In this document: positions 1-64,000 of the stretch, piece by piece | Layout of the letters: the number at the start of each line of letters is the position of its first letter | Numbering within the stretch: the stretch's first letter is position 1 | Assembly: GCF_000183745.1 (NCBI RefSeq) | Contig: NC_014761.1 | Span: 930,001-994,000, forward strand | Length of the DNA: 64,000 bases | Source: Oceanithermus profundus DSM 14977 | GTDB lineage: Bacteria > Deinococcota > Deinococci > Deinococcales > Marinithermaceae | Reading direction: 5' to 3' | Program-made: the position numbers and the translations under genes | The notes under the pieces: model-generated | What the model saw: the letters and a program-made list of their open reading frames with translations, nothing else | What the model was told of the DNA's origin: nothing | Databases searched by the model: none

Positions 1-303
1 CCGGCCGCGCGCGCGCGCCGCGGCGGCGGCGAGGGAGGACGCGCCCACGACCGGCACGTCCAGACCGCGCGCCAGGCCCATCGCCGTCGCGACGGCGACG
101 CGGATGCCGGTGTAGGAACCCGGCCCCTCGCCGACCACGATCAGGTCGAGCCGCGCCGGCTCGAGCCCGATCCCGGAGAGGAACGCCTCCAGGTCGGCGA
201 TCAGCGTCTCGGCGTGGCGGCGGCCGCGCCGCAGCGTGCGTTCGGCGTCGAGGGTGCCGAGGACCAGGTAAGGGGTGGCGGTGTCGATGGCCAGGACGTT
301 CAC
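1..303 (-). CDS. tsaB: tRNA N6-threonylcarbamoyladenosine synthesis protein TsaB (3' end outside window)
   Basis: The first 101 codons of TsaB are present; the rest lies beyond the window edge. TsaB is the non-catalytic partner of TsaD in making the t6A37 modification of ANN-decoding tRNAs in the cytoplasm. It belongs to the ASKHA/Kae1 fold. The reading starts at a GTG with MNVLAIDTATPYLVLG, the family's N-terminal signature, and carries the conserved block GEGPGSYTGIR near residue 60. A TAAACT box lies 8 nt upstream of the GTG with no Shine-Dalgarno sequence, so the leader is very short or absent. It is divergent from the DNA ligase gene, with 51 bp between the two starts. Family assignment is secure from the motif; only its truncation by the window is a limit. 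Confidence 0.93.
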   Translation of the reverse strand, partial: MNVLAIDTATPYLVLGTLDAERTLRRGRRHAETLIADLEAFLSGIGLEPARLDLIVVGEGPGSYTGIRVAVATAMGLARGLDVPVVGASSLAAAAARARGR

Positions 304-311
304 AGGACTTC

Positions 312-335
312 AGTTTAGTACCCCCGCGCTAGACT
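312..335. promoter_or_regulatory. Divergent -10 boxes for tsaB and the DNA ligase gene
   Basis: On the minus strand TAAACT (312-317) lies 8 nt before the tsaB GTG. On the plus strand TAGACT (330-335) precedes the ligase gene, whose own AAGGAGG lies at 342-348. No good -35 is visible for either. The two boxes sit 12 bp apart, so the promoters overlap back to back. Confidence 0.45.
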
Positions 336-354
336 GAGGGTAAGGAGGCGCAAG

Positions 355-2070
355 ATGACCTTCCAGCGGTTCGTCGCGACGCTGCTCGAGGTGGAACGGG
401 CGAGCTCGCGGATCGCCATGGTGAAGATGCTGGCCGAAGCCTTCCGCGAGCTTCCGCCCGAGGAGGTGCCGCTTGCGGTGCTGCTCCTTCAAGGTCGGGT
501 GGCCCCCGAATTCGAGGGGCTCGAGTTCGGCGTGGCTGAGAAGGAGGCGGCCAAGGCGTTGGCGCTGGCGCTGGGGCGGGACGAAGCGGAGACCGTCCAG
601 GCCGTCAAGGAGAAGGGCGACATCGGCGCCTATGCGCTCGAGGTGCTGCCCCGCAGGGCCGGAGGTTTGTCCTTGCGGCACGTCTACGGCGAGCTGCGCG
701 CCATCGCCGAGGACGCCGGTCCCGGTTCCCAGGCGCGCAAGCGCGAGCGCCTGTCGCGCCTCGTCGCCGAGGCCAGCCCCGAGGAGGCGGCGGTGATCCT
801 GCGCACCGTGACCGGGCGGCTGCGCCTGGGGGTGGGCGACGCCACGGTGCTGGAGGCCCTGGCGCTGGCCTTCCTGGGCGACCGCGCCAAGAAGCCGCTC
901 TTGGAGCGGGCCTACAACCTGACCTCCGACCTGGCCTACGTGGCGCGGCTGGCCCTGGAGGGTGAAGAGGCATTGCGGCAGGTGAAGCTCGAGGTGGGCA
1001 AGCCGGTGCGGATGATGCTGGCCGAACGGCTGCCGGGCCCCGAGCAGATCATGGAGAAGCTGGGCCCCCACTTCGCCGAGCACAAGTACGACGGCGAGCG
1101 GGTGCAGGTGCACTTCGACGGCGAGCGCTTCTGGGTCTACTCGCGCCGGCTCGAGAACATTACCCACCAGTACCCCGACCTGCTGGAGGCGCTGCGCGAG
1201 GTGCAGCACGGACCCTTCATCCTCGAGGCCGAGGCGGTGGTCACCGACCCGGTGACCGGCGAGATGCGCCCATTCCAGAACGTGCTCAACCGCAAGGTTA
1301 AGCACCTGACGCCCGAGCTTCTGGAGAAGTACCCCATCAAGGGCTTCGTCTTCGAGCTGCTCTACGCGGACGGCGAGGTCTTGATCGAGCGCCCCTACAG
1401 CGAACGGCGCGAGCGGCTCGAGCGCTGGTTCCGCCCCCACGAGCGGCTCGAGCTTTCCACCAAGCGCTTCGTCGAGACGACCGAGGAGCTGGTCCAGTTC
1501 TTCGACGCCTCCATCGAGGCCGGTTGCGAGGGGCTGGTCTGCAAGAAGCCCGACGGCGACTACGAAGCCGGCAAGCGCGGCTTCAAGTGGGTCAAGTACA
1601 AGCGCGGCATCGCCGGCAAGCTCTCCGACACCCTCGACCTGGTCATCGTCGGCGCCTGGTTGGGGCGGGGGCGGCGCGCCGGCACCTACGGCTCGCTGCT
1701 GGCCGCGGCCTACAACCCCGATGAAGACCGCTTCGAGACCCTCACCAAGGTGGGTTCGGGGTTCAGCGACGAGGACCTGAACGAGGTGCTGCCCCGGCGG
1801 CTCGACCCCTACCGCCGCGGGGAGCGGCACCCGCGCGTCTGGTCGCTGCTCGAGCCCGACGTCTGGTTCGAGCCCGTCCAGGTCATCGAGGTCGAGGCCC
1901 AGGAGATCACGCTCAGCCCCAACCACACCTGCGCCTTCGGTGCGGTCCAGGAAGGCCGCGGCCTGGCCCTGCGGTTCCCCCGCTTCGTCCGTTACCGCGA
2001 CGACAAGAGTCCCGAGGAGGCGACCACCACGAAGGAAGTGGTGGAGATGTACAAGAACCAGTGGGCTTAG
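355..2070 (+). CDS. lig: ATP-dependent DNA ligase, archaeal type
   Basis: 571 residues with the architecture of archaeal and Chlorobi-type ATP-dependent ligases. An N-terminal helical DNA-binding domain (about 1-190) is followed by the adenylation domain, with motif I EHKYDGERV and catalytic Lys244. Motif III (FELLYADGE), motif IV (EGLVCKK) and motif V (FKWVKYKRG) follow, then an OB-fold domain ending in KEVVEMYKNQWA. It seals nicks using ATP; most bacteria rely on the NAD-dependent LigA for replication. An AAGGAGG at 342-348 supports the ATG at 355. No Ku or LigD-type nuclease or polymerase partner lies nearby. The length matches the archaeal family, and an origin by lateral transfer is inferred. 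Confidence 0.95.
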   Translation: MTFQRFVATLLEVERASSRIAMVKMLAEAFRELPPEEVPLAVLLLQGRVAPEFEGLEFGVAEKEAAKALALALGRDEAETVQAVKEKGDIGAYALEVLPRRAGGLSLRHVYGELRAIAEDAGPGSQARKRERLSRLVAEASPEEAAVILRTVTGRLRLGVGDATVLEALALAFLGDRAKKPLLERAYNLTSDLAYVARLALEGEEALRQVKLEVGKPVRMMLAERLPGPEQIMEKLGPHFAEHKYDGERVQVHFDGERFWVYSRRLENITHQYPDLLEALREVQHGPFILEAEAVVTDPVTGEMRPFQNVLNRKVKHLTPELLEKYPIKGFVFELLYADGEVLIERPYSERRERLERWFRPHERLELSTKRFVETTEELVQFFDASIEAGCEGLVCKKPDGDYEAGKRGFKWVKYKRGIAGKLSDTLDLVIVGAWLGRGRRAGTYGSLLAAAYNPDEDRFETLTKVGSGFSDEDLNEVLPRRLDPYRRGERHPRVWSLLEPDVWFEPVQVIEVEAQEITLSPNHTCAFGAVQEGRGLALRFPRFVRYRDDKSPEEATTTKEVVEMYKNQWA

Positions 2071-2132
2071 TGCGGTGCCCCGTTCGTGATACGCGGTTTG
2101 TGGTACCTAGTGCGTGGTAGCTGAGCAGCTTG

Positions 2133-2165
2133 TGGCCGGTAGCTAGTGGCCGGTAGCTAGTGGCC
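2133..2165. repeat. 14-nt tandem repeat, 2.4 copies
   Basis: The unit TGGCCGGTAGCTAG occurs at 2133-2146 and 2147-2160 and begins a third time at 2161-2165. It is non-coding and CTAG-rich. Confidence 0.85.
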
Positions 2166-2285
2166 TGCGGTAAGCTCGCCGAAGGTAACTTGACCCCGGC
2201 TTGTGTGCAGCCTGGACCCTGGATCAGGTTCGGGGATACAGATAAGCGGCTTGTGGTGGGTGGTTCGTGGCTTGGGCGGTGGGCG

Positions 2286-2348
2286 CGTCACCGGCAACGT
2301 AATTTCGGCTTCCTGTCAGCATGGCCCCGGATCGGGTCCGGGGCGCAC
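2286..2348 (+). repeat. Dispersed repeat, copy A
   Basis: This segment runs from GTCACCGGCAACG through TCGGCTTCCTGTC and GCATGG to a CCCCGGATC...GGGG palindrome. The same order of blocks appears on the opposite strand at 28505-28565 and, more degenerately, at 27817-27885. It has no coding capacity and no transposase. Confidence 0.7.
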
Positions 2349-2385
2349 TTCCGTGGTGCCGGGGCGCCCCCGCGGATTCTTTGCT

Positions 2386-2397
2386 TAAAATGACTAC
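2386..2397 (+). promoter_or_regulatory. Leaderless promoter: TAAAAT then 6 nt to ATG
   Basis: TAAAAT at 2386-2391 is followed by six bases and the ATG at 2398. There is no Shine-Dalgarno sequence. The spacing predicts transcription starting at or next to the A of the ATG. Confidence 0.6.
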
Positions 2398-3150
2398 ATG
2401 AACCTCGCTTTCCGGACGTGGCGCGAAGTCTTCGCGCTGGCGGTGCAGCTCGTCGCTTCCCAGCCGGGGTGGATGGCAGCGCTGGCCGGGTTGGGGGCGC
2501 TTTCCGTCTACTTCCAGCTCGGGGTGCTGCCGGCCGGCCGCGTCGACGCCCGCTTCCTGATCCTGATGGCGCTCCTGCTGGCCTTCGCCCTGGTCACCGC
2601 AGCGCTTACGGTCTTCTGGGTACGCACCGGCGCGAACGCAGGGCGCCTCGACGCGGCGGCCTTTCGCGGGAGCCGGCCCCGGTGGTGGCCCGACCTGGGG
2701 GTGGCCCTCGGGGCGAACCTCGTCTTTCTCGTCTGGGCTGCGCTGTCCGCCGTGCTCGCGTTTTGGCTGTCCGGAACGGCCGTTCGCTGGCTCGGCGTGC
2801 TGTTCGTGAGCGCGGCCGCGCTCTACGAGGCGCCGGCGCGGGCGGAGGCGCGCGGGTTTCGTGAGGGCGTGGCCCTGTTCTGGGGGCGGTTGTTCGCGGG
2901 GAGAAGAATGGACGCGTGGGCGACCGTGCCCTTCTGGTCGGCCGCGTTGCTGCTCCCGGCCTTCGAGGAACTGGCCGGGGCCCTTGCCGCGGCCCCGGGG
3001 GGCGACCCTCCTCCGGCGCTCGGGGTGGGGCCGGTCTTGGTTGGAAGCCTGGTCGAGCCGTTGCGCGTGGCTTTGACCGTCGCCGTTCTCGTGTTCGTCT
3101 ACCGCAGGTTCTGGGCCACAGGCGCCCCGGACGCGCGCCGTCGGGGTTAG
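2398..3150 (+). CDS. Multi-pass membrane protein of unknown function
   Basis: 250 residues with about five or six hydrophobic segments (roughly 17-35, 55-80, 100-125, 130-145, 175-195 and 220-238) and a basic C-terminus (RRFWATGAPDARRRG). It has no enzyme motif I can recognise. A segment ARAEARGFREGVALFWGRL followed by a hydrophobic stretch, and EPLRVALTVAV near the end, resemble ARGFRNALGRLGEAL and EALRGFLTTVI in the next gene. The two may therefore be divergent paralogues. The start is chosen from the leaderless promoter, with the -10 box 6 nt upstream. The two genes lie in the same direction but each has its own -10 box. Function unknown. Confidence 0.75.
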   Translation: MNLAFRTWREVFALAVQLVASQPGWMAALAGLGALSVYFQLGVLPAGRVDARFLILMALLLAFALVTAALTVFWVRTGANAGRLDAAAFRGSRPRWWPDLGVALGANLVFLVWAALSAVLAFWLSGTAVRWLGVLFVSAAALYEAPARAEARGFREGVALFWGRLFAGRRMDAWATVPFWSAALLLPAFEELAGALAAAPGGDPPPALGVGPVLVGSLVEPLRVALTVAVLVFVYRRFWATGAPDARRRG

Positions 3151-3245
3151 CGCCTCGATCTCGGCGCTCCCTGGACCCGGAACGGCCGGGAAGGACCCGC
3201 TGGAACGGGACCGGAGTGTCTCATAAATTGGACCCCTTCCTGTTG

Positions 3246-3257
3246 TATACTATGGAC
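3246..3257 (+). promoter_or_regulatory. Leaderless promoter: TATACT then 6 nt to ATG
   Basis: TATACT at 3246-3251 touches an ATG at 3252, but the next in-frame ATG at 3258 lies exactly 6 nt downstream. That spacing matches the other leaderless genes here and favours 3258 as the start. There is no Shine-Dalgarno sequence. Confidence 0.6.
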
Positions 3258-4079
3258 ATGAAACAAGCAGGCGCAGTTCTCGAACGGACGGTGGGGTATG
3301 CCCTCGCGTTCGCGAGGTACGCGGCCTTCGGTCTGGCGCTGGCGGGGTTCCTTGTCGCGGCCTCGCGCGCGCTCCGAACGCCGATGATCTGGTCCTGGCT
3401 CGCCTCGACCTCGTCCGCCGACGTGAGCGGGCTGGCGCCCCTGGCGTCGCCGCTCAACTGGACGGCTACCTTCGTCGGGTGGTTTGCGGTCGCGGTGATG
3501 GCCTACCTGGTGGTGGGCTGGCTGCAGCGGGCGCTCTCCGGCCGCAAACCGGGGTTCCCGGCCGCGGTCGGCGCGGCGCTCGGGGCCGGCCTGCCGCTGC
3601 TGGCGGTCCAGCTGGCGCTGGGGCTCTTGCTCTGGCTCGCGCCTTTCCCGAGCGCGGTCGGCGTCTACCTGGCTTACCAGGTCGCCGGCCTGGTCGCGCT
3701 GGCGTTGCTGCTGCCGGCCATGGTGTACGCCGCCGTTCACGCCCGCGGGTTCCGGAACGCGCTGGGCCGCCTGGGCGAGGCCCTGTCGGCGTCCGGCTAC
3801 GGCCGCCTCCTGATCCGCCCCGGCTACTGGGCGGCGTTCGCGGTGCTCGCGCTGTGGTTGCTGGCTTCCTCGTGGCTCGGCAGGGTGGGGTTGCAGCTCG
3901 ATCTGGACCGGGCGATCGAGCCGCAGTTCTACGGCTTCCTCTTCGCCGAGGCGCTGCGCGGCTTCCTGACGACGGTGATCGGGCTTCCCATCGTGGCCGC
4001 GGCGCTGCGCAGCGTCTACGACGTGGTCTGGGGTTCGCCCGAATCGGCTAGCGCCACTCCAGCACCCCCTGCCGCCTGA
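3258..4079 (+). CDS. Multi-pass membrane protein of unknown function
   Basis: 273 residues from the ATG at 3258. Hydrophobic segments lie near 14-34, 70-92, 110-130, 140-160, 190-210 and 232-252, and the C-terminus is Ala/Pro-rich. Upstream in-frame codons extend the open frame to 2916, but they overlap the preceding gene and lie upstream of the promoter, so they are excluded. It shares spaced motifs (ARGFR, EALR) with the preceding membrane protein. The last 32 bp overlap the convergent DUF58 gene (4048-4079). No function can be assigned. Confidence 0.75.
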   Translation: MKQAGAVLERTVGYALAFARYAAFGLALAGFLVAASRALRTPMIWSWLASTSSADVSGLAPLASPLNWTATFVGWFAVAVMAYLVVGWLQRALSGRKPGFPAAVGAALGAGLPLLAVQLALGLLLWLAPFPSAVGVYLAYQVAGLVALALLLPAMVYAAVHARGFRNALGRLGEALSASGYGRLLIRPGYWAAFAVLALWLLASSWLGRVGLQLDLDRAIEPQFYGFLFAEALRGFLTTVIGLPIVAAALRSVYDVVWGSPESASATPAPPAA

Positions 4080-4800
4080 GCGCGGGCACGATCGCTTCGC
4101 CCACGCGCAGGTGGGCATAGCCGCCCTGCTCCGCGGCCATTCGGTGCAGGGCGCGGAGGTGCGCGGCCAGCGCTACCCGCCAGGCCGCGAGCGCGGCGCG
4201 GTCCACCCGAACCCGCGTTCCGGTTTCGACGTCGCGCCACTCGGCCTCGTGGGGCGGGGGTTCCAGCTCCTCGGGGGCGAGCACCTGGACAAGGATCGGC
4301 CGGCGGGGGGCCAGCTGGCGCAGGAAGCCGGCCCAGTCGCCCTCGTCGAGGGCGTCGGTGACGAGGACGAGCTGGCCGCGGGCGCGCCTCAGCTCGCCGA
4401 GCGCCGCCATCGGCCCACGGGGATCGGGCGCCAGCCGGGCGTGTTCGGCGGGTTCGCGCAGCCGGCGCGGCCCGGATTCGTCGAGCGCGAAGGTTTCGTC
4501 GGGCAGCGCCGCGGCGAGCAGCACCCGCGCCACCTCGCGGGCGTAGGCGCGCTTGCCGTGGAGGTCCATGCTGGGCGAGCCGTCGAGCCAGAGGGTGAAG
4601 CGGGCCCGCTCCTCGCCTTCCCAGACCCGGGTGTAGAGCCGCCCGGTGCGGGCGTAGGCCTTCCAGTCGACGAAGCGCGGGTCGTCGCCCGGGGTGTAGC
4701 CGCGCAGCTCCATGAAGTCGAGGCTCTCGCCGGCACGGCGGCTCTTGCGCCCTCCCGGGAGCGGCCGGCGCAGGCTCGTGCGGATGCGGTAGCGGAACAC
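4048..4800 (-). CDS. DUF58 domain protein (VWA-like), partner of MoxR ATPase
   Basis: 250 residues. The family hallmark LDFMELRGYTPGDDPRFVDW lies near residues 27-46. A VWA-like metal site follows, LDGSPSMD near 71, in the DxSxS arrangement. DUF58 proteins are nearly always encoded with a MoxR AAA+ ATPase and are thought to work as chaperone-like pairs that mature or insert protein complexes. The gene starts 2 bp after the MoxR stop codon, so the two form an operon. The usual third partner, a transglutaminase-like membrane protein, is absent because the operon ends tail-to-tail against the membrane-protein gene. It lacks the N-terminal membrane segments seen in longer DUF58 proteins, so it is probably soluble. 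Its substrate is unknown. Confidence 0.9.
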   Translation of the reverse strand: MFRYRIRTSLRRPLPGGRKSRRAGESLDFMELRGYTPGDDPRFVDWKAYARTGRLYTRVWEGEERARFTLWLDGSPSMDLHGKRAYAREVARVLLAAALPDETFALDESGPRRLREPAEHARLAPDPRGPMAALGELRRARGQLVLVTDALDEGDWAGFLRQLAPRRPILVQVLAPEELEPPPHEAEWRDVETGTRVRVDRAALAAWRVALAAHLRALHRMAAEQGGYAHLRVGEAIVPALRRQGVLEWR

Positions 4801-4802
4801 GG

Positions 4803-5699
4803 CTACTTGGGCAGGGCCTTGGCGAGCAGGTCTTCGAGGACCTGGGCCTCACGGATCCCTTCGAAGCGCGCCTCCTCGGTGAGGAAGAGGCGGTGGACGA
4901 GCGCCGGCCGGGCGGCGGCGCGCAGGTCGTCCCACTCGACGTGGGCGCGGCCGGAGAGCACCGCGAAGCCGCGTGCGAGGGCGAGCCAGGCCTTGGCCCC
5001 GCGGGGGCTGACGCCGAAGCGCAAGCGCGGTTCCTCGGAGGCGAGCTGGGCCAGGTTGACGACGGCCTCCATCCCCGTCGAGGCGACCCGCACGGCGTCC
5101 GCGCGGCGGCGCAGTTCCAGGAAGTCCTCGGGCTCGGCCACGGCTTCGGGTTCGCGCGGCGTCTCGTTGAGGATGCGCATCCAGACGGCGCGCTTCGGCG
5201 CGGTGATCTCGATCTTGGCCATGAAGCGGTCCACCTGGGCCTCGGGCAGGGGGTAGGTGCCCTCGAGTTCGATGGGGTTCTGGGTGGCCAGCACCAGGAA
5301 GGGTCGGGGCAGCTCGTGGCGCACCCCATAGGCGGTGACCGCGCCTTCCTCCATGGCCTCGAGCAGGGCCGACTGCGTCTTGGGGGTGGCGCGGTTGATC
5401 TCGTCGGCCAGCACCACCTGGGCGAAGAGGGGGCCGGGGCGGAACTCGAAGCGCCCGTCTTGCCAGACCTCGGTGCCGGTCACGTCGGCGGGCAGCAGGT
5501 CGGGGGTGAACTGGATGCGCCGGTAGCTGAGGCCGCTGGCGGCGGCGAAGCCGCGGGCAAGCAGCGTCTTGCCGAGACCCGGAAGCCCTTCGAGGAGCAC
5601 GTGGCCGCCGCTGGCCGCGGCGGCGAGCAGCGCGTCCACCACGCCCTCCTGGCCGAAGAGGACGTTCGTCAGGGCCTCGCGCACCTTCTGGATCGCCAT
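4803..5699 (-). CDS. MoxR-family AAA+ ATPase
   Basis: 298 residues. Walker A is GLPGLGKT near residues 38-45 and Walker B is VVLADEINRA near 94-103, followed by sensor 1 in LATQNPIE. A C-terminal helical lid contains the LRFGVSPRGAKAWL block typical of MoxR. It is an ATP-driven chaperone-type ATPase that acts with the DUF58 protein encoded 2 bp downstream. Upstream is a TATAAC box 5 nt before the ATG and no clear Shine-Dalgarno. It is divergent from thymidine kinase. Confidence 0.93.
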   Translation of the reverse strand: MAIQKVREALTNVLFGQEGVVDALLAAAASGGHVLLEGLPGLGKTLLARGFAAASGLSYRRIQFTPDLLPADVTGTEVWQDGRFEFRPGPLFAQVVLADEINRATPKTQSALLEAMEEGAVTAYGVRHELPRPFLVLATQNPIELEGTYPLPEAQVDRFMAKIEITAPKRAVWMRILNETPREPEAVAEPEDFLELRRRADAVRVASTGMEAVVNLAQLASEEPRLRFGVSPRGAKAWLALARGFAVLSGRAHVEWDDLRAAARPALVHRLFLTEEARFEGIREAQVLEDLLAKALPK

Positions 5700-5734
5700 G
5701 CCCCGTTATACCCGAAGCCCGGATGAGGCTGGGG

Positions 5735-5740
5735 TAAGCT
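5735..5740 (+). promoter_or_regulatory. -10 box TAAGCT for thymidine kinase
   Basis: TAAGCT at 5735-5740 lies upstream of a GGAGG at 5755-5759. No strong -35 is visible. It is divergent from the MoxR promoter. Confidence 0.4.
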
Positions 5741-5764
5741 GGAGGGCGGATTTCGGAGGTGGCC

Positions 5765-6349
5765 GTGCCGTTCTTGCCCTATCAAACCGGTTGGATCGAA
5801 GTGATCGCGGGGCCGATGTTTTCGGGAAAGTCGGAGGAGCTCATCCGCCGCGTCAAGCGGGTGATGATCGCCGGGCAGAAGGTGCGCGTCTTCAAGCCGC
5901 GGCTCGACGACCGCTACCACAAGCGCGACGTGGTGAGCCACGACGGGCAGCGCGTCGAGGCGGAGCCGGTGGCCAGCGCCGCCGAACTGCTGGCGCAGGT
6001 GGAGGCGAACGGGCCGTTGCAGGTCGTGGCCGTGGACGAGGCGCAGTTCTTCGACGCCGCGCTGCCGGAAGTGCTCGAGCGGCTGGCCGACCGCGGCATC
6101 CGCGTGATCGTGGCCGGCCTCGACCTCGACTTCCGCGGCGAGCCCTTCGGGCCCATGCCCCAGCTTCTGGCTCGGGCCGAGTTCGTGGAGAAGTTGAGCG
6201 CCGTCTGCGTGCGTTGCGGCCGCTCGGCGACGCGCACGCAGCGCCTGATCGATGGGGAGCCCGCCCGTTACGAGGACCCGGTCATCCTCGTCGGGGCCAA
6301 GGAGGCCTACGAGCCGCGCTGCCGCGGCTGCCACGTACTGCGCGACTAG
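5765..6349 (+). CDS. tdk: Thymidine kinase, type II
   Basis: 194 residues. The P-loop GPMFSGKS is at 16-23, the catalytic/Mg site VDEAQFF is near 91-97, and the lasso region follows. A structural zinc site is formed by CVRCG and CRGCH near the C-terminus. It phosphorylates thymidine to dTMP in the salvage pathway. GGAGG at 5755-5759 overlaps an upstream in-frame GTG at 5759, so the GTG at 5765, five bases downstream of that site, is the better start. The stop codon overlaps that of the convergent hsp20 gene. Confidence 0.96.
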
Positions 6350-6759
6350 CTGGGTTCGATGGGCACCGCGCGCCCCTGCGCCTTGGGGATGCGGATCTCG
6401 AGCACCCCCTGCTTCAGGCTGGCCTCGGCCGCGCCCTCGACGATCGGCTCGGGCAGCGTAAAGGCCCGGCGGAAGTAACCGTGCGGGCGGGTGCGGGTGA
6501 CGTAGCGCGCCTCGGGTTCGTGACGCACGCCGGCGATCGTGATCGTGCGCCCCTCTTCCTGCAGCTCGAGGTCCTCGGGCTTGACCCCGGGCACGTCCAC
6601 CAGGATTCGGTAGGCCTCGCCCTCGTCGAGAACGTCGACGGGCGGAGCCCAGTCGGCGAGGGCGTCCGCCCCGAAGCGCGACTCCAGCGCCTCGATACGC
6701 CGCTTGAGTTCGATCAGCTTTTCGATGGCCGCCCAGCGGTCGCTTCGTTCCAGTTCCAT
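6346..6759 (-). CDS. Small heat shock protein, Hsp20/alpha-crystallin family
   Basis: 137 residues. An N-terminal Trp/Leu-rich amphipathic region (about 1-38) is followed by the alpha-crystallin domain (about 40-130). The domain contains [12 protein letters not shown], the [13 protein letters not shown] block and [11 protein letters not shown], and the protein ends in an RAVPIEPS tail with the I/V-x-I/V-type oligomer contact (VPI). ATP-independent holdase chaperone. A strong GGAGG lies 5-9 nt before the ATG, and TAGACT on the minus strand (6777-6782) is the likely -10. The much longer open frame upstream is the antisense shadow of miaA and acs. Confidence 0.95.
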
Positions 6760-6776
6760 GGCCGCCTCCTTCCCCC

Positions 6777-6801
6777 AGTCTAGCGCCGTTAGGATGGGGG
6801 C
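6777..6801. promoter_or_regulatory. Back-to-back promoters of hsp20 and miaA
   Basis: TAGACT on the minus strand at 6777-6782 serves hsp20. TAGGAT on the plus strand at 6790-6795 lies exactly 6 nt before the miaA GTG at 6802, so miaA looks leaderless. The two -10 boxes are 7 bp apart, so two polymerases could not bind together. Confidence 0.5.
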
Positions 6802-7716
6802 GTGAACCGCGCCGTACCCGTGCTGACGGGACCCAGCGCGAGCGGGAAGTCGTCGCTGGCGCTGTGGCTGGCGGAGCGCTGGCCGCTCGAGGTCGTGAGC
6901 GCGGACGCCACCATGGTCTACCGGGGGCTGGACGTGGGCACCGACAAGCCGTCCGCCGCCGAGCGGGCCCGGGTGCCCCACCACCTGGTGGACGTCGCGC
7001 GGCCCGACGAGGCTTACGACGTGGTGCGCTGGGTGGAGGCGGCCGAGCGCGCGATCGCCGAGGTGCGCGCCCGCGGGCGGATTCCGCTGGTGGTGGGGGG
7101 GACGGTCTACTACCTGCGCGGGCTGTGCGAGGGGCTGCCCACCACCCCGCCGCCCGACGAGGCGGTCCAGCGGGCGATTTGGGCCGAGCTGGAGCGCCGG
7201 GGATCGGAGGCGCTGCTGGCCGAGCTGGCGGCCGCGAGCCCGGCCGACGCGGCGCGGGTGGCCGGCAACCCGCGCCGGCTGGTGCGGGCGCTGGAGGTGC
7301 TCCGGCGCTCGGGACGGCCGCCGGCCGACTTCCCGCCGCGCGCGCCCCGGGTGCGCTGCGCCAAGCTGGTGCTCTGGCCCGAGCGGGCGGCGCTGAAAGA
7401 GAAAGTCTGGGAGCGGGCGCGCTGGCAGTTCGAGCACGGCCTGATCGACGAGGTGCGGGCCCTGCTCGAGCGCTACCCGCGGATGCCCACGGCGCTCCAG
7501 TCCATCGGCTACAAGGAGGTCGTGCGCCACCTGCGGGGCGAATGGAGTTACGAGGAAGCGCTCGAGGCCGACCGGCGCGCGGTCTGGCGGCTGATCAAGC
7601 GCCAGTACACCTGGCTGCGGCGTGAACCGGGCGACGTCGCCTACCTCCCCCGCGCCGGTGCGGCGGCGCGCCGCGGGGCGGCCTTCTGGTTCGAGCGCCG
7701 CTTCGGCCGTCCTTGA
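6802..7716 (+). CDS. miaA: tRNA dimethylallyltransferase MiaA
   Basis: 304 residues. The P-loop GPSASGKS is at 10-17, followed by [42 protein letters not shown], and the C-terminal blocks [10 protein letters not shown] and QYTWLRR. It transfers a dimethylallyl group to A37 of tRNAs reading UNN codons. MiaB, encoded at 45.4-46.7 kb, then methylthiolates that base. The GTG start is supported by a TAGGAT box exactly 6 nt upstream, and no Shine-Dalgarno is present. The position usually occupied by a Ser in the DSxxxY motif is Ala here, a minor variation. Confidence 0.96.
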
Positions 7717-7742
7717 CGCGGGTCTGCGGCCGGCCGTATGCT
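7713..7742 (+). promoter_or_regulatory. acs promoter: TTGACG-18-TATGCT
   Basis: TTGACG (7713-7718) overlaps the miaA stop codon, and TATGCT lies at 7737-7742 after an 18-bp spacer. A purine-rich GGGAAGGGGG at 7761-7770 precedes the GTG at 7777. Confidence 0.6.
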
Positions 7743-7776
7743 GGCTCAAAACCCAAGTTAGGGAAGGGGGCCAGCG

Positions 7777-9729
<1,953 letters not shown>

Positions 9730-9787
9730 CCGCGGTCCGCAGCGTCGCAGGGTGAGCCGTAGCCTTTACGCGCGCGCCGTGAAGTGA

Positions 9788-9793
9788 TAAGAT
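9788..9793 (+). promoter_or_regulatory. -10 box TAAGAT upstream of the fur-like gene
   Basis: TAAGAT at 9788-9793 lies 9 nt before the ATG at 9803. No Shine-Dalgarno sequence is present, so the leader should be at most a few bases. Confidence 0.45.
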
Positions 9794-9802
9794 TTACCAG
9801 GT

Positions 9803-10216
9803 ATGGAGGTGCCCGGTCTCGAGCGGCGGTTTCGTGAGCGCGGCCTGCGGCGCACGCCCCAGCGCGTTGCGGTGTGGAGCGATTTCGCCGACCACCCCGG
9901 CAGCACGATCCGCGAGGCCGCGGCGCGGCTGCAGCGGGCCGGGATCGGGCAGGCGACCGTCTACCGGGCGGTGCGCGCGCTCGAGGAGGCGGGCCTGATC
10001 GTCCGCTTCGCCGCCCCGCACGAGGAGGTCCGCTTCGCCGCGGTGCTGGACCATGCGCACCTGCTCGTTTGCGAGCGCTGCGGCCACGTCGAACCGCTCC
10101 AGGAGTGCGGGCTGCGCGCCTACGAAGCCGAGCTGGCCCGGCGCAGCCGTTTCCGCGTCCGCGGCCACACGTTGATCGTCTACGGGCTCTGCCCCGAATG
10201 TCAGGAGTCGCCATGA
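9803..10216 (+). CDS. Fur-family metalloregulator (Zur/Fur type)
   Basis: 137 residues. The N-terminal winged helix (about 5-75) includes the recognition helix region ATVYRAVRAL. The dimerisation and metal domain has HAHLLVCERCG and a second pair CPEC, so Cys90, Cys93, Cys130 and Cys133 form the structural zinc site. Fur-family proteins repress metal-uptake genes when metal-loaded. Its stop overlaps the ATG of the ABC ATPase gene by 4 bp (ATGA), so regulator and transporter are translationally coupled. That supports a zinc or related divalent-metal sensor for this operon. Which metal it senses cannot be read from the sequence. Confidence 0.92.
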   Translation: MEVPGLERRFRERGLRRTPQRVAVWSDFADHPGSTIREAAARLQRAGIGQATVYRAVRALEEAGLIVRFAAPHEEVRFAAVLDHAHLLVCERCGHVEPLQECGLRAYEAELARRSRFRVRGHTLIVYGLCPECQESP

Positions 10217-10992
10217 ACGCTACCCCCCAGAAAGGCCCACCGGCCGTGGAAGTCGAGCACCTGACGGTGCGTTTCGGCGACCACCTCGCCCTGGAGGACG
10301 TCACCCTGACGGTTCCCGCGGGGGCCTTCGTGGCCATCGTCGGTCCCAACGGCGCGGGCAAGTCCACCTTGCTCAAGGTGTTCCTCGGGCTCGTTCCCCC
10401 GAGCGGCGGCCGGGTCCGGGTCCTGGGCCGCCCCACCGACGGGGTCGATCCGCGGCGCATCGGTTACGTGCCGCAGTTCAAGACCCTGGACCGCACTTTT
10501 CCGGCGCTCGCGGAGGAGCTGGTGGCCAGCGGCCTGCGGCGCGCCTGGCCGGGCCGGCTCACGCCCGCGGAACGCGCGCAGGTGCGCGCCGCGCTGGAGC
10601 GGGTGGGCGCGGGGCAGCTGATCGGCCGCCCCGTGAGCCGTTTCAGCGGGGGAGAGCTGCAGCGGGTCTACCTGGCCCGGGCCTTCGTGCGCCGTCCCCA
10701 GCTGGTGATGCTCGACGAACCCGCGACCGGCATCGACGTGCTGGGCGAGGCCGACATGTACCGGCTGCTCGAGGACTACCAGCGGGAGACGGGCGCCACC
10801 CTGCTGATGATCACCCACGACTGGGAGGCGGCCTACCACCACGCGACCCACGTGATCGTGCTCAACCGCCGGCTCATCGGCTTCGGACCGCCCGAGCGCG
10901 CCCTTTCGGAGCGCTGCCTGCGCGAGGCCTTCGGGCACGTGGGGCACGCGCACGGGTTCTCGATGGCGCTGGAAGGAGAACGCCGTGCTTGA
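10213..10992 (+). CDS. Metal ABC transporter ATP-binding protein (ZnuC/MntA-like)
   Basis: 259 residues. Walker A is GPNGAGKST near 45-53, the Q-loop is VPQFK, the signature is FSGGELQRV, Walker B is LVMLDEPATGID and the switch is TH in MITHDWE. A His-rich tail (GHVGHAHGF) at the C-terminus fits a metal importer. It energises import through the permease encoded next. The start overlaps the fur-like stop, and the stop overlaps the permease start by 8 bp. The longer upstream open frame is discarded because it lies inside the fur-like gene. Confidence 0.93.
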   Translation: MNATPQKGPPAVEVEHLTVRFGDHLALEDVTLTVPAGAFVAIVGPNGAGKSTLLKVFLGLVPPSGGRVRVLGRPTDGVDPRRIGYVPQFKTLDRTFPALAEELVASGLRRAWPGRLTPAERAQVRAALERVGAGQLIGRPVSRFSGGELQRVYLARAFVRRPQLVMLDEPATGIDVLGEADMYRLLEDYQRETGATLLMITHDWEAAYHHATHVIVLNRRLIGFGPPERALSERCLREAFGHVGHAHGFSMALEGERRA

Positions 10993-11785
10993 GGTGTGGA
11001 GCCTGCCCTTCATGCAGCGGGCGCTGCTCGCGGGCCTGGTCATGGCCCTGCTCGCCGGATACTACGGGCCCTTCGTGGTGCAGCGGGGCCTCAGCTTCCT
11101 CGGTTCGGGCCTGGCCCACGCGGCCTTCGGCGGCGTGGCGCTGGGGTTGCTGCTGGGGCTCGAGCCCCTCTGGGTGGCCGTGCCCTTCACCGCGGCGGTG
11201 GCCCTCGGCATCACCTGGGTGCGCGAGCGCACCCACATCCGCGGCGACACCGCCGTGGGCATCTTCTTCGCCTTCTCCATGGCGCTGGGCATCGTCTTCC
11301 TTTCCCTGAAGCGCGAGTACACCGCCGAGGCCTTCACCTACCTCTTCGGCTCCATCCTGGCGGTCGCCCCGGCCGACCTCTGGGCCAGCCTGGCGCTGCT
11401 CGCCCTCACCGCCCTGACCCTGCCGCTGTGGGGGCGCTGGGCCTACGCCACCTTCGACCGCGAGCTGGCCGCGGCCGACCGGGTGCCCGTCGCCCTCGAC
11501 GACTACCTGCTCGCCTTCCTGGTCGCGCTCGTCGTGGTCGTGGCCATGAAGCTCGTGGGGCTCCTGCTCGTCGCGGCCTTCCTGGTCATCCCCGCGGCGG
11601 CGGCGCGGCAGTGGGCGCGCACCTTCCTGGGGATGGTCGTGGGGGCGGTCCTCGTGGGCACCTTCAGCGTCTTCGCCGGCCTCCTGATCTCGTACGGCTA
11701 CGACCTGCCCAGCGGCGCCACGGTGGTGCTGCTGCAGGCCTTCGTCTTCACCGCCGCGGCGCTGGTGTTTCGCAGGGCCTCGTAA
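10985..11785 (+). CDS. Metal ABC transporter permease (ZnuB/MntB family)
   Basis: 266 residues with about eight membrane segments, of the ABC-3 family. Hallmarks are FLGSGLAHAAFGGVALG near 36-53 and RGDTAVGIFFAFSMALGI near 90-107. It forms the inner-membrane channel for zinc or manganese import with the ATPase encoded upstream. The GTG start overlaps the upstream gene by 8 bp. No periplasmic binding protein (ZnuA/MntC) is encoded in this operon, so it must be elsewhere. Confidence 0.93.
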   Translation: MLEVWSLPFMQRALLAGLVMALLAGYYGPFVVQRGLSFLGSGLAHAAFGGVALGLLLGLEPLWVAVPFTAAVALGITWVRERTHIRGDTAVGIFFAFSMALGIVFLSLKREYTAEAFTYLFGSILAVAPADLWASLALLALTALTLPLWGRWAYATFDRELAAADRVPVALDDYLLAFLVALVVVVAMKLVGLLLVAAFLVIPAAAARQWARTFLGMVVGAVLVGTFSVFAGLLISYGYDLPSGATVVLLQAFVFTAAALVFRRAS

Positions 11786-11793
11786 ACCCGCTA

Positions 11794-11828
11794 TTTACAG
11801 TAGGAATACAAGACATTAAACTGTACGT
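11794..11828 (+). promoter_or_regulatory. Leaderless promoter TTTACA-17-TAAACT before the Rrf2 gene
   Basis: TTTACA at 11794-11799, a 17-bp spacer, then TAAACT at 11817-11822 and exactly 6 nt to the ATG at 11829. This is the clearest complete -35/-10 pair among the leaderless genes of the window. The product may regulate itself here. Confidence 0.75.
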
Positions 11829-12272
11829 ATGTGGGTATCGACGAAGGCGCAGTACGGGCTGCGCGCGCTGGTGGAGATCGGCCTGCGCGGCCCCGATCCG
11901 GTGCCGCTCAAGGAGGTGGCCGAGGCGCAGGGGATCAGCCAGCACTACCTCGAGCAGATCGCGGCGGCGCTGCGGCGTGCCGGTTTCATCCGCAGCGTCC
12001 GCGGGGCGCGCGGCGGCTACCGGCTGGCGCGGCCCCCTGAAGAGATCAACGCGCTCGAGGTCGTCGAGACGATGGAGGGTTCGCTCTCGCCCGTGGGCTG
12101 CATCGAAGACCCGGGCAGCTGCGAACACGAGGGGCAGTGCTCCACCGAGCTGCTCTGGCGGCGCGTGGACCTGGCCATCCGCGAGGTGCTGGGCAGCACC
12201 AACCTGCAGCACCTCATCGACGAACGGCGCCTGATCGAAGCCAAGCGCAAGATGCACGCCGCGGCCTCGTAG
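11829..12272 (+). CDS. Rrf2-family regulator, IscR-like with cluster cysteines
   Basis: 147 residues. The winged helix (1-75) has the family signatures STKAQYGLRAL, ISQHYLEQI and GGYRLARPP. Cys91, Cys98 and Cys104 match the number and spacing of IscR's [2Fe-2S] ligands, so an iron-sulfur or redox sensor is likely. No isc or suf genes adjoin it, so the target is not evident from context. Start chosen from the -10 box 6 nt upstream. A strong hairpin follows the gene. Confidence 0.93.
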   Translation: MWVSTKAQYGLRALVEIGLRGPDPVPLKEVAEAQGISQHYLEQIAAALRRAGFIRSVRGARGGYRLARPPEEINALEVVETMEGSLSPVGCIEDPGSCEHEGQCSTELLWRRVDLAIREVLGSTNLQHLIDERRLIEAKRKMHAAAS

Positions 12273-12292
12273 CTCCGTTTCCGGCCGTTTTC

Positions 12293-12324
12293 CCGCCGCC
12301 CCGCACCGGGGCGGCGGCTTCGTT
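12293..12324 (+). terminator. Terminator hairpin after the Rrf2 gene
   Basis: Perfect 10-bp stem, CCGCCGCCCC (12293-12302) with GGGGCGGCGG (12308-12317) around a 5-nt loop, followed by CTTCGTT. Confidence 0.7.
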
Positions 12325-12394
12325 GCGGGTAAGATGAAACCACGCCCGCGCGCGTGAGGGACGGCAGGGGCGAGCATTGGTACGGGAGGGGACG

Positions 12395-15004
12395 ATGGGC
12401 TGGGTCTACGCGTTCACCGAAACCGAGGGTTTGGGCAAGGAGCTGTTGGGCGGCAAGGGCTTCGCGCTGGCCGAGATGACGCGGCTGGGCTTTCCGGTGC
12501 CGCCGGGGTTCACGCTGACCACCGAGGCCTGCCGCGCCTATCTGGAGCACGGCGCGTTTCCCGAGGGGTTGTGGGAAGGGGTGCGCCAGCAGGTCGCGCG
12601 GCTGGAGGCGGCGACCGGGAAGCGCTTCGGGGGCGCCGGCGGCCTGCCGCTGCTGGTGTCGGTGCGCTCGGGCGCGCCGGTGAGCATGCCGGGGATGATG
12701 GACACGATCCTCAACCTGGGCCTCACCCGCGCGGGCGTGGCGGCGCTGGCCGAGGCGTCGGGCAACCCGCGTTTCGCCTGGGACAGCTACCGCCGGCTGG
12801 TGCAGATGTACGGCGAGGTGGTGCTGGGGCTCGCGGCCGAGGGCTTCGAGCGCCTCCTCGACCGCGCCAAGGTGCTGGCCGGGGCCGAGCGCGACGTGGA
12901 CCTCTCCGCGGCCGACCTCGAGCGGCTGGTGGCGGCGTACCAGGAACATATCGAGGCCCAGGGTCAGGCCTTCCCCGACGATCCCTGGCGGCAGCTCGAG
13001 GGCGCGGTGCGCGCGGTCTTCGAAAGCTGGAACAACCCGCGGGCGCGCACCTACCGCCGGCTCTACGAGATCCCCGACGACCTGGGGACGGCGGTCAACG
13101 TCCAGGCGATGGTCTTCGGCAACCTGGGCGACGACTCGGGCACGGGCGTGGGCTTTTCGCGCAACCCCGCCACCGGTGAGCGCGGCCTCTACGGCGAGTA
13201 CCTGAAGAACGCCCAGGGCGAGGACGTGGTCGCGGGCGTGCGCACCCCCCAGCCGCTCGAGCGCCTGCGCGAAAGCGACCCCGGGCTTTACGAAGAGATC
13301 GCCGACGTGGCCGCAAGGCTCGAGACCCACTTCCGCGACATGCAGGACTTCGAGTTCACCGTCGAGCGCGGCCGCCTCTACCTGCTGCAGACACGCACCG
13401 GCAAGCGCACCCCCGAGGCCGCGGTGCGGATCGCCGTGGAGATGGCCGAGGAAGGGGCGATTTCCCGCGAGGAGGCCCTCTCGCGCGTCGACGCCAACAC
13501 CCTCCCCAGCCTGCTGCGGGCGCGGATCGACCCCGACCGCGCCCCCGAGCCGGTGGCCGAAGGGCTGCCCGCCTCGCCGGGGGCGGCGGTGGGCCACGCC
13601 GTCCTCGACGCCGAGACCGCCGAGAGCTGGGCGGGGCGGGGGCTGCCCGTCATCCTGGTGCGCCCCGAGACCACTCCCGAGGACATCTCGGGCATGTACA
13701 TCGCCCGCGGCATCCTCACCGCCCGCGGCGGCATGACCAGCCACGCCGCGGTGGTGGCCCGGGGCATGGGCGTGCCCGCGGTGGTGGGGGTGGCCGCGCT
13801 CTCGCTCAACCTCGAGGAGCGCAGCTTCCGCCTCGGCGACCGCAGCTTCAAGGAAGGCGACGTGATCAGCCTGGACGGCACCACCGGCAAGGTCTTCGCC
13901 GGCGAGGTCGCCCTAAGCGAAGGGGGCAGCGGCGCCTACCTGCAGCGGCTGCTCGAGTGGGCCGAACCCCACCGCGAGCTGGGCGTGCGCGCCAACGCCG
14001 ACACCCCGGCGGACGCCCGGCGCGCCCGCGAGCTTGGGGCCGAGGGCATCGGGTTGGTGCGCACCGAGCACATGTTCTTTGACCCCGAGCGCATTCCCTG
14101 GGTGCGGGCGCTGATCCTCGCCGAGACCGAGAAGGAAGAACGCGAGGCCCTCGACCGGCTCTTCGCCTTCCAGCGGGCCGACTTCATGGGGCTTTTGGAG
14201 GCCATGGACGGCCTGCCGGTGACCGTGCGCCTGCTCGACCCGCCGCTGCACGAGTTCCTGCCGCCGCTGGTGGAGCTCGAGCGCAAGGAGGCCGCGGGGG
14301 CGCTCGCCCCCGGCGAGGCCAAGGTGCTGGCCCAGGTGCGCCAGCTGCACGAGGTGAACCCCATGCTCGGCTTCCGCGGGGTGCGGCTCCTGCTGGTGCG
14401 GCCGGAGATCCTGCGCATGCAGACGGCCGCGCTCCTCAGCGCCACCCGCGCGCTCATGGAGCAGGGGAGGGATCCGCGCCCCGAGCTGATGATCCCGCTG
14501 GTCTCCACCCCCGAGGAGGTGGAGCAGGCGCTCGCGGTGGTGCGCGAGGTCTTCGCCGAGTTCGATCTGGTGCTGCCCGTGGGCACGATGGTCGAGACCC
14601 CGCGCGCGGCGCTGGTGGCGGGGGCGATCGCGCCGCTCGTCGACTTCTTCAGCTTCGGCACCAACGACCTGACCCAGCTCACCTTCGGCATCAGCCGCGA
14701 CGACGCCGGCCACTTCCTGCCCCGCTACCTCGACGCCCGCACCTTCGCCCACGACCCCACCGAGCGCCTCGACGCCGCGGCGGTGGGCCGGCTCCTCGAG
14801 ATCGCGGTGCGCGAGGGGCGCGCCGCCAACCCGAACCTCAAGCTGGGCCTCTGCGGCGAACACGGCGGCGAGGCGCAGTCGGTGCACCTGGCCCAGCGGC
14901 TGGGGCTCGACTACGTCTCGGCCTCGCCCTTCCGGGTGCTCACCGCACGCCTGGCTGCGGCCCAGGCGGCGCTGGCGGGGGGCAGTTCTCGGGCTCGAGC
15001 CTGA
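12395..15004 (+). CDS. ppdK: Pyruvate, phosphate dikinase
   Basis: 869 residues, normal for PPDK. The N-terminal nucleotide-binding domain has GGKGFALAEM at the start and SVRSGAPVSMPGMMDTIL. The phosphohistidine domain has GGMTSHAAVVARG with catalytic His near residue 450. The C-terminal pyruvate/PEP TIM barrel ends with the Cys motif GLCGEHGG near 819. It interconverts pyruvate and PEP using ATP and phosphate, and probably feeds gluconeogenesis given the acetate and fatty-acid genes nearby. A GGGAGGGG at 12384-12391 supports the ATG at 12395 over the TTG at 12377. A TAAGAT box at 12330-12335 is a candidate -10. The 3' end overlaps the convergent secreted-protein gene by 65 bp. Confidence 0.96.
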   Translation: MGWVYAFTETEGLGKELLGGKGFALAEMTRLGFPVPPGFTLTTEACRAYLEHGAFPEGLWEGVRQQVARLEAATGKRFGGAGGLPLLVSVRSGAPVSMPGMMDTILNLGLTRAGVAALAEASGNPRFAWDSYRRLVQMYGEVVLGLAAEGFERLLDRAKVLAGAERDVDLSAADLERLVAAYQEHIEAQGQAFPDDPWRQLEGAVRAVFESWNNPRARTYRRLYEIPDDLGTAVNVQAMVFGNLGDDSGTGVGFSRNPATGERGLYGEYLKNAQGEDVVAGVRTPQPLERLRESDPGLYEEIADVAARLETHFRDMQDFEFTVERGRLYLLQTRTGKRTPEAAVRIAVEMAEEGAISREEALSRVDANTLPSLLRARIDPDRAPEPVAEGLPASPGAAVGHAVLDAETAESWAGRGLPVILVRPETTPEDISGMYIARGILTARGGMTSHAAVVARGMGVPAVVGVAALSLNLEERSFRLGDRSFKEGDVISLDGTTGKVFAGEVALSEGGSGAYLQRLLEWAEPHRELGVRANADTPADARRARELGAEGIGLVRTEHMFFDPERIPWVRALILAETEKEEREALDRLFAFQRADFMGLLEAMDGLPVTVRLLDPPLHEFLPPLVELERKEAAGALAPGEAKVLAQVRQLHEVNPMLGFRGVRLLLVRPEILRMQTAALLSATRALMEQGRDPRPELMIPLVSTPEEVEQALAVVREVFAEFDLVLPVGTMVETPRAALVAGAIAPLVDFFSFGTNDLTQLTFGISRDDAGHFLPRYLDARTFAHDPTERLDAAAVGRLLEIAVREGRAANPNLKLGLCGEHGGEAQSVHLAQRLGLDYVSASPFRVLTARLAAAQAALAGGSSRARA

Positions 15005-16820
15005 GCGGGAGAAGGGCTCCCAGGTAGGTTTCCACCTCGCCGTCCATGACCACGTCGGCCGCCTGCAGGTAGGGCGGCGGCGGGTCGCGCAGCCAATCCT
15101 TGCCCCGCGGCAGGATGCGGTAGACGTGGCCGCTGAAGGCGTGGACCGCCCAGCGCCCGTCGCTCCAGAAGGGCCCGTCGAAGAGGAGCGCGTCGCAGCT
15201 GCGGTAGCGGCCGTCCTGACGGGTGGGCAGGCGCACGAGTTCCAGGCGGTGGGCCGGGGAGGCTCCCAGTTCGCTCAGGCGGGCGCGCGCTTCTTCCTCG
15301 TCGAGCGGTCCGGCCGGCGAGGGGCATTCCATCAGGGCGTATCCCCCGCCCACGCTTTCGGATTCGCGCAGCGCCGGAACGGCGAGCAGGGCCAGGCAAC
15401 GCCCGCTCTCGGGATCGCGCAGCGGAACGTAGAACTCCGGGCCGGTCTGGATGCGCAGTGCGGTCCACACCTGCGCACGCGCCTGATCATGCGAAAGCTC
15501 CACCCCGTAGCGGGCAAAGAGCCGCTGGAGGCTCGTGGCGGCCTGGTCCGAGAGCAGCCGGTCGAGGCCCCTTTCGGGCGGACGTTCGGGCAGGCGCACC
15601 AGTGAGCCCACGCGCAGCAGCGGGTACACTTCGAGCGCGTCGAGCGCGGGCGTTTCGGGGTCGTAGCGGTCGAGCCGGGCACGGTTCTCGGCACCCTGGA
15701 CGACGTCGCGCAGGTTCTGGATCGTGAGCGACGAACCCCACAGCTGGCGCAGCCAGGGCAGGAGGTCCTCCTCGGTGATGGCTTCCAGCTTTTCTGCTTG
15801 GCGCGGCAGCCAGGCGACGGCGCCTTCGAGCGGCGGCGGCTCGCCGGGTGCGGCGACGGGCTCGAGGGGGGCGTCCGGAACCGCGTCGGTGCAGAGTAGC
15901 GGCTCGAGCGCGTAGGGCGCGACGATCCGGAGCGGATCGTCTCCACTGCGGTAGTGCGGGGCCGCCACCGGCGGCTCGGCCGCGGGCTCCGGGTCGAAGC
16001 GGGGCCGGACGCGGTAGGCCGTTCCGTAGCGCAGGTCCACCGCGTACCGCCCGTCGGTCCAAACGCCCTTGTCGGGGTCGAGGGCAAACGCGCGTTCGTA
16101 GCACGTGCGCGGCATCACGCCCCCGCGGGGTATGCCCAGGCCGCGCAGCGGCCGCAGCGGGCCCGCGGGGCCTAGACCGAAGCGTTCCAGCAGCCGCTGC
16201 GCGGCGGCCCGCGTCAGGTAGCCCCGTTCGGGGCAGGCGGTCAGGGAAAAGCTCGTCCCGCCCTCGTGCCACCACGCCGGGTATTCGAACAGGGCCACGC
16301 ACGCGCCGGCTTGGTTCACGAAGGGAACCAGGAACCACGGGCCGGCCTGCCGCAGAGCGTCCTGCCAGTACCACCGTTTGATCTGCTCGAGCCAGCGGCC
16401 GCGCTCGGGGTCGCTCGCCTCGATCTTCCATTCGCGCAGTTTGCGCTCCGCCAGGCGCTCGAGGGCGCCGGCCAGCGGACCGTCTGCGGGCATGGGGGTG
16501 TCGGGGCCGAAGGGCGCGTCGACGCGGAGCGGTTTGGCGACACGAAAGGCTTCGCCGGCCGGGCTCGAGCCCTCGAGTCCGGCGAAGCGGTCGCCCGCCG
16601 GCTCCGGGCCGTCTTCGTAGAGCCGGACGAACTCGCTTACGCTCGTCGTTTCCAAGAAGAATTGCGCCTCACCCAGCACGTAGGCCTCGGAAACCGGGCG
16701 CAGGCCGGCGGCGTTGATGCGGGCGAGGTCGTCCAGGCGCGCCGGTGGCGGCCCGAAGGCGGAGGCCGGGGCGAGCAGCGCTCCGAGCACGGCGCCCAGC
16801 AGGGCGGTGCGGAGCCGCAT
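14940..16820 (-). CDS. Secreted protein of unknown function, two copies of a ~250-residue module
   Basis: 626 residues with a clear signal peptide (MRLRTALLGAVLGALLAPASAFG) and no transmembrane segment afterwards. The mature part holds two copies of one module. Each has a region like RWYWQDALRQAGPWFLVPFV or QVWTALRIQTGPEFYVPL, a G-x-C strand, a VPA or YPA segment, a Cys-Pro, and a closing W(T/S)DGRWAV...G..YRI motif (near 400 and 590). It ends with LRLEPENC. The ATG overlaps the stop of its paralogue upstream by one base (TGATG), so the pair is translationally coupled. The 3' end overlaps ppdK by 65 bp. No known domain is recognised; paired cysteines suggest disulfides and an extracytoplasmic location. 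Confidence 0.8.
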   Translation of the reverse strand: MRLRTALLGAVLGALLAPASAFGPPPARLDDLARINAAGLRPVSEAYVLGEAQFFLETTSVSEFVRLYEDGPEPAGDRFAGLEGSSPAGEAFRVAKPLRVDAPFGPDTPMPADGPLAGALERLAERKLREWKIEASDPERGRWLEQIKRWYWQDALRQAGPWFLVPFVNQAGACVALFEYPAWWHEGGTSFSLTACPERGYLTRAAAQRLLERFGLGPAGPLRPLRGLGIPRGGVMPRTCYERAFALDPDKGVWTDGRYAVDLRYGTAYRVRPRFDPEPAAEPPVAAPHYRSGDDPLRIVAPYALEPLLCTDAVPDAPLEPVAAPGEPPPLEGAVAWLPRQAEKLEAITEEDLLPWLRQLWGSSLTIQNLRDVVQGAENRARLDRYDPETPALDALEVYPLLRVGSLVRLPERPPERGLDRLLSDQAATSLQRLFARYGVELSHDQARAQVWTALRIQTGPEFYVPLRDPESGRCLALLAVPALRESESVGGGYALMECPSPAGPLDEEEARARLSELGASPAHRLELVRLPTRQDGRYRSCDALLFDGPFWSDGRWAVHAFSGHVYRILPRGKDWLRDPPPPYLQAADVVMDGEVETYLGALLPLRLEPENCPPPAPPGPQPGVR

Positions 16821-18694
16821 CACCGCACCCTCTCCGAAGCGCAGTGGACGGGCTCGAGCCGTACGGGCAGGTAGAAGACCAAGAACTCCAGGCCGCCCCC
16901 GTCCCCGTCCGACCGCTCGATCCACGCGTACGGTTCGGGCGCCTGGGTCAGGTAGTTGAGGCCCTCGGGCAGGATGCGGTAGAGGTTGCCGCTCTGCCCG
17001 TTCAGGGCGTAGCGACCGTCGCTCCAGTAAGGAACGAGCAGGGCCTCTTCGTCGCCTGGGCAGTCGAGGGTGCGGGGATCGGGGCGATGGAAGAGCAGCA
17101 CGGCTTCGAGCGGACCCCGGGGTTCGACCCCGGCCTCACGGAAGCGGGTAGCGGCCGCGCCGGCGCTGCGCACGGGGTCGGGGGTGCGGCAGGCCGCCAG
17201 CATTTCTCCGAAGCCGCCCGCCTCGTCCTGTACGGGAACGCTCGCCATGAGGACGCAGCGCCCCTTTTCGTCGACCAGCTCGGTGTAGTACCGCGAGACG
17301 AAGAGGCCCCGGGTGAACGTCCAGACTCGCTGTCGGGCCTCTTCGAGCGTAAGGGCGGGGGTGCCCAGAGGGACGCGCATCCGGTCCCGGGCGACGGCGT
17401 CGAGGGCCAGGTCAACGAGCGGATCGTTCGGCGGGTTCTCGGGCAGGCGCACCAGCGAACGCACGAAGTAGGGCTCGCGCAGCTGCAGGACGTCCATTAC
17501 CGGCGTTTCCTCGGGAAGGGCCGCCAGCGCCTCGAGCGCCCAGGGCGGCAGGCGCTCGCCGAAGATCGAGCGCAGCATGCCCACGTCACTGCGAAAAAGA
17601 AAGCCGTCCTCGAATCGACGGCGCGCCGCTTCGGGCGTCGGACGGTCCGGACCGCCCTGTGCCAGTTGCCGCTCCAGGAGGGCGCTGCGTTTTCGGGCGG
17701 ACATCACCGAGGCGGGTAGCCGGCCTTGCGGCCGGGTCCCCTCGTAGTCGTCGCGCTGGGGGTCGCCGCAGCCTACGAGCTTGAAGAAACCCGGGTAGAC
17801 CGGCGTGATCTGCCGGGGGTCTTCGTCGGGTACCTGCACGTACTGCACGGCGTAGCGCAGCCTTCCGGCGAGCCGCTTCAGATCATCGAACGGTTGGGTG
17901 AGCCGGTAGACGTTGCCGCTGGCCACTCCGACGGCGTGCACCCCGTCGGTCCAGACGCCCAGGCGTCCGTCACCGAAGGTGTTGGCCGCGTCGCAGGCGC
18001 CCAGGGGCCGGAGATTGGCCGGACCGGGCAGGAAGGCGGCCACAAGGCCGCGAACGGGTTCGAGGCCTTCCTCGGCCAGCCGTTTGCGGGCGTCGGCCTC
18101 GCCAAGGTACGGATAGTTGCGCTGGCAGCTGGTCACGGTTCGGACGAGGCTGCCCGGATGCTTCCAGGCGGGCACGACGACCGTGCCCACGCACTCCCCG
18201 CGGGCGTTGAAGAGCGGCACCACGTAACGCGGGCCCGCTCGGGTGAGCACGTCCCTCCAGTACCAGGTCTTGGCCAACTCGAGCCAGCGGTCGAAGCCCT
18301 CTTGCCCCGCTTCGATCCCGTTGCGCGCCAGAAAACGCTTGGCCTTGTCGGCGAGCAGGCGGCGGATGCGGGCGTCGGGCGGCGGAGGCGTGTCCCTGCG
18401 GAGGGGTGCGTCCACGTAGAGCGGCTCGCCCGGCCTGAAGCGCGGCTCGCCCTCCCGGACCGGGCCGAGGTTCTCGAAACGGCGCAGGTAGGACTGCGGC
18501 AGCTCCGCGTACAACGCCGCCAGGTCCTCGACGTCGACGTCCAGCGCCAGGGCCAGGGCGTCTTCAGGGGTGCGCGGCTCGATTCCCTGGCGGGCGCTCT
18601 GCTCGAGCACTTCGAGGCCCCAAGGGTCGTTGGCGAGGGCCAAGGAAAATACGAGCCCAGCCCATAGAAGGATAAGTAACTTGATTGTTTTCAT
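16820..18694 (-). CDS. Secreted protein of unknown function, paralogue of the downstream gene
   Basis: 624 residues with a signal peptide (hydrophobic 6-21, then ANDPW). It has the same two-module architecture as its coupled neighbour. The first module runs from PLYVDAPLRRDTPPPPDAR through WYWRDVLTRAGPRYVVPLFN to VWTDGVHAVG...GNVYRL. The second has RVWTFTRGLFVSRYYTELVD and YWSDGRYALN...SGNLYRIL. The C-terminus VRLEPVHC parallels LRLEPENC in the neighbour. The start is fixed by a TAGCAT box exactly 6 nt upstream on the minus strand, with no Shine-Dalgarno. Function unknown; both gene copies have kept the same length and module order. Confidence 0.82.
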   Translation of the reverse strand: MKTIKLLILLWAGLVFSLALANDPWGLEVLEQSARQGIEPRTPEDALALALDVDVEDLAALYAELPQSYLRRFENLGPVREGEPRFRPGEPLYVDAPLRRDTPPPPDARIRRLLADKAKRFLARNGIEAGQEGFDRWLELAKTWYWRDVLTRAGPRYVVPLFNARGECVGTVVVPAWKHPGSLVRTVTSCQRNYPYLGEADARKRLAEEGLEPVRGLVAAFLPGPANLRPLGACDAANTFGDGRLGVWTDGVHAVGVASGNVYRLTQPFDDLKRLAGRLRYAVQYVQVPDEDPRQITPVYPGFFKLVGCGDPQRDDYEGTRPQGRLPASVMSARKRSALLERQLAQGGPDRPTPEAARRRFEDGFLFRSDVGMLRSIFGERLPPWALEALAALPEETPVMDVLQLREPYFVRSLVRLPENPPNDPLVDLALDAVARDRMRVPLGTPALTLEEARQRVWTFTRGLFVSRYYTELVDEKGRCVLMASVPVQDEAGGFGEMLAACRTPDPVRSAGAAATRFREAGVEPRGPLEAVLLFHRPDPRTLDCPGDEEALLVPYWSDGRYALNGQSGNLYRILPEGLNYLTQAPEPYAWIERSDGDGGGLEFLVFYLPVRLEPVHCASERVR

Positions 18695-18706
18695 GCCAGC
18701 ATGCTA
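18695..18706 (-). promoter_or_regulatory. Leaderless promoter: TAGCAT then 6 nt to ATG
   Basis: TAGCAT on the minus strand (18701-18706), then six bases to the ATG at 18694. No Shine-Dalgarno and no obvious -35. Confidence 0.5.
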
Positions 18707-18751
18707 CCACAACGTTTCCGCCCGGCCGGGGCACGCGCGGACCAAGGAACG

Positions 18752-18775
18752 CCCCCACGTCCGCAGACGTGGGGG
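18752..18775. terminator. Hairpin between the secreted-protein operon and the acyl-CoA ligase
   Basis: Perfect 10-bp stem, CCCCCACGTC (18752-18761) and GACGTGGGGG (18766-18775), around CGCA. On the minus strand it lies 23 nt after the acyl-CoA ligase stop and is followed by CGTTCCTT, so it probably terminates that gene. It lacks a long T-run. Confidence 0.55.
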
Positions 18776-18797
18776 ATGCGGTGGGGCGACCGGGGCG

Positions 18798-20474
18798 CTA
18801 CCCTTCGGGACGCTGCTTTTCTTCCTCTTCCTTGCGCAGCATCCGCCTGAGAATCTTCCCCACCGCCGTCTTCGGCAGGTCGTCGCGGAACTCCCAAAGC
18901 TTGGGCACCTTGTAGGCGGCCAGGCGTTCCTTGGCGAACTGCTTCAACTCTTCCTCGCTCACCTGGCCCTCGTACCCTTCCTTGAGCACCACGAAGGCCT
19001 TCACGGTCTCGCCCCGGTAGGCGTCGGGCACCCCCACCACCGCGGCCTCCTTGACCGCCGGGTGCTGGTACAGCACCTCTTCCACCTCGCGCGGGTAGAT
19101 GTTGTACCCGCCGGCGATGATCATGTCCTTCTTGCGGTCGACGATGTAGAAGTACCCCTCCTCGTCCATCCGCGCCACGTCGCCCGTGAACAGCCAGCCG
19201 TCCTTCAGCGTCTGCGCCGTCTCCTCGGGCCGGTTCCAGTACCCCTTCATCACGTTGGGCCCCTTGACCACCAGCTCGCCCACCTCGCCCGGGGGCAGGG
19301 GGTGGCCGTCGGGGTCTGCGCAGTAGGCGTCCACCGAGGGGAAGGGCAGGCCGATCGAGCCCACCTTGCGTTCGCCGTAGAGCGGGTTGCAGTGGGTCAC
19401 CGGCGCGGCCTCGGTGAGGCCGTAGCCTTCCACCAGCTTGGCGCCGGTCAGTTCCTCGAACTTGGTGGCCACCTCGACGGGCAGCGGCGCGGCGCCCGAG
19501 AGGCAGACCTTGATGGTGCGGATGTTGCGCTTCTCGATGCCCGGGAAGGTGTTGAAGGCCACGTACATCGTGGGCACGCCGGGAAAGTGGGTCACCCGGT
19601 GTTTCTCGATCGCCGCCACCACCTCGGCGATCTCGAAGCGCGGCAGGAGGACCATCTTCATGCCCCGCATCACCGAGTAGTTCATGCTCACCGTCATGCC
19701 GTAGACGTGGAAGAAGGGGATCACGCTGAGCATGACGCCGTTCTTCCAGACCTGTCCGGGTTCCCAGGCATCGACCTGAAAGACGTTGCTGATCAGGTTG
19801 CGGTGGGTGAGCATCGCGCCCTTGGAAACCCCGGTGGTGCCGCCGGTGTACTGGAGGAGCGCCAGGTCGTCGGTCTCGATCGGGTGCGCCTCGGGGCTGG
19901 GCGGGGCCTGGAGCAGCCGTTTCCAGTCGTGGCGCTTGGGGTCGCGCGGCAGGTTCACCCAGCGGCCTTCTTTCTTGGCCTTGATCGGGAAAAGCCAGTT
20001 CTTGGGGAAGGGCAGGTAGTCCTGGAGGCCCGTGGTCACCACGCGCTTCACCGGAACCTCGCCGGCCACCTCCGCGTAGCGGGGCCAGAGCAGGTCGAGG
20101 ATCACCAGCGTTTCCGCGCCCGAGTCGCGCAGCTGGTGCGAGAGCTCGCGCGGGGTGTAGAGCGGGTTGGTGTTCACGGCCACGGCGCCGGCCAGCAACG
20201 CGCCGTAGAAAGCGATGATGAACTGCGGGGTGTTGGGCAGCATGATGGCCACGCGGTCGCCCGGCTTGACCCCGAGGTCCTGGAGGGCCCGCGCGAAGCG
20301 GCGCGTCTCCTCCCATAGCTGGCCGTAACTCATTCGTCGGCCCAGGAAGTCGAGGGCTTGTTTTTCGGGGTTCGCCTCCGCGGTCCTGCGCATCAGCTCG
20401 TAGAGGGGAACCTCGGGGTAGTCCACTTCGCGCGGCACCCCTTCGTCGTAATGGGCGTACCAGGGTCGTTCCAT
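18798..20474 (-). CDS. fadD: Long-chain acyl-CoA ligase (FadD-like), copy 1
   Basis: 558 residues. The AMP-binding core has YTGGTTGVSKGAMLTHRN and GYGLTEAAPVTH. The C-terminal block has GWLFTGDVARMDEEGYFYIVDRKKDMI and the lysine motif KTAVGKILRRML, then a charged EEEEKQRPEG tail. It activates long-chain fatty acids to acyl-CoA at the membrane for the beta-oxidation genes at 22.4-27.7 kb. GGAGG precedes the ATG, and TATACT on the minus strand (20502-20507) is the likely -10. A 449-bp stretch of the 3' part (18853-19301) is identical to the second copy, unlike the rest of the gene. This indicates recent gene conversion or a partial duplication. Confidence 0.95.
   Translation of the reverse strand: MERPWYAHYDEGVPREVDYPEVPLYELMRRTAEANPEKQALDFLGRRMSYGQLWEETRRFARALQDLGVKPGDRVAIMLPNTPQFIIAFYGALLAGAVAVNTNPLYTPRELSHQLRDSGAETLVILDLLWPRYAEVAGEVPVKRVVTTGLQDYLPFPKNWLFPIKAKKEGRWVNLPRDPKRHDWKRLLQAPPSPEAHPIETDDLALLQYTGGTTGVSKGAMLTHRNLISNVFQVDAWEPGQVWKNGVMLSVIPFFHVYGMTVSMNYSVMRGMKMVLLPRFEIAEVVAAIEKHRVTHFPGVPTMYVAFNTFPGIEKRNIRTIKVCLSGAAPLPVEVATKFEELTGAKLVEGYGLTEAAPVTHCNPLYGERKVGSIGLPFPSVDAYCADPDGHPLPPGEVGELVVKGPNVMKGYWNRPEETAQTLKDGWLFTGDVARMDEEGYFYIVDRKKDMIIAGGYNIYPREVEEVLYQHPAVKEAAVVGVPDAYRGETVKAFVVLKEGYEGQVSEEELKQFAKERLAAYKVPKLWEFRDDLPKTAVGKILRRMLRKEEEEKQRPEG
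18853..19301 (-). repeat. 449-bp identical tract, copy in ligase 1
   Basis: Every base matches 20565-21013 (offset 1712). The first mismatch on one side is at 18852 and on the other at 19302. It encodes the C-terminal AMP-ligase domain. Confidence 0.95.
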
Positions 20475-20501
20475 GTTGCGCCTCCAGTTTTCTTAGCCTT
20501 C

Positions 20502-20507
20502 AGTATA
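20502..20507 (-). promoter_or_regulatory. -10 box TATACT for acyl-CoA ligase 1
   Basis: TATACT on the minus strand, 27 nt before the ATG, upstream of a GGAGG ribosome-binding site. Lies between the two ligase genes, so copy 1 need not depend on read-through from copy 2. Confidence 0.5.
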
Positions 20508-20542
20508 CCGGCCGGGCGCGCAAAGGTCGATCGCGCCCCTGG

Positions 20543-22183
20543 TTACTTCAGCATCCTCCTCAAGATCTTCCCCACCGCCGTCTTCGGCAGGTCGTCGCGG
20601 AACTCCCAAAGCTTGGGCACCTTGTAGGCGGCCAGGCGTTCCTTGGCGAACTGCTTCAACTCTTCCTCGCTCACCTGGCCCTCGTACCCTTCCTTGAGCA
20701 CCACGAAGGCCTTCACGGTCTCGCCCCGGTAGGCGTCGGGCACCCCCACCACCGCGGCCTCCTTGACCGCCGGGTGCTGGTACAGCACCTCTTCCACCTC
20801 GCGCGGGTAGATGTTGTACCCGCCGGCGATGATCATGTCCTTCTTGCGGTCGACGATGTAGAAGTACCCCTCCTCGTCCATCCGCGCCACGTCGCCCGTG
20901 AACAGCCAGCCGTCCTTCAGCGTCTGCGCCGTCTCCTCGGGCCGGTTCCAGTACCCCTTCATCACGTTGGGCCCCTTGACCACCAGCTCGCCCACCTCGC
21001 CCGGGGGCAGGGGTTGGCCGTCGGGATCGACGATCCGCGCCTCGACTCCGGGCAGCGGCAGGCCGATGGCCCCCTTCTTCCTGCGGCCGTAGATCGGGTT
21101 GGCGTGGGTGACGGGCGAGGACTCGGTGAGGCCGTAGCCCTCGACGAGTTTGGCGCCGGTGATCTTCTCGAAGGTCTGGGCCACCTCGACCGGGAGCGGG
21201 GCGGAGCCGGAGATGCACGCCCGGATCGAGCCGAGCCGGTAACGCGGCGTGAGCGGCGAGGTGTTGATGGCCACGTACATCGTGGGCACGCCGGGGAAGA
21301 GGGTGGGGCGTTCGCGCTGGATGGTCTCGAGCGTCAGCTTGGTGTCCCAGCGCGGCAGCAGCACCAGCCGGGCGCCGCCCACGACGGCGAGGTTCATGGC
21401 CACGGTCATGCCGTAGACGTGGAAGAAGGGGATGACCCCGAGGATCACCTCGCCGCCCTCGCGAAAATCGGGGATCCAGGCCTTGACCTGGTGGGCATTG
21501 CTGGCCAGGTTGCGGTGGGTGAGCATCGCGCCCTTGGGCGTTCCGGTCGTGCCCCCGGTGTACTGCAGCAGGGCCAGGTCGTCGAGTCGCGGTTCCCGAG
21601 GCGGCGGCGCGCTTTCGCGGCCGTTGCGCAGGAAGGCCTTCCAGGGGGTGCCGCCCAAGCGTTCGGGCCAGGTTCCTTCCCGCCGGGCCTTGAGCGGAAA
21701 GAGCCGGTTCTTGGGAAACGGCAGGTAGTCCTGGATGCCGGTTCGCACCACGGCCTTGAGGGCGAACTCGTCCTGGATCTCCTCGAAGCGGGGCCAGAGC
21801 AGATCGAGCAGCACGAGCGCTCGAGCCCCGGAGTCGCCGAGCTGGTGGGCCAGCTCGCGCGCGGTGTACATGGGGTTGACGTTCACGACCGTCGCGCCGG
21901 CCAGCAGGGCGCCGTAGAAGGCGACGACGAACTGAGGGCTGTTGGGCAGCATCAGGGCCACGCGGTCGCCGGGCTCGACGCCGGAGGCCGCGAGCGCGCC
22001 CGCAAAGCGCCGGGCCTCGTTCCACAGCCGCCGGTAGCTGATCCGCGAGCCCAGGAACACGATCGCGGTGCTGCGGGGCTGGCGTTCGGCGACGCGCCGG
22101 AGCGTGGTCGGCAACGGTTCGAGCGGGGGGAGCTGGAAGGAAACGCCGTCGTCGTAGTGCTCTCGCCAAAAGGGTTCGTTCAT
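20543..22183 (-). CDS. fadD: Long-chain acyl-CoA ligase (FadD-like), copy 2
   Basis: 546 residues from the ATG at 22183, which has GGAGG upstream. The 54 extra upstream codons of the open frame are not needed. It has the same domains as copy 1, with YTGGTTGTPKGAMLTHRN and GYGLTESSPVTH, and ends at KTAVGKILRRMLK without the charged tail. The N-terminal two-thirds diverge from copy 1 at many positions while the last ~150 codons are identical over 449 bp. It probably differs in fatty-acid chain preference through the divergent part. It lies in the same direction as copy 1, with 68 bp between the two genes. Confidence 0.95.
   Translation of the reverse strand: MNEPFWREHYDDGVSFQLPPLEPLPTTLRRVAERQPRSTAIVFLGSRISYRRLWNEARRFAGALAASGVEPGDRVALMLPNSPQFVVAFYGALLAGATVVNVNPMYTARELAHQLGDSGARALVLLDLLWPRFEEIQDEFALKAVVRTGIQDYLPFPKNRLFPLKARREGTWPERLGGTPWKAFLRNGRESAPPPREPRLDDLALLQYTGGTTGTPKGAMLTHRNLASNAHQVKAWIPDFREGGEVILGVIPFFHVYGMTVAMNLAVVGGARLVLLPRWDTKLTLETIQRERPTLFPGVPTMYVAINTSPLTPRYRLGSIRACISGSAPLPVEVAQTFEKITGAKLVEGYGLTESSPVTHANPIYGRRKKGAIGLPLPGVEARIVDPDGQPLPPGEVGELVVKGPNVMKGYWNRPEETAQTLKDGWLFTGDVARMDEEGYFYIVDRKKDMIIAGGYNIYPREVEEVLYQHPAVKEAAVVGVPDAYRGETVKAFVVLKEGYEGQVSEEELKQFAKERLAAYKVPKLWEFRDDLPKTAVGKILRRMLK
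20565..21013 (-). repeat. 449-bp identical tract, copy in ligase 2
   Basis: Identical to 18853-19301, with no mismatch or gap over 449 bp; similarity drops sharply outside it. Confidence 0.95.
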
Positions 22184-22338
22184 GCGCGCCTCCGCGGTGT
22201 GCCGGTGGACCCGGTACAAGATTGCATCGAGGTCAATATAACGGGTTTGGCGCGGCGGCGGCCAGGGCGTAAGACCCGGCCCGCGGGCGGGACCCCCAGC
22301 GGGTAGAATGGTCCCGACGCGAAACGTGGCGGCGGCAC

Positions 22339-22382
22339 TGGACAAGGGGTGTGGTGTCGGTATAAGTTTATACTCGGTATAA
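22339..22382 (+). promoter_or_regulatory. fadN operon promoter with palindrome and direct repeats
   Basis: TGGACA (22339-22344), 16 bp, TATAAG (22361-22366). The palindrome GTATAA-GT-TTATAC (22360-22373) covers the -10 box, and CGGTATAA occurs twice (22358-22365 and 22375-22382). A TATACT at 22369-22374 is an alternative -10. The arrangement suits a repressor that blocks polymerase, as acyl-CoA-responsive regulators do for fad genes; the regulator is not encoded nearby. GGAGGAGG follows just before the ATG. Confidence 0.6.
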
Positions 22383-22392
22383 GGAGGAGGCT

Positions 22393-24714
22393 ATGCGAAT
22401 CAAGAAAGTTGGCGTAGTCGGCGCAGGGACCATGGGCAGCGGCATCGCCGCCCTGCTGGCCTCGGCCGGCGTGCCGGTGGTGCTCTTGGACATACCCGGC
22501 AAGGACGACCCGCTCGAGTTCGTCAAGCGAGGGCTCGAGCGGGCGAAGAAGGCGAGGCCCGCGGCCTTCATGCGGAAGGACCGCGCCGCGCTGATCACGA
22601 TCGGCAACACACGCGACGACCTGGAGCTGCTTGGGGACGTTGACTGGGTCATCGAGGCCATCATCGAGAAGCTCGAGCCCAAGCAGGAGCTCTACGCGCG
22701 CCTCGAAGAGGTCCTCCCCGAGCACGCGATCGTGAGCTCGAACACCTCGGGCATCCCCATGAAGGCGCTGCTCGAGGGGCGCAGCGACCGCTTCAAGAAG
22801 CGGTTTTTGGGCACCCACTTCTTCAACCCGCCGCGCTACCTGCACCTGCTGGAGATCATCCCCACCCCCCACACCGACCCGGCGGTGCTCGAGGCCATCG
22901 AGAACTTTGGCGACCGCATCCTCGGCAAGGGGCTGGTGCGCGCCAAGGACGTGCCCGGCTTCATCGCCAACCGCCTGGGCGTCTACGGCATGCTCCGGGC
23001 CGTGGCGCTGATGGAGAAGCACGACCTCACCATCGACGAGGTGGACGCGCTCACCGGTCCGCTGATCGGCCGACCCAAGAGCGCCGTCTTCCGCACCGCC
23101 GACCTGACCGGCCTGGACGTGCTCAAGATGGTGGCCGAGGAGCTGGCCCACACCACCGGCGAGGACTTCTCGCTGCCCGATTGGGTGCTGAAGGTCATCG
23201 AGGGCGGCTGCCTGGGCGACAAGACCAAGTGCGGCTTCTACAAGAAAGAGGGCAAGGAGATCTACACCCTCGACTGGAAGACGCTCGAGTACCGGCCGCG
23301 CCAGAAGCCGAAGATCCCCGGCGTGGACGAGGCCAAGCAGCTTTCCCTGCCCAAGCGGATCGCCGCCGTGCTCGACCTGCCCGGCAAGTACGGCGCCTTC
23401 CTGCGCGACCTCTTCGCCGTCAGCAGCCAGTACACCCTGGCCAAGACGCCGGAGATCGCCTACGACGTCGTGAGCGTGGACCGCGCCCTCAAGTGGGGCT
23501 TCGGCTGGCGGATGGGCCCCTTCGAGCAGATGGACGCGGTGGGACTCGACAAGACCGCCGAGCTGATCGAGGCCGCCGGGCTGGAAAAGCCCGAGCTGCT
23601 GGCCAAGGCCGAGGGTTCGTTCTACAAGAAGGAGGGCGCGAGCCGCCAGATGCTGGCGCTCGAGGGCGGTTACGTGCCGGTGCCGGAGCTACCCGGCGTC
23701 ATCGAGATCCAGACCCTGAAGGACGCCGGCAAGGTGGTCAAGGAGTCCAAGGACGCCGGCCTCTACGACCTCGGCGACGGCGTGCTGCTGCTTGAGTTCC
23801 GCACCAAGATGGGCGCGCTGGGCGAGGGCATCTTCAAGATGCTCGACTACGGCATGAAGTACATCGAGCAAAACGACCTCGCCGGCTTGGTAATCGGCCG
23901 CGAGGACGAGCGCGCCTTCTCCGCCGGGGCCAACCTGGCGCTCATCCTGATGCTGGCCCAGGAGGGCGAGTGGGACGAGCTGGAGATGGCGGTCAAACTC
24001 TTCCAGAAGAGCACGATGCGGCTGCGCGAGGCGCCCTTCCCGGTGGTCGTGGCGCCCTTCGGCCTCACCCTGGGCGGCGGTGCGGAGATGACGCTGCACG
24101 CCGACCGGGTGCAGGCGGCGGCCGAGAGCTACATCGGCCTGGTCGAGGTGGGCGTGGGCCTCATCCCCGCGGGCGGCGGCACCAAGGAGCTGCTCTTCCG
24201 CTTCACCGAGGACCTGGCCCCGTACACGGGCGCCATGGGGGCGGAGGCCGACCCCTTTGCCGCGGTCAAGCGGGCCTTCGAGGTCATCGCCATGGCCAAG
24301 ACCTCGACGAGCGCGCTCGAGGCCTTCGAGATCGGCTACCTGCAGAAGGGCGACCGCATCTCGATGAACAAGGACCGCCTCATCGCCGACGCCAAGCAGC
24401 GGGTGCTCGACCTGGCGCCCGACTACGTCAGCCCGGTGCGCGGCAAGATCACCGCGCTCGGCAAGGAGGCGCTGGGCAACCTCAAGTACGCGGTCTGGAG
24501 CTTCCGCGAGGCGGGCCAGATCACCGACCACGAGGTGAGGATCGCCAGCGAGCTCGCCTACGTGCTTTCGGGGGGTGACGGCCCGCGCCGCGAGGTAAGC
24601 GAGTGGGACATCCTCGACCTCGAGCGTGAGGCCTTCCTCAAACTGCTCGGCACCCGAAAGACCCAGGAGCGGATCGCCCACACCCTCAAGACGGGCAAGA
24701 CGCTGCGCAACTAA
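22393..24714 (+). CDS. fadN: 3-hydroxyacyl-CoA dehydrogenase / enoyl-CoA hydratase, FadN type
   Basis: 773 residues. The N-terminal NAD-binding dehydrogenase has [20 protein letters not shown] (7-26) and the [16 protein letters not shown] block. A second dehydrogenase C-domain follows, and the C-terminus (about 490-700) is an enoyl-CoA hydratase/crotonase domain with AFSAGANL and the oxyanion region [10 protein letters not shown]. The domain order is that of B. subtilis FadN, the reverse of E. coli FadB. It carries out hydration and dehydrogenation in beta-oxidation. It is the first gene of a three-gene operon with a thiolase 14 bp downstream. GGAGGAGG precedes the ATG. Confidence 0.95.
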
Positions 24715-24728
24715 AGGAGGAGACGACG

Positions 24729-25925
<1,197 letters not shown>

Positions 25926-25941
25926 CGAGGAGGTCGTAACG

Positions 25942-27690
<1,749 letters not shown>

Positions 27691-27725
27691 CCGCGCGCCA
27701 TCCGCACGGCGTTTCCATGTGCCCG

Positions 27726-27749
27726 CCCGCCCCGCAAGGGGCGGGTTTT
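27726..27749 (+). terminator. Rho-independent terminator of the fadNAE operon
   Basis: CCCGCCCC and GGGGCGGG form a perfect 8-bp stem around GCAA, followed directly by TTTT (27746-27749). Confidence 0.9.
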
Positions 27750-27794
27750 CGACGCCTCCCCGGACGGGGCGGCGCAGCCGCCGAGATCCGGAAG

Positions 27795-27840
27795 CCTGCC
27801 CTGAACTTGATTCAGGAGCCTGCCCTGAACTTGATTCAGG
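27795..27840. repeat. Tandem 22-nt palindromic repeat, two copies
   Basis: CCTGCCCTGAACTTGATTCAGG (shown here as CCTGCCC + TGAACTTGATTCAGG) occurs at 27795-27816 and 27819-27840, with a 24-nt period. Each copy contains the inverted repeat CCTGAA...TTCAGG. Confidence 0.9.
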
Positions 27841-27885
27841 GTCCATGCTGGTCGTGAAGCCGAGATTCGGTCGCTGTTAATCGAC
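27817..27885 (-). repeat. Dispersed repeat, copy C (degenerate)
   Basis: Read on the minus strand this has CTCGGCTT, then GCATGGACCC and a TGAATCAAGTTCA palindrome, in the same order as copies A and B. Confidence 0.55.
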
Positions 27886-28504
27886 CGTCGTCTATTCGTC
27901 GGGATGTTGGTTCAGCCTCAATCGCGGCTCGGTGGCTCGGTCTGGACCCCAGCTTTTGCTGGGGTGACGAACATTTATCAACCTGACAAGTCTTTCGTCA
28001 TTCCAGTCAAGCAGGCCGTAGGCCTGCGCGAGCTGGACCTGCCCCCGCGAAAGCGGGGGATCCAGAGCCTAAAGCATGATGAACGCTACGGTTTGTTTGA
28101 TGACCAACTCTAGAACCTCCCCCTTGGGGGAGATGGCGGCGTAGCCGTCAGAGGGGGGTTGTTTAGCCGGACGAGGGTATATGGGTCCTCATTTGCTGGG
28201 CAGACCGCTAATTCCAAACGTGGCGTTTGGGCCTTGGATCGCCAACAACCCCCACCCCAGCCCTCCCCCGGGGGAGGGAGCGGTATTTGCGGCGACTAAA
28301 CCGTGGGGTTCGGGTGCGGCGCGGGCCATATAGCCGGCTTCGCCGGGATGTGGGGTGTAGGGGATAAGTGGTAGGAAAACCCAACTTCGTGTTCTGATGC
28401 GTCGCGCCCAAGCCCGTTCGTGTTCTTCTGAAAATGAGCTCCACCTCCCAGATCCCACCCCCTACATCCTGCCTTTCCTGCGTCCCCGGGCGAGCGAGCT
28501 ATTA

Positions 28505-28565
28505 ACGAACGAGATCCGGGGTCCATGCCGGACAGAAAGCCGACGTTTCGTTGCCGTTGACGGCC
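28505..28565 (-). repeat. Dispersed repeat, copy B
   Basis: Read on the minus strand: GTCAACGGCAACGAAA, TCGGCTTTCTGTC, GGCATGGACCCCGGATC. These blocks align one by one with copy A at 2286-2348. Confidence 0.7.
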
Positions 28566-28690
28566 AACTACAGGCCAGGGGTTACAGGCCATAAACCATG
28601 ATCTTGCTACGTATTACAAACTGCACACCAATCAGGTCGGACACGCAGGTCCGCCCCTACTGCGTACCGCGCACCACGAACTACCGACTA

Positions 28691-28960
28691 TTAGTAAACG
28701 TGAAACCCCTCCAGCCCCACCGGGTCGCTCCACTGGACCTCGACTTCCTCAACCTTGGACAGGCGCGGGCCCTGGCGGAGGAAGTGCAGGAAGTGTTCCA
28801 GCGCGTCTTCGGGTCCTTCGGCCACCACTTCCACCCGGCCGTCGGGCAGGTTCTCGGCGTAGCCGGCCAGGCCCAGCTCCATGGCGTGCTTGCGGGCGAA
28901 GGCGCGATAGCCCACGCCCTGCACCCGGCCGGAAACGAGGGCGACGATGCGGCGCTTCAT
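28691..28960 (-). CDS. acyP: Acylphosphatase
   Basis: 89 residues, the normal size. The N-terminal signature is [14 protein letters not shown] with catalytic Arg19, and the second is [17 protein letters not shown] with catalytic Asn37. It hydrolyses acyl phosphates in the cytoplasm; the physiological substrate is usually unknown. The start is supported by a TAATCT box on the minus strand (28967-28972) exactly 6 nt upstream, with no Shine-Dalgarno. It is divergent from the TamB-like gene. Confidence 0.95.
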
Positions 28961-28972
28961 GGCCCTAGATTA
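28961..28972 (-). promoter_or_regulatory. Leaderless promoter: TAATCT then 6 nt to ATG (acyP)
   Basis: TAATCT on the minus strand at 28967-28972, six bases, then the acyP ATG at 28960. Confidence 0.55.
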
Positions 28973-29007
28973 CGTGAAAACCTTCATCTATCCCAGCCGC
29001 CGCCGGA

Positions 29008-29019
29008 TACGATAGGAAC
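29008..29019 (+). promoter_or_regulatory. Leaderless promoter: TACGAT then 6 nt to GTG (tamB-like)
   Basis: TACGAT at 29008-29013 followed by six bases and the GTG at 29020. The six bases (AGGAAC) end only one base before the start codon, too close to serve as a ribosome-binding site. Confidence 0.55.
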
Positions 29020-32000
29020 GTGCGGTTCAGGAAGCGCTGGCTCTTTTTACTCCTGGCGGTGCTCGCGGCGCTGCCGGGTTTTCCGCCTCTGATCCAATGG
29101 GGGCTCGAGCAGGCGCTTCGGGACCAGCCCTTTCAGGTGGAATGGGCCCGGGTCAGCGGCTACGCGCTCACCGGGCTGCGCTTCGAAGACGTGCGGATCG
29201 ACGCCCCGGGTCTGGAAGCGCGCGTGGGCGAGTTGCGCCTCGGCTACAACCTCTTCGCGGCCCTGAGCGGCAAGCTCCCGCTCGCGGTCGAGCTGAGGGG
29301 CGGGACCGTGCGGCTGGACCCGGGGGCGCTTCCCGCGCTCGGGGGCGCGGCGGGCGCGGGCGGCCTGCAACCCGTGCTCGGTCGCCTCGTCCTCGAAGAC
29401 GTGCGGCTCGAGAGCGCGGCCTGGCCGCGCTTCGCGCTTCCGCCCTACCGGGCCGAGCTTTCGGGTTCGCTGCCCAGGTTCGCCTGGCGGGTGGAGACCG
29501 ACGAGGGCGCGCTCGCGGGCGAGCTCGAGCTTCGTTCGGCCGACGACTGGTCCACCACCTTCGCCGGCGACCTGGCGCTGAGCCGCTTCTGGTGGCGGGG
29601 CGGGCAGTACGGCCGGATCGAGGGCCGGTTCGGCTACCGGGAGGGGCACTGGATAGGGGAGGCCGCCGTCCGGGACGCCGGGGTGACGCTCGCCGGATTC
29701 CCGGTGCGCGAGGTGGACGGGCGGCTTCGCTACCGGGACCACGTGATCACCTCCGAGCTGCAGGGCCGGAGCCTGGACGGCCCCGTCAGCGCAACCGGCG
29801 TCGTGGACGTGCCGGGCCGCAGTTACCGGTTCAAGGCCGAGGGCCGCCCCCGACTCGAGGCCCTCCTGGCGCTTTGGAAGGTCGGCCTTCCCGCAACCGG
29901 AGAGGGCCCCCTCGTCATCGAGGGAAGCGGGTGGGAAAAACTTCACCTGGAGGGCCGTTTCCAGGGCGAGGGGCGACTGTTCGCCCGCCGCATCGGCTAC
30001 GACGGCCGCTTCGCCTACGCGGACGGCTTCACCTTGCACGCCGAGACCACCGGCCGTTTCCTCGAGCGCGGTTGGCGCAGCGTCTTCGACTGGCAGGACG
30101 GCGGCTACGTCGCCGAGGTCACCGACGACAAGGGCAGCCGCATCGAGTTGAGCGGGGAGGGGGTGCGCTACCGGGGCCAGGGCCGGCTCGTCTGGCCGGT
30201 GCCGCTCGACGGCGCGGCGCAGGTGGTGTTTTCCGGCGAGGGCACCCGCTGGCAGGTGCAGGCCGAGAGCCCGGGGGTGCGGCTGCCGCTGGCCGAGGCC
30301 CCCCTCGACCTCTCGGGCGGGCTGCAGGGCGCGGGCATGGAGGTGTCGGGCCGGCTGGGTCCGCTCGCCCTGGCGGGGCGCTGGGACGACCTGAGCCTGA
30401 AGCTGGATCCGATCCCCATGGTCGTCGGCAGCCTTGGGGGAAGCGGGCGTTGGCGCGGCGGCTTCCGCGCCGAGCTCGCCTACCGTTCGCCCTACCTGAA
30501 CCTGCCGCTCGAGGTGGTGCAGGAGGGGGCGCGCTGGCGCCTGCGTGCCGACGGCTACGGCGCGGGGCTCTGGGCCGACGGCCGCTTCCAGGCGAAGCTC
30601 GCCGACCTGCCCGTCGGGGTGCTGGGCGGCTTGAAGCTGAGCGGTGCGGTGGTCTGGACCCCAGAGGCGGCGTGGCGCGGCAACGCCACGCTGAAGGGCC
30701 GCTACCTCTCCCTGACCTCGGAGCTCGCAGGAGAGACGCTGCGCTTCGACGGCGTCGCCGACACCCCGCTTGGTGAGGTGCCGCTCGCCGGCGTGGCCGA
30801 CGCGGCCGGCGTGCGCGGCACCCTGGACGAGGCCCGCTTCCGGATCGCGCCGGGCGTCTACCGGATCGACGGCCGGGTGCGGCTGGGGGAAGGCCTGCGC
30901 TACGAGGGCGCCCTGGCCCTGGAAGACGGGCGCTGGAGCGGGGAAGCCCGCGTCGTTTCCCCCTGGGAGGAGGTGCGGCTCGTGGGGCGCGGAGGCGTTC
31001 TCGATTCGGTCTGGCGCGGCTACCTGCAGGCCGAGGGTCCGCTCTGGCCAGAACCCCGGATCGACGGCGTCCTGCACCCGCCTTCGATCGGCGACGTTCG
31101 CTTCGCGGCGCTGCCCGTCGAGCTGCGCGGCCGGCGGCTGCGCGTCGGCGCCGGCCGCGTCGAGCTGCAGGGGGCGCTGCCCTTCTCCCTTGCGCTCCCC
31201 TGGACGGGCTACGGTTACGAAGGGAACCTGTACGCGACCGGCGACCTGCGCTCGGGTTCGCTGACCCTCGCGACCCCTTGGGGGCAGGCGACCGCCCGCG
31301 GCCCCTGGTCGGCGCTCGCGCTCGCGGGCAGGCTGGAACTCCCGCGGCTGGGGCCTGTGGAGCTCGGCGGGCGGGCCGACCTGCCGGCGCTGACCTACGA
31401 CGTCCGGGCCGGGCTTCCGCAGCTGGACGGGTTCGTGGGGCTGCGGCGGCGGGGGCGCGCGCTGCGTTGGGAGGGCGCCCTGCAGCAGGGCCGGCTCCGG
31501 TTCGAGGGGGCGGGGCCCGCGGGAAGGCTCGAGGCCCGGGGCTTCGCCAGCGACGCGTTGGGGCTCCCGGGGGTTTGGAACGGCCGCCTGGCCTACGACC
31601 GGGGCTGGTCGGGCGACCTGACCTTCGAGGGGCCCTCGGGGCGCTGGCGGGCGCACGGTTTCGGCACCCTGCAGCTCGAGGGCGCGGGACCGGGGTACCG
31701 GAGCTCGGGCTACTTGAACGCCTCCAAACTCTTCGCGCGCACGGTGCTCGACGCCCGCTACCTGGCCGGAGAGCTGGTGGTCGAGGGGCCCTGGACCGCC
31801 TTGGAAGCCGTGGGGGAGGGGGTGTGGCGCTGGCCGGGGCTGCGCGAGCAGGCCTGGACGTTCAGCGCCTCCCTGCCGCGGCGTGTCTGGAGTTTGGGCG
31901 GCCCCATCCGGCTGCAGGGCGAAGGGCTGCGCTACCGCGGGTCGGTGGACTGGCGCGAGCAGATCGCGGGCCGTCCCCTCCGGTTGGAGGGCCGCTTCCA

Positions 32001-35000
32001 GGGCGAGGGGGCCCGGTTCGAAGGGAGCTTCGATCTGGGCGTTCAGGGGTACCGGATCCAGGCGGCGTTGCGGCGCGACGGCGGCTGGAGCGCTCAGGTG
32101 CGCGCCCCGGGGGGCGCGGCCCGGCTCGAGCGCGGACGCCTCCGGGTGGACGGCTGGGACCTGGCGCCGCTGGGACGGGCCCTGGGCCTGGACCTGGCAG
32201 GGCGGCTGGCCGGGACCCTGGACCTGGAGGGGCGCGGCGGGAGCTTGGCGGGGACGCTCGAGGCGGCCGGCTTTCGGCTGGCGCTGCTGCTGCGGCCCGA
32301 GGGCGCGAACTGGGCCTTCGCGGTCTACGATCCGGTGCGCAGCGCCGGCCTGCGCCTGACCACGGGGCCCGACGCCGCCTTGACGGGGCTGGGCGCGGTG
32401 CAGGGCCGGCTGGAGCTGCGGCCCGCGGCGGCGGGCGCCCTCGACTACGCCGCCGGCGGCGTGCGCGTCGGCGTAACCGCCGACGCCGCGGGGGTGCACC
32501 TGCGCGCCCGTGACGGTCGCTGGGCCCTCGAAGGGGACTGGAACGCCGGCGTCGCCCAGCTGCAGCTCGAGGGACCGGTGGGCGGCGCGCTGCGGCTCGA
32601 CACCCGGGAGGGGCGTTACCGTGGCCGCCTGCGGTACGCGACCGCGACGGCCGACGCCCTGCTGGCGTTCAGCGGCCAGGGCGCGAAGTGGCGCGGTTCG
32701 GGGTACGCCGTGGTCTACCGCGGCGTACCCCAGGCGGGGCCGCTCTCGGCCGAGGGCGACGGGCTGGACTGGCGCGTCTTCTGGGCGGCCCCGCTGCAGC
32801 TCGAGCTGGCCGGTTCGGGGGCGCGCCTGGCGTCGTGGCGGTTGGAGGGCGCGGCCGGGCTGGGCGACCTGCGCCGCAGCGCCGGCCGGCTGCACGCGCG
32901 CCTGCGCTACCGGGACGGCGCCTTTTCGGGCGCGGCCGACTGGACCTACCCCGGGGCCTACCTGAGCGCGACCGGGGAGGGCGACCGGCTCCGCCTCGAC
33001 GGCGCGGGCTTCGGCGTCCGCGCCTCTGGCACGGTCGCCGCCGACGGCCGGCTCGACCTGAGCGCCCAGGGCTCGGGGCGCCTGGGGCGGGCGTCTTGGG
33101 CGCTGTCCGCCGCAGCCGGAGGCGCGGTCCTCGCGCCCCGGCTGCGGGCCGAGCTGGCGGTTTCGGGCGAGGGGGAGGCGCGCATCGTCTCCCGGTTCGA
33201 CTACGACGGCGGCTGGGCCTTCACGGCGCGCGGGCCCGGCCTGAGCGTCGATCTCGCGCCCGACCGGGCGCGCGTGGCCGTCGACGGCCTGGACCTCGAC
33301 CCCTTCCTGGGCCTTCCGGTGCGCGCCTACGCCGCGGCTTCGGGCCCGCCGGGGTCGCTGGTGCTCCCCTTGCGGCTCGTGGGGCCGTGGCTCGACCTGA
33401 ACGGGTCGTGGACGCCCGGCACGGGGGAGGCGCGGCTGGAAGGCCGGTTGCTCGAAGGCCGGCTCGACGCCGGCTGGGGGCGCGAGGGGGCGGTCGTCGC
33501 CCTCGACCTGCCGCGGCCGCGCGTCGTCGGCGAGGTGCGCTACCGCGAGGGGCGCTGGACCGGGGGGTTCGACCTGGACCTCGCGCTCGCGGAGGGGGGC
33601 GTTCGCGGCCGGCTCGACGCCGCGGACGCCGGCGTGCAGCTTCAGGGTTACGGGGCGTACGCGGGCACGCTCGAGCTCGGCTGGAACCCCGGCCGCCTCG
33701 AAGGGCGGCTCGAGGGCGGCGGCGCGGCGCTGTCGGCCGACCTGCTGCAGGTGGGCGAGGGCTGGGTGGGGCGGCTGCGGCTCGAGAGCGCGCGCTGGGG
33801 GGGCGTACTGGCGATCGGCGAGGGTTCGCGGTTCCGCCTGCAGGGGACGGGGCCGCTGGAGCCGCTCGCCGGCCGGCTCTCGCTGCGCCCCTGGTCGCTG
33901 GCGTGGGCCTACTCCGGGCCCCTTCCCGATGGCCTGGGCGCCCTGGACGCGGCGGGGCGCTGGCCCGGCGACGCCTGGGCGCTGGGGCAGTGGCGGGTGC
34001 TCGGGCACACCTTCGAACTCGAGGGGCGCGCGGCCGGACTGGCGTTGCGAGCGGACGGCCTGCGCGCCCTTTTGAGGGCCTCGGGACCCGAAATCGACCT
34101 GGAGGGCTTCCGCCTGGGCGGCGTGAGCTGGAGCGGGCGGGTTCGCGGCGGTTGGCGCGAGCCCGAGCTGGACTTGCGCGCCCTGGGGCTGCGTCTTAGC
34201 GGCCGGCTGGGCGCCGCGGCGCGGCTCGACGTGGAGGGGTGGGCCCAGGGGCGGGTCGCGCGCACGGACGGACGCTGGGCCGGCCGGCTGCGCGTTCCGG
34301 ACGGCGAGCTGACCGCCGGCGGAGAGGGCGCCTGGCCCCGACTCGAAGGGGCGTGGCGGGGGGAGGCGGTGCGGATCGCCTACCCCGAACTGCGGCTGGG
34401 CGGGCTCGAGCTGGACCTGGCCCGGCGCACGGCCTCGGGCGCGGCGCACCTGGACGGCTGGACGCTGAGGGGCGAGGGCGAGCGGGTGGGGCTGCGCTAC
34501 CCCCTCGGCGGCGGCGCACTCACGGCCGAGGTGAACCTCGCGGACGGGCGCGCCCGCCTGCGTCCGGAGGGGATCGGCGAGGGCTGGCTGGGTTACGCAC
34601 CCGGCGACGCCGGGTTCTCGGGCACCCTGATCCTGAACCAAGCGCTTCCGGGCGAGGTGATCGTTCGCGGCCGCACCCGCGCCCTCGAACTCAGCTGGTT
34701 GCATCCGCCCAGCGACTGGCTGCCGTGGAGCCGGGGGCGCCTGGAGGCGCGCGTAGGGCTCGACGGGGCCTGGACGGCGCGGTACCGCGGCGGCGAGGCC
34801 CGCCTGGACGCCGCGGGCGACCTTCGCCGTGCGAAGTTGGAGCTGGACACCCCCTGGGGAGGCGGCGAGGTCCGCTACCGCGACGGCTGGCGGGGGAAGC
34901 TGCGGCTGAGGCAGTGGCCGGTGCCCCCGCTGGACGCCGGGCTCGACCTCGACTGGACCGGGGCCGCGGGCGGGGCGGCCCTGGTGGGCGAGCTGGCGGG

Positions 35001-37080
35001 CGACGCGGGGCGGATGTCCTTCAACCTGCGGGCCGACGCCGAGCGCTGGCTGCCCAAGGTGGAGAGCGCCGCCTTCGTGATCCAGGGCATGCGCATCGAA
35101 CGCCTGCCCAAGGTGCTGAACCGGCTGCCCTACGCTTCGGGACGGGTGGACGCGACGCTCGGCTACACGCGCAGGCTCTGGGCCGGCCGCCTGGTGAGCG
35201 AGGGCCTCACCGTGGCCGGGGAAACCTACCCCATGGAGGCGGCGCTCTACTGGAGCGACCGGCTCAAGACGCTCGAGCTGACCCTGGGGCAGAGCCGGAT
35301 CGAGACCCGGCTGGCGGAGGGACGGCTGGACCTCCACGGCGAGCTCGTCCGGCTACCGCTGCACTTCCTCACCGGCGCCTGGGCGGGCCCCCCGCCGGGC
35401 ACCGCCTACTGGACGGGGGCGGTCAAGGCCAGCGTCCCGCTGGACGACCCCTGGTCGGGCTACGGCGTGCTCGTGGGCGAGCGGCTGGACTTCGCGGGCG
35501 AGGGCAAGCGTCTGCGCGGAGAGGCGGCAGTGCGCTACGAGCGCCGCACCCTCTACGTCGACGCCCTCGACCTGAGCGGAGACGGGAGCATCCGCGGCCG
35601 GGGCTACTGGGGCCCCGACGACGCGGACCTGACCGTCGAGATCAAGGACACGGTGCTCACTCCGATCCTCGGCGTGGTTCCTCAGTGGCGGCCCTACCGC
35701 CCCCGCGCGGCCGGCAGCCTCAAGCTGCGCGCTCTGGGACCGTCGGCCTGGCTGGAGGCCGAGGGCTTCGACTTCGGCGTCGCCGCGGTCGACGGCCGCT
35801 TCGACTGGCTGCGCGTCGAGCGCGAGGGCGAGCGGTTGCGCGTCGGGGGGGCGGGCTCGTTGACGCGCCCCTACGGCGCCCGCTGGACCGTCTCGGGGCA
35901 GGGGAGGGCCGACGCGCTGACGCTGCAGATCGACGGCTCGGCCGAGCTTCCACTGATCGGCATGGTCGAGGGGGTGCGCGGCACCCTGAAGCTGCCCGGG
36001 ACCGAGTTGGACCTGCGCACCCCGAGCGCGCGGCTCGAAGGGCGGTTGCGGCCCTTGGTGCTGCGGTTGACCGGCGAGCTCCCCGTGGCCTACCCCGAGT
36101 ACTACCTGCAGTCGGGGACCGTACGCCCCGACCTCCTGCTCACCTACGCCGACGGCGGGTTCACCCTCAGCGGCGAAACCGAGGTGGTGCGGGCCGTCCT
36201 CTCGCGCCCCGAGGGCAAGCGCGAGGTCGCCTTCAAGGAGAGGCGCTACCGTTACCCGTTGCGCTTCGACCGGGTGCGCTTTTTCAGCAAGGGCGGCCTC
36301 CTCATCCAGGAGCCCCTGGCCCAGGGCGAGGCCGAGGGCGAGGTCTTCCTCGGCGGCGAACTCGCCGATCCCTACCTGAGCGGCGAGGTGGTGGGCCTGC
36401 GCGGGGAGTTCCTGCTGGGGCGCCACCGTTTCACGGTCGACCAGGCGTGGGCGCGCTTCAGCCCCGTGGCCGGCCTCTACCCCGACATCTACCTGCGGGC
36501 GCACACCCGGCTGCGCAGCGCCGACCGCGAGATCGACCTCTACCTCGAGAGCGAGGGGCACTTCGTCCGCGACGACGGCCGGGCCCGGCTGGTGCTCGAG
36601 CCCCGGCTCTGGGCCGAGGCCGGAGGCCGGCTGCTGCCCTACACCCAGGAGGAGCTGCTCGGCCTGCTGGCGCTGGGCGGGGAGTCGACCGTGGCCGAGG
36701 GCGTGGCCTCGCTGGCGATCCAGAACCTGCTCATCTCCCAGCTCGAGTACGAGCTGGCGAAGGCCCTGGGCCTGGACGTCTTCACCGTGCAAACCGACGT
36801 CTTCGCCGGAGGCGACGTCAGCACCACCCAGTTCACGGTCGGCAAGTACCTGAGCCCCGACCTCTTCGTCAGCTACAGCCTCGACCTGGGCGGACGCCAG
36901 GTGCTCGGCGCCGAATACCGCATCGACGGGCTGCGGTTGCGGGTGGAGAGCGAGCTCGGCGGCGATCTGCTCGAGCCCCAGGTGCGCTTCTCCATGCTCT
37001 ACGCGATCCGCCCGGACCTCGACCTGATCCTCAAGCTCCGCACCGGCGAGCTGCGGCTCGGCGTCGAGTGGCGGTTCTGA
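29020..37080 (+). CDS. tamB: Giant TamB-like envelope protein
   Basis: 2686 residues, more than twice the length of E. coli TamB. An N-terminal signal anchor (RKRWLFLLLAVLAALPGFPPL, about 4-24) is followed by over 2200 residues of repetitive beta-strand sequence rich in Gly, Arg and Leu (recurring motifs like G-x-L-x-L-E-G-R). The C-terminal ~400 residues have the TamB/DUF490 pattern, including FSKGGLLIQEP, GGELADPYLSGEV, the TQEELLGLLALGGES segment and a final run of amphipathic strands ending GELRLGVEWRF. TamB-type proteins bridge inner and outer membranes and are proposed to move phospholipids or assist outer-membrane protein assembly. The gene stands alone; no BamA/TamA is adjacent. It ends 3 bp before the convergent mnmE stop. 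No frameshift is seen. Confidence 0.88.
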   Translation: MRFRKRWLFLLLAVLAALPGFPPLIQWGLEQALRDQPFQVEWARVSGYALTGLRFEDVRIDAPGLEARVGELRLGYNLFAALSGKLPLAVELRGGTVRLDPGALPALGGAAGAGGLQPVLGRLVLEDVRLESAAWPRFALPPYRAELSGSLPRFAWRVETDEGALAGELELRSADDWSTTFAGDLALSRFWWRGGQYGRIEGRFGYREGHWIGEAAVRDAGVTLAGFPVREVDGRLRYRDHVITSELQGRSLDGPVSATGVVDVPGRSYRFKAEGRPRLEALLALWKVGLPATGEGPLVIEGSGWEKLHLEGRFQGEGRLFARRIGYDGRFAYADGFTLHAETTGRFLERGWRSVFDWQDGGYVAEVTDDKGSRIELSGEGVRYRGQGRLVWPVPLDGAAQVVFSGEGTRWQVQAESPGVRLPLAEAPLDLSGGLQGAGMEVSGRLGPLALAGRWDDLSLKLDPIPMVVGSLGGSGRWRGGFRAELAYRSPYLNLPLEVVQEGARWRLRADGYGAGLWADGRFQAKLADLPVGVLGGLKLSGAVVWTPEAAWRGNATLKGRYLSLTSELAGETLRFDGVADTPLGEVPLAGVADAAGVRGTLDEARFRIAPGVYRIDGRVRLGEGLRYEGALALEDGRWSGEARVVSPWEEVRLVGRGGVLDSVWRGYLQAEGPLWPEPRIDGVLHPPSIGDVRFAALPVELRGRRLRVGAGRVELQGALPFSLALPWTGYGYEGNLYATGDLRSGSLTLATPWGQATARGPWSALALAGRLELPRLGPVELGGRADLPALTYDVRAGLPQLDGFVGLRRRGRALRWEGALQQGRLRFEGAGPAGRLEARGFASDALGLPGVWNGRLAYDRGWSGDLTFEGPSGRWRAHGFGTLQLEGAGPGYRSSGYLNASKLFARTVLDARYLAGELVVEGPWTALEAVGEGVWRWPGLREQAWTFSASLPRRVWSLGGPIRLQGEGLRYRGSVDWREQIAGRPLRLEGRFQGEGARFEGSFDLGVQGYRIQAALRRDGGWSAQVRAPGGAARLERGRLRVDGWDLAPLGRALGLDLAGRLAGTLDLEGRGGSLAGTLEAAGFRLALLLRPEGANWAFAVYDPVRSAGLRLTTGPDAALTGLGAVQGRLELRPAAAGALDYAAGGVRVGVTADAAGVHLRARDGRWALEGDWNAGVAQLQLEGPVGGALRLDTREGRYRGRLRYATATADALLAFSGQGAKWRGSGYAVVYRGVPQAGPLSAEGDGLDWRVFWAAPLQLELAGSGARLASWRLEGAAGLGDLRRSAGRLHARLRYRDGAFSGAADWTYPGAYLSATGEGDRLRLDGAGFGVRASGTVAADGRLDLSAQGSGRLGRASWALSAAAGGAVLAPRLRAELAVSGEGEARIVSRFDYDGGWAFTARGPGLSVDLAPDRARVAVDGLDLDPFLGLPVRAYAAASGPPGSLVLPLRLVGPWLDLNGSWTPGTGEARLEGRLLEGRLDAGWGREGAVVALDLPRPRVVGEVRYREGRWTGGFDLDLALAEGGVRGRLDAADAGVQLQGYGAYAGTLELGWNPGRLEGRLEGGGAALSADLLQVGEGWVGRLRLESARWGGVLAIGEGSRFRLQGTGPLEPLAGRLSLRPWSLAWAYSGPLPDGLGALDAAGRWPGDAWALGQWRVLGHTFELEGRAAGLALRADGLRALLRASGPEIDLEGFRLGGVSWSGRVRGGWREPELDLRALGLRLSGRLGAAARLDVEGWAQGRVARTDGRWAGRLRVPDGELTAGGEGAWPRLEGAWRGEAVRIAYPELRLGGLELDLARRTASGAAHLDGWTLRGEGERVGLRYPLGGGALTAEVNLADGRARLRPEGIGEGWLGYAPGDAGFSGTLILNQALPGEVIVRGRTRALELSWLHPPSDWLPWSRGRLEARVGLDGAWTARYRGGEARLDAAGDLRRAKLELDTPWGGGEVRYRDGWRGKLRLRQWPVPPLDAGLDLDWTGAAGGAALVGELAGDAGRMSFNLRADAERWLPKVESAAFVIQGMRIERLPKVLNRLPYASGRVDATLGYTRRLWAGRLVSEGLTVAGETYPMEAALYWSDRLKTLELTLGQSRIETRLAEGRLDLHGELVRLPLHFLTGAWAGPPPGTAYWTGAVKASVPLDDPWSGYGVLVGERLDFAGEGKRLRGEAAVRYERRTLYVDALDLSGDGSIRGRGYWGPDDADLTVEIKDTVLTPILGVVPQWRPYRPRAAGSLKLRALGPSAWLEAEGFDFGVAAVDGRFDWLRVEREGERLRVGGAGSLTRPYGARWTVSGQGRADALTLQIDGSAELPLIGMVEGVRGTLKLPGTELDLRTPSARLEGRLRPLVLRLTGELPVAYPEYYLQSGTVRPDLLLTYADGGFTLSGETEVVRAVLSRPEGKREVAFKERRYRYPLRFDRVRFFSKGGLLIQEPLAQGEAEGEVFLGGELADPYLSGEVVGLRGEFLLGRHRFTVDQAWARFSPVAGLYPDIYLRAHTRLRSADREIDLYLESEGHFVRDDGRARLVLEPRLWAEAGGRLLPYTQEELLGLLALGGESTVAEGVASLAIQNLLISQLEYELAKALGLDVFTVQTDVFAGGDVSTTQFTVGKYLSPDLFVSYSLDLGGRQVLGAEYRIDGLRLRVESELGGDLLEPQVRFSMLYAIRPDLDLILKLRTGELRLGVEWRF

Positions 37081-37083
37081 GCG

Positions 37084-38394
37084 TTACTTGCCCACGCAGA
37101 AGTTCTGAAAGATGCGGGCGACGGTCTCCTCGGTCGCCTCACGACCGGTGATGCGGCCCAGGGCGCGGGCCGCCGCCTCGAGCGACATGCCCATCAGGTC
37201 CTCGGGGGCGCCGCGGGCCTCGAGCAGATGGGCCCGCGCCTCGGCGAGCGCCTCGCGGTGGCGTTCCGAGGTGATCCAGACCTCGCTCTCTGACGCCCCT
37301 CCCAGCAGCCGGGCGCGGATCCGGGCGCGCAGCGCGTCCAGGCCCTGACCGCTGTGGGCGGAGACCTCGAGGAAGTCGGGGTCGCGCCAGGCGGCCGGCA
37401 GGTCGGCCTTGGTGGCCAGCCGGATCGTGCGCGCCCACGGCAGGCTGGGCGGGTCGGGCCGCGGCCGCGAGCGGTCGACCAGGTAGAGGATGAGGTCCGC
37501 CTCGCGCGCCACCGCCAGCGCCCGTTCGACGCCCGCCGCTTCGACCGGGTCGTCGGTCCGGCGCAGGCCGGCGGTGTCCACGGCGACGAGGGGCACCCCC
37601 TCGATCTCGAGCGCCGCCTCCAGGTAGTCGCGGGTGGTGCCGGGCCGGTCGTGCACCAGCGCCCGCTCGAAACCCAGCAACGCGTTGAGCAGGCTCGACT
37701 TTCCGGCGTTCGGCGCGCCCACGAGGGCCAGGCGGGCCCCCTCGCGCACCCGGCGGCCGGCGTCGGCGGTGGCGAGGAGCGCCTCGACCTCTTCGAGCAC
37801 CGAGGCGATCACCCGCTCCGCGGCGTGCGGCTCGACCCCTTCCTCGGGGTAGTCGAGGAGGGCCTGGATGTGGGCCAGCAGGTCCAGCAAACGGTCCGCG
37901 AGGGCGTCGATCTTCTGCGAGAGCTTGCGGGTGAGCCCGCGCAGCGCCTGGCGGCGCGCGGTTTCGCTCTCGGCCTCTACCAAAGCGAGCACGCTTTCCG
38001 CCTGCGCCAGGTCCATCCGGCCGTTCAGGTAGGCGCGCAGGGTGAACTCGCCGGGGCCGGCGGGCCGCACGCCCGCCTCGAGCAGCAGGCGCAGCACGCG
38101 CCCCAGGACGGCGGGCGAGCCGTGGGTCTGCAGCTCGACGACGTCCTCTCCGGTGTACGACCGCGGGCTGCGGAAGACGAGCAGGACGGCCTCGTCCACC
38201 GGCTCCCCGGTCGCCGGATCGACGATCCAGCCGTGCCAGAAGCGCCCCCCGGGGCTGGTGCGGGGGTCGCGCCCCCGCCAGACGCGGGCGGCCACCTCGA
38301 GCGCCTGCGGCCCGCTCACCCGCAGCACCCCCACCCCGCCGGGACCCGGCGGGGTGGCCACGGCGGCGATGGTGTCGTGCAGGCTGGGGAGCAT
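37084..38394 (-). CDS. mnmE: tRNA uridine-5-carboxymethylaminomethyl synthesis GTPase MnmE
   Basis: 436 residues. The N-terminal folate-binding domain (DTIAAVATPPGPGGVGVLRVSGP) is followed by a helical domain and an embedded Ras-like G domain with GAPNAGKSS near 224-232, the DTAGLR G3 motif and a TKAD G4. The essential C-terminal motif is present as FCVGK. Works with MnmG to modify U34 of several tRNAs. It follows hemL on the minus strand with only 3 bp between stop and start, and no Shine-Dalgarno is visible, which suggests coupling. Confidence 0.96.
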   Translation of the reverse strand: MLPSLHDTIAAVATPPGPGGVGVLRVSGPQALEVAARVWRGRDPRTSPGGRFWHGWIVDPATGEPVDEAVLLVFRSPRSYTGEDVVELQTHGSPAVLGRVLRLLLEAGVRPAGPGEFTLRAYLNGRMDLAQAESVLALVEAESETARRQALRGLTRKLSQKIDALADRLLDLLAHIQALLDYPEEGVEPHAAERVIASVLEEVEALLATADAGRRVREGARLALVGAPNAGKSSLLNALLGFERALVHDRPGTTRDYLEAALEIEGVPLVAVDTAGLRRTDDPVEAAGVERALAVAREADLILYLVDRSRPRPDPPSLPWARTIRLATKADLPAAWRDPDFLEVSAHSGQGLDALRARIRARLLGGASESEVWITSERHREALAEARAHLLEARGAPEDLMGMSLEAAARALGRITGREATEETVARIFQNFCVGK

Positions 38395-38397
38395 GCG

Positions 38398-39687
38398 CTA
38401 GGCGAAGGCGCGGCGGGCGGCGGCGAGTGTGCGTTCCAGGTCTTCGTCGCCGTGGGCCGCCGAAACGAAGGCGGCCTCGTAGGCCGAGGGCGGCCAGTAG
38501 ACCCCGCCTTCGAGCAGGGCGTGGAAGAAGCGGCGGAACGCCGCGGTGTCGGTTTTCGAGGCCGCTTCGAAGCCGCCGACCGGCCCCTCGGTGAAGAAGA
38601 CGGTGAGCATCGAGCCCACCCGGTTGATCGTGTGGGGCACCCCGGCCGCGGTCAGGACCTCGGCGAGCCCCGCCTGCAGCCGCGCTCCGTAGGCCTCGAG
38701 GCGGTCGTAGATCCCGGGCTCGCGCTCCAGCGCCTGCAAGGTGGCCAGGCCCGCGGCCATGGCCAGCGGGTTCCCGGACAGGGTGCCCGCCTGGTAGACC
38801 GGTCCCTCGGGGGCCACCTGGGCCATCACCTCGGCGCGCCCGCCGTAGGCGGCGGCTGGCAGCCCTCCGCCCAGGATCTTGCCCAGGGTGACCAAGTCGG
38901 GTTCGAGGCCGTAGCGCTCGGTGGCCCCGCCCGGGGCGAGCCGGAAACCGGTCATCACCTCGTCGGCGATGAGCAGGGCCCCGTACTCGCGGGTCAGCCG
39001 CCTGAGCGCGGCGAGGAATTCCGGCTTCGGGGGGATGACGCCGGCGTTGCCCACGACCGGCTCGAAGATGACGGCGGCGATGTTCTCGCCGTGGTGGGCG
39101 AAGACCGCTTCCAGCGCCTCGGGGTCGTTGTAGCTCCCCACCAGGGTGAGCCCGGCGTAGGCCTCCGGCACCCCCGCGCTCGAGGGCCGTCCGAAGGTGA
39201 GCGCGCCCGAACCGGCCTCGACGAGCAGGCCGTCGGCGTGGCCGTGGTAGTTGCCCCGGAACTTGAGCACGTGGTCGCGCCCGGTGAACCCGCGGGCCAC
39301 CCGCAGCGCGCTCATCGTCGCCTCGGTGCCCGAGTTGACGAAACGCAGCCGCTCGAGCACCGGGTAGACCCGCCGCACCGCTTCGGCCAGGGCGACCTCG
39401 AGCGGGTGGGGCGCCCCGAAGCTCAACCCCTGCGCGGCCGTCTCCTGGACGGCCCGCACCACCTCGGGGTGGGCGTGGCCCAGGATCAGCGGCCCCCAGC
39501 TGCCCACGTAGTCCACGTACTCGTTGCCGTCGGCGTCCCAGACCCGGCTGCCCCGGCCCTTGACCAGGAAGCGCGGGGTGCCGCCCACCGAGCCGAAGGC
39601 GCGCACCGGGCTGGAGACCCCGCCCGGTAGCAGCGCGCGCGCGGCGTGGAAAAGGCGTTCGTTTTCGCTCGTTCGCATACCCCTCAC
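38398..39687 (-). CDS. hemL: Glutamate-1-semialdehyde 2,1-aminomutase
   Basis: 429 residues. Class III aminotransferase with the hallmarks [12 protein letters not shown], the [10 protein letters not shown] block and the PLP lysine in [17 protein letters not shown]. It makes 5-aminolevulinate for haem from glutamate-1-semialdehyde (C5 pathway). A GGAGGGG 6 nt before the GTG at 39687 supports that start; an ATG three codons in (39678) is possible. The amidohydrolase gene ends 3 bp upstream, so the two are co-transcribed on the minus strand with mnmE. Confidence 0.96.
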
Positions 39688-39690
39688 AGG

Positions 39691-40650
39691 TTACCCCTCC
39701 GGCACGGGCCGTTCCACCGTGGCGCGGACCGCCGCGTCGCCGGTGGGCGCGTCGGCCAGCGCCAGGTGGCGGCCGGCGGCGGCGACGCTGCTGCGCCCTT
39801 CGAAGCGCAGGTCGTAGAACTCGCCGTTAAGCATCGGGTTGAGGCCGTAGCGTAGGTTCTCGCGCCCGCGCAGCTGTTTCGCGAGCCCCTCCTGCAGCCA
39901 GACCTCGCCCTCGATCCGGCCGGGGTCGGCGGTCCAGGGGCCGTTCCAGGCCGCGGCGTTCGCCGAGGGCTGCACCAGCAGCCAGGCGCCTGCGGCGTCC
40001 ACGCGCTCGACCAGCGCCTCGTGAAAGGCGTCGAGGCAGACGAGCACCCCCAGCCGGCCCAGGCGGGTGTGGACGACGTGGGGGCCGAACTCCCCGCGAC
40101 TCAGGAAGGCCTTGCGTTCGTCGGGGGTGAGCCGGAGTTTGGGAATCCGCGCGAGGACGCTGCCCTCGGGGGAGAAGAGCGCCAGCCAGTTGTACGAGGC
40201 CGGCCCCTGGCGGAGGAGGCCCCGGGCGGGCTCGTGGTCCACCAGCGGTCCGAACAGGGAGCCGGCGACGAGGTAACTCTCCGTCGCCCGCGCGGCTTCG
40301 CGGAAGGCCTCACGGTAGACGGGCCAGACCGCCGGCATGCGTTCGTGGTAGAGCAGGTCGGGCGCGGGGCGGCGCAGCAGCGCCCGCGGGTCGTCGAGCA
40401 GACCCCTGCCCAGCAGGCGCAGGCCGGCGGCGAGGGCCGTGGGCGCCGCGGCGACCGCGTCGGGGGTGTCGAGCCAGAAGACGAGCGGCAGGGCGTAGGC
40501 TTCGGGGAAGGCCACGACCCGGGGTTCGCGGGGCGGCAGCCCCGCCACCGCGCGGTGGGCGAGTTCGAGGGTGCGCTCGCGAAACGCCGCGGCGCTGCGG
40601 TAGGCCTCGGGCTCGACGCGCGCCTGCACCGCGACCAAGTGGACGTCCAT
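39691..40650 (-). CDS. Carbon-nitrogen hydrolase (nitrilase superfamily)
   Basis: 319 residues. The catalytic triad is visible: Glu50 in VAFPEAYALP, Lys in RIPKLRLTPDE, and Cys in GVLVCLDAFHEAL. The fold hydrolyses amides or nitriles through a thioester. The sequence does not match well-known subfamilies that I can recognise (NAD synthetase, aliphatic amidase, Nit2), so the substrate is open. The 21 codons upstream of the ATG at 40650 are excluded because they lack a start signal; a TACCCT box lies 5 nt before this ATG. It is the first gene of the hemL-mnmE run and is divergent from the thiol operon. Confidence 0.85.
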   Translation of the reverse strand: MDVHLVAVQARVEPEAYRSAAAFRERTLELAHRAVAGLPPREPRVVAFPEAYALPLVFWLDTPDAVAAAPTALAAGLRLLGRGLLDDPRALLRRPAPDLLYHERMPAVWPVYREAFREAARATESYLVAGSLFGPLVDHEPARGLLRQGPASYNWLALFSPEGSVLARIPKLRLTPDERKAFLSRGEFGPHVVHTRLGRLGVLVCLDAFHEALVERVDAAGAWLLVQPSANAAAWNGPWTADPGRIEGEVWLQEGLAKQLRGRENLRYGLNPMLNGEFYDLRFEGRSSVAAAGRHLALADAPTGDAAVRATVERPVPEG

Positions 40651-40730
40651 ACCCCAGGGTACCCCACCCCCGCCCGCCTGCGCCGATCGGGTATGGGGTA
40701 GCCCAGGCCACACAAAACCCGTCTTTTTAT

Positions 40731-40738
40731 GCTAAACT
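40731..40738 (+). promoter_or_regulatory. Extended -10 promoter of the thiol redox operon
   Basis: TAAACT at 40733-40738 is preceded by TGC, giving a TGn extended -10. There is no convincing -35. Transcription would start near 40745, just before the inverted repeat. Confidence 0.55.
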
Positions 40739-40753
40739 CTGATACGTGTGTTG

Positions 40754-40771
40754 ATACCCCTACCGGGGTAT
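40754..40771 (+). promoter_or_regulatory. CsoR/CstR-like operator candidate
   Basis: ATACCCC (40754-40760), TACC, GGGGTAT (40765-40771): a perfect 7-bp inverted repeat in the 5' leader. A/T-flanked C-tract and G-tract arms are typical of operators bound by CsoR-family repressors, including the persulfide sensor CstR. The genes it precedes are thiol and sulfur-transfer genes. The regulator itself is not in the window. Confidence 0.55.
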
Positions 40772-40798
40772 ATCCCTGACACAGACCGAGGAGGAAGC

Positions 40799-41488
40799 AT
40801 GCCGTTACTGGGAGAACAAGAACAGCAGATCGTCCGCGACCGCCTGGGCAACCTGACCCGCGACGTGGAACTGGTCCTTTTCACCGACACCTCCACGATC
40901 GTCGCGCCGGGCAAGGAGCCCTGCATGTACTGCAAGGAGACGCAACAGTTACTCGAGGAGATCGCACCGCTTTCGGACAAGGTGCACCTGGTGGTCCACG
41001 ACCTCTCGACCCCGGAGGGCAAGGCCAAGGCCGAGGAGATGCGGGTCGAGGACGCCCCCACCATCATCCTGCGCGAGCAGGGGTCGGACGCCGTCAACGT
41101 GCGTTACCGCGGCATCCCCGCCGGCTACGAGTTCGCCAGCCTGCTCGAGGACATCGAGATGATCGGCCGCGACGGCCACGGCCTGCCCGAGGACGTGGTC
41201 AAGGAGCTGAACGACCTCCCCTCGGAGGTCACCATGCAGGTCTTCGTCACCCCCACCTGCCCCTACTGCCCGCAGGCGGTGCGCACCGCCCACCGCTTCG
41301 CCTACGCCTCGCCCAAGATCATGGGCGAGATGGTCGAGGCCCAGGAGTTCCCCGGGCTCTCGCAGAAGTACAACATCAGCGGCGTGCCCGACGCCATCAT
41401 CAACGGCGGGGTGCAGCGGGTGCTGGGCGCCCAGCCGGTCTCCGCCTTCCTGGAAGCCGTCAAGAAGGCCGTCGCGGCGACGGCGTAG
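40799..41488 (+). CDS. pdo: Protein disulfide oxidoreductase with two thioredoxin folds
   Basis: 229 residues. The first thioredoxin fold carries the CMYC site (Cys42, Cys45) and the second the CPYC site (Cys154, Cys157), with cis-Pro segments EDAPTI and SGVPDA. This two-fold PDO type is characteristic of thermophiles, where cytoplasmic proteins often contain disulfides. It has no signal peptide, so it is cytoplasmic. GAGGAGGAAG immediately upstream supports the ATG at 40799 over the longer open frame. First gene of an operon with a rhodanese and a TlpA-like protein, behind a CsoR/CstR-like inverted repeat. Confidence 0.93.
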   Translation: MPLLGEQEQQIVRDRLGNLTRDVELVLFTDTSTIVAPGKEPCMYCKETQQLLEEIAPLSDKVHLVVHDLSTPEGKAKAEEMRVEDAPTIILREQGSDAVNVRYRGIPAGYEFASLLEDIEMIGRDGHGLPEDVVKELNDLPSEVTMQVFVTPTCPYCPQAVRTAHRFAYASPKIMGEMVEAQEFPGLSQKYNISGVPDAIINGGVQRVLGAQPVSAFLEAVKKAVAATA

Positions 41489-41495
41489 CAGATTC

Positions 41496-41520
41496 GCGGA
41501 GGGGGCCCGGCCCCCTCCGC
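41496..41520 (+). terminator. Strong hairpin between pdo and the rhodanese gene
   Basis: Perfect 10-bp stem GCGGAGGGGG / CCCCCTCCGC around CCCGG, with no T-run. It could attenuate or stabilise the pdo message rather than end the operon. Confidence 0.5.
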
Positions 41521-41540
41521 TTCGGTTAGGAGGACGTGGT

Positions 41541-41918
41541 ATGCGCAAGTGGACCGTGTTGTGGGGCATCCTGCTGCTCGTTCTGGCGGCCTGCGCCCCC
41601 AAAGGCTCGTACACGAACGTCACCGCCGACGACCTCTACGCCCAGCTGGGGCGGCCCGACGTGCTCATCGTCGACGTCCGCACCCCCGCCGAGTACGCCG
41701 AGGGGCACATCGCCGGAGCGGTCAACCGGCCGCTGCAGACCATCGAGAGCTGGTACAAGGAACTTCCCAAGGACAAGCCGGTGTACCTCTACTGCCGCAG
41801 CGGCAACCGCAGCCAGCAGGCCGCGGAGTTCCTCAAGAAGAAGGGGTTCCGCAACATTTACAACGAACAGGGCGGCATCCTCGCCTGGATCCAGCGCAAC
41901 TACCCGGTCGTTCGCTAA
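41541..41918 (+). CDS. Rhodanese-domain lipoprotein
   Basis: 125 residues. A lipoprotein signal peptide ends in VLAAC with the lipidated Cys at 18. A single rhodanese domain follows (about 25-122), with DVRTPAEYAEGHIAGAVN and the active loop CRSGNRS at Cys85. It handles persulfide or thiosulfate sulfur outside the cytoplasm, anchored to a membrane. AGGAGG precedes the ATG. It lies 9 bp upstream of the TlpA-like gene, so they are one transcript. Confidence 0.93.
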   Translation: MRKWTVLWGILLLVLAACAPKGSYTNVTADDLYAQLGRPDVLIVDVRTPAEYAEGHIAGAVNRPLQTIESWYKELPKDKPVYLYCRSGNRSQQAAEFLKKKGFRNIYNEQGGILAWIQRNYPVVR

Positions 41919-41927
41919 GGAGGGGCG

Positions 41928-42443
41928 ATGAAGAAGGTCAACCTCACCGCCCTGATCGCCGTGGTCCTCGCCGCCGCGCTGCTCGGCTGGTACCTGCTCG
42001 CTCCGAGCCGCCCCGGGAGGAGCCCGGCCGGGGTCGACGTTCCCGACGTCCGCCTCAGCAGCCTGGGCGGGCGCGAGGTGCAGCTCCGGCAGTTCGTCGG
42101 CCGCCCCCTGGTGCTCAACCTCTGGGCGACCTGGTGCCCGCCCTGCCGCCGGGAGATGCCCCTTCTGGCCCGCACCGCCGCGGAGCGCTCGGACGTCGCC
42201 TTCGTCTTCGCCAGCCAGGACCAGGGCCGCTCGGCCCCGCTGGTGCGCTCGTTCCTGGACGACTCCGGTTTGGTCATGGAGTGGGTCCTCCTCGATCCCC
42301 AGAACGTCCTCCAGCGCGAGCTCGCCACCACCGGCCTGCCGACCACCTACTTCTTCGACGCAGGGGGCCGGCTCGTCGCCAAGCACGTGGGTGAGATCAG
42401 CCCCCGCATCCTCGAGGCCTCGCTGGCGCAGATCGCGCCCTGA
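41928..42443 (+). CDS. TlpA/ResA-like membrane-anchored thioredoxin
   Basis: 171 residues. One N-terminal membrane anchor (about 7-25) is followed by a thioredoxin fold of the AhpC-TSA/TlpA type with LWATWCPPCRREMP (Cys70, Cys73) and the cis-Pro segment TGLPTTYFF. It reduces disulfides outside the cytoplasm, typically for cytochrome c assembly or repair of envelope thiols. AAGGAGG precedes the ATG. Last gene of the operon, followed by a terminator. Confidence 0.93.
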   Translation: MKKVNLTALIAVVLAAALLGWYLLAPSRPGRSPAGVDVPDVRLSSLGGREVQLRQFVGRPLVLNLWATWCPPCRREMPLLARTAAERSDVAFVFASQDQGRSAPLVRSFLDDSGLVMEWVLLDPQNVLQRELATTGLPTTYFFDAGGRLVAKHVGEISPRILEASLAQIAP

Positions 42444-42456
42444 ACGGGGAACCACG

Positions 42457-42490
42457 GGGCCGCCGCCCGCGGGCGGCGGCCCTTCGCTTT
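42457..42490 (+). terminator. Terminator of the thiol redox operon
   Basis: A 26-bp perfect palindrome (42457-42482), GGGCCGCCGCCC paired with its complement, followed by TTCGCTTT. Confidence 0.8.
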
Positions 42491-42501
42491 AGGATGGGGT
42501 C
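42490..42501 (+). promoter_or_regulatory. Leaderless promoter: TAGGAT then 6 nt to ATG
   Basis: TAGGAT at 42490-42495 and six bases to the ATG at 42502. It begins right at the end of the preceding terminator, so there is no room for a normal -35 outside the hairpin. Confidence 0.5.
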
Positions 42502-44094
42502 ATGGATCCGACCCGCTACCCCTACCCCTCCCGAAAGCACGTGCTCTTCGGCGCCCGCGGCGCGGTGGCCACCAGCCAGCCGCTTGCCGCCTCGGCAGGG
42601 CTGCGGATGCTCGATCGCGGCGGCGGCGCGGTCGACGCCGCCGTGGCCATGGCCGCGGCGCTCGTGGTGGTCGAGCCCACCTCCAACGGCCTGGGCTCGG
42701 ACGCCTTCGCGATCGTCGCCGATGGGGGCGAGGTCTTCGGGTTGAACGCCTCCGGCCCCAGCCCCCGGGCGCTGCCGGCGGAGCGTTGGCTGGGGGATGC
42801 GGCGATGCCGCGCTGGGGGTGGCCGTCCGTAACCGTGCCCGGCGCGGTGGCGGCCTGGGCGGCCCTGCACGAGCGCTGGGGCCGGCTGCCTTGGGACCAG
42901 GTGCTGGCTCCTGCGATCCGCTACGCCGAGGAAGGATTCCCGGTCTCGCCGGAGACGGCCCGCGCCTGGCGGCGCGCCGCCCGCGCCTACCGCGACCTCG
43001 AGGGCGAGGTCCACGCCTACTTCCTCGAGACCTTCTTTGCAGGAGGCCGCGCCCCCGAACCCGGCGAGGTCTGGCGCAATCCCGACCTGGCCGCGAGCCT
43101 GCGCCGCATCGCCGAGGAGGGCCCCGGCTGGTTCTACAGGGGCGGCTTCGCAGCGGCGCTCGAGCGCTTCGCCCGCGCGACCGGGGGTTACCTGCGCACG
43201 GAGGACCTGGCGAGCTATGCGCCCGAGTGGGTGGCGCCGCTCCGGGCCCGCTGGGGCGAACTCGAAGTCCTCGAGCTGCCCCCCAACGGTCAGGGGGTGG
43301 CCGCGCTGCTCGCCCTCGAGATTCTGCGCCACCTGCCCCTCGAGGGGCACCCCCGCGAGTCGGTGGAGGCCTACCACCTGCAGATCGAGGCCATGAAGCT
43401 GGCCTTCGCCGACGTGCGCGCCCACGTGACCGACCCGGCCCGGATGCGCCTGCCGGCCCTGGCCCTGCTCGACGAGGCCTACGCGCGCGAGCGCGCGCGC
43501 CTCGTGGGGCGCGAGGCCATGGCGCCGCCGCCGAGCGGGCTTCCCCGAGGGGGCACGGTTTACCTGGCGGCGGCGGCCGGGGGGCAGTCGGTCAGCTTCA
43601 TCCAGTCGAACTACATGGGCTTCGGCGCGGCCGTGGCCGTGCCCGGAACCGGCGCGGCCCTGCAGAACCGCGGGGCGGGGTTCGCAACCGACCCCGACCA
43701 CCCGAACCGCGTCGCCCCGGGCAAGCGCCCCTACCACACGATCATCCCGGGCTTCTTCGCCAAGGAAGGCCGGCCCTGGGGGCCCTTCGGGCTGATGGGC
43801 GGGTTCATGCAGCCCCAGGGGCACCTGCAGCTGGCCCTCAACCTGGCCCTCTTCGACCTGAACCCCCAGAGCGCCCTCGACGCGCCGCGCTGGCAGGTGG
43901 CCGATGGGGGCGAGGTCTGGCTCGAGCAAGCCGTCCCCCAGCACGTGGCCCAGGGGTTGGCCGACCGGGGCCACGCGGTGCGCGTCTTCGCCGAGGGGGG
44001 CCCGTTCGGCAAAGGGCAGATCCTGTTGCGCGAGGGCGGCGTCTGGTGGGCCGCCAGCGAGCCGCGCGCCGACGGCCAGGCCCAGGTGCTCTAG
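42502..44094 (+). CDS. ggt: Gamma-glutamyltransferase-family protein
   Basis: 530 residues. Family blocks are GARGAVATSQPLAASAGLRML, DRGGGAVDAAVAMAAAL and EPTSNGLGSDAF. The autoprocessing/nucleophile region is PRGGTVYLAAAAGGQSVSF, where the Thr is the expected N-terminus of the small subunit. Then QSNYMGFGAAVAVPGTG and ALQNRGAGF follow. Members hydrolyse or transfer gamma-glutamyl groups from glutathione-like compounds. No signal peptide is present, so it appears cytoplasmic, unlike classical GGT. Because this phylum uses bacillithiol rather than glutathione, its true substrate is uncertain; cephalosporin acylase-like homologues exist. The 3' end overlaps the convergent FAD gene by 4 bp. Confidence 0.85.
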   Translation: MDPTRYPYPSRKHVLFGARGAVATSQPLAASAGLRMLDRGGGAVDAAVAMAAALVVVEPTSNGLGSDAFAIVADGGEVFGLNASGPSPRALPAERWLGDAAMPRWGWPSVTVPGAVAAWAALHERWGRLPWDQVLAPAIRYAEEGFPVSPETARAWRRAARAYRDLEGEVHAYFLETFFAGGRAPEPGEVWRNPDLAASLRRIAEEGPGWFYRGGFAAALERFARATGGYLRTEDLASYAPEWVAPLRARWGELEVLELPPNGQGVAALLALEILRHLPLEGHPRESVEAYHLQIEAMKLAFADVRAHVTDPARMRLPALALLDEAYARERARLVGREAMAPPPSGLPRGGTVYLAAAAGGQSVSFIQSNYMGFGAAVAVPGTGAALQNRGAGFATDPDHPNRVAPGKRPYHTIIPGFFAKEGRPWGPFGLMGGFMQPQGHLQLALNLALFDLNPQSALDAPRWQVADGGEVWLEQAVPQHVAQGLADRGHAVRVFAEGGPFGKGQILLREGGVWWAASEPRADGQAQVL

Positions 44095-44957
44095 CCGCCC
44101 AGACGGTCGGCCAGCCGCCGGGCGTAGAGCGGCGCGAGTAGGTAGGCGGTGGAACCGAAGCCGCCGATCGCCCAGCCCCCGTTTCGCTCGAAGAGGTACG
44201 TCCCGTCCGTTCGCCAGCGCACCCCCGCCCAGACCCCGGTGGGCCTGGGGGTGAAGCCGAGCAGCTCGCGCGCCCGCGCGAGCATCCAGGCGACTTCGCC
44301 GTGCCGCGTCACGTGGGGGGCGTAGCGCCCGGTGTGCGGCAGGTAGGAACCGCCGATCGCGGGGCCGGCGGCGTAGACGCCGCGGGCGCGGGCCACCGGA
44401 AAGCGTTCGGCTACGAGCAGCTGGCTGCCGGCGCTGAAGCGGCCACCCGCGCCCGCCAGCGCCGCCCCCTCGGCGCCCGCCGCCCAGACGACCCGGTCCG
44501 CGCGCAGGACGCGTCCGCCGGCGAGCCGGACCCACGACGGCCCCCAGGCCACGGCGCGGCCGCGGATCCGGGGCAGTCCCGCGGCCATGCGCGACCTGAG
44601 CGCGCGCGCCTCGACCCAGAAGGCCTCCGGCAACCAGACCCCGCCCTCGCGCCAGACGTGGGCGACGGCGCTCCCTTCGAGCTTCCGCCGCCACTTGGGT
44701 TCCAATTCGGGTTCCACCGGCCGCCACACCCCCCGGTGCAGCGGCAGGAAGCGGCCGTAGACCGCGGCGGCGAGGGGCAGGGCGGCCCCGGCTTCGGGGA
44801 CGACGCTGCCGCGGCGTCCGCGTACCGGGTTCACCATGGCCACGGCGAGGCCGCGGCGGTTCCCGGGGTCGACGAGGGTTACGCCCCAGCCGACTTCCCG
44901 CAGCGCCAGGGCGACGTTCAGCCCCACGATGCCGGCACCGACGACCAGGGCTTCCAC
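44091..44957 (-). CDS. FAD-dependent oxidoreductase, DAO family
   Basis: 288 residues. The N-terminal dinucleotide motif is VVGAGIVGLNVALALREVGW (5-24), then LVDPGNRRG, an AAGAEG segment near the second FAD contact and a C-terminal GWAIGGFGSTAYLLAPLYA typical of the D-amino-acid oxidase fold. DAO-fold enzymes oxidise C-N bonds, as in glycine oxidase or the C-terminal half of MnmC. The protein is shorter than most. It follows miaB and a small membrane protein with short gaps on the same strand. A role in tRNA modification is conceivable but unproven. Confidence 0.8.
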   Translation of the reverse strand: MEALVVGAGIVGLNVALALREVGWGVTLVDPGNRRGLAVAMVNPVRGRRGSVVPEAGAALPLAAAVYGRFLPLHRGVWRPVEPELEPKWRRKLEGSAVAHVWREGGVWLPEAFWVEARALRSRMAAGLPRIRGRAVAWGPSWVRLAGGRVLRADRVVWAAGAEGAALAGAGGRFSAGSQLLVAERFPVARARGVYAAGPAIGGSYLPHTGRYAPHVTRHGEVAWMLARARELLGFTPRPTGVWAGVRWRTDGTYLFERNGGWAIGGFGSTAYLLAPLYARRLADRLGG

Positions 44958-44964
44958 GGGCCGC

Positions 44965-45377
44965 CTACCGTTCGAAGCGGTAGCGTTCGCCGTCCCGCTG
45001 GCAAAGCCCGCGGGCGGCCAGGTTCTCGAGGGTGGCGCGGGCGGTGTCGGGGTCCACGCCGGCGGCGATCAGGTCCGCGGGCTCGACCGCGCCCCCGTGA
45101 CGCCAGGCGAGTTTGAGGGCCAGCTGCTCCGCGGCCGCCAGCCCGATGCCGCCGATCACCAGCCGCCGGTTCCAGCGGCCGACGAGCGCCCCCAGCAGCA
45201 CCCCGGCGGCCCACGCGACCGCGCCGGAGCCCGAAGCGAACCAGGCCACCGAAAGGCCGAAGACGTAGGCGGTGACGACGAGGACGATCTGGATGGGGTC
45301 GAGGAGGCGGCGCGGCGCGCTCAGGGCGTAGCTGACCGGCAGCCCCGACGCGACCAGCAGCCACAGCAGCAGCGGGC

Positions 45378-45381
<4 letters not shown>
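44965..45381 (-). CDS. Small membrane protein with C-terminal winged-helix-like region
   Basis: 138 residues from the ATG at 45381, which overlaps the miaB stop by 4 bp (ATGA). Hydrophobic segments lie near 3-20, 30-48 and 52-68. The soluble C-terminal half (about 90-138) has the pattern [26 protein letters not shown]...RYRFER, which reads like a small winged helix. I do not recognise a named family. The coupling to miaB and the next FAD gene makes them one operon. Confidence 0.75.
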
Positions 45382-46718
<1,337 letters not shown>

Positions 46719-46780
46719 GGTTCCTCCAGGGAGGGCCGGGGGGATCCCGGGTCCCTTGCCGGCTTCAGGTTAGCACGGGC

Positions 46781-49288
46781 TCAGGCCCAGCGGACGAAGG
46801 CCACCTCGAAGGGCTGGGCGAAGTCGGGGTGCTGGGCCGAGAGGCGCACGCCGTAGACGTAGCTGCCCGGAAGGTCGGGGCGGTAGCGGATGCGGTAGTG
46901 GAGCCGGCCGTCGTGCGTCTCGGGTTCGGGGAAGGCCACGCGCTGCAGCGGACCGGTCGCGCCGCGGCGCAGCAGCAGCTCGAGCCGCAGGTGGCGCGGG
47001 TCGACCCCGGCAGGGTCCACGCTCGCGGACACCTCGAGCGGCTTGCCGTTGAGGCGCAGGTCGCCGGGCGCGCGCGCCTCGAGGCGGACCTGGCGCCAGC
47101 GCTCGGCCATGCGTTTCTTCCAGGCGGCGAGCTCGCGCGCCCGCGCGTGCCCGTCGGCGCTGAGGACCCGGCCGTGGGCCTCGGCGGGCTTGTAGTAGGT
47201 GTTCAGGTACTCGTTGACCATCCGCTCGGCGGAGAACGCGGCGCCGGCGGTGCGGATGCTGCGGCGCACCCGGCCCAGCCAGCCGGTGGGGATGCCTTCG
47301 GCGTCGCGCGCGTAGAAGAGCGGCAGGATCTCGTGCTCCAGGGTGTCGTAGAGGCTGGCCGCGTCGGCGGCGTCCTGCGCCGCCAGCGAGTCGTAGGCGC
47401 GTTCGGTGCCGATGGCCCAGCCGTTCTGACCGTCGTAGGCCTCGGCCCACCAGCCGTCGAGGACGCTGAAGTTCACCCCGCCGTTGAGCGCCGACTTCAT
47501 CCCCGAGGTGCCCGAGGCCTCCATCGGCCGGCGCGGGGTGTTGAGCCAGAGGTCGGCGCCGAAGACGAGGGTGCGGGCGAGGGCGATGTCGTAGTCCTCG
47601 AGCACCAGGATCCGGTCTTCCAGCTCGAGCTCCCGCACCAGGCGTACGATCTTCTGGATCATCGCCTTGCCGGGCTCGTCACGCGGATGCGCCTTGCCCG
47701 CGAAGACGATCTGGATGGGGTAGGGGCCGTTTACGATCGCCTTCAGGCGTTCGGGGTCGTGGAAGAGCAGGTCGGCGCGTTTGTAGGTGGCGAAACGGCG
47801 CGCGAAGACGACGGTGAGGGTGCCGGGGTCGAGGGCGCGCTCGGCCGCCCGCAGCCGCGCCGGCGGTTCGCCGGCGCGCAGCCGCTGTTCGCCGAGGCGC
47901 TCGCGCACGTCGCGGATCAGCTGCTCCCGCAGCGCCCGCCGCGCCGCCCAGAGCTCGCCCGCCGGGAGGGCGTCGGTCGCCCAGTGCTCGGGCCGGCTGA
48001 GGGCGTGCATCCAACCCTCGGGGAAGTAGCGCTCGTAGAGGTCGCGCAGCACCGGGGCCAGCCAGGTCCAGGTGTGCACCCCGTTGGTCACGTGGCCGAT
48101 GGGCACCTCTTCGGGCTCCAGCCCCGGCCAGAGGTCGTGGAACATCTTGCGCGAGACCTCGCCGTGCAGCCGGGAGACGCCGCCCGCGAAGCGGCTGGTG
48201 CGCAGGGCGAGGACCGACATGGAGTAGACCGCGCCGTCCTCGCGCTCCTCGCGGGCGAGGTTCAGGAAGCGTTCGCGGGGGATGCCCAGGCGTTCCCACC
48301 AGCCCTGAAGGTAGTGGGCGACCTGTTCGAAGCCGAAGACGTCGTGCCCCGCCGGTACCGGCGTGTGGGTGGTGAAGAGGGCGCTCGCGGCCACGGACTC
48401 GAGGGCGGTGTCGAAGTCGAGGCCCTGGGCGACGAGCTCGCGGATGCGCTCGAGTCCGATGAAGGCGGAGTGCCCCTCGTTCATGTGCCAGACCTCGGGC
48501 TCGACGCCGAGGGCGCGGAGCAGGCGCACCCCTCCGACGCCGAGGACGATCTCCTGGCGCAGACGCATCCCCGGCTCGGCGTTGTAGAGCTCCGCCGTGA
48601 TCTCGCGGTCGGCGGGGTCGTTCTCGGGCAGGTCGGTGCTCATCAGGTAGACGGGGACCGTGGCCACCTGCACCTGGTAGGCGGTGATCCAGACCTTCCG
48701 CCCCTCGATCTCGACGGCCACCTTGACGGGTTCCCCTTCGGCGTCGCGCACCGGCAGCAGCGGCAGCTCCTCGGGGTGGAGGGTCTCGTGGTACTCGGTC
48801 TGCACGCCCTCGGGGGAGAGGTGCTGGTGGAAGTAGCCGCGGTGGTAGAAGAGGCCCACCCCCACCAGGTTGACCCCGAGGTTGGAGGCGGCCTTGACGT
48901 GGTCGCCGGCGAGGATGCCGAGGCCGCCGGCGTAGATGGGCAGCGACTCGTGGAAGCCGAACTCGGCCGAGAAGTAGGCGACCGTCCCGGTGGTGGGCTT
49001 CGGCCGCGAGGCCAGGTGGGCCTTGAAGCTCTGGTAGACCGCCTCGACGCTGGCGGTGTACTCCGGGTCGGCGGCCAGGTCGGCGAGGCGTTCGGGCCGG
49101 GCCTCGAGCAGGAGCTTGACGGGGTTGTGGCGGCAGGCCTCCCAGAGCACCGGGTTGATCCGCCGGTAGAGCTCCTGAGCCGCCGGGGTCCAGCTCCACC
49201 AGAGCCAGACGTTGTAGGCCATCTCCTTGAGGGGGGCCAGCGGCTCGGGCAGCTCGGGAAGTTCGGTGATGCGTCCAAGAACGTTCAT
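46781..49288 (-). CDS. glgP: Alpha-glucan (glycogen) phosphorylase
   Basis: 835 residues from the ATG at 49288, which follows GGAGGG. It is of the short bacterial/thermophilic type (GT35) with N-terminal NVWLWWSWTPAAQELYRRIN, the substrate region YFSAEFGFHESLPIYAGGLGILAGD, and the PLP-site motif MEASGTSGMKSALNGG near 595-610. The C-terminal ~100 residues add a beta-rich domain (RPDLPGSYVYGVRLSAQHP). It phosphorolyses glucan to glucose 1-phosphate. TACAAT preceded by TGC on the minus strand (49309-49314) gives an extended -10. It is transcribed alone, with no glg synthesis genes beside it. Confidence 0.94.
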   Translation of the reverse strand: MNVLGRITELPELPEPLAPLKEMAYNVWLWWSWTPAAQELYRRINPVLWEACRHNPVKLLLEARPERLADLAADPEYTASVEAVYQSFKAHLASRPKPTTGTVAYFSAEFGFHESLPIYAGGLGILAGDHVKAASNLGVNLVGVGLFYHRGYFHQHLSPEGVQTEYHETLHPEELPLLPVRDAEGEPVKVAVEIEGRKVWITAYQVQVATVPVYLMSTDLPENDPADREITAELYNAEPGMRLRQEIVLGVGGVRLLRALGVEPEVWHMNEGHSAFIGLERIRELVAQGLDFDTALESVAASALFTTHTPVPAGHDVFGFEQVAHYLQGWWERLGIPRERFLNLAREEREDGAVYSMSVLALRTSRFAGGVSRLHGEVSRKMFHDLWPGLEPEEVPIGHVTNGVHTWTWLAPVLRDLYERYFPEGWMHALSRPEHWATDALPAGELWAARRALREQLIRDVRERLGEQRLRAGEPPARLRAAERALDPGTLTVVFARRFATYKRADLLFHDPERLKAIVNGPYPIQIVFAGKAHPRDEPGKAMIQKIVRLVRELELEDRILVLEDYDIALARTLVFGADLWLNTPRRPMEASGTSGMKSALNGGVNFSVLDGWWAEAYDGQNGWAIGTERAYDSLAAQDAADAASLYDTLEHEILPLFYARDAEGIPTGWLGRVRRSIRTAGAAFSAERMVNEYLNTYYKPAEAHGRVLSADGHARARELAAWKKRMAERWRQVRLEARAPGDLRLNGKPLEVSASVDPAGVDPRHLRLELLLRRGATGPLQRVAFPEPETHDGRLHYRIRYRPDLPGSYVYGVRLSAQHPDFAQPFEVAFVRWA

Positions 49289-49308
49289 GGGCCCTCCTGC
49301 TGGGGAAG

Positions 49309-49314
49309 ATTGTA
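49309..49314 (-). promoter_or_regulatory. Extended -10 (TGC-TACAAT) for glgP
   Basis: TACAAT on the minus strand with an upstream TGn, followed about 10 bases later by the GGAGGG ribosome-binding site. Confidence 0.5.
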
Positions 49315-49401
49315 GCACGCCGCGGAGCGTATGGAAACGCTACCAGCCGAACGGGTACAGCCCCCGGCCTGTGGTAGGCTGAAATCCCGGAGGGTGTGAA
49401 G

Positions 49402-51066
<1,665 letters not shown>

Positions 51067-51070
51067 AGGC

Positions 51071-52162
51071 TCAGGCGGTCAGGTCGGCGAACTGCCGCGC
51101 CGTGCGCCCCGAGAACCCGCGGCCTTCCATGGCGAAGCGCAGCGCCTCCGCGCGGGTGGCCTCGTCCAGTTCCTCGCGCCCCAGGTGCCGGGCCACCGCC
51201 CGCAGGTAGAGCTTCTGGTCGAAGGGGGGAAAGGTGAGCTGCAAGCCGAAACGGTCGGCGAGGGCCAGCTTTTCCTGGACCCCGTCCCAGGCGGCGGGCT
51301 CGGCGTCGGGGTCGGGCCGGTCGCTCCAGCGTTCGCGGATCAGGTTCTTGCGGTTCGAGGTGGCGACGAAGAGGACGTTGTCCGGGGCGGCCCAGACCGC
51401 GCCGTCGAGGAGCAGCTTCAGCTTGCGCCAGCCGGGGTCGGCGGCGTCGTAGGCCAGGTCGTCGATGTAGAGCACGAAGCGCTGGGGCAGGCCGCGCACC
51501 CGCTCGAGCAGAGAGGGCAGGCGCTCCAGCCCTTCGGGCAGCACCTCCACCAGCCGCAGCCCCCGCTCGGCGTAGCGGGTGCGCAGCGCCTTGACCGCGG
51601 TGGACTTGCCGGTGCCGCGCGCGCCGTAGAGGAGCACCGGGAGCGCGGGCTTGCCGCTCAGGAAGCGTTCGACGTTGGCGCGCAGGCGCGCGAGCTGGGG
51701 CTCGTAACCGACGAGCACCCCCTCGTCGGCAGGGTCCGGGTGGGGAACGGGCTCGAGCGCCCCGGTCCATACGAAGGCGCTGTAGAGCGCGAACGGCGCG
51801 TGGCCGTGGGTGCGAAAGAGTTCCACCAGGTTCTCCGCGCCGCCTTGGTCGAGCACCTCGAGCGCCGCCCACTCGGCGGCCAGCGCTTCCCGGCAGCCCA
51901 GGTCCGAAAGCGCGTGGCTCGCCTGCAGCCAGGAGCGCAGGGCGCGCAGGCGTTCCAGGTCCTCGTCGACGAGGCGCAGCAGTCCTGCGGGGGTGCCGTC
52001 CAAAAACCGCCGCGCCAGCGCCTCGGCCCCGAAGAGCGCCCGTGCGAGCAGCCAGCCCCAGGGGTCGCCGTGGGGCAGGGGCTCGGCGAGCAGGGCGCGG
52101 ACCGGGTCGGGCCCCAGCAACCCTTCGGGCAGCGGGATCAGCCGCGGCGGCTCGGGCGTCAT
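51071..52162 (-). CDS. DUF815-family ATPase
   Basis: 363 residues. The AAA-type Walker A is YGARGTGKST near 195-204, a Walker B-like FVLYIDDLAYD follows, and the sensor-like block is VLFVATSNRKNLI. The N-terminal ~170 residues are helical and Leu-rich. This is the pattern of DUF815, a widespread ATPase family without a settled function. The start is supported by TAGAAT exactly 6 nt upstream on the minus strand (52169-52174). It lies just downstream of tRNA-Lys and its terminator, so it has its own promoter. Confidence 0.9.
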   Translation of the reverse strand: MTPEPPRLIPLPEGLLGPDPVRALLAEPLPHGDPWGWLLARALFGAEALARRFLDGTPAGLLRLVDEDLERLRALRSWLQASHALSDLGCREALAAEWAALEVLDQGGAENLVELFRTHGHAPFALYSAFVWTGALEPVPHPDPADEGVLVGYEPQLARLRANVERFLSGKPALPVLLYGARGTGKSTAVKALRTRYAERGLRLVEVLPEGLERLPSLLERVRGLPQRFVLYIDDLAYDAADPGWRKLKLLLDGAVWAAPDNVLFVATSNRKNLIRERWSDRPDPDAEPAAWDGVQEKLALADRFGLQLTFPPFDQKLYLRAVARHLGREELDEATRAEALRFAMEGRGFSGRTARQFADLTA

Positions 52163-52174
52163 GGCCCCATTCTA
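52163..52174 (-). promoter_or_regulatory. Leaderless promoter: TAGAAT then 6 nt to ATG
   Basis: TAGAAT on the minus strand at 52169-52174, six bases, then the ATG at 52162. It sits between the tRNA terminator and the DUF815 gene. Confidence 0.6.
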
Positions 52175-52179
52175 GCGCC

Positions 52180-52208
52180 AAGAAAGAACCGCCCCTTCGC
52201 GGGGCGGT
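52180..52208 (-). terminator. Terminator of tRNA-Lys
   Basis: On the minus strand ACCGCCCC and GGGGCGGT form a hairpin (52188-52208), followed by TTCTTTCTT (52179-52187). Confidence 0.85.
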
Positions 52209-52211
52209 GGC

Positions 52212-52287
52212 TGGTGGGCCGTGTAGGACTCGAACCTACAACCAACCGATTAAGAGTCGGTGGCTCTACCAATTGAGCTAACGGCCC
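52212..52287 (-). tRNA. tRNA-Lys (anticodon CTT)
   Basis: 76 nt with an encoded CCA end. The acceptor stem pairs GGGCCGT with ACGGCCC. The anticodon stem ACCGA/TCGGT encloses the 7-nt loop CTCTTAA, giving anticodon CTT for the AAG codon. The T arm is normal (GTAGG-TTCGAGT-CCTAC). It is followed by a terminator hairpin and stands alone. Confidence 0.97.
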
Positions 52288-52380
52288 AAGGCCAAGCACC
52301 ACTCTAGCCCGAAACGCCGAAGGCGTCAAGACGAGAAGGCGCGTCCAGGCGCGCGGAACCGCGCGGGCGGTCAAAGCAAC

Positions 52381-52400
52381 GGGGCCCCCGCGGGGGCCCC
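52381..52400 (-). terminator. Terminator of sod
   Basis: A 20-bp perfect GC palindrome 17 nt after the sod stop on the minus strand, followed by GTTGCTTTG. Confidence 0.65.
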
Positions 52401-52417
52401 GGGACCCTGCCGGCGGG

Positions 52418-53038
52418 CTAGCGGCGGGCGGCGGCGAACTTCTCGCCCACCACGTCGAAGTTCACCACGTTCCAGAAGGCCGCGATGTAGTCGGGGCGGC
52501 GGTTCTGGTACTTGAGGTAGTAGGCGTGCTCCCAGACGTCGAGGCCGAGGATGGGGGTGAGGCCCTGCATCACCGGGTTGTCCTGGTTGGGGGTCGAGAG
52601 GACGTGCAGCCGGCCCCAGGGGTCGAGCGCCAGCCAGGCCCACCCCGAGCCGAAGCGGGTGGCCGCGGCCTTCGCGAAGACGTCCTTGAAGGCGTCGAAG
52701 GAGCCGAAGGCGTCTTCGATCGCCCAGGCCAGCTCGCCGCTGGGGGCGTGGGCGCCTCCGGGGGCGATGACCTCCCAGAAGAGGCTGTGGTTGAGGTGGC
52801 CGCCGCCGTTGTTGCGCACCGCGGTCTGGATCTCGGCGGGCAGCGCGGAAAGGTGGGTGAGCAGCTCCTCCAGGCCCGCCCCGTGCAGGAAGGCGTGGCC
52901 TTCCAGGGCCTTGTTCAGGTTGTTCACGTAGCCGCCGTGGTGCTTGGTGTGGTGGATCTCCATCGTGCGCGCGTCGATGTGCGGCTCCAGGGCGTCGTAG
53001 GCGTAACCAAGATCGGGCAGTTCAAACGGGTAAGGCAT
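52418..53038 (-). CDS. sodA: Superoxide dismutase, Mn/Fe family
   Basis: 206 residues. The metal ligands are visible as His29 (MEIHHTKHH), His84 ([10 protein letters not shown]), Asp167 and His171 (LDVWEHAYY). The form resembles the Mn enzymes of Thermus, but metal choice cannot be fixed from sequence. No signal peptide, so cytoplasmic. GAAGGAGG before the ATG at 53038 excludes the 15 extra upstream codons. TATGCT on the minus strand at 53079-53084 is a possible -10; a TTGACA lies 21 bp further upstream, too far for a standard promoter. Confidence 0.97.
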
Positions 53039-53112
53039 TCCAACCTCCTTCTTTCCCGCCCGCGGGGGGCGCATCCTTAGCATACTGCACCGTTTTACTC
53101 GGAATTGTCAAA

Positions 53113-53140
53113 CGCCCGGGACGGCGCGCCGTCCCGGGCG
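53113..53140 (-). terminator. Terminator of fumC
   Basis: A 28-bp perfect palindrome 14 nt beyond the fumC stop, followed on the minus strand by TTTGACAATT. Confidence 0.7.
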
Positions 53141-53154
53141 TACCGGAGGAACCC

Positions 53155-54555
53155 CTAGCGTCCGGGGATGCCCGGCTCGGTCATCTTCCAGGGGTCGAGG
53201 ATGGCGTTCAGCTCGTCCTCCGGGAGGACCTGCTCCTCGAGGCAGACCTCGCGCACGGTCTTGCCCTCGGCCACGGCCTTCTTGGCGATCTGGGCGGCGC
53301 GGTCGTAACCGATCACCGGCGCCAGGCTGGTCACCATGGCCAGGCTCCACTCCACGTAGCTCGCGGCCTTCTCGCGGTCGGCCTCCATGCCCACGACGGC
53401 CTTGTCGGTGAAGACGCGCACCGCGTTCGCCAGGAAGGTGATCGACTCGAGCAGGTTGCGCGCGATCACCGGCATCATCACGTTGAGGTCGAGGTTGCCG
53501 TGGGTGTTGGCGACCTGCACGGTGGTGGCGTTGCCGATGACCTGGGTGCAGACCATCATCAGCGCCTCCGCCATCACCGGGTTGACCTTCCCCGGCATGA
53601 TCGAGGAGCCCGGCTGCACCGCCGGCAGCTTGATCTCGGCGATGCCGCAGCGGGGGCCGCTGGAGAGCCAGCGGATGTCGTTGGCCACCTTGATCAGGCC
53701 GGTCGCCACCGTGGCCAGCTGCCCGGCGAGTTCCACCGCGGCGTCCTTGGAGTGCTGGGCCTCGAAGTGGTTCGTCGCCTCGCGGAAGGGCATCCCGAAA
53801 CGGGCGGCCAGCTTTTCGGCCACGCGGCGCCCGAACTCGGGGTGGGTGTTGATCCCGGTGCCCACCGCGGTGCCGCCCTGAGCCAGCTCGTAGACGCGCG
53901 GCAGGGTGCTCTCGATGCGCTCGATGGCAAGCTCGACCTGACGGGCCCAGCCGCTGGCCTCCTGGCCCATGCGGATGGGGGTGGCGTCCATCAGGTGGGT
54001 GCGCCCGATCTTGACCACGTCGTCCCAGGCCTTCGCTTTGTCGAGCAACGCCCGGTGCAGGTGCCTGAGCGCCGGCAGCAGCTTTTCGTTCACCTCGACG
54101 GCGAGGGAGACGTGGATCGCCGTGGGGATGGTGTCGTTGGACGACTGGCCGTAGTTGACGTGGTCGTTGGGGTGCACCGGTTCCTTGCCGCCGCGCCGGC
54201 CCGTCAGGATCTCGTTGGCGCGCCCCGCGATCACCTCGTTGGTGTTCATGTTGGTCGAGGTGCCCGAGCCGGTCTGGAAGACGTCGACCACGAACTGGTC
54301 GTCGAGCTTGCCCTCGATCACCTCCTCCGCGGCCTGGAGGATGGCGCGGGCGCGTTCCTCGTCGAGCAGCCCCAGCTCTAGGTTCACCGAAGCCGCGGCG
54401 TGCTTGATCGCCCCCATGGCCTGGATGAAGGTGCGGGGGAAGCGCAATCCGGAGATGGGGAAGTTCTCCACCGCGCGGGCCGTCTGGGCGCCGTAGTAGG
54501 CGTCGGCGGGAACCTTCAGCTCGCCCATCGAATCCTTCTCGATCCTGTATTCCAT
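53155..54555 (-). CDS. fumC: Fumarate hydratase, class II
   Basis: 466 residues. Family signature GSSIMPGKVNPVMAEA near 318-333, the substrate blocks TGSGTSTNMNTNEVI near 96-110 and VHPNDHVNYGQSSND, and GRTHLMDATPI with the catalytic His. Hydrates fumarate to malate in the TCA cycle, independent of iron-sulfur. GGAGGTCGACG precedes the ATG, and TAGAAT on the minus strand (54574-54579) is a good -10. Transcribed alone and divergent from ypdA. Confidence 0.97.
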   Translation of the reverse strand: MEYRIEKDSMGELKVPADAYYGAQTARAVENFPISGLRFPRTFIQAMGAIKHAAASVNLELGLLDEERARAILQAAEEVIEGKLDDQFVVDVFQTGSGTSTNMNTNEVIAGRANEILTGRRGGKEPVHPNDHVNYGQSSNDTIPTAIHVSLAVEVNEKLLPALRHLHRALLDKAKAWDDVVKIGRTHLMDATPIRMGQEASGWARQVELAIERIESTLPRVYELAQGGTAVGTGINTHPEFGRRVAEKLAARFGMPFREATNHFEAQHSKDAAVELAGQLATVATGLIKVANDIRWLSSGPRCGIAEIKLPAVQPGSSIMPGKVNPVMAEALMMVCTQVIGNATTVQVANTHGNLDLNVMMPVIARNLLESITFLANAVRVFTDKAVVGMEADREKAASYVEWSLAMVTSLAPVIGYDRAAQIAKKAVAEGKTVREVCLEEQVLPEDELNAILDPWKMTEPGIPGR

Positions 54556-54573
54556 CGTCGACCTCCAGTCCAG

Positions 54574-54623
54574 ATTCTACGACCCGTTTGTTGGACAGGC
54601 GTCCTAGGCGCTAGGATGCGGGC
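54574..54623. promoter_or_regulatory. Divergent promoters of fumC and ypdA
   Basis: TAGAAT on the minus strand (54574-54579) serves fumC. On the plus strand TAGGAT (54612-54617) lies exactly 6 nt before the ypdA ATG at 54624, with a TTGGAC 15 bp upstream (54591-54596). ypdA therefore looks leaderless, while fumC has a leader with a ribosome-binding site. Confidence 0.55.
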
Positions 54624-55595
54624 ATGTCGTTCGTGGACGTGGTGATCGTCGGCGCGGGGCCGGTGGGGCTGGCCGCCGCGCTCGAGGCGGAGCGGTTCGG
54701 GCTGAGCGGCGTCGTCTTCGAGGCGCGCCGGCCGGCCGCGAGCATCGAGGGGTTTCCCGCCCGCATGCCCTTCTTTTCCGAGGCGCGCAAGATCGAGATC
54801 GGCGGTCACCCCATGGCCGTCCTCGGGGCCAAGCCCACGCGCGAGGAGGCGCTGGTCTACTACCGGCGCCTCGCCGAGCGGCTGCGCGCGCCCCTGGTCC
54901 ACCGCACCCGCGTGACCGCCGTCGAGGGGGCGCGGGACGCCTTCCGCGTCCGGTTCGAGGGGCCCCGCGGTCCGGGCGAGGTCTGGGGGCGCACGGTGGT
55001 CGTGGCCACGGGCTACTTCTTCAACCCCCGGCGGCTGGGCGTACCCGGGGAGGAGGAGCCGATGGTCCGCTACGGCTACCGGGACGCGCTCGAGCACTGG
55101 GGGGAGCGGGTCGTGGTGGTCGGGGGCTCGAACAGCGCGGTGGAGGCCGCGCTCGACCTCTGGCGTGCGGGGGCGCGGGTTACGCTGGTGCACCGCGGCG
55201 AGGCGCTGCGCCCGGGCGTGAAGTACTGGTTGCGGCCCGACTTCGAGAACCGGGTGCGCGAGGGCGCGATCGCGGCCCGTTTCGCCACCCGGGTGCGGCG
55301 GTTCGAGCCCGGCCGGGTCGTGGTGGCGGGGCCCGGGGGCGAGGAGGCGCTCGAGGCCGACCGGGCGATCGTCCTCATCGGTTACCGCGCCGACGACGCG
55401 CTGCTGCGCACCGCGGGGGTCCGTTACGAGGGCGGCCGGCCGCGGCTCTCGGAGACCTTTGAGACGAGCGTGCCCGGCCTCTACGCCCTCGGAAGCGCGG
55501 GGTACGGCGAGGACGCCCGCAGCGTTTTCATCGAGAACGGACGCGAGCACGCCCGGATCGCCGTGGCCGCGATCGCCCGCGGTCTGGGCCGCTGA
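54624..55595 (+). CDS. ypdA: YpdA-type bacillithiol disulfide reductase
   Basis: 323 residues. FAD motif VVIVGAGPVGLAAALEAERFG (6-26), NADPH motif VVVVGGSNSAVEAALDLWRAG, the VVATGYFFNP and VPGEEEP blocks, and C-terminal SVFIENGREHARIA. It resembles thioredoxin reductase but lacks its CxxC, as YpdA does. YpdA reduces oxidised bacillithiol with NADPH, which fits a member of the Deinococcota. The genes for bacillithiol synthesis are not in the window. A strong bidirectional hairpin follows the gene. Confidence 0.9.
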   Translation: MSFVDVVIVGAGPVGLAAALEAERFGLSGVVFEARRPAASIEGFPARMPFFSEARKIEIGGHPMAVLGAKPTREEALVYYRRLAERLRAPLVHRTRVTAVEGARDAFRVRFEGPRGPGEVWGRTVVVATGYFFNPRRLGVPGEEEPMVRYGYRDALEHWGERVVVVGGSNSAVEAALDLWRAGARVTLVHRGEALRPGVKYWLRPDFENRVREGAIAARFATRVRRFEPGRVVVAGPGGEEALEADRAIVLIGYRADDALLRTAGVRYEGGRPRLSETFETSVPGLYALGSAGYGEDARSVFIENGREHARIAVAAIARGLGR

Positions 55596-55607
55596 GCCTG
55601 CAGGCGA

Positions 55608-55636
55608 AGACCGGCGGTGGAAACCACCGCCGGTCT
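55608..55636. terminator. Bidirectional hairpin between ypdA and the c-type haem protein gene
   Basis: Perfect 13-bp stem, AGACCGGCGGTGG and its complement around AAA, between convergent genes. It has no T-run on either side. Confidence 0.65.
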
Positions 55637-55658
55637 CGGACACGGGCGCGCGGGGAGG

Positions 55659-56195
55659 CTACTTGTTCTCGTGCTCCTCGCCGGCTTCGACGTCGCCCAC
55701 TGGATCGGTCTTAAGGTTGAAGTTGATGTAGGCCTCGACGGGCCGTTCGGGCAGGCGGTACTCCACGTAGGCGTGCCCGGTGGCCTTGTGGCAGCCGTTG
55801 CAGCCTTCCACGGCGGCCGCGTAGTCCTTTTCGAAGGCGGCCCAGTCCTTGCTGCGGATGTCCTTCTCGAGCGGATCCAGGTAGGCGTGCTCGAACGAGG
55901 CCAGCAGCGGCGCGTTCTTCGGCCGGGTGATCTCGCCGACCTCCTGGATCTCGATGGCTTCCTTGAGCTGGTACTGCGCCAGACCCCAGTTGCCGCCCTT
56001 GGCGGCGTAGTAGGTGTTGGCGAAGCGGTCGCCGTACTCGATCATGACCGTGCCCAGCCCCGGTTGGATCTTGGCGAGGGCGTTGACCCGATCTTCCAGC
56101 GATCCGTTGTAGATGTCCATGGTCTTTTCGGCGGCGAAAACGACGAGGATGAGACCGGCCAGTGCGAGAGCCAAAACGTACAAACGCTTTTTCAT
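55659..56195 (-). CDS. Single-haem c-type cytochrome-like protein
   Basis: 178 residues. N-terminal signal anchor (about 4-22), then a helical, charged body and one haem c site, CNGCH (Cys132, Cys135, His136), placed toward the C-terminus. The late haem site and helical character recall cytochrome c' four-helix bundles, but the tail of ~40 residues after the haem is longer. Located outside the cytoplasm. A likely role is electron transfer or gas/ligand binding. GGAGACG-type bases lie before the ATG. Upstream is an AT-rich 149-bp region with direct repeats. Confidence 0.8.
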   Translation of the reverse strand: MKKRLYVLALALAGLILVVFAAEKTMDIYNGSLEDRVNALAKIQPGLGTVMIEYGDRFANTYYAAKGGNWGLAQYQLKEAIEIQEVGEITRPKNAPLLASFEHAYLDPLEKDIRSKDWAAFEKDYAAAVEGCNGCHKATGHAYVEYRLPERPVEAYINFNLKTDPVGDVEAGEEHENK

Positions 56196-56344
56196 CGGCG
56201 TCTCCTTTCACTGACCAATTTAGACAGCTCGAAAGGCGTCGGCCAGGGGCCAAATGACTCATGAAAAGTAACTCATGACACATATATGAACATGCCATCA
56301 AGTAAATGAGTATTAATTTTGGTTCGCCTTCCTCCGCGCCGCGC
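56196..56344 (-). promoter_or_regulatory. AT-rich regulatory region with direct repeats
   Basis: ACTCATGA occurs at 56257-56264 and 56271-56278, a 14-nt period. The region is far richer in A and T than its surroundings, including CATATATG and TATTAATTTT. It lies upstream of the haem-protein gene on the minus strand and may hold repeated activator or repressor sites. Confidence 0.5.
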
Positions 56345-56734
56345 TCAGCCGGCCGGGCTCTTGTGGACGTGCACGACCTTCCAACCTTCGGGAAACTCGA
56401 TGAGGACGCGCGATTCGTTGATCGTCTTGTGCTCGATCCCGCCCTCCCGATGGATCGACAGCAACAGGGTGTAGCTCACCACCGCGGTGGTGCCGTAGAG
56501 CTGCAGCCGCGGGTCGAGCAGGTCGTAGCGCCAGTCGGCGCCGACGCCCATCCAGTCGTGCTCCATCATGAACTCGTGAAAACTGAGCCCATCGATGCGG
56601 TGCGGGGTGACGAACCACTCGTAGACGGCGACGTCCTCGGCGGTCGTTTCCAGGTAGGCCGCCCAGTCGCCCGCGTAGATCGCCGCCAGGTGGCGGTGCA
56701 GGGTCTTCCATACCGCGTCGGCTGCGTTTTCCAT
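56345..56734 (-). CDS. NTF2/SnoaL-like fold protein (DUF4440/CaMKII-association-like)
   Basis: 129 residues from the ATG at 56734. The pattern WKTLHRHLAAIYAGDWAAYLETTAEDVAVYEWF, then GLSFHEFMM, YGTTAVVSYTLLLSI and WKVVHVHKSPAG is that of small NTF2-like dimeric folds that bind or convert diverse small ligands. The HVHKS ending is common in the CaMKII-association-like group. A GGAGG 6 nt upstream supports 56734. The ATG at 56752 overlaps the TAGAAT box (56751-56756), so it cannot be the start. Function unknown. Confidence 0.75.
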   Translation of the reverse strand: MENAADAVWKTLHRHLAAIYAGDWAAYLETTAEDVAVYEWFVTPHRIDGLSFHEFMMEHDWMGVGADWRYDLLDPRLQLYGTTAVVSYTLLLSIHREGGIEHKTINESRVLIEFPEGWKVVHVHKSPAG

Positions 56735-56750
56735 GAGGTCCTCCGTCCCC

Positions 56751-56772
56751 ATTCTAGTTTGTAAGCTAAGGC
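56751..56772. promoter_or_regulatory. Divergent -10 boxes
   Basis: TAGAAT on the minus strand (56751-56756) for the NTF2-like gene and TAAGCT on the plus strand (56762-56767), 5 nt before the ATG at 56773, for the membrane protein gene. Confidence 0.45.
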
Positions 56773-57279
56773 ATGCGGGTCTTCTTGCCCTGGGTCCAGG
56801 CGGCGGCGCGGCCGGGCGTCTTCTTCGTGCTCGGCGCCGTCACGGTCGTTTTCCTGGCGGTCTTCACGGCGGTCCTGGTGCCGGCGATCGAGCTGGCCTC
56901 GGGGGCGCCGCCGCCGGACGTGGTGCTGCTGCAGACGCCGGCCGACTTCTTCGCTTGGCTGCGCGCGGGCGGGGCCGAAGTGCGGCGGCTCTACGGCCTC
57001 TTCCTCGTCGCCGATACTTTTTACCCCGTGGTCTACGCGCTCTTCCTGGGGGCGTGGCTGTGGCGGCTCGATCCCGGGGGCCGGCTCTGGCCGCTGCCCA
57101 TCTGGGCGGCGGCCGCCGACTACGTGGAGAACCTGGCGCACGCGCTGCTGCTCTACGCCTACCCGGCCGAGCCCGCGGCGCTGGCCGGGGTGGCCCTCGT
57201 GGCCACCCCGGTGAAGTGGGGGTTTATCGCCCTGGCCTTGTTGGCGGTGCTGGGGCGCACGCTGGCTCGGCGGCGCTAG
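56773..57279 (+). CDS. Membrane protein of unknown function
   Basis: 168 residues with four hydrophobic segments (about 15-37, 72-95, 105-130 and 138-160). The conserved-looking stretch DTFYPVVYALFLGAW followed by AAADYVENLAHALLLY carries charged residues (D, E, H) inside helices, suggesting a small-molecule or metal site. No named family recognised. Short leader from TAAGCT. It ends 1 bp before the convergent mutase stop. Confidence 0.75.
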   Translation: MRVFLPWVQAAARPGVFFVLGAVTVVFLAVFTAVLVPAIELASGAPPPDVVLLQTPADFFAWLRAGGAEVRRLYGLFLVADTFYPVVYALFLGAWLWRLDPGGRLWPLPIWAAAADYVENLAHALLLYAYPAEPAALAGVALVATPVKWGFIALALLAVLGRTLARRR

Positions 57280-57280
57280 C

Positions 57281-58837
<1,557 letters not shown>

Positions 58838-58848
58838 TTGCGTTCAGC

Positions 58849-58992
58849 TTACCGCAGCAAAAGCCCCAGGCCCCAGATCGCGAGCGCCGCCAGGCCGACG
58901 ATGATCAACACGGGAACGAGTACGAGCTGGTACGTTGCGATTACCAGTGCTAAGAAATCTTTCCAGTCGGGCTTGATTTCTTTGGGGTCCAT
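58849..58992 (-). CDS. 47-residue single-pass or hairpin membrane protein
   Basis: A short open frame, ATG at 58992 to TAA at 58849. The N-terminal half is charged (MDPKEIKPDWKDF) and the rest strongly hydrophobic (LALVIATYQLVLVPVLIIV, then GLAALAIWGLGLLL), ending in Arg. Support for it being real is a TACAAT box exactly 6 nt before the ATG on the minus strand, the same spacing as the other leaderless genes, and a codon third-position GC bias like its neighbours. It fills the gap upstream of the mutase gene. Function unknown; it could be a small regulator or membrane-complex subunit. Confidence 0.65.
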   Translation of the reverse strand: MDPKEIKPDWKDFLALVIATYQLVLVPVLIIVGLAALAIWGLGLLLR

Positions 58993-59004
58993 AGTGGTAT
59001 TGTA
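58993..59004 (-). promoter_or_regulatory. Leaderless promoter: TACAAT then 6 nt to ATG
   Basis: TACAAT on the minus strand at 58999-59004, six bases, then the ATG of the 47-residue gene at 58992. Confidence 0.55.
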
Positions 59005-59038
59005 CTTTTACAGGGTTTTAATACGGACACGAATGTGC

Positions 59039-59044
59039 TAAACT
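59039..59044 (+). promoter_or_regulatory. -10 box TAAACT of the winged-helix regulator
   Basis: TAAACT at 59039-59044, 9 nt before the ATG at 59054; AGGAAG lies between but is too close to the start to be a normal ribosome-binding site. Confidence 0.5.
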
Positions 59045-59053
59045 GCAGGAAGT

Positions 59054-59341
59054 ATGGAAGACTATAGAAAATTCAAACTAGTGCTGAAGGCGATCGCGCA
59101 CGAGGCGGGGTGGGACATCATCAACGCGGTTTCGCAGGGCCCCACTCGCTTCACCAATTTGGAGCGCGCCACCAAAGTGAGCCCCCGCACCCTTTCCGAG
59201 CGCCTCAAGGAACTGGCCGAACTTGGCCTGATTGAGCGCAAGGCGTACCCGGAGGTGCCCCCGCGCGTCGAGTACACCCTCACCCCGCTGGGCAAGGAGC
59301 TGCTCGACACCCTGTACAAACTGGCGAAGAAGATCGGCTAG
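59054..59341 (+). CDS. Winged-helix regulator, HxlR/MarR-like
   Basis: 95 residues. Helix-turn-helix TRFTNLERATKVSPRTLSERLKEL and the wing VEYTLTPLGKELLDTLYKL match HxlR-type regulators. The N-terminal redox Cys of several HxlR proteins is missing; there is no Cys at all. It lies 47 bp upstream of the ZIP transporter gene in the same direction, whose promoter carries a perfect palindrome. It may be the repressor of that gene, but no effector can be inferred. Confidence 0.85.
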   Translation: MEDYRKFKLVLKAIAHEAGWDIINAVSQGPTRFTNLERATKVSPRTLSERLKELAELGLIERKAYPEVPPRVEYTLTPLGKELLDTLYKLAKKIG

Positions 59342-59351
59342 CCTCCGTAGG

Positions 59352-59380
59352 TTGCAAGTAGTAACTACTTGCAGTAAGAT
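59352..59380 (+). promoter_or_regulatory. ZIP transporter promoter TTGCAA-17-TAAGAT with palindromic operator
   Basis: TTGCAA (59352-59357), 17 bp, TAAGAT (59375-59380), 8 nt before the ATG. A 21-bp perfect palindrome (59353-59373; arms TGCAAGTAGT and ACTACTTGCA around one A) covers the -35 and the spacer. A protein bound there would block polymerase. The adjacent winged-helix protein and the Fur-family protein at 9.8 kb are both candidates. Confidence 0.8.
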
Positions 59381-59388
59381 ACCTCCCT

Positions 59389-60129
59389 ATGGAGAGCCAG
59401 GCCTTCGCCGTCTTCAATTACGCCCTCATCACCGCGATCGCTACCGGGTTGGGGGCGCTGCCCTTCGCCTTCGCACGTAGTTTTCCGCGGGCGTGGCTCG
59501 GCATCGGCAACGCGATCGCCGCGGGCCTGATGCTCGCGGCCAGCTTCGGGCTGATCTACGAGGGCGTCGGCTACAGCCTGACGCGCACGTTGATCGGCGC
59601 GGTGGTGGGCCTCGTCTTCATCGTTTGGAGCCACCGGTTCCTGGAGCGTTACGAAGACGTCGGCATCGGCAACCTCAACGGCCTGGACGCCCGCAAGGCG
59701 CTCCTGATCGTCGGGGTCATGACCCTTCACTCCTTCGCCGAGGGGGTGGGCGTCGGCGTCTCCTTCGGGGGCGGGATCGCCTTCGGCCTCTTCGTGACGA
59801 TCGCGATCGCCGTGCACAACATTCCCGAGGGCCTGGCCATCAGCCTGGTGCTCGTGCCGCGCGGGGTGCCCTGGTGGAAGGCGGCGCTGTGGAGCGTCTT
59901 TTCCTCGCTGCCCCAGCCGATCATGGCCGTTCCCGCTTTCCTCTTCGTGGAGTGGTTCAAACCGGTCCTGCCGGCGGGCCTCGGCTTCGCCGCCGGCGCG
60001 ATGATCTGGATGGCGTTTTCCGAGTTGATCCCCGACGCCCTCGAGGACGCCGACGCCGGCGCAGTGGCCAGCGCCATCGTACTGGCGAGCATCGCCATGG
60101 TCGCCTTTCAGGTGCTGCTGGGCGGCTGA
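59389..60129 (+). CDS. ZIP-family metal transporter
   Basis: 246 residues with about seven or eight membrane helices. The metal-site helices are HSFAEGVGVGVS (helix 4) and HNIPEGLAISL (helix 5), diagnostic for ZIP proteins. They move zinc or related divalent metals into the cytoplasm. The gene has almost no leader. The stop overlaps the convergent ackA by 22 bp. The operator in its promoter suggests metal- or stress-controlled expression. Confidence 0.94.
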   Translation: MESQAFAVFNYALITAIATGLGALPFAFARSFPRAWLGIGNAIAAGLMLAASFGLIYEGVGYSLTRTLIGAVVGLVFIVWSHRFLERYEDVGIGNLNGLDARKALLIVGVMTLHSFAEGVGVGVSFGGGIAFGLFVTIAIAVHNIPEGLAISLVLVPRGVPWWKAALWSVFSSLPQPIMAVPAFLFVEWFKPVLPAGLGFAAGAMIWMAFSELIPDALEDADAGAVASAIVLASIAMVAFQVLLGG

Positions 60130-61262
60130 CCTGCGAGCACGCGCTCGGTGTCGAGCGCGATCGCGAGCTCCTCGTCGGTGGGGATCACCCAGACCGAGAC
60201 CCGGCTGCCTTCGCGGGTGATGCGGGGGCCGCCGCGGGCGTTGGCTTCGCGGTCCAGTTCGATGCCCAGGAACTCGAGCCCCTCGAGCGCCTGCGCCCGC
60301 ACCACCGGGTCGTTCTCGCCCACGCCCGCGGTGAAGGCCACCGCGTCGAGGCCGCCCATCGCGGCGGCGTAGGCCCCCAGGTACTTCTTGATCCGGTAGC
60401 AGTAGACTTCCAGCGCCAGGGCCGCGTGCGCGTCCCCTTCGGCGATCCTGCGGTGGACGTCGCGCAGGTCGGAGTGCCCGGCCAGCCCCAGCATCCCGCT
60501 CTCCTTGTTGAGCAGGCGGTCCGTGGCCTCGACCCCGTGGCGGCGCACGAGCTCGAGCACCAAGCCGGGGTCGAGGTCGCCGCTGCGGCTGCCCATGACC
60601 AGCCCCTCCATCGGGGTGAAGCCCATGCTGGTATCGACGCTGCGCCCGAAACGGACCGCGGTGGCCGAGGCGCCGTTGCCCAGGTGCAGGACGACGACGC
60701 GCAGTTCCTCGAGGGGTCGCCCCAGGGCCTGGGCGAGCTTGCCGGAGACGTAGCGGTGCGAGGTGCCGTGAAAACCGTAGCGGCGGTAGCGCCGCTCGTC
60801 GGCCAGCCGGCGCGGGAGCGCGTAGCGCCAGGCCCGCTCGGGAAGGCTCTGGTGGAAGGCGGTGTCGAAGACGGCCACCTGGGGGAGCTGCGGCAGCGCG
60901 GCCAAGGCGGCGCGGATGCCCGCCAGGTTCGCGGGGTTGTGCAGGGGCGCCAGCGGGACGAAGGCCTCGAGGCGCTCGAGCACCTCGTCGGTGATGCGGC
61001 TCGAGGCGGTGAAGTCGCCCCCGTGCACCACCCGGTGACCGACGGCTTCGACCAGGTCGAGGTCGAGGCGGCGCAGCACCGCGTCCAGGGCCTCGGCGTG
61101 GTCGGCAGCGGCGACGGCCTCGGTCCGGCCTTCGACGGTCAGCTGCGCCTGCGGGAGCCCGATGCGCTCGACCAGGCCCCGCAGACGGTGGCGGTGCGCG
61201 CGGGTGTCCGTCAGCGAGAACTTGAGGCTCGACGATCCGGCGTTGAGTACCAGGACGTTCAT
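60108..61262 (-). CDS. ackA: Acetate kinase
   Basis: 384 residues. N-terminal MNVLVLNAGSSSLKFSL, then GHRVVHGG, the GFHGTSHRYVS block, VDTSMGFTPMEGLVMGSRSGDLDP and TAGVGENDPVVR. It interconverts acetate and acetyl phosphate with ATP. No pta (phosphotransacetylase) adjoins it. Overlaps the ZIP gene tail-to-tail by 22 bp. Confidence 0.97.
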   Translation of the reverse strand: MNVLVLNAGSSSLKFSLTDTRAHRHRLRGLVERIGLPQAQLTVEGRTEAVAAADHAEALDAVLRRLDLDLVEAVGHRVVHGGDFTASSRITDEVLERLEAFVPLAPLHNPANLAGIRAALAALPQLPQVAVFDTAFHQSLPERAWRYALPRRLADERRYRRYGFHGTSHRYVSGKLAQALGRPLEELRVVVLHLGNGASATAVRFGRSVDTSMGFTPMEGLVMGSRSGDLDPGLVLELVRRHGVEATDRLLNKESGMLGLAGHSDLRDVHRRIAEGDAHAALALEVYCYRIKKYLGAYAAAMGGLDAVAFTAGVGENDPVVRAQALEGLEFLGIELDREANARGGPRITREGSRVSVWVIPTDEELAIALDTERVLAGQPPSST

Positions 61263-61329
61263 GCCCTCACCCTAATCCACCCGGGGCGGGCGGGGCCGCG
61301 GCTTTGCGTCCTTTTTCATCTGGGATGCG

Positions 61330-61341
61330 TATACTGCTCAC
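61330..61341 (+). promoter_or_regulatory. Leaderless promoter: TATACT then 6 nt to ATG
   Basis: TATACT at 61330-61335, six bases, then the ATG at 61342; no ribosome-binding site. Confidence 0.6.
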
Positions 61342-61986
61342 ATGCAACGAGCCATCTTTCTTATGGTCCTGGGCATCGCCATACTGCTTGGGGGCGGCCT
61401 ATGGTACCTGAGCAGCGCGCCGAAACAGGCGACTGCCGAAGCGGACCCCGCCGCCGGAGCCCACTTCGTCTACGGCAGCCCCGACGCCCCGGTCACCGTC
61501 GTGGAGTTTTCGAACTACCTCTGCCCCCACTGCAAGGACCACTCCGAGAAGAGCCTGCCCCGCATCTTCGCGGACTACGTGGACACCGGCAAGGTGCGCT
61601 ACATCTTCCGCGACTTCCCCTTCGCGGGTCAGGACAACGTCATCCTCGCCGGCGAAGCGGCCGCCTGCGCCGCCGATCAGGGCCGCTACTACGACTACCA
61701 CCAGCTCCTCTTCCGCGCCACCGGGCAGTGGGGCCGCGTGCCCACCAGCGAGCTGCCCTCGTTCTTCTCCGATTACGCCCGGCAGCTGGGCCTGGACACC
61801 GCGCGCTTCGACGCCTGCCTGAGCAGCCACGAGAAGCGCCCGCTGGTGCTCGCCGACCAGGAGCTCACCCGCAAGCTCGGCCTCGGCGGCACCCCCTCCT
61901 TCTTCGTCAACGGCAAGTTCATTGAGGGCTTCCGCCCGTACGACGAGTGGAAGAAGATCCTCGACGAGGCGCTCGCCGGCAACTGA
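61342..61986 (+). CDS. DsbA-like thiol:disulfide oxidoreductase
   Basis: 214 residues. N-terminal membrane anchor (about 4-24), then a thioredoxin fold with helical insertion: EFSNYLCPHCKDH (Cys61, Cys64) and the cis-Pro segment GTPSFFVNGKFIEG. Forms disulfides in secreted proteins. The CPHC dipeptide is the same as in E. coli DsbA, which favours an oxidase. No partner VKOR or DsbB is adjacent. A terminator follows. Confidence 0.93.
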   Translation: MQRAIFLMVLGIAILLGGGLWYLSSAPKQATAEADPAAGAHFVYGSPDAPVTVVEFSNYLCPHCKDHSEKSLPRIFADYVDTGKVRYIFRDFPFAGQDNVILAGEAAACAADQGRYYDYHQLLFRATGQWGRVPTSELPSFFSDYARQLGLDTARFDACLSSHEKRPLVLADQELTRKLGLGGTPSFFVNGKFIEGFRPYDEWKKILDEALAGN

Positions 61987-62006
61987 ACCGGGTTCCCCGT
62001 GCACGC

Positions 62007-62040
62007 GCCCCCGCCGGTCTCGCGGCGGGGGCGTTTCTCT
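62007..62040 (+). terminator. Terminator of the DsbA-like gene
   Basis: GCCCCCGCC (62007-62015) and GGCGGGGGC (62024-62032) form a 9-bp stem, followed by GTTTCTCT. Confidence 0.85.
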
Positions 62041-62052
62041 GGACTCGCGGAG

Positions 62053-62586
62053 CTAGAAGACGGTCACTTCGGCGACCATCTGGGTGAAGTCGAAGGTGAC
62101 CCCCGTGGCCGCGCCCGAGGTGACCTCGGCGCCGATCCAGATCCGACCCTGGTTGATGCCGTCGGCGAGCACCTCGGGGTTGGGGTCGCCCAGCGTCACC
62201 TGCTGCGTTTCGCCGTTGGCGAAGGAGTACTCGCCGCTGATGGGGGTCTCCCCGGCAGCGTCGCAGATCCAGGCGAGGCCCGCATCGGTGCAGCCGGCCG
62301 CTCCGGGATCGGCGGTGCGGGCGTAGAAGGTCATCACCAGCGGCGCCTGGACCGCGGTGTAGCTCACGGTGACCTGGCCGCTGAGGCGGATCGTCTTGAC
62401 GTCGACCACGGGCCGGTCGAACTGCGCCGCGTTCTTGGGGTAGACGACCTGCCCCGCGGTGTTGCCCACCGCGTCCACGGAGATGCTGAAGTCCTCCAGG
62501 GGGACGGTGAGCGGGGCCTTGGAGCAGGCGGCGAGGGCCGCGGCGAGCGCCAGCAGCAGTGCGGAGGTGCGCAGGAGGGTCTTCAT
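62053..62586 (-). CDS. Lipoprotein of unknown function
   Basis: 177 residues. Lipoprotein signal with ALAAC, lipidated Cys near residue 21, then a beta-rich body with alternating hydrophobic residues (TIRLSGQVTVSYTAVQ, LVMTFYAR) and two further cysteines. No named family recognised. The start is set by TATGAT exactly 6 nt upstream on the minus strand (62593-62598); the 12 upstream codons of the open frame precede the promoter and are excluded. It sits between the DsbA-like gene and pyrD but on its own promoter. Confidence 0.8.
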   Translation of the reverse strand: MKTLLRTSALLLALAAALAACSKAPLTVPLEDFSISVDAVGNTAGQVVYPKNAAQFDRPVVDVKTIRLSGQVTVSYTAVQAPLVMTFYARTADPGAAGCTDAGLAWICDAAGETPISGEYSFANGETQQVTLGDPNPEVLADGINQGRIWIGAEVTSGAATGVTFDFTQMVAEVTVF

Positions 62587-62598
62587 GGCCCCATCATA
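62587..62598 (-). promoter_or_regulatory. Leaderless promoter: TATGAT then 6 nt to ATG
   Basis: TATGAT on the minus strand at 62593-62598, six bases, then the lipoprotein ATG at 62586. Confidence 0.6.
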
Positions 62599-62624
62599 CG
62601 CCCCAGGGGTATCGACGACCACCC

Positions 62625-63530
62625 TCAGTCGGGGGTATGGGCGGCGCCCACCCAGTCGCGCCAGCGCTCGCCGCGGCCTTGGAAGAAGGCCTCGAGCCCA
62701 CGGGCGATCTTGAGCGGCGCGTAGGGGTCGGCGAAGGTGGCCGTCCCCACGGCCACAAGCCGCGCTCCCGCCAGGGCGAACTCGAGCGCGTCCTCGGCGC
62801 TGGCGATGCCGCCCATGCCCAGGATGGGCCGGTCGGTGTGTCGGTAGAGCTCGTAGACCAGCCGCACGGCCACGGGCTTGACGGCGGGGCCGCTGAGGCC
62901 GCCCTGGCGGTTGCCCAGCACCGGACGCCTGCGCTCCAGGTCCATGCGCATGCCCAGCAGGGTGTTGATCAGGCTGAAGCCGTCCACCCCCGCCGCTTCC
63001 AGCACCTCGGCCACCGGCAGCAGCGGGCCGTTAGGACTCAGCTTGGCGAGCACCGGACGGTCGGTGGCGTCCTTGACGCGTCGGACCACCTCGGCAGCGG
63101 CCTCGGGGTCGTGGGCGAAGGGGAGCCGGCCGCCGTGGACGTTGGGGCAGGAGAGGTTGACCTCGATCAGGTCGGCGTAGGGGCTTACCTTGCGGGCGAC
63201 GTGGGCGAAGTCGGCGGCCTCGTCGCCGAAGACGTTCACGATGACGCGCGCCCCCTGGGCCTTCAGCCACGGCAGCTCGTCCGCGACGTAGGCGTCCACG
63301 CCCTTGTTCTCGAGCCCGATGGCGTTAAGCATGCCCATCGGGGTCTCGGTGATGCGGGGGGTGGGCGCGCCGGCGATCGGCCGCGGCGAGACGCCCTTGG
63401 TGGTGACCGCGCCCAGCCGGCTGAGCGGGTAGAGGTGGGCGTACTCGCGGCCGAAGTTGAAGGTGCCGCTCGCGGTGACCACCGGATTCGGGAAGCGCAC
63501 GCCCAGGAAGTCGACCTCGAGCCGGTTCAC
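62625..63530 (-). CDS. pyrD: Dihydroorotate dehydrogenase, class 1B catalytic subunit
   Basis: 301 residues. FMN-binding barrel with VVTASGTFNFGREYAHLYPL, TTKGVSPRPIAG, NAIGLENKG, the catalytic Cys in NLSCPNVHGG and the phosphate site GMGGIASAEDALEF. It oxidises dihydroorotate, passing electrons through PyrK to NAD. The GTG start overlaps the pyrK stop by 4 bp (GTGA), so the heterodimer subunits are coupled. Confidence 0.96.
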   Translation of the reverse strand: MNRLEVDFLGVRFPNPVVTASGTFNFGREYAHLYPLSRLGAVTTKGVSPRPIAGAPTPRITETPMGMLNAIGLENKGVDAYVADELPWLKAQGARVIVNVFGDEAADFAHVARKVSPYADLIEVNLSCPNVHGGRLPFAHDPEAAAEVVRRVKDATDRPVLAKLSPNGPLLPVAEVLEAAGVDGFSLINTLLGMRMDLERRRPVLGNRQGGLSGPAVKPVAVRLVYELYRHTDRPILGMGGIASAEDALEFALAGARLVAVGTATFADPYAPLKIARGLEAFFQGRGERWRDWVGAAHTPD

Positions 63531-64000
63531 CAGACCACCTCCCGCACCTCGAAGACGGGCCCGTCCACGCAGGCGTGCTTCTGTCCCGCGGTCGTCTGCA
63601 CCGCGCAGGAGAGGCAGGCGCCCACGCCGCAGGCCATGTGGACGTCGAGGCTCACGTACCCCGGCCGGCCGTGTTCGATCGCCAGCCGCGCCGCCGCCCG
63701 CATCAGCGCGAAGGGCCCCACGCTGTAGACGGTCGCCTCGGCGCCGCCGGCGAGCAGCTCCGCCAGGCCCTCGGTGGGGTAGCCCCGCCGCCCCAGCGAG
63801 CCGTCCTCGCTGAAGTAGCGCACCTCGAGCCCCAGCCGTTCGTAGACCGCCTGGACGAGCGGCCGGTCCTCGTTCGAGACCGCGCCGTGGAAGACGTGGA
63901 CGCGCCTACCGGCGCGCAGCAGGGTCTCGGCCAGGAAGGCCAGCGGCGCGGCCCCGGCCCCGGCGCCGACCAGCGCGGCCTCGTCCGCGGGAATCGGGAA
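63527..64000 (-). CDS. pyrK: Dihydroorotate dehydrogenase electron-transfer subunit PyrK (5' end outside window)
   Basis: The C-terminal 157 residues are present. They include the NAD-binding stretch LVGAGAGAAPLAFLAETLL and the [2Fe-2S] ligands in CGVGACLSCAV plus a later Cys in KHACVDGPVF. It carries electrons from the PyrD FMN to NAD+. Reading continues past the right edge of the window. The coupling to pyrD confirms the 1B type. Confidence 0.94.
   Translation of the reverse strand, partial: FPIPADEAALVGAGAGAAPLAFLAETLLRAGRRVHVFHGAVSNEDRPLVQAVYERLGLEVRYFSEDGSLGRRGYPTEGLAELLAGGAEATVYSVGPFALMRAAARLAIEHGRPGYVSLDVHMACGVGACLSCAVQTTAGQKHACVDGPVFEVREVVW

What the first reader, a model, noticed from the sequence alone, without database searches (positions are those of the whole stretch)
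2386..62598. A strict leaderless promoter grammar: TANNNT, exactly 6 nt, start codon
At least 13 genes on both strands have a TANNNT box whose last base is exactly 6 nt before the ATG or GTG, with no Shine-Dalgarno. Box ends nearest the start codon are 2391, 3251, 6795, 11822, 18701(-), 28967(-), 29013, 42495, 52169(-), 54617, 58999(-), 61335 and 62593(-). Genes with a GGAGG instead have the box further upstream. Most of these lack a recognisable -35; the Rrf2 gene (TTTACA-17-TAAACT) is the best exception. Leaderless mRNAs with a -10 box next to the start codon are known to be common in Deinococcus. Here the rule also fixes gene starts (for example 3258, not 3252) and reveals a small gene.
Basis: partly seen in the sequence, partly recalled or inferred. 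Interest (0 to 1): 0.75.

Follow-up and report, generated by a model that had tools for sequence, protein, structure and literature searches.

The report
Leaderless gene starts beside -10 boxes
In this heat-loving bacterium many genes have their RNA polymerase box six letters before the start codon, so the messenger probably begins right at the gene; the pattern is real, but it is already published for this phylum.

Summary
All 13 boxes sit at the stated coordinates, exactly 6 nt before ATG/GTG; a 14th was missed (start 61262, minus). In an 864-kb sample of the 2.44-Mb genome, starts chosen blind to upstream sequence have TANNNT at spacing 6 in 100 of 820 genes; dinucleotide shuffles give 4.4 (maximum 12 in 200). 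Best reading: -10 boxes of sigma-A promoters that make leaderless mRNAs. Support: G at -6 (72%), pyrimidine at -1 (101 of 110), ATG/GTG but no TTG excess, Shine-Dalgarno in 3 of 110, no -35 signal, placement at heads of transcription units; the rrf2 box is at 6 nt in 30 of 30 loci. 'Strict' is too strong: spacing 7 holds 32 of 820. By genome and plasmid length the organism is Oceanithermus profundus. The kind is published: TANNNT next to start codons in Deinococcus-Thermus (PMC3160421; PMC12340547). What is added is base-level detail for this genus. No call held transcript data; that transcription starts on the start codon is inferred.

The parts
2386..2400 (+). TAAAAT box, 6 nt, ATG of gene 2398-3150 (no Pfam match)
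3246..3260 (+). TATACT box, 6 nt (atggac), ATG of gene 3258-4079; 3258 preferred to the in-frame ATG at 3252
   Evidence: relatives L208-L210; the blind caller chose 3291
6790..6804 (+). TAGGAT box, 6 nt, GTG of miaA (IPP transferase)
   Evidence: among 14 alignable relatives spacing 6 in 4 and 7 in 10
11817..11831 (+). TAAACT box, 6 nt, ATG of the Rrf2 regulator; TTTACA 17 nt upstream
   Evidence: spacing 6 in 30 of 30 loci, own included
18692..18706 (-). TAGCAT box, 6 nt, ATG of gene 16820-18694
   Evidence: the blind caller chose 18643
28958..28972 (-). TAATCT box, 6 nt, ATG of acylphosphatase gene; divergent from the next
29008..29022 (+). TACGAT box, 6 nt, GTG of the 2686-aa gene 29020-37080
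42490..42504 (+). TAGGAT box, 6 nt, ATG of gamma-glutamyltranspeptidase gene
   Evidence: spacing 6 in 4 of 20 alignable loci, own included; 12 of 20 have no box
52160..52174 (-). TAGAAT box, 6 nt, ATG of DUF815 AAA gene
   Evidence: spacing 6 in 8 of 10 alignable loci, own included
54612..54626 (+). TAGGAT box, 6 nt, ATG of FAD oxidoreductase gene
   Evidence: among 11 loci with 41% identity or more: spacing 6 in 5, 7 in 6
58990..59004 (-). TACAAT box, 6 nt, ATG of the 47-aa gene
58849..58992 (-). small gene, 47 aa, hydrophobic, next to a methylmalonyl-CoA mutase gene (57281-58837)
61260..61274 (-).
61330..61344 (+). TATACT box, 6 nt, ATG of DsbA/thioredoxin-like gene 61342-61986
   Evidence: the blind caller chose 61363
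62584..62598 (-). TATGAT box, 6 nt, ATG of gene 62053-62586

Best explanation
The boxes are -10 elements of ordinary sigma-A promoters placed so that transcription begins on the first base of the start codon. RNA polymerase recognises T-12, A-11 and T-7 and often G-6, without needing a -35 element, and starts at the purine of ATG or GTG after a pyrimidine at -1. The mRNA has no leader and the ribosome starts at its 5' ATG or GTG without Shine-Dalgarno pairing. Shown here: motif, spacing, base preferences, start codons, gene context, conservation. Inferred: the transcription start site, use of sigma-A, and leaderless translation. Spacing-7 genes either start 7 nt below the box or carry a one-base leader.
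For: Spacing 6 in 100 of 820 genes against 4.4 by shuffle, spacing 7 in 32. TAY boxes, which cannot be in-frame stop codons, peak at 6 too (23 of 820; at most 8 at any spacing from 0 to 40 outside 5-7). At spacing 6: -1 pyrimidine in 101 of 110 against 56% of 646 genes without a box, and G-6 in 72%. TTG: 2 of 365 candidates at spacing 6, no excess. SD in 3 of 110 against 344 of 646. Heads of transcription units. TANNNT-6-RTG inside genes lacks the -1 pyrimidine: 6 of 16 in frame, 1 of 4 in another frame, 7 of 18 antisense. rrf2 spacing 6 in 30 of 30 loci while box and spacer letters vary. Thermus RNA polymerase reads A-11, T-7 and G-6 (PMC4593229, passages). In D. radiodurans the same motif was mutated, bound by RpoD and worked without a -35 (PMC12340547).
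Against: No call held mapped transcript ends for this organism. 17 of 110 spacing-6 and 17 of 56 spacing-7 genes lie 25 nt or less below a co-directional gene and could be co-transcribed. Conservation is uneven: for gamma-glutamyltranspeptidase 12 of 20 loci have no box. The Rrf2 gene does have a -35-like TTTACA. Two of the eight relatives examined, those of family f3, show no -1 pyrimidine preference at spacing 6 (40% of 20, 58% of 12), nor does G057 (58% of 19).
Confidence: 0.94

Rival explanations
1. The TANNNT motif is a translation signal read by the ribosome in place of Shine-Dalgarno, on mRNAs with leaders.
For: It is near the start codon and nearly excludes SD (3 of 110).
Against: It avoids operon-internal positions (17 of 110 against 207 of 340 for SD genes), where a translation signal would be needed as much; the -6 G next to it matches an RNA polymerase contact; in D. 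radiodurans an RBS could not replace it and mutations cut RNA levels (PMC12340547).
Confidence: 0.03
2. Artefact: in-frame TAA/TAG stops at -12 together with AT-rich intergenic DNA make the pattern, since ORFs are listed from the first start after a stop.
For: Spacing 6 puts TAR boxes in frame as stop codons; 80 of 110 boxes are TAR.
Against: TAY boxes peak at 6 (23) as well; spacing 7 is out of frame, has 23 TAR of 32 and is also enriched; spacings 3 and 9, also in frame, have 2 and 12 boxes; only 9 of 80 TAR boxes are the stop of an upstream called gene; shuffles give 4.4.
Confidence: 0.01
3. Classical -10/-35 promoters with very short leaders, for which the -35 was missed.
For: rrf2 has TTTACA-17-TAAACT; one other gene of 110 has 5 of 6 matches to TTGACA at spacer 16-18.
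Against: -35 matches do not exceed shuffles (6 of 110 with 4 or more, shuffled 10.8) and no spacer between 15 and 19 stands out.
Confidence: 0.02

Closest known systems
-10-motif genes of Deinococcus-Thermus (PMC12340547, Life Sci Alliance 2025)
   Same: TANNNT about 6-7 bp before the ORF, no classical -35 for most, leaderless mRNA, start codons re-annotated, reported in every species of the phylum that they analysed
   Different: Oceanithermus is not named in the main text held (supplements not seen). The word pyrimidine and a TTG start do not occur in the main text; placement relative to neighbouring genes was not met in the sections read.
TA-led genes (PMC3160421, BMC Genomics 2011)
   Same: TANNNT about 12 bp upstream counted from the first T, read as leaderless; Deinococcus-Thermus highest among bacteria, about 40% of genes in five genomes
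   Different: Oceanithermus not named in the main text. The TANNNT excess here is lower, about 15% of genes at spacings 6 and 7.
Leaderless RTG starts of mycobacteria (PMC4633059)
   Same: ATG or GTG at +1, preferred -1 cytosine, small proteins revealed (passages)
   Different: Another phylum; there mapped by transcript ends and ribosome profiling.

Membership tests
Deinococcus-Thermus -10-adjacent leaderless genes | TANNNT 6-7 nt before the start codon, far above chance | tested here: met
   100 and 32 of 820 at spacings 6 and 7, shuffle 4.4
Deinococcus-Thermus -10-adjacent leaderless genes | No Shine-Dalgarno | tested here: met
   3 of 110 against 344 of 646
Deinococcus-Thermus -10-adjacent leaderless genes | No classical -35 in most genes | tested here: met
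   6 of 110 with 4 or more matches, shuffled 10.8
Deinococcus-Thermus -10-adjacent leaderless genes | Organism belongs to the phylum | tested here: met
   all 15 miaA loci found are Thermaceae bins or Thermus; genome and plasmid lengths equal those of Oceanithermus profundus
Deinococcus-Thermus -10-adjacent leaderless genes | About a third of ORFs | tested here: inconclusive
   excess of about 123 of 820 (15%) for TANNNT at 6 and 7 with blind starts, a lower bound
Deinococcus-Thermus -10-adjacent leaderless genes | Transcription starts at the start codon | not testable with these tools
   needs 5'-end mapping; -1 pyrimidine and -6 G agree with it
Classical -10/-35 sigma-70 promoters with leaders | -35 hexamer about 17 nt above the -10 | tested here: not met
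   no excess over shuffles for the set; rrf2 alone has a plausible one in the window

The most novel reading that the evidence does not exclude
Gene starts would then be tuned to polymerase start-site selection.
Probability: 0.25. Interest if true: 0.45.

Novelty: already known. Interest (0 to 1): 0.2.

Why it matters
It gives a sequence rule that fixes gene starts and finds small genes in a clade where Shine-Dalgarno-based callers can go wrong, and it extends a published rule, with base-level detail, to Oceanithermus. It does not reveal a new mechanism.

Tried and rejected
Selection against stray boxes in coding sequence: TANNNT in 817 coding sequences is 0.74 (sense) and 0.69 (antisense) of synonymous shuffles, but sense TANNNA is 0.77, so this looks like general avoidance of TA, not of the box. 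TANNNT-6-RTG inside genes is not depleted (21 against 17.6 sense, 12 against 14.9 antisense), while spacings 5, 7 and 8 are low (6 against 10.8, 14 against 23.1, 3 against 8.9); I have no explanation for that contrast and the counts are small. Hidden internal leaderless genes: of 179 TANNNT-6-RTG sites in the sample 110 are at called gene starts; the sites inside or antisense to genes lack the -1 pyrimidine (14 of 38 in all); of 31 outside called genes 24 have it, and a few of these are probably starts that the caller missed.

An operator at rrf2: the region round TTTACA (AAACCC...TATTTACAGTAGGAATACA) is nearly constant in six loci of the genus, own included, and I first read an inverted repeat in it and in other relatives. 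A search with 9-base arms found none of 28 distinct upstream regions beyond shuffles; the operator idea is dropped.

Extended -10 (TG): 12 of 110, expected 10.3. Lineage differences in spacing: 6:7 counts are own 101:31, G007 13:12, G049 17:6, G053 33:19, G043 22:9, G033 13:14, G057 15:11, G019 16:6, G032 11:10; p against own 0.03, 0.79, 0.10, 0.50, 0.005, 0.06, 0.79, 0.03, uncorrected for eight tests. E. coli control: 38 genes, none at spacing 6 with blind starts, one RTG candidate; small. A search for the GGGA motif with Thermus aquaticus found no paper.

Dropped rows: 33 of 853 called genes lacked a closed 5' end or upstream sequence. Searches use slightly different gene training (820 and 829 genes; 100 and 101 at spacing 6). 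In one search, 14 loci with an unaligned N-terminus and 2 without a hit were set aside.
Full report
What was checked. Each of the 13 boxes was read at its coordinate: 13 of 13 are TANNNT followed by 6 nt and ATG (11) or GTG (2). The window is bases 930001-994000 of contig C2 of a genome of 2,439,291 bases in 2 contigs; C1 has 135,351 bases. The abstract of PMC3111992 gives the same genome and plasmid lengths for Oceanithermus profundus 506T, and the 15 miaA loci found in named genomes are Thermaceae bins or Thermus. So the organism belongs to Deinococcus-Thermus, on the Thermus side.

Is it more than chance. I took 40 stretches of 20 kb and the window, 864 kb, and called genes by codon usage alone, blind to upstream sequence: 853 genes, 820 usable. 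TANNNT by spacing to the chosen start: 4 nt 5, 5 nt 14, 6 nt 100, 7 nt 32, 8 nt 12, 9 nt 12; dinucleotide-preserving shuffles of the upstream 60 nt give 4.4 at spacing 6 (SD 2.1, maximum 12 of 200). Because spacing 6 puts TAA/TAG of a box in frame as a stop codon, I split the boxes: TAC/TAT boxes alone also peak at 6 (23), and the out-of-frame spacing 7 has a similar share of TAR (23 of 32) to spacing 6 (77 of 100). Among all candidate starts near the gene 5' end, 110 genes have ATG/GTG at spacing 6 and 56 at spacing 7; TTG shows 2 of 365, no excess.

Base preferences. At spacing 6, with the start codon as +1, the box by definition occupies T-12 A-11 ... T-7; G is at -6 in 72%, G leads at -5 to -2, and -1 is C in 75% and T in 16% (101 of 110 pyrimidine), against 56% pyrimidine in 646 genes without a box. 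Thermus RNA polymerase is described as recognising A-11, T-7 and G-6 (PMC4593229, passages). This register puts the start site on the start codon. Among 56 spacing-7 genes, 30 have the pyrimidine at -1 and 17 have pyrimidine-purine at -2/-1, as if with a one-base leader; 9 have neither. No -35 signal: 6 of 110 have 4 or more matches to TTGACA at spacers 15-19, shuffled 10.8. SD is in 3 of 110.

Promoter, not ribosome signal. Spacing-6 genes have a divergent upstream neighbour in 53 of 110, SD genes in 52 of 340; a co-directional neighbour within 25 nt in 17 of 110 against 207 of 340 (p 2e-17). SD genes with a divergent neighbour at least 60 nt away carry a TANNNT 15-59 nt upstream in 26 of 46 (shuffled 14.9, SD 2.9), SD genes within 25 nt of a co-directional neighbour in 20 of 205 (shuffled 30.4, SD 4.5). 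TANNNT-6-RTG sites inside or antisense to genes lack the -1 pyrimidine (14 of 38).

Conservation (own genome included where it was hit; starts were sought within 20 codons of the expected place, so a few weak rows may be chance). rrf2: spacing 6 in 30 of 30, with box letters TAAACT, TACACT, TATACT, TAAAAT, TAAGAT, TACAAT, TAGAAT, TATAAT. miaA: spacing 6 in 4 Thermaceae bins and 7 in 10 Thermus, of 14 alignable. DUF815: 8 of 10 at 6, 2 none. Acylphosphatase: 9 of 18 at 6, 4 at 7, 2 at 8, 3 none. DsbA-like: 4 of 14 at 6, 2 at 7, 1 at 5, 1 at 9, 6 none, 4 of those with an SD-like motif. FAD oxidoreductase: 5 of 21 at 6, 6 at 7, 10 none, the last being homologues of 34% identity or less, probably paralogues. 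Gamma-glutamyltranspeptidase: 4 of 20 at 6, 4 at other spacings, 12 none, 7 of those with an SD-like motif at a nearby start. Gene 3258: 3 of 4 at 6, 1 at 7. Small gene: 13 of 22 at 6, 3 at 7, 2 at 9, 4 none. Genes thus keep, shift or lose the box.

Gene starts and the small gene. In-frame ATG codons exist at 3252 and 3258; two of three relatives lack the first one and have a box 6 or 7 nt before the second, which favours 3258; the blind caller chose 3291, so codon usage does not decide it. The 47-aa gene at 58849-58992 has no Pfam or NCBIfam match at E 0.001, is found in 35 of 61 genomes, own included, keeps a KPDWKDF-like motif before a hydrophobic stretch in the 24 loci read, own included, and lies next to a methylmalonyl-CoA mutase gene in 22 of those 24.

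Comparison with print. PMC3160421 (abstract and passages) already gave TANNNT about 12 bp upstream of the start as the sign of leaderless genes, highest among bacteria in Deinococcus-Thermus. PMC12340547 (introduction, first two of three parts of the results, section on the phylum, discussion) reports the motif 6-7 bp before the ORF, in all species of the phylum analysed, with mutation, RpoD binding and reporter tests, function without a -35, and corrected starts. The D. deserti paper of 2014 that it cites is not held. A search for Oceanithermus with leaderless found one paper (PMC8072749, listing only, not opened). The kind is known; the member is expected. The -1 and start-codon preferences parallel mycobacteria (PMC4633059, passages).

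Lineages. The same caller on ten 20-kb stretches of each of eight relatives finds an excess at spacing 6 in all eight (11 to 33 genes against backgrounds of 0.8 to 2.2), though in G033 spacing 7 is one gene higher. The 6:7 ratio is highest in Oceanithermus (101:31), hardly different in G049 (17:6) and G019 (16:6), and near one in G007, G033 and G032; the -1 pyrimidine at spacing 6 is 89-100% in five of the six f1 and f4 relatives, 58% in the sixth (G057), and 40% and 58% in the two f3 genomes. From contig lengths I recall G007 as Marinithermus hydrothermalis, G033 as Meiothermus ruber and G019 as Truepera radiovictrix; no call names them. These samples are small and I treat this as a lead.

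Noticed in passing
58849-58992 (-): Conserved 47-aa hydrophobic protein with a KPDWKDF motif, no Pfam or NCBIfam match, next to a methylmalonyl-CoA mutase gene in 22 of 24 loci; perhaps a small partner of the mutase operon.
   Followed up: partly
11784-11816 (+): A stretch above the rrf2 box that includes TTTACA is nearly constant across six loci of the genus, own included, while relatives outside the genus have other sequence there; no significant inverted repeat was found.
   Followed up: partly
28958-29022: Two leaderless promoters back to back in a 59-bp intergenic gap (acylphosphatase and the 2686-aa protein); a second such pair lies at 61260-61344.
   Followed up: no
G019 and G032 stretches (L221-L230, L282-L291): In the two f3 genomes the -1 pyrimidine goes with spacing 7 (89% of 9, 75% of 16) rather than 6 (40% of 20, 58% of 12).
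   Followed up: no
L046-L055: In 10 Thermus miaA loci the box (TAGCAT) lies 7 nt from the GTG, and in nine of them the letters overlap an out-of-frame ATG (aaggg-ATG-TG).
   Followed up: no
coding sequence of the 864-kb sample: TANNNT followed by RTG inside genes is at expectation for spacing 6 (21 against 17.6) but low for spacings 5, 7 and 8 (23 against 42.8 together); unexplained, small counts.
   Followed up: no

Follow-up and report, generated by a model that had tools for sequence, protein, structure and literature searches.

A genus-restricted family of secreted tandem-module proteins encoded next to an acyl-CoA ligase gene in Oceanithermus profundus

Genes A and B of the deep-sea-vent bacterium Oceanithermus profundus encode two exported paralogues, each carrying a module of about 280 residues twice, and with their few relatives they constitute a new sequence family that is placed under no known family in the libraries searched. 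Our main reading, to which we assign a probability of about one half, is that A and B are exported, non-enzymatic binding proteins, stabilised by disulfides, which form a dispensable pair specific to the genus and would act together outside the cytoplasm. The family was found in three of 111 Deinococcota genomes: O. profundus (G000), MAG 354-166 (G011) and MAG M10 (G013). All three belong to one genus, for which six genomes were available, and in all three the genes lie beside the same acyl-CoA ligase gene. The window analysed is a stretch of 64,000 bases with 71% GC (bases 930001-994000 of the O. profundus chromosome). The chromosome has 2,303,940 bases in a genome of 2,439,291 bases, and the published plasmid size of strain 506T is 135,351 bases (PMC3111992).

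Gene layout, export and transcript boundary

The features of the unit are as follows (window positions).

18752..18775, minus strand: 10-bp GC-rich perfect hairpin between ACS1 and A
18695..18709, minus strand: extended -10 element (TGG TAGCAT), ending six bases before the ATG of A
16820..18694, minus strand: gene A, open frame for a two-module secreted protein of 624 aa; signal peptide at about residues 1-21, cleavage between ALA and ND
16818..16822, minus strand: TGATG stop/start overlap of A and B (one base), conserved in MAG 354-166
14940..16820, minus strand: gene B, open frame for a two-module secreted protein of 626 aa; signal peptide at about residues 1-21, cleavage between ASA and FG

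The coordinates, the one-base overlap and both signal peptides had been given in a first-pass annotation and were confirmed, and the TGATG sequence recurs in a second species. The start codon of gene B is the ATG at 16820; the ORF list extends the frame upstream to a GTG at 16925. From the overlap we infer translational coupling of A and B. In O. profundus and MAG 354-166 the unit is located between the acyl-CoA ligase gene ACS1 and PPDK and converges on PPDK. These neighbours are unrelated housekeeping genes; mobile-element genes are absent alongside, and the GC content of A and B is near the host value.

A sigma-70 scan requiring both hexamers found no promoter for the unit. The sequence TGNTAGYAT-N6-ATG is kept in all three carriers (in MAG M10 it is followed by a B-like gene) and occurs at one site in the 64-kb window versus 0.12 expected, a count made after the element had been spotted by eye in the three genomes. 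It is a probable leaderless promoter, of the extended -10 type described for Deinococcus-Thermus (PMC12340547). The hairpin between ACS1 and A shows a compensatory pair change in MAG 354-166 and probably marks a transcript boundary.

A signal peptide with an A-x-A site is present in A, B, the MAG M10 homologue and a single-module relative (gene C, described below). No cysteine was found near the cleavage site of any of the proteins (no lipobox), and no second hydrophobic or membrane segment was clear in any of them. By the sequence criterion for a Sec-exported, disulfide-bonded protein, both features were found: a signal peptide and even, conserved cysteines.

Two other features of the window were recorded. 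Two tandem acyl-CoA ligase genes (minus strand, 18801-20474 and 20546-22345) have a 3' tract of 461 bp in common, with 99.8% identity between the two copies; in the congener G010 the two copies are 98% identical and in MAG M10 96%, and the rest of the genes is about 80-90% or less. Identity within a genome exceeds identity between genomes, the mark of repeated gene conversion. The plus strand at 29020-37077 encodes a very large protein (2686 aa) whose C-terminus carries a TamB domain (E 5e-16).

The duplicated module, its cysteines and its fold

A and B share 33% identity over 586 aa (E 3e-56) and are paralogues, as annotated. The repeated module had been estimated at about 250 residues; we place its four copies as follows.

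17735..18622, minus strand: module A1 plus upstream segment, residues 25-320; Cys 168/190/234/309
16823..17677, minus strand: module A2, residues 340-624; Cys 480/502/545/618
15876..16757, minus strand: module B1, residues 22-315; Cys 174/196/240/310; modelled (pLDDT 81.5, pTM 0.82)
14943..15848, minus strand: module B2, residues 325-626; Cys 475/499/542/613

The internal repeat is not visible by BLASTP of A or B against itself. Profiles of the N- and C-terminal modules aligned over 226 columns in hhalign (P 99.5%, E 1.7e-22), and a model of full-length A has the same order of secondary-structure elements in both halves: short helices, a strand, two long helices, a beta hairpin, a short strand, a helix, and a strand followed by a strand run around a W-S/T-D-G turn. 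Overall confidence in this model is low (pTM 0.48), and it is very low in a linker of 40 residues (312-351). The profile alignment and the element order show that the halves are related, so the refuting outcome named earlier, a structure prediction with unrelated halves, did not occur.

Eleven modules from the three genomes (five full-length sequences and one single-module sequence) were compared. Residues A103, W131, C153, C175, A186, C219, G236 and C289 (B1 numbering) are invariant, and a P, G, L, R, W, D, A, G, Y and P are nearly so. All 44 cysteines of all the proteins fall on the four invariant positions per module and have been retained through duplication and speciation at identities of 25-40%. 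This pattern agrees with the disulfides suggested earlier from conserved cysteines, and two per module would be the natural reading. The other proposed signatures fared unevenly. Cys-Pro is present in some modules only. The W-(T/S)-D-G-R motif is a recurrent turn, but roughly every second module lacks its R, and gene C lacks its W. R-L-E-P-x-x-C holds for the C-terminal modules of A and B and is confined to those, whereas its final Cys is invariant in all modules. As corrected, the signature consists of the four invariant cysteines of each module together with W131, G236 and two Ala.

Across the modules there is no invariant Ser, His, Glu, Lys or Asp; only R205 and D235 come close, and D235 sits in the W-(S/T)-D-G turn. 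The pattern appears structural rather than catalytic, a judgement made on few modules and with the proviso that A and B could differ in chemistry. It bears directly on the possibility of a secreted enzyme with a duplicated catalytic domain (e.g., a hydrolase of vent organic matter). Export, an alpha+beta domain of about 280 residues and a heterotrophic host (PMC3111992) would fit such an enzyme, but the lack of an invariant catalytic-type residue and of a Foldseek match to any enzyme fold makes it improbable.

We found no credible match in Pfam-A for A, B, C or the 11 modules, none in NCBIfam, PHROG or PADLOC for the full-length proteins, and no match among PDB sequences. The description of the pair as having no known family was thus borne out for these libraries, including by the profile search of the modules that could have placed them in a characterised family. 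The B1 model is alpha+beta and fairly confident. A known fold was defined by a significant Foldseek E-value together with a TM-score above 0.5; the search against PDB returned nothing significant (best E 0.44, TM about 0.1) and that against viral models returned nothing. Judged against these two sets, the fold may be new. A lineage-restricted, secreted tandem-module family is in itself a familiar kind of object.

Two resemblances were considered. A profile match (E 4e-5) to the designed "Cake" beta-propellers (PDB 6tjc-6tji) reflects a strand pair, W-S-D-G-x-A-V-x-x-x-S-G-x-x-Y-R, that is like part of one blade. This identity was rejected: the score is additive over identical designed repeats and no single stretch is significant alone. 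The module model, with long helices, mixed strands and one repeat per about 280 aa, differs from a propeller and shows no four-stranded blades in a circular array. Part of the module resembles PepSY/BLIP-like secreted domains (PF03413), by secondary-structure order alone; the likeness is a helix followed by a beta meander, export and possible tandem occurrence. The module differs in having four cysteines and about four times the PepSY length. The PF03413 profile matched neither A, B, any module nor the rest of the genome, and no PepSY structure was among the Foldseek matches listed.

Distribution, selection and history of the locus

MAG 354-166 carries an orthologue of A (86% identical) and of B (81%), and next to B it has gene C (L010:682-1602), which encodes a single module behind one signal peptide (306 aa; computed pI 9.8 versus 5.1-5.9 for the A and B types). 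Gene C is absent from O. profundus. MAG M10 has one B-like gene (41% identity to B) between ACS1 and an Rrf2-type gene, without A and with PPDK missing there (L011:1-2144). The A-B pair is not obligatory, since this genome keeps only the B-like gene. A genome-collection scan recovered only the two MAGs already known; it used two short peptide patterns, which distant relatives with changed motifs could escape. No relatives were found in IMG/VR pattern scans or in phage or plasmid records. A Streptomycetaceae plasmid match (E 0.9) was dismissed as chance because it is antisense to the annotated gene, and other Deinococcota profile or protein matches (E 0.004-0.9, scattered query parts) are expected by chance over 111 genomes.

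Between O. profundus and MAG 354-166 the dN/dS is 0.27 for A, 0.51 for B (with segments at 0.6-0.7) and 0.11 for ACS1. The genes evolve about six to eight times faster than the neighbouring gene, yet under purifying selection. All family genes found are intact. A and B are maintained but loosely, B most loosely; the earlier statement that selection maintains them holds between the two species compared, but three of the six congeners lack the unit. One could read the pair as an orphan of this lineage that is weakly constrained, does nothing important and is heading for loss, as the dN/dS of B, the absence of the unit from three congeners, the lack of A in MAG M10 and the lack of C in O. profundus might suggest. 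Intact genes with their cysteines and promoter kept argue against this, and we regard it as highly improbable.

The same patchy presence weighs against a structural role in the Oceanithermus envelope, as a scaffold of the S-layer or one associated with the outer membrane. Such a protein might well be exported and show conserved cysteines, tandem modules and two coupled genes, but no anchoring segment or S-layer domain was seen in A or B, and their GC3 (0.85-0.87 versus 0.92-0.96 in neighbouring core genes) suggests modest expression. A scaffold is quite improbable.

In a tree of the modules the N/C split comes first, then A/B, then B versus the MAG M10 gene, in the same order in both halves (support 97/96 and 88/93 without C). 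Gene C falls near the root on a long branch and its position is unsure. The tree reads as module duplication, then duplication giving A and B, then speciation and losses. In dN, B exceeds ACS1 by a factor of 8.1 between O. profundus and MAG 354-166 and of 7.9 between O. profundus and MAG M10, about equal at two depths, as expected for fast, steady orthologues under vertical descent. Horizontal acquisition is not favoured, given this steady ratio of about 8 and a tree that puts the A/B split before the species split. Tree and ratio together indicate that the unit was probably ancestral to these species and was wholly or partly lost several times. A DNA tree of the ligase gave ((G000,G011),G010) versus (G012,(G014,G013)) with modest support, under which three complete losses would be needed; other gene trees at the locus were poorly resolved. 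In MAG M10 the gene start is A-like in the first codons and B-like from the cleavage region on, which suggests, tentatively, that A was lost by deletion between the two signal-peptide regions. The B-like gene there seems to have taken over A's promoter and first codons.

The junction is at most 65-180 bases in the congeners G012 and G014 and in a genome of a related genus (G009). In G010 the ACS1/PPDK junction holds a 3.9-kb insert of about 50% GC (L051:6189-10042) with a complete Gabija pair, GajA of 669 aa (E 5e-244) and GajB of 615 aa (E 1e-213), which ruled out diverged A/B genes at that place. Gabija shares the intergenic site with the A/B unit and differs in being a cytosolic ATPase-nuclease/helicase pair, at about 50% GC, of proteins unrelated to A and B.

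Possible roles of the A/B pair

The Gabija insertion makes a defence role worth testing, namely an exported pair that would block phage adsorption, a toxin or a hostile protease at the cell surface from a variable, defence-prone locus. Fast evolution, patchy presence and a junction that is empty in G012 and G014 and occupied by GajA-GajB in G010 are in its favour. One insertion in one congener, however, is a single coincidence and does not make a hotspot; the unit appears vertical by tree and rate, with near-host GC and no mobile-element genes alongside, and PADLOC matched none of A, B, C or the MAG M10 protein. We hold such a cell-surface defence or competition factor to be unlikely. A broader proposal, in which a new module fold and a surface-exposed A-B(-C) assembly for defence, competition or ligand capture arose within Oceanithermus by module and gene duplications, is distinctly unlikely.

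Under our main reading of a non-enzymatic binding pair, A and B would be produced by coupled translation of a single leaderless transcript and exported by Sec, presumably as soluble periplasmic or secreted proteins. Each would consist of two copies of the alpha+beta module, locked by probably two disulfides. The two proteins would then pair, probably as a hetero-oligomer, and bind a partner or ligand outside the cytoplasm without enzymatic chemistry. The first-pass annotation had gone further and put the pair forward as a candidate envelope or extracellular system, a proposal that finds no support among unrelated housekeeping neighbours and in a family that is genus-restricted, patchy and fast-evolving.

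The A/B genes are thus a well-defined orphan family, real but narrow, rather than a demonstrated system. They offer an orderable case of a genus-restricted secreted family that grew by module and gene duplication and underwent loss. One genome (MAG 354-166) retains a single-module relative, and the predicted module has no match among solved structures. If the function is in fact surface interaction, vent Thermaceae would have an extracellular activity that is at present missing from any annotation.
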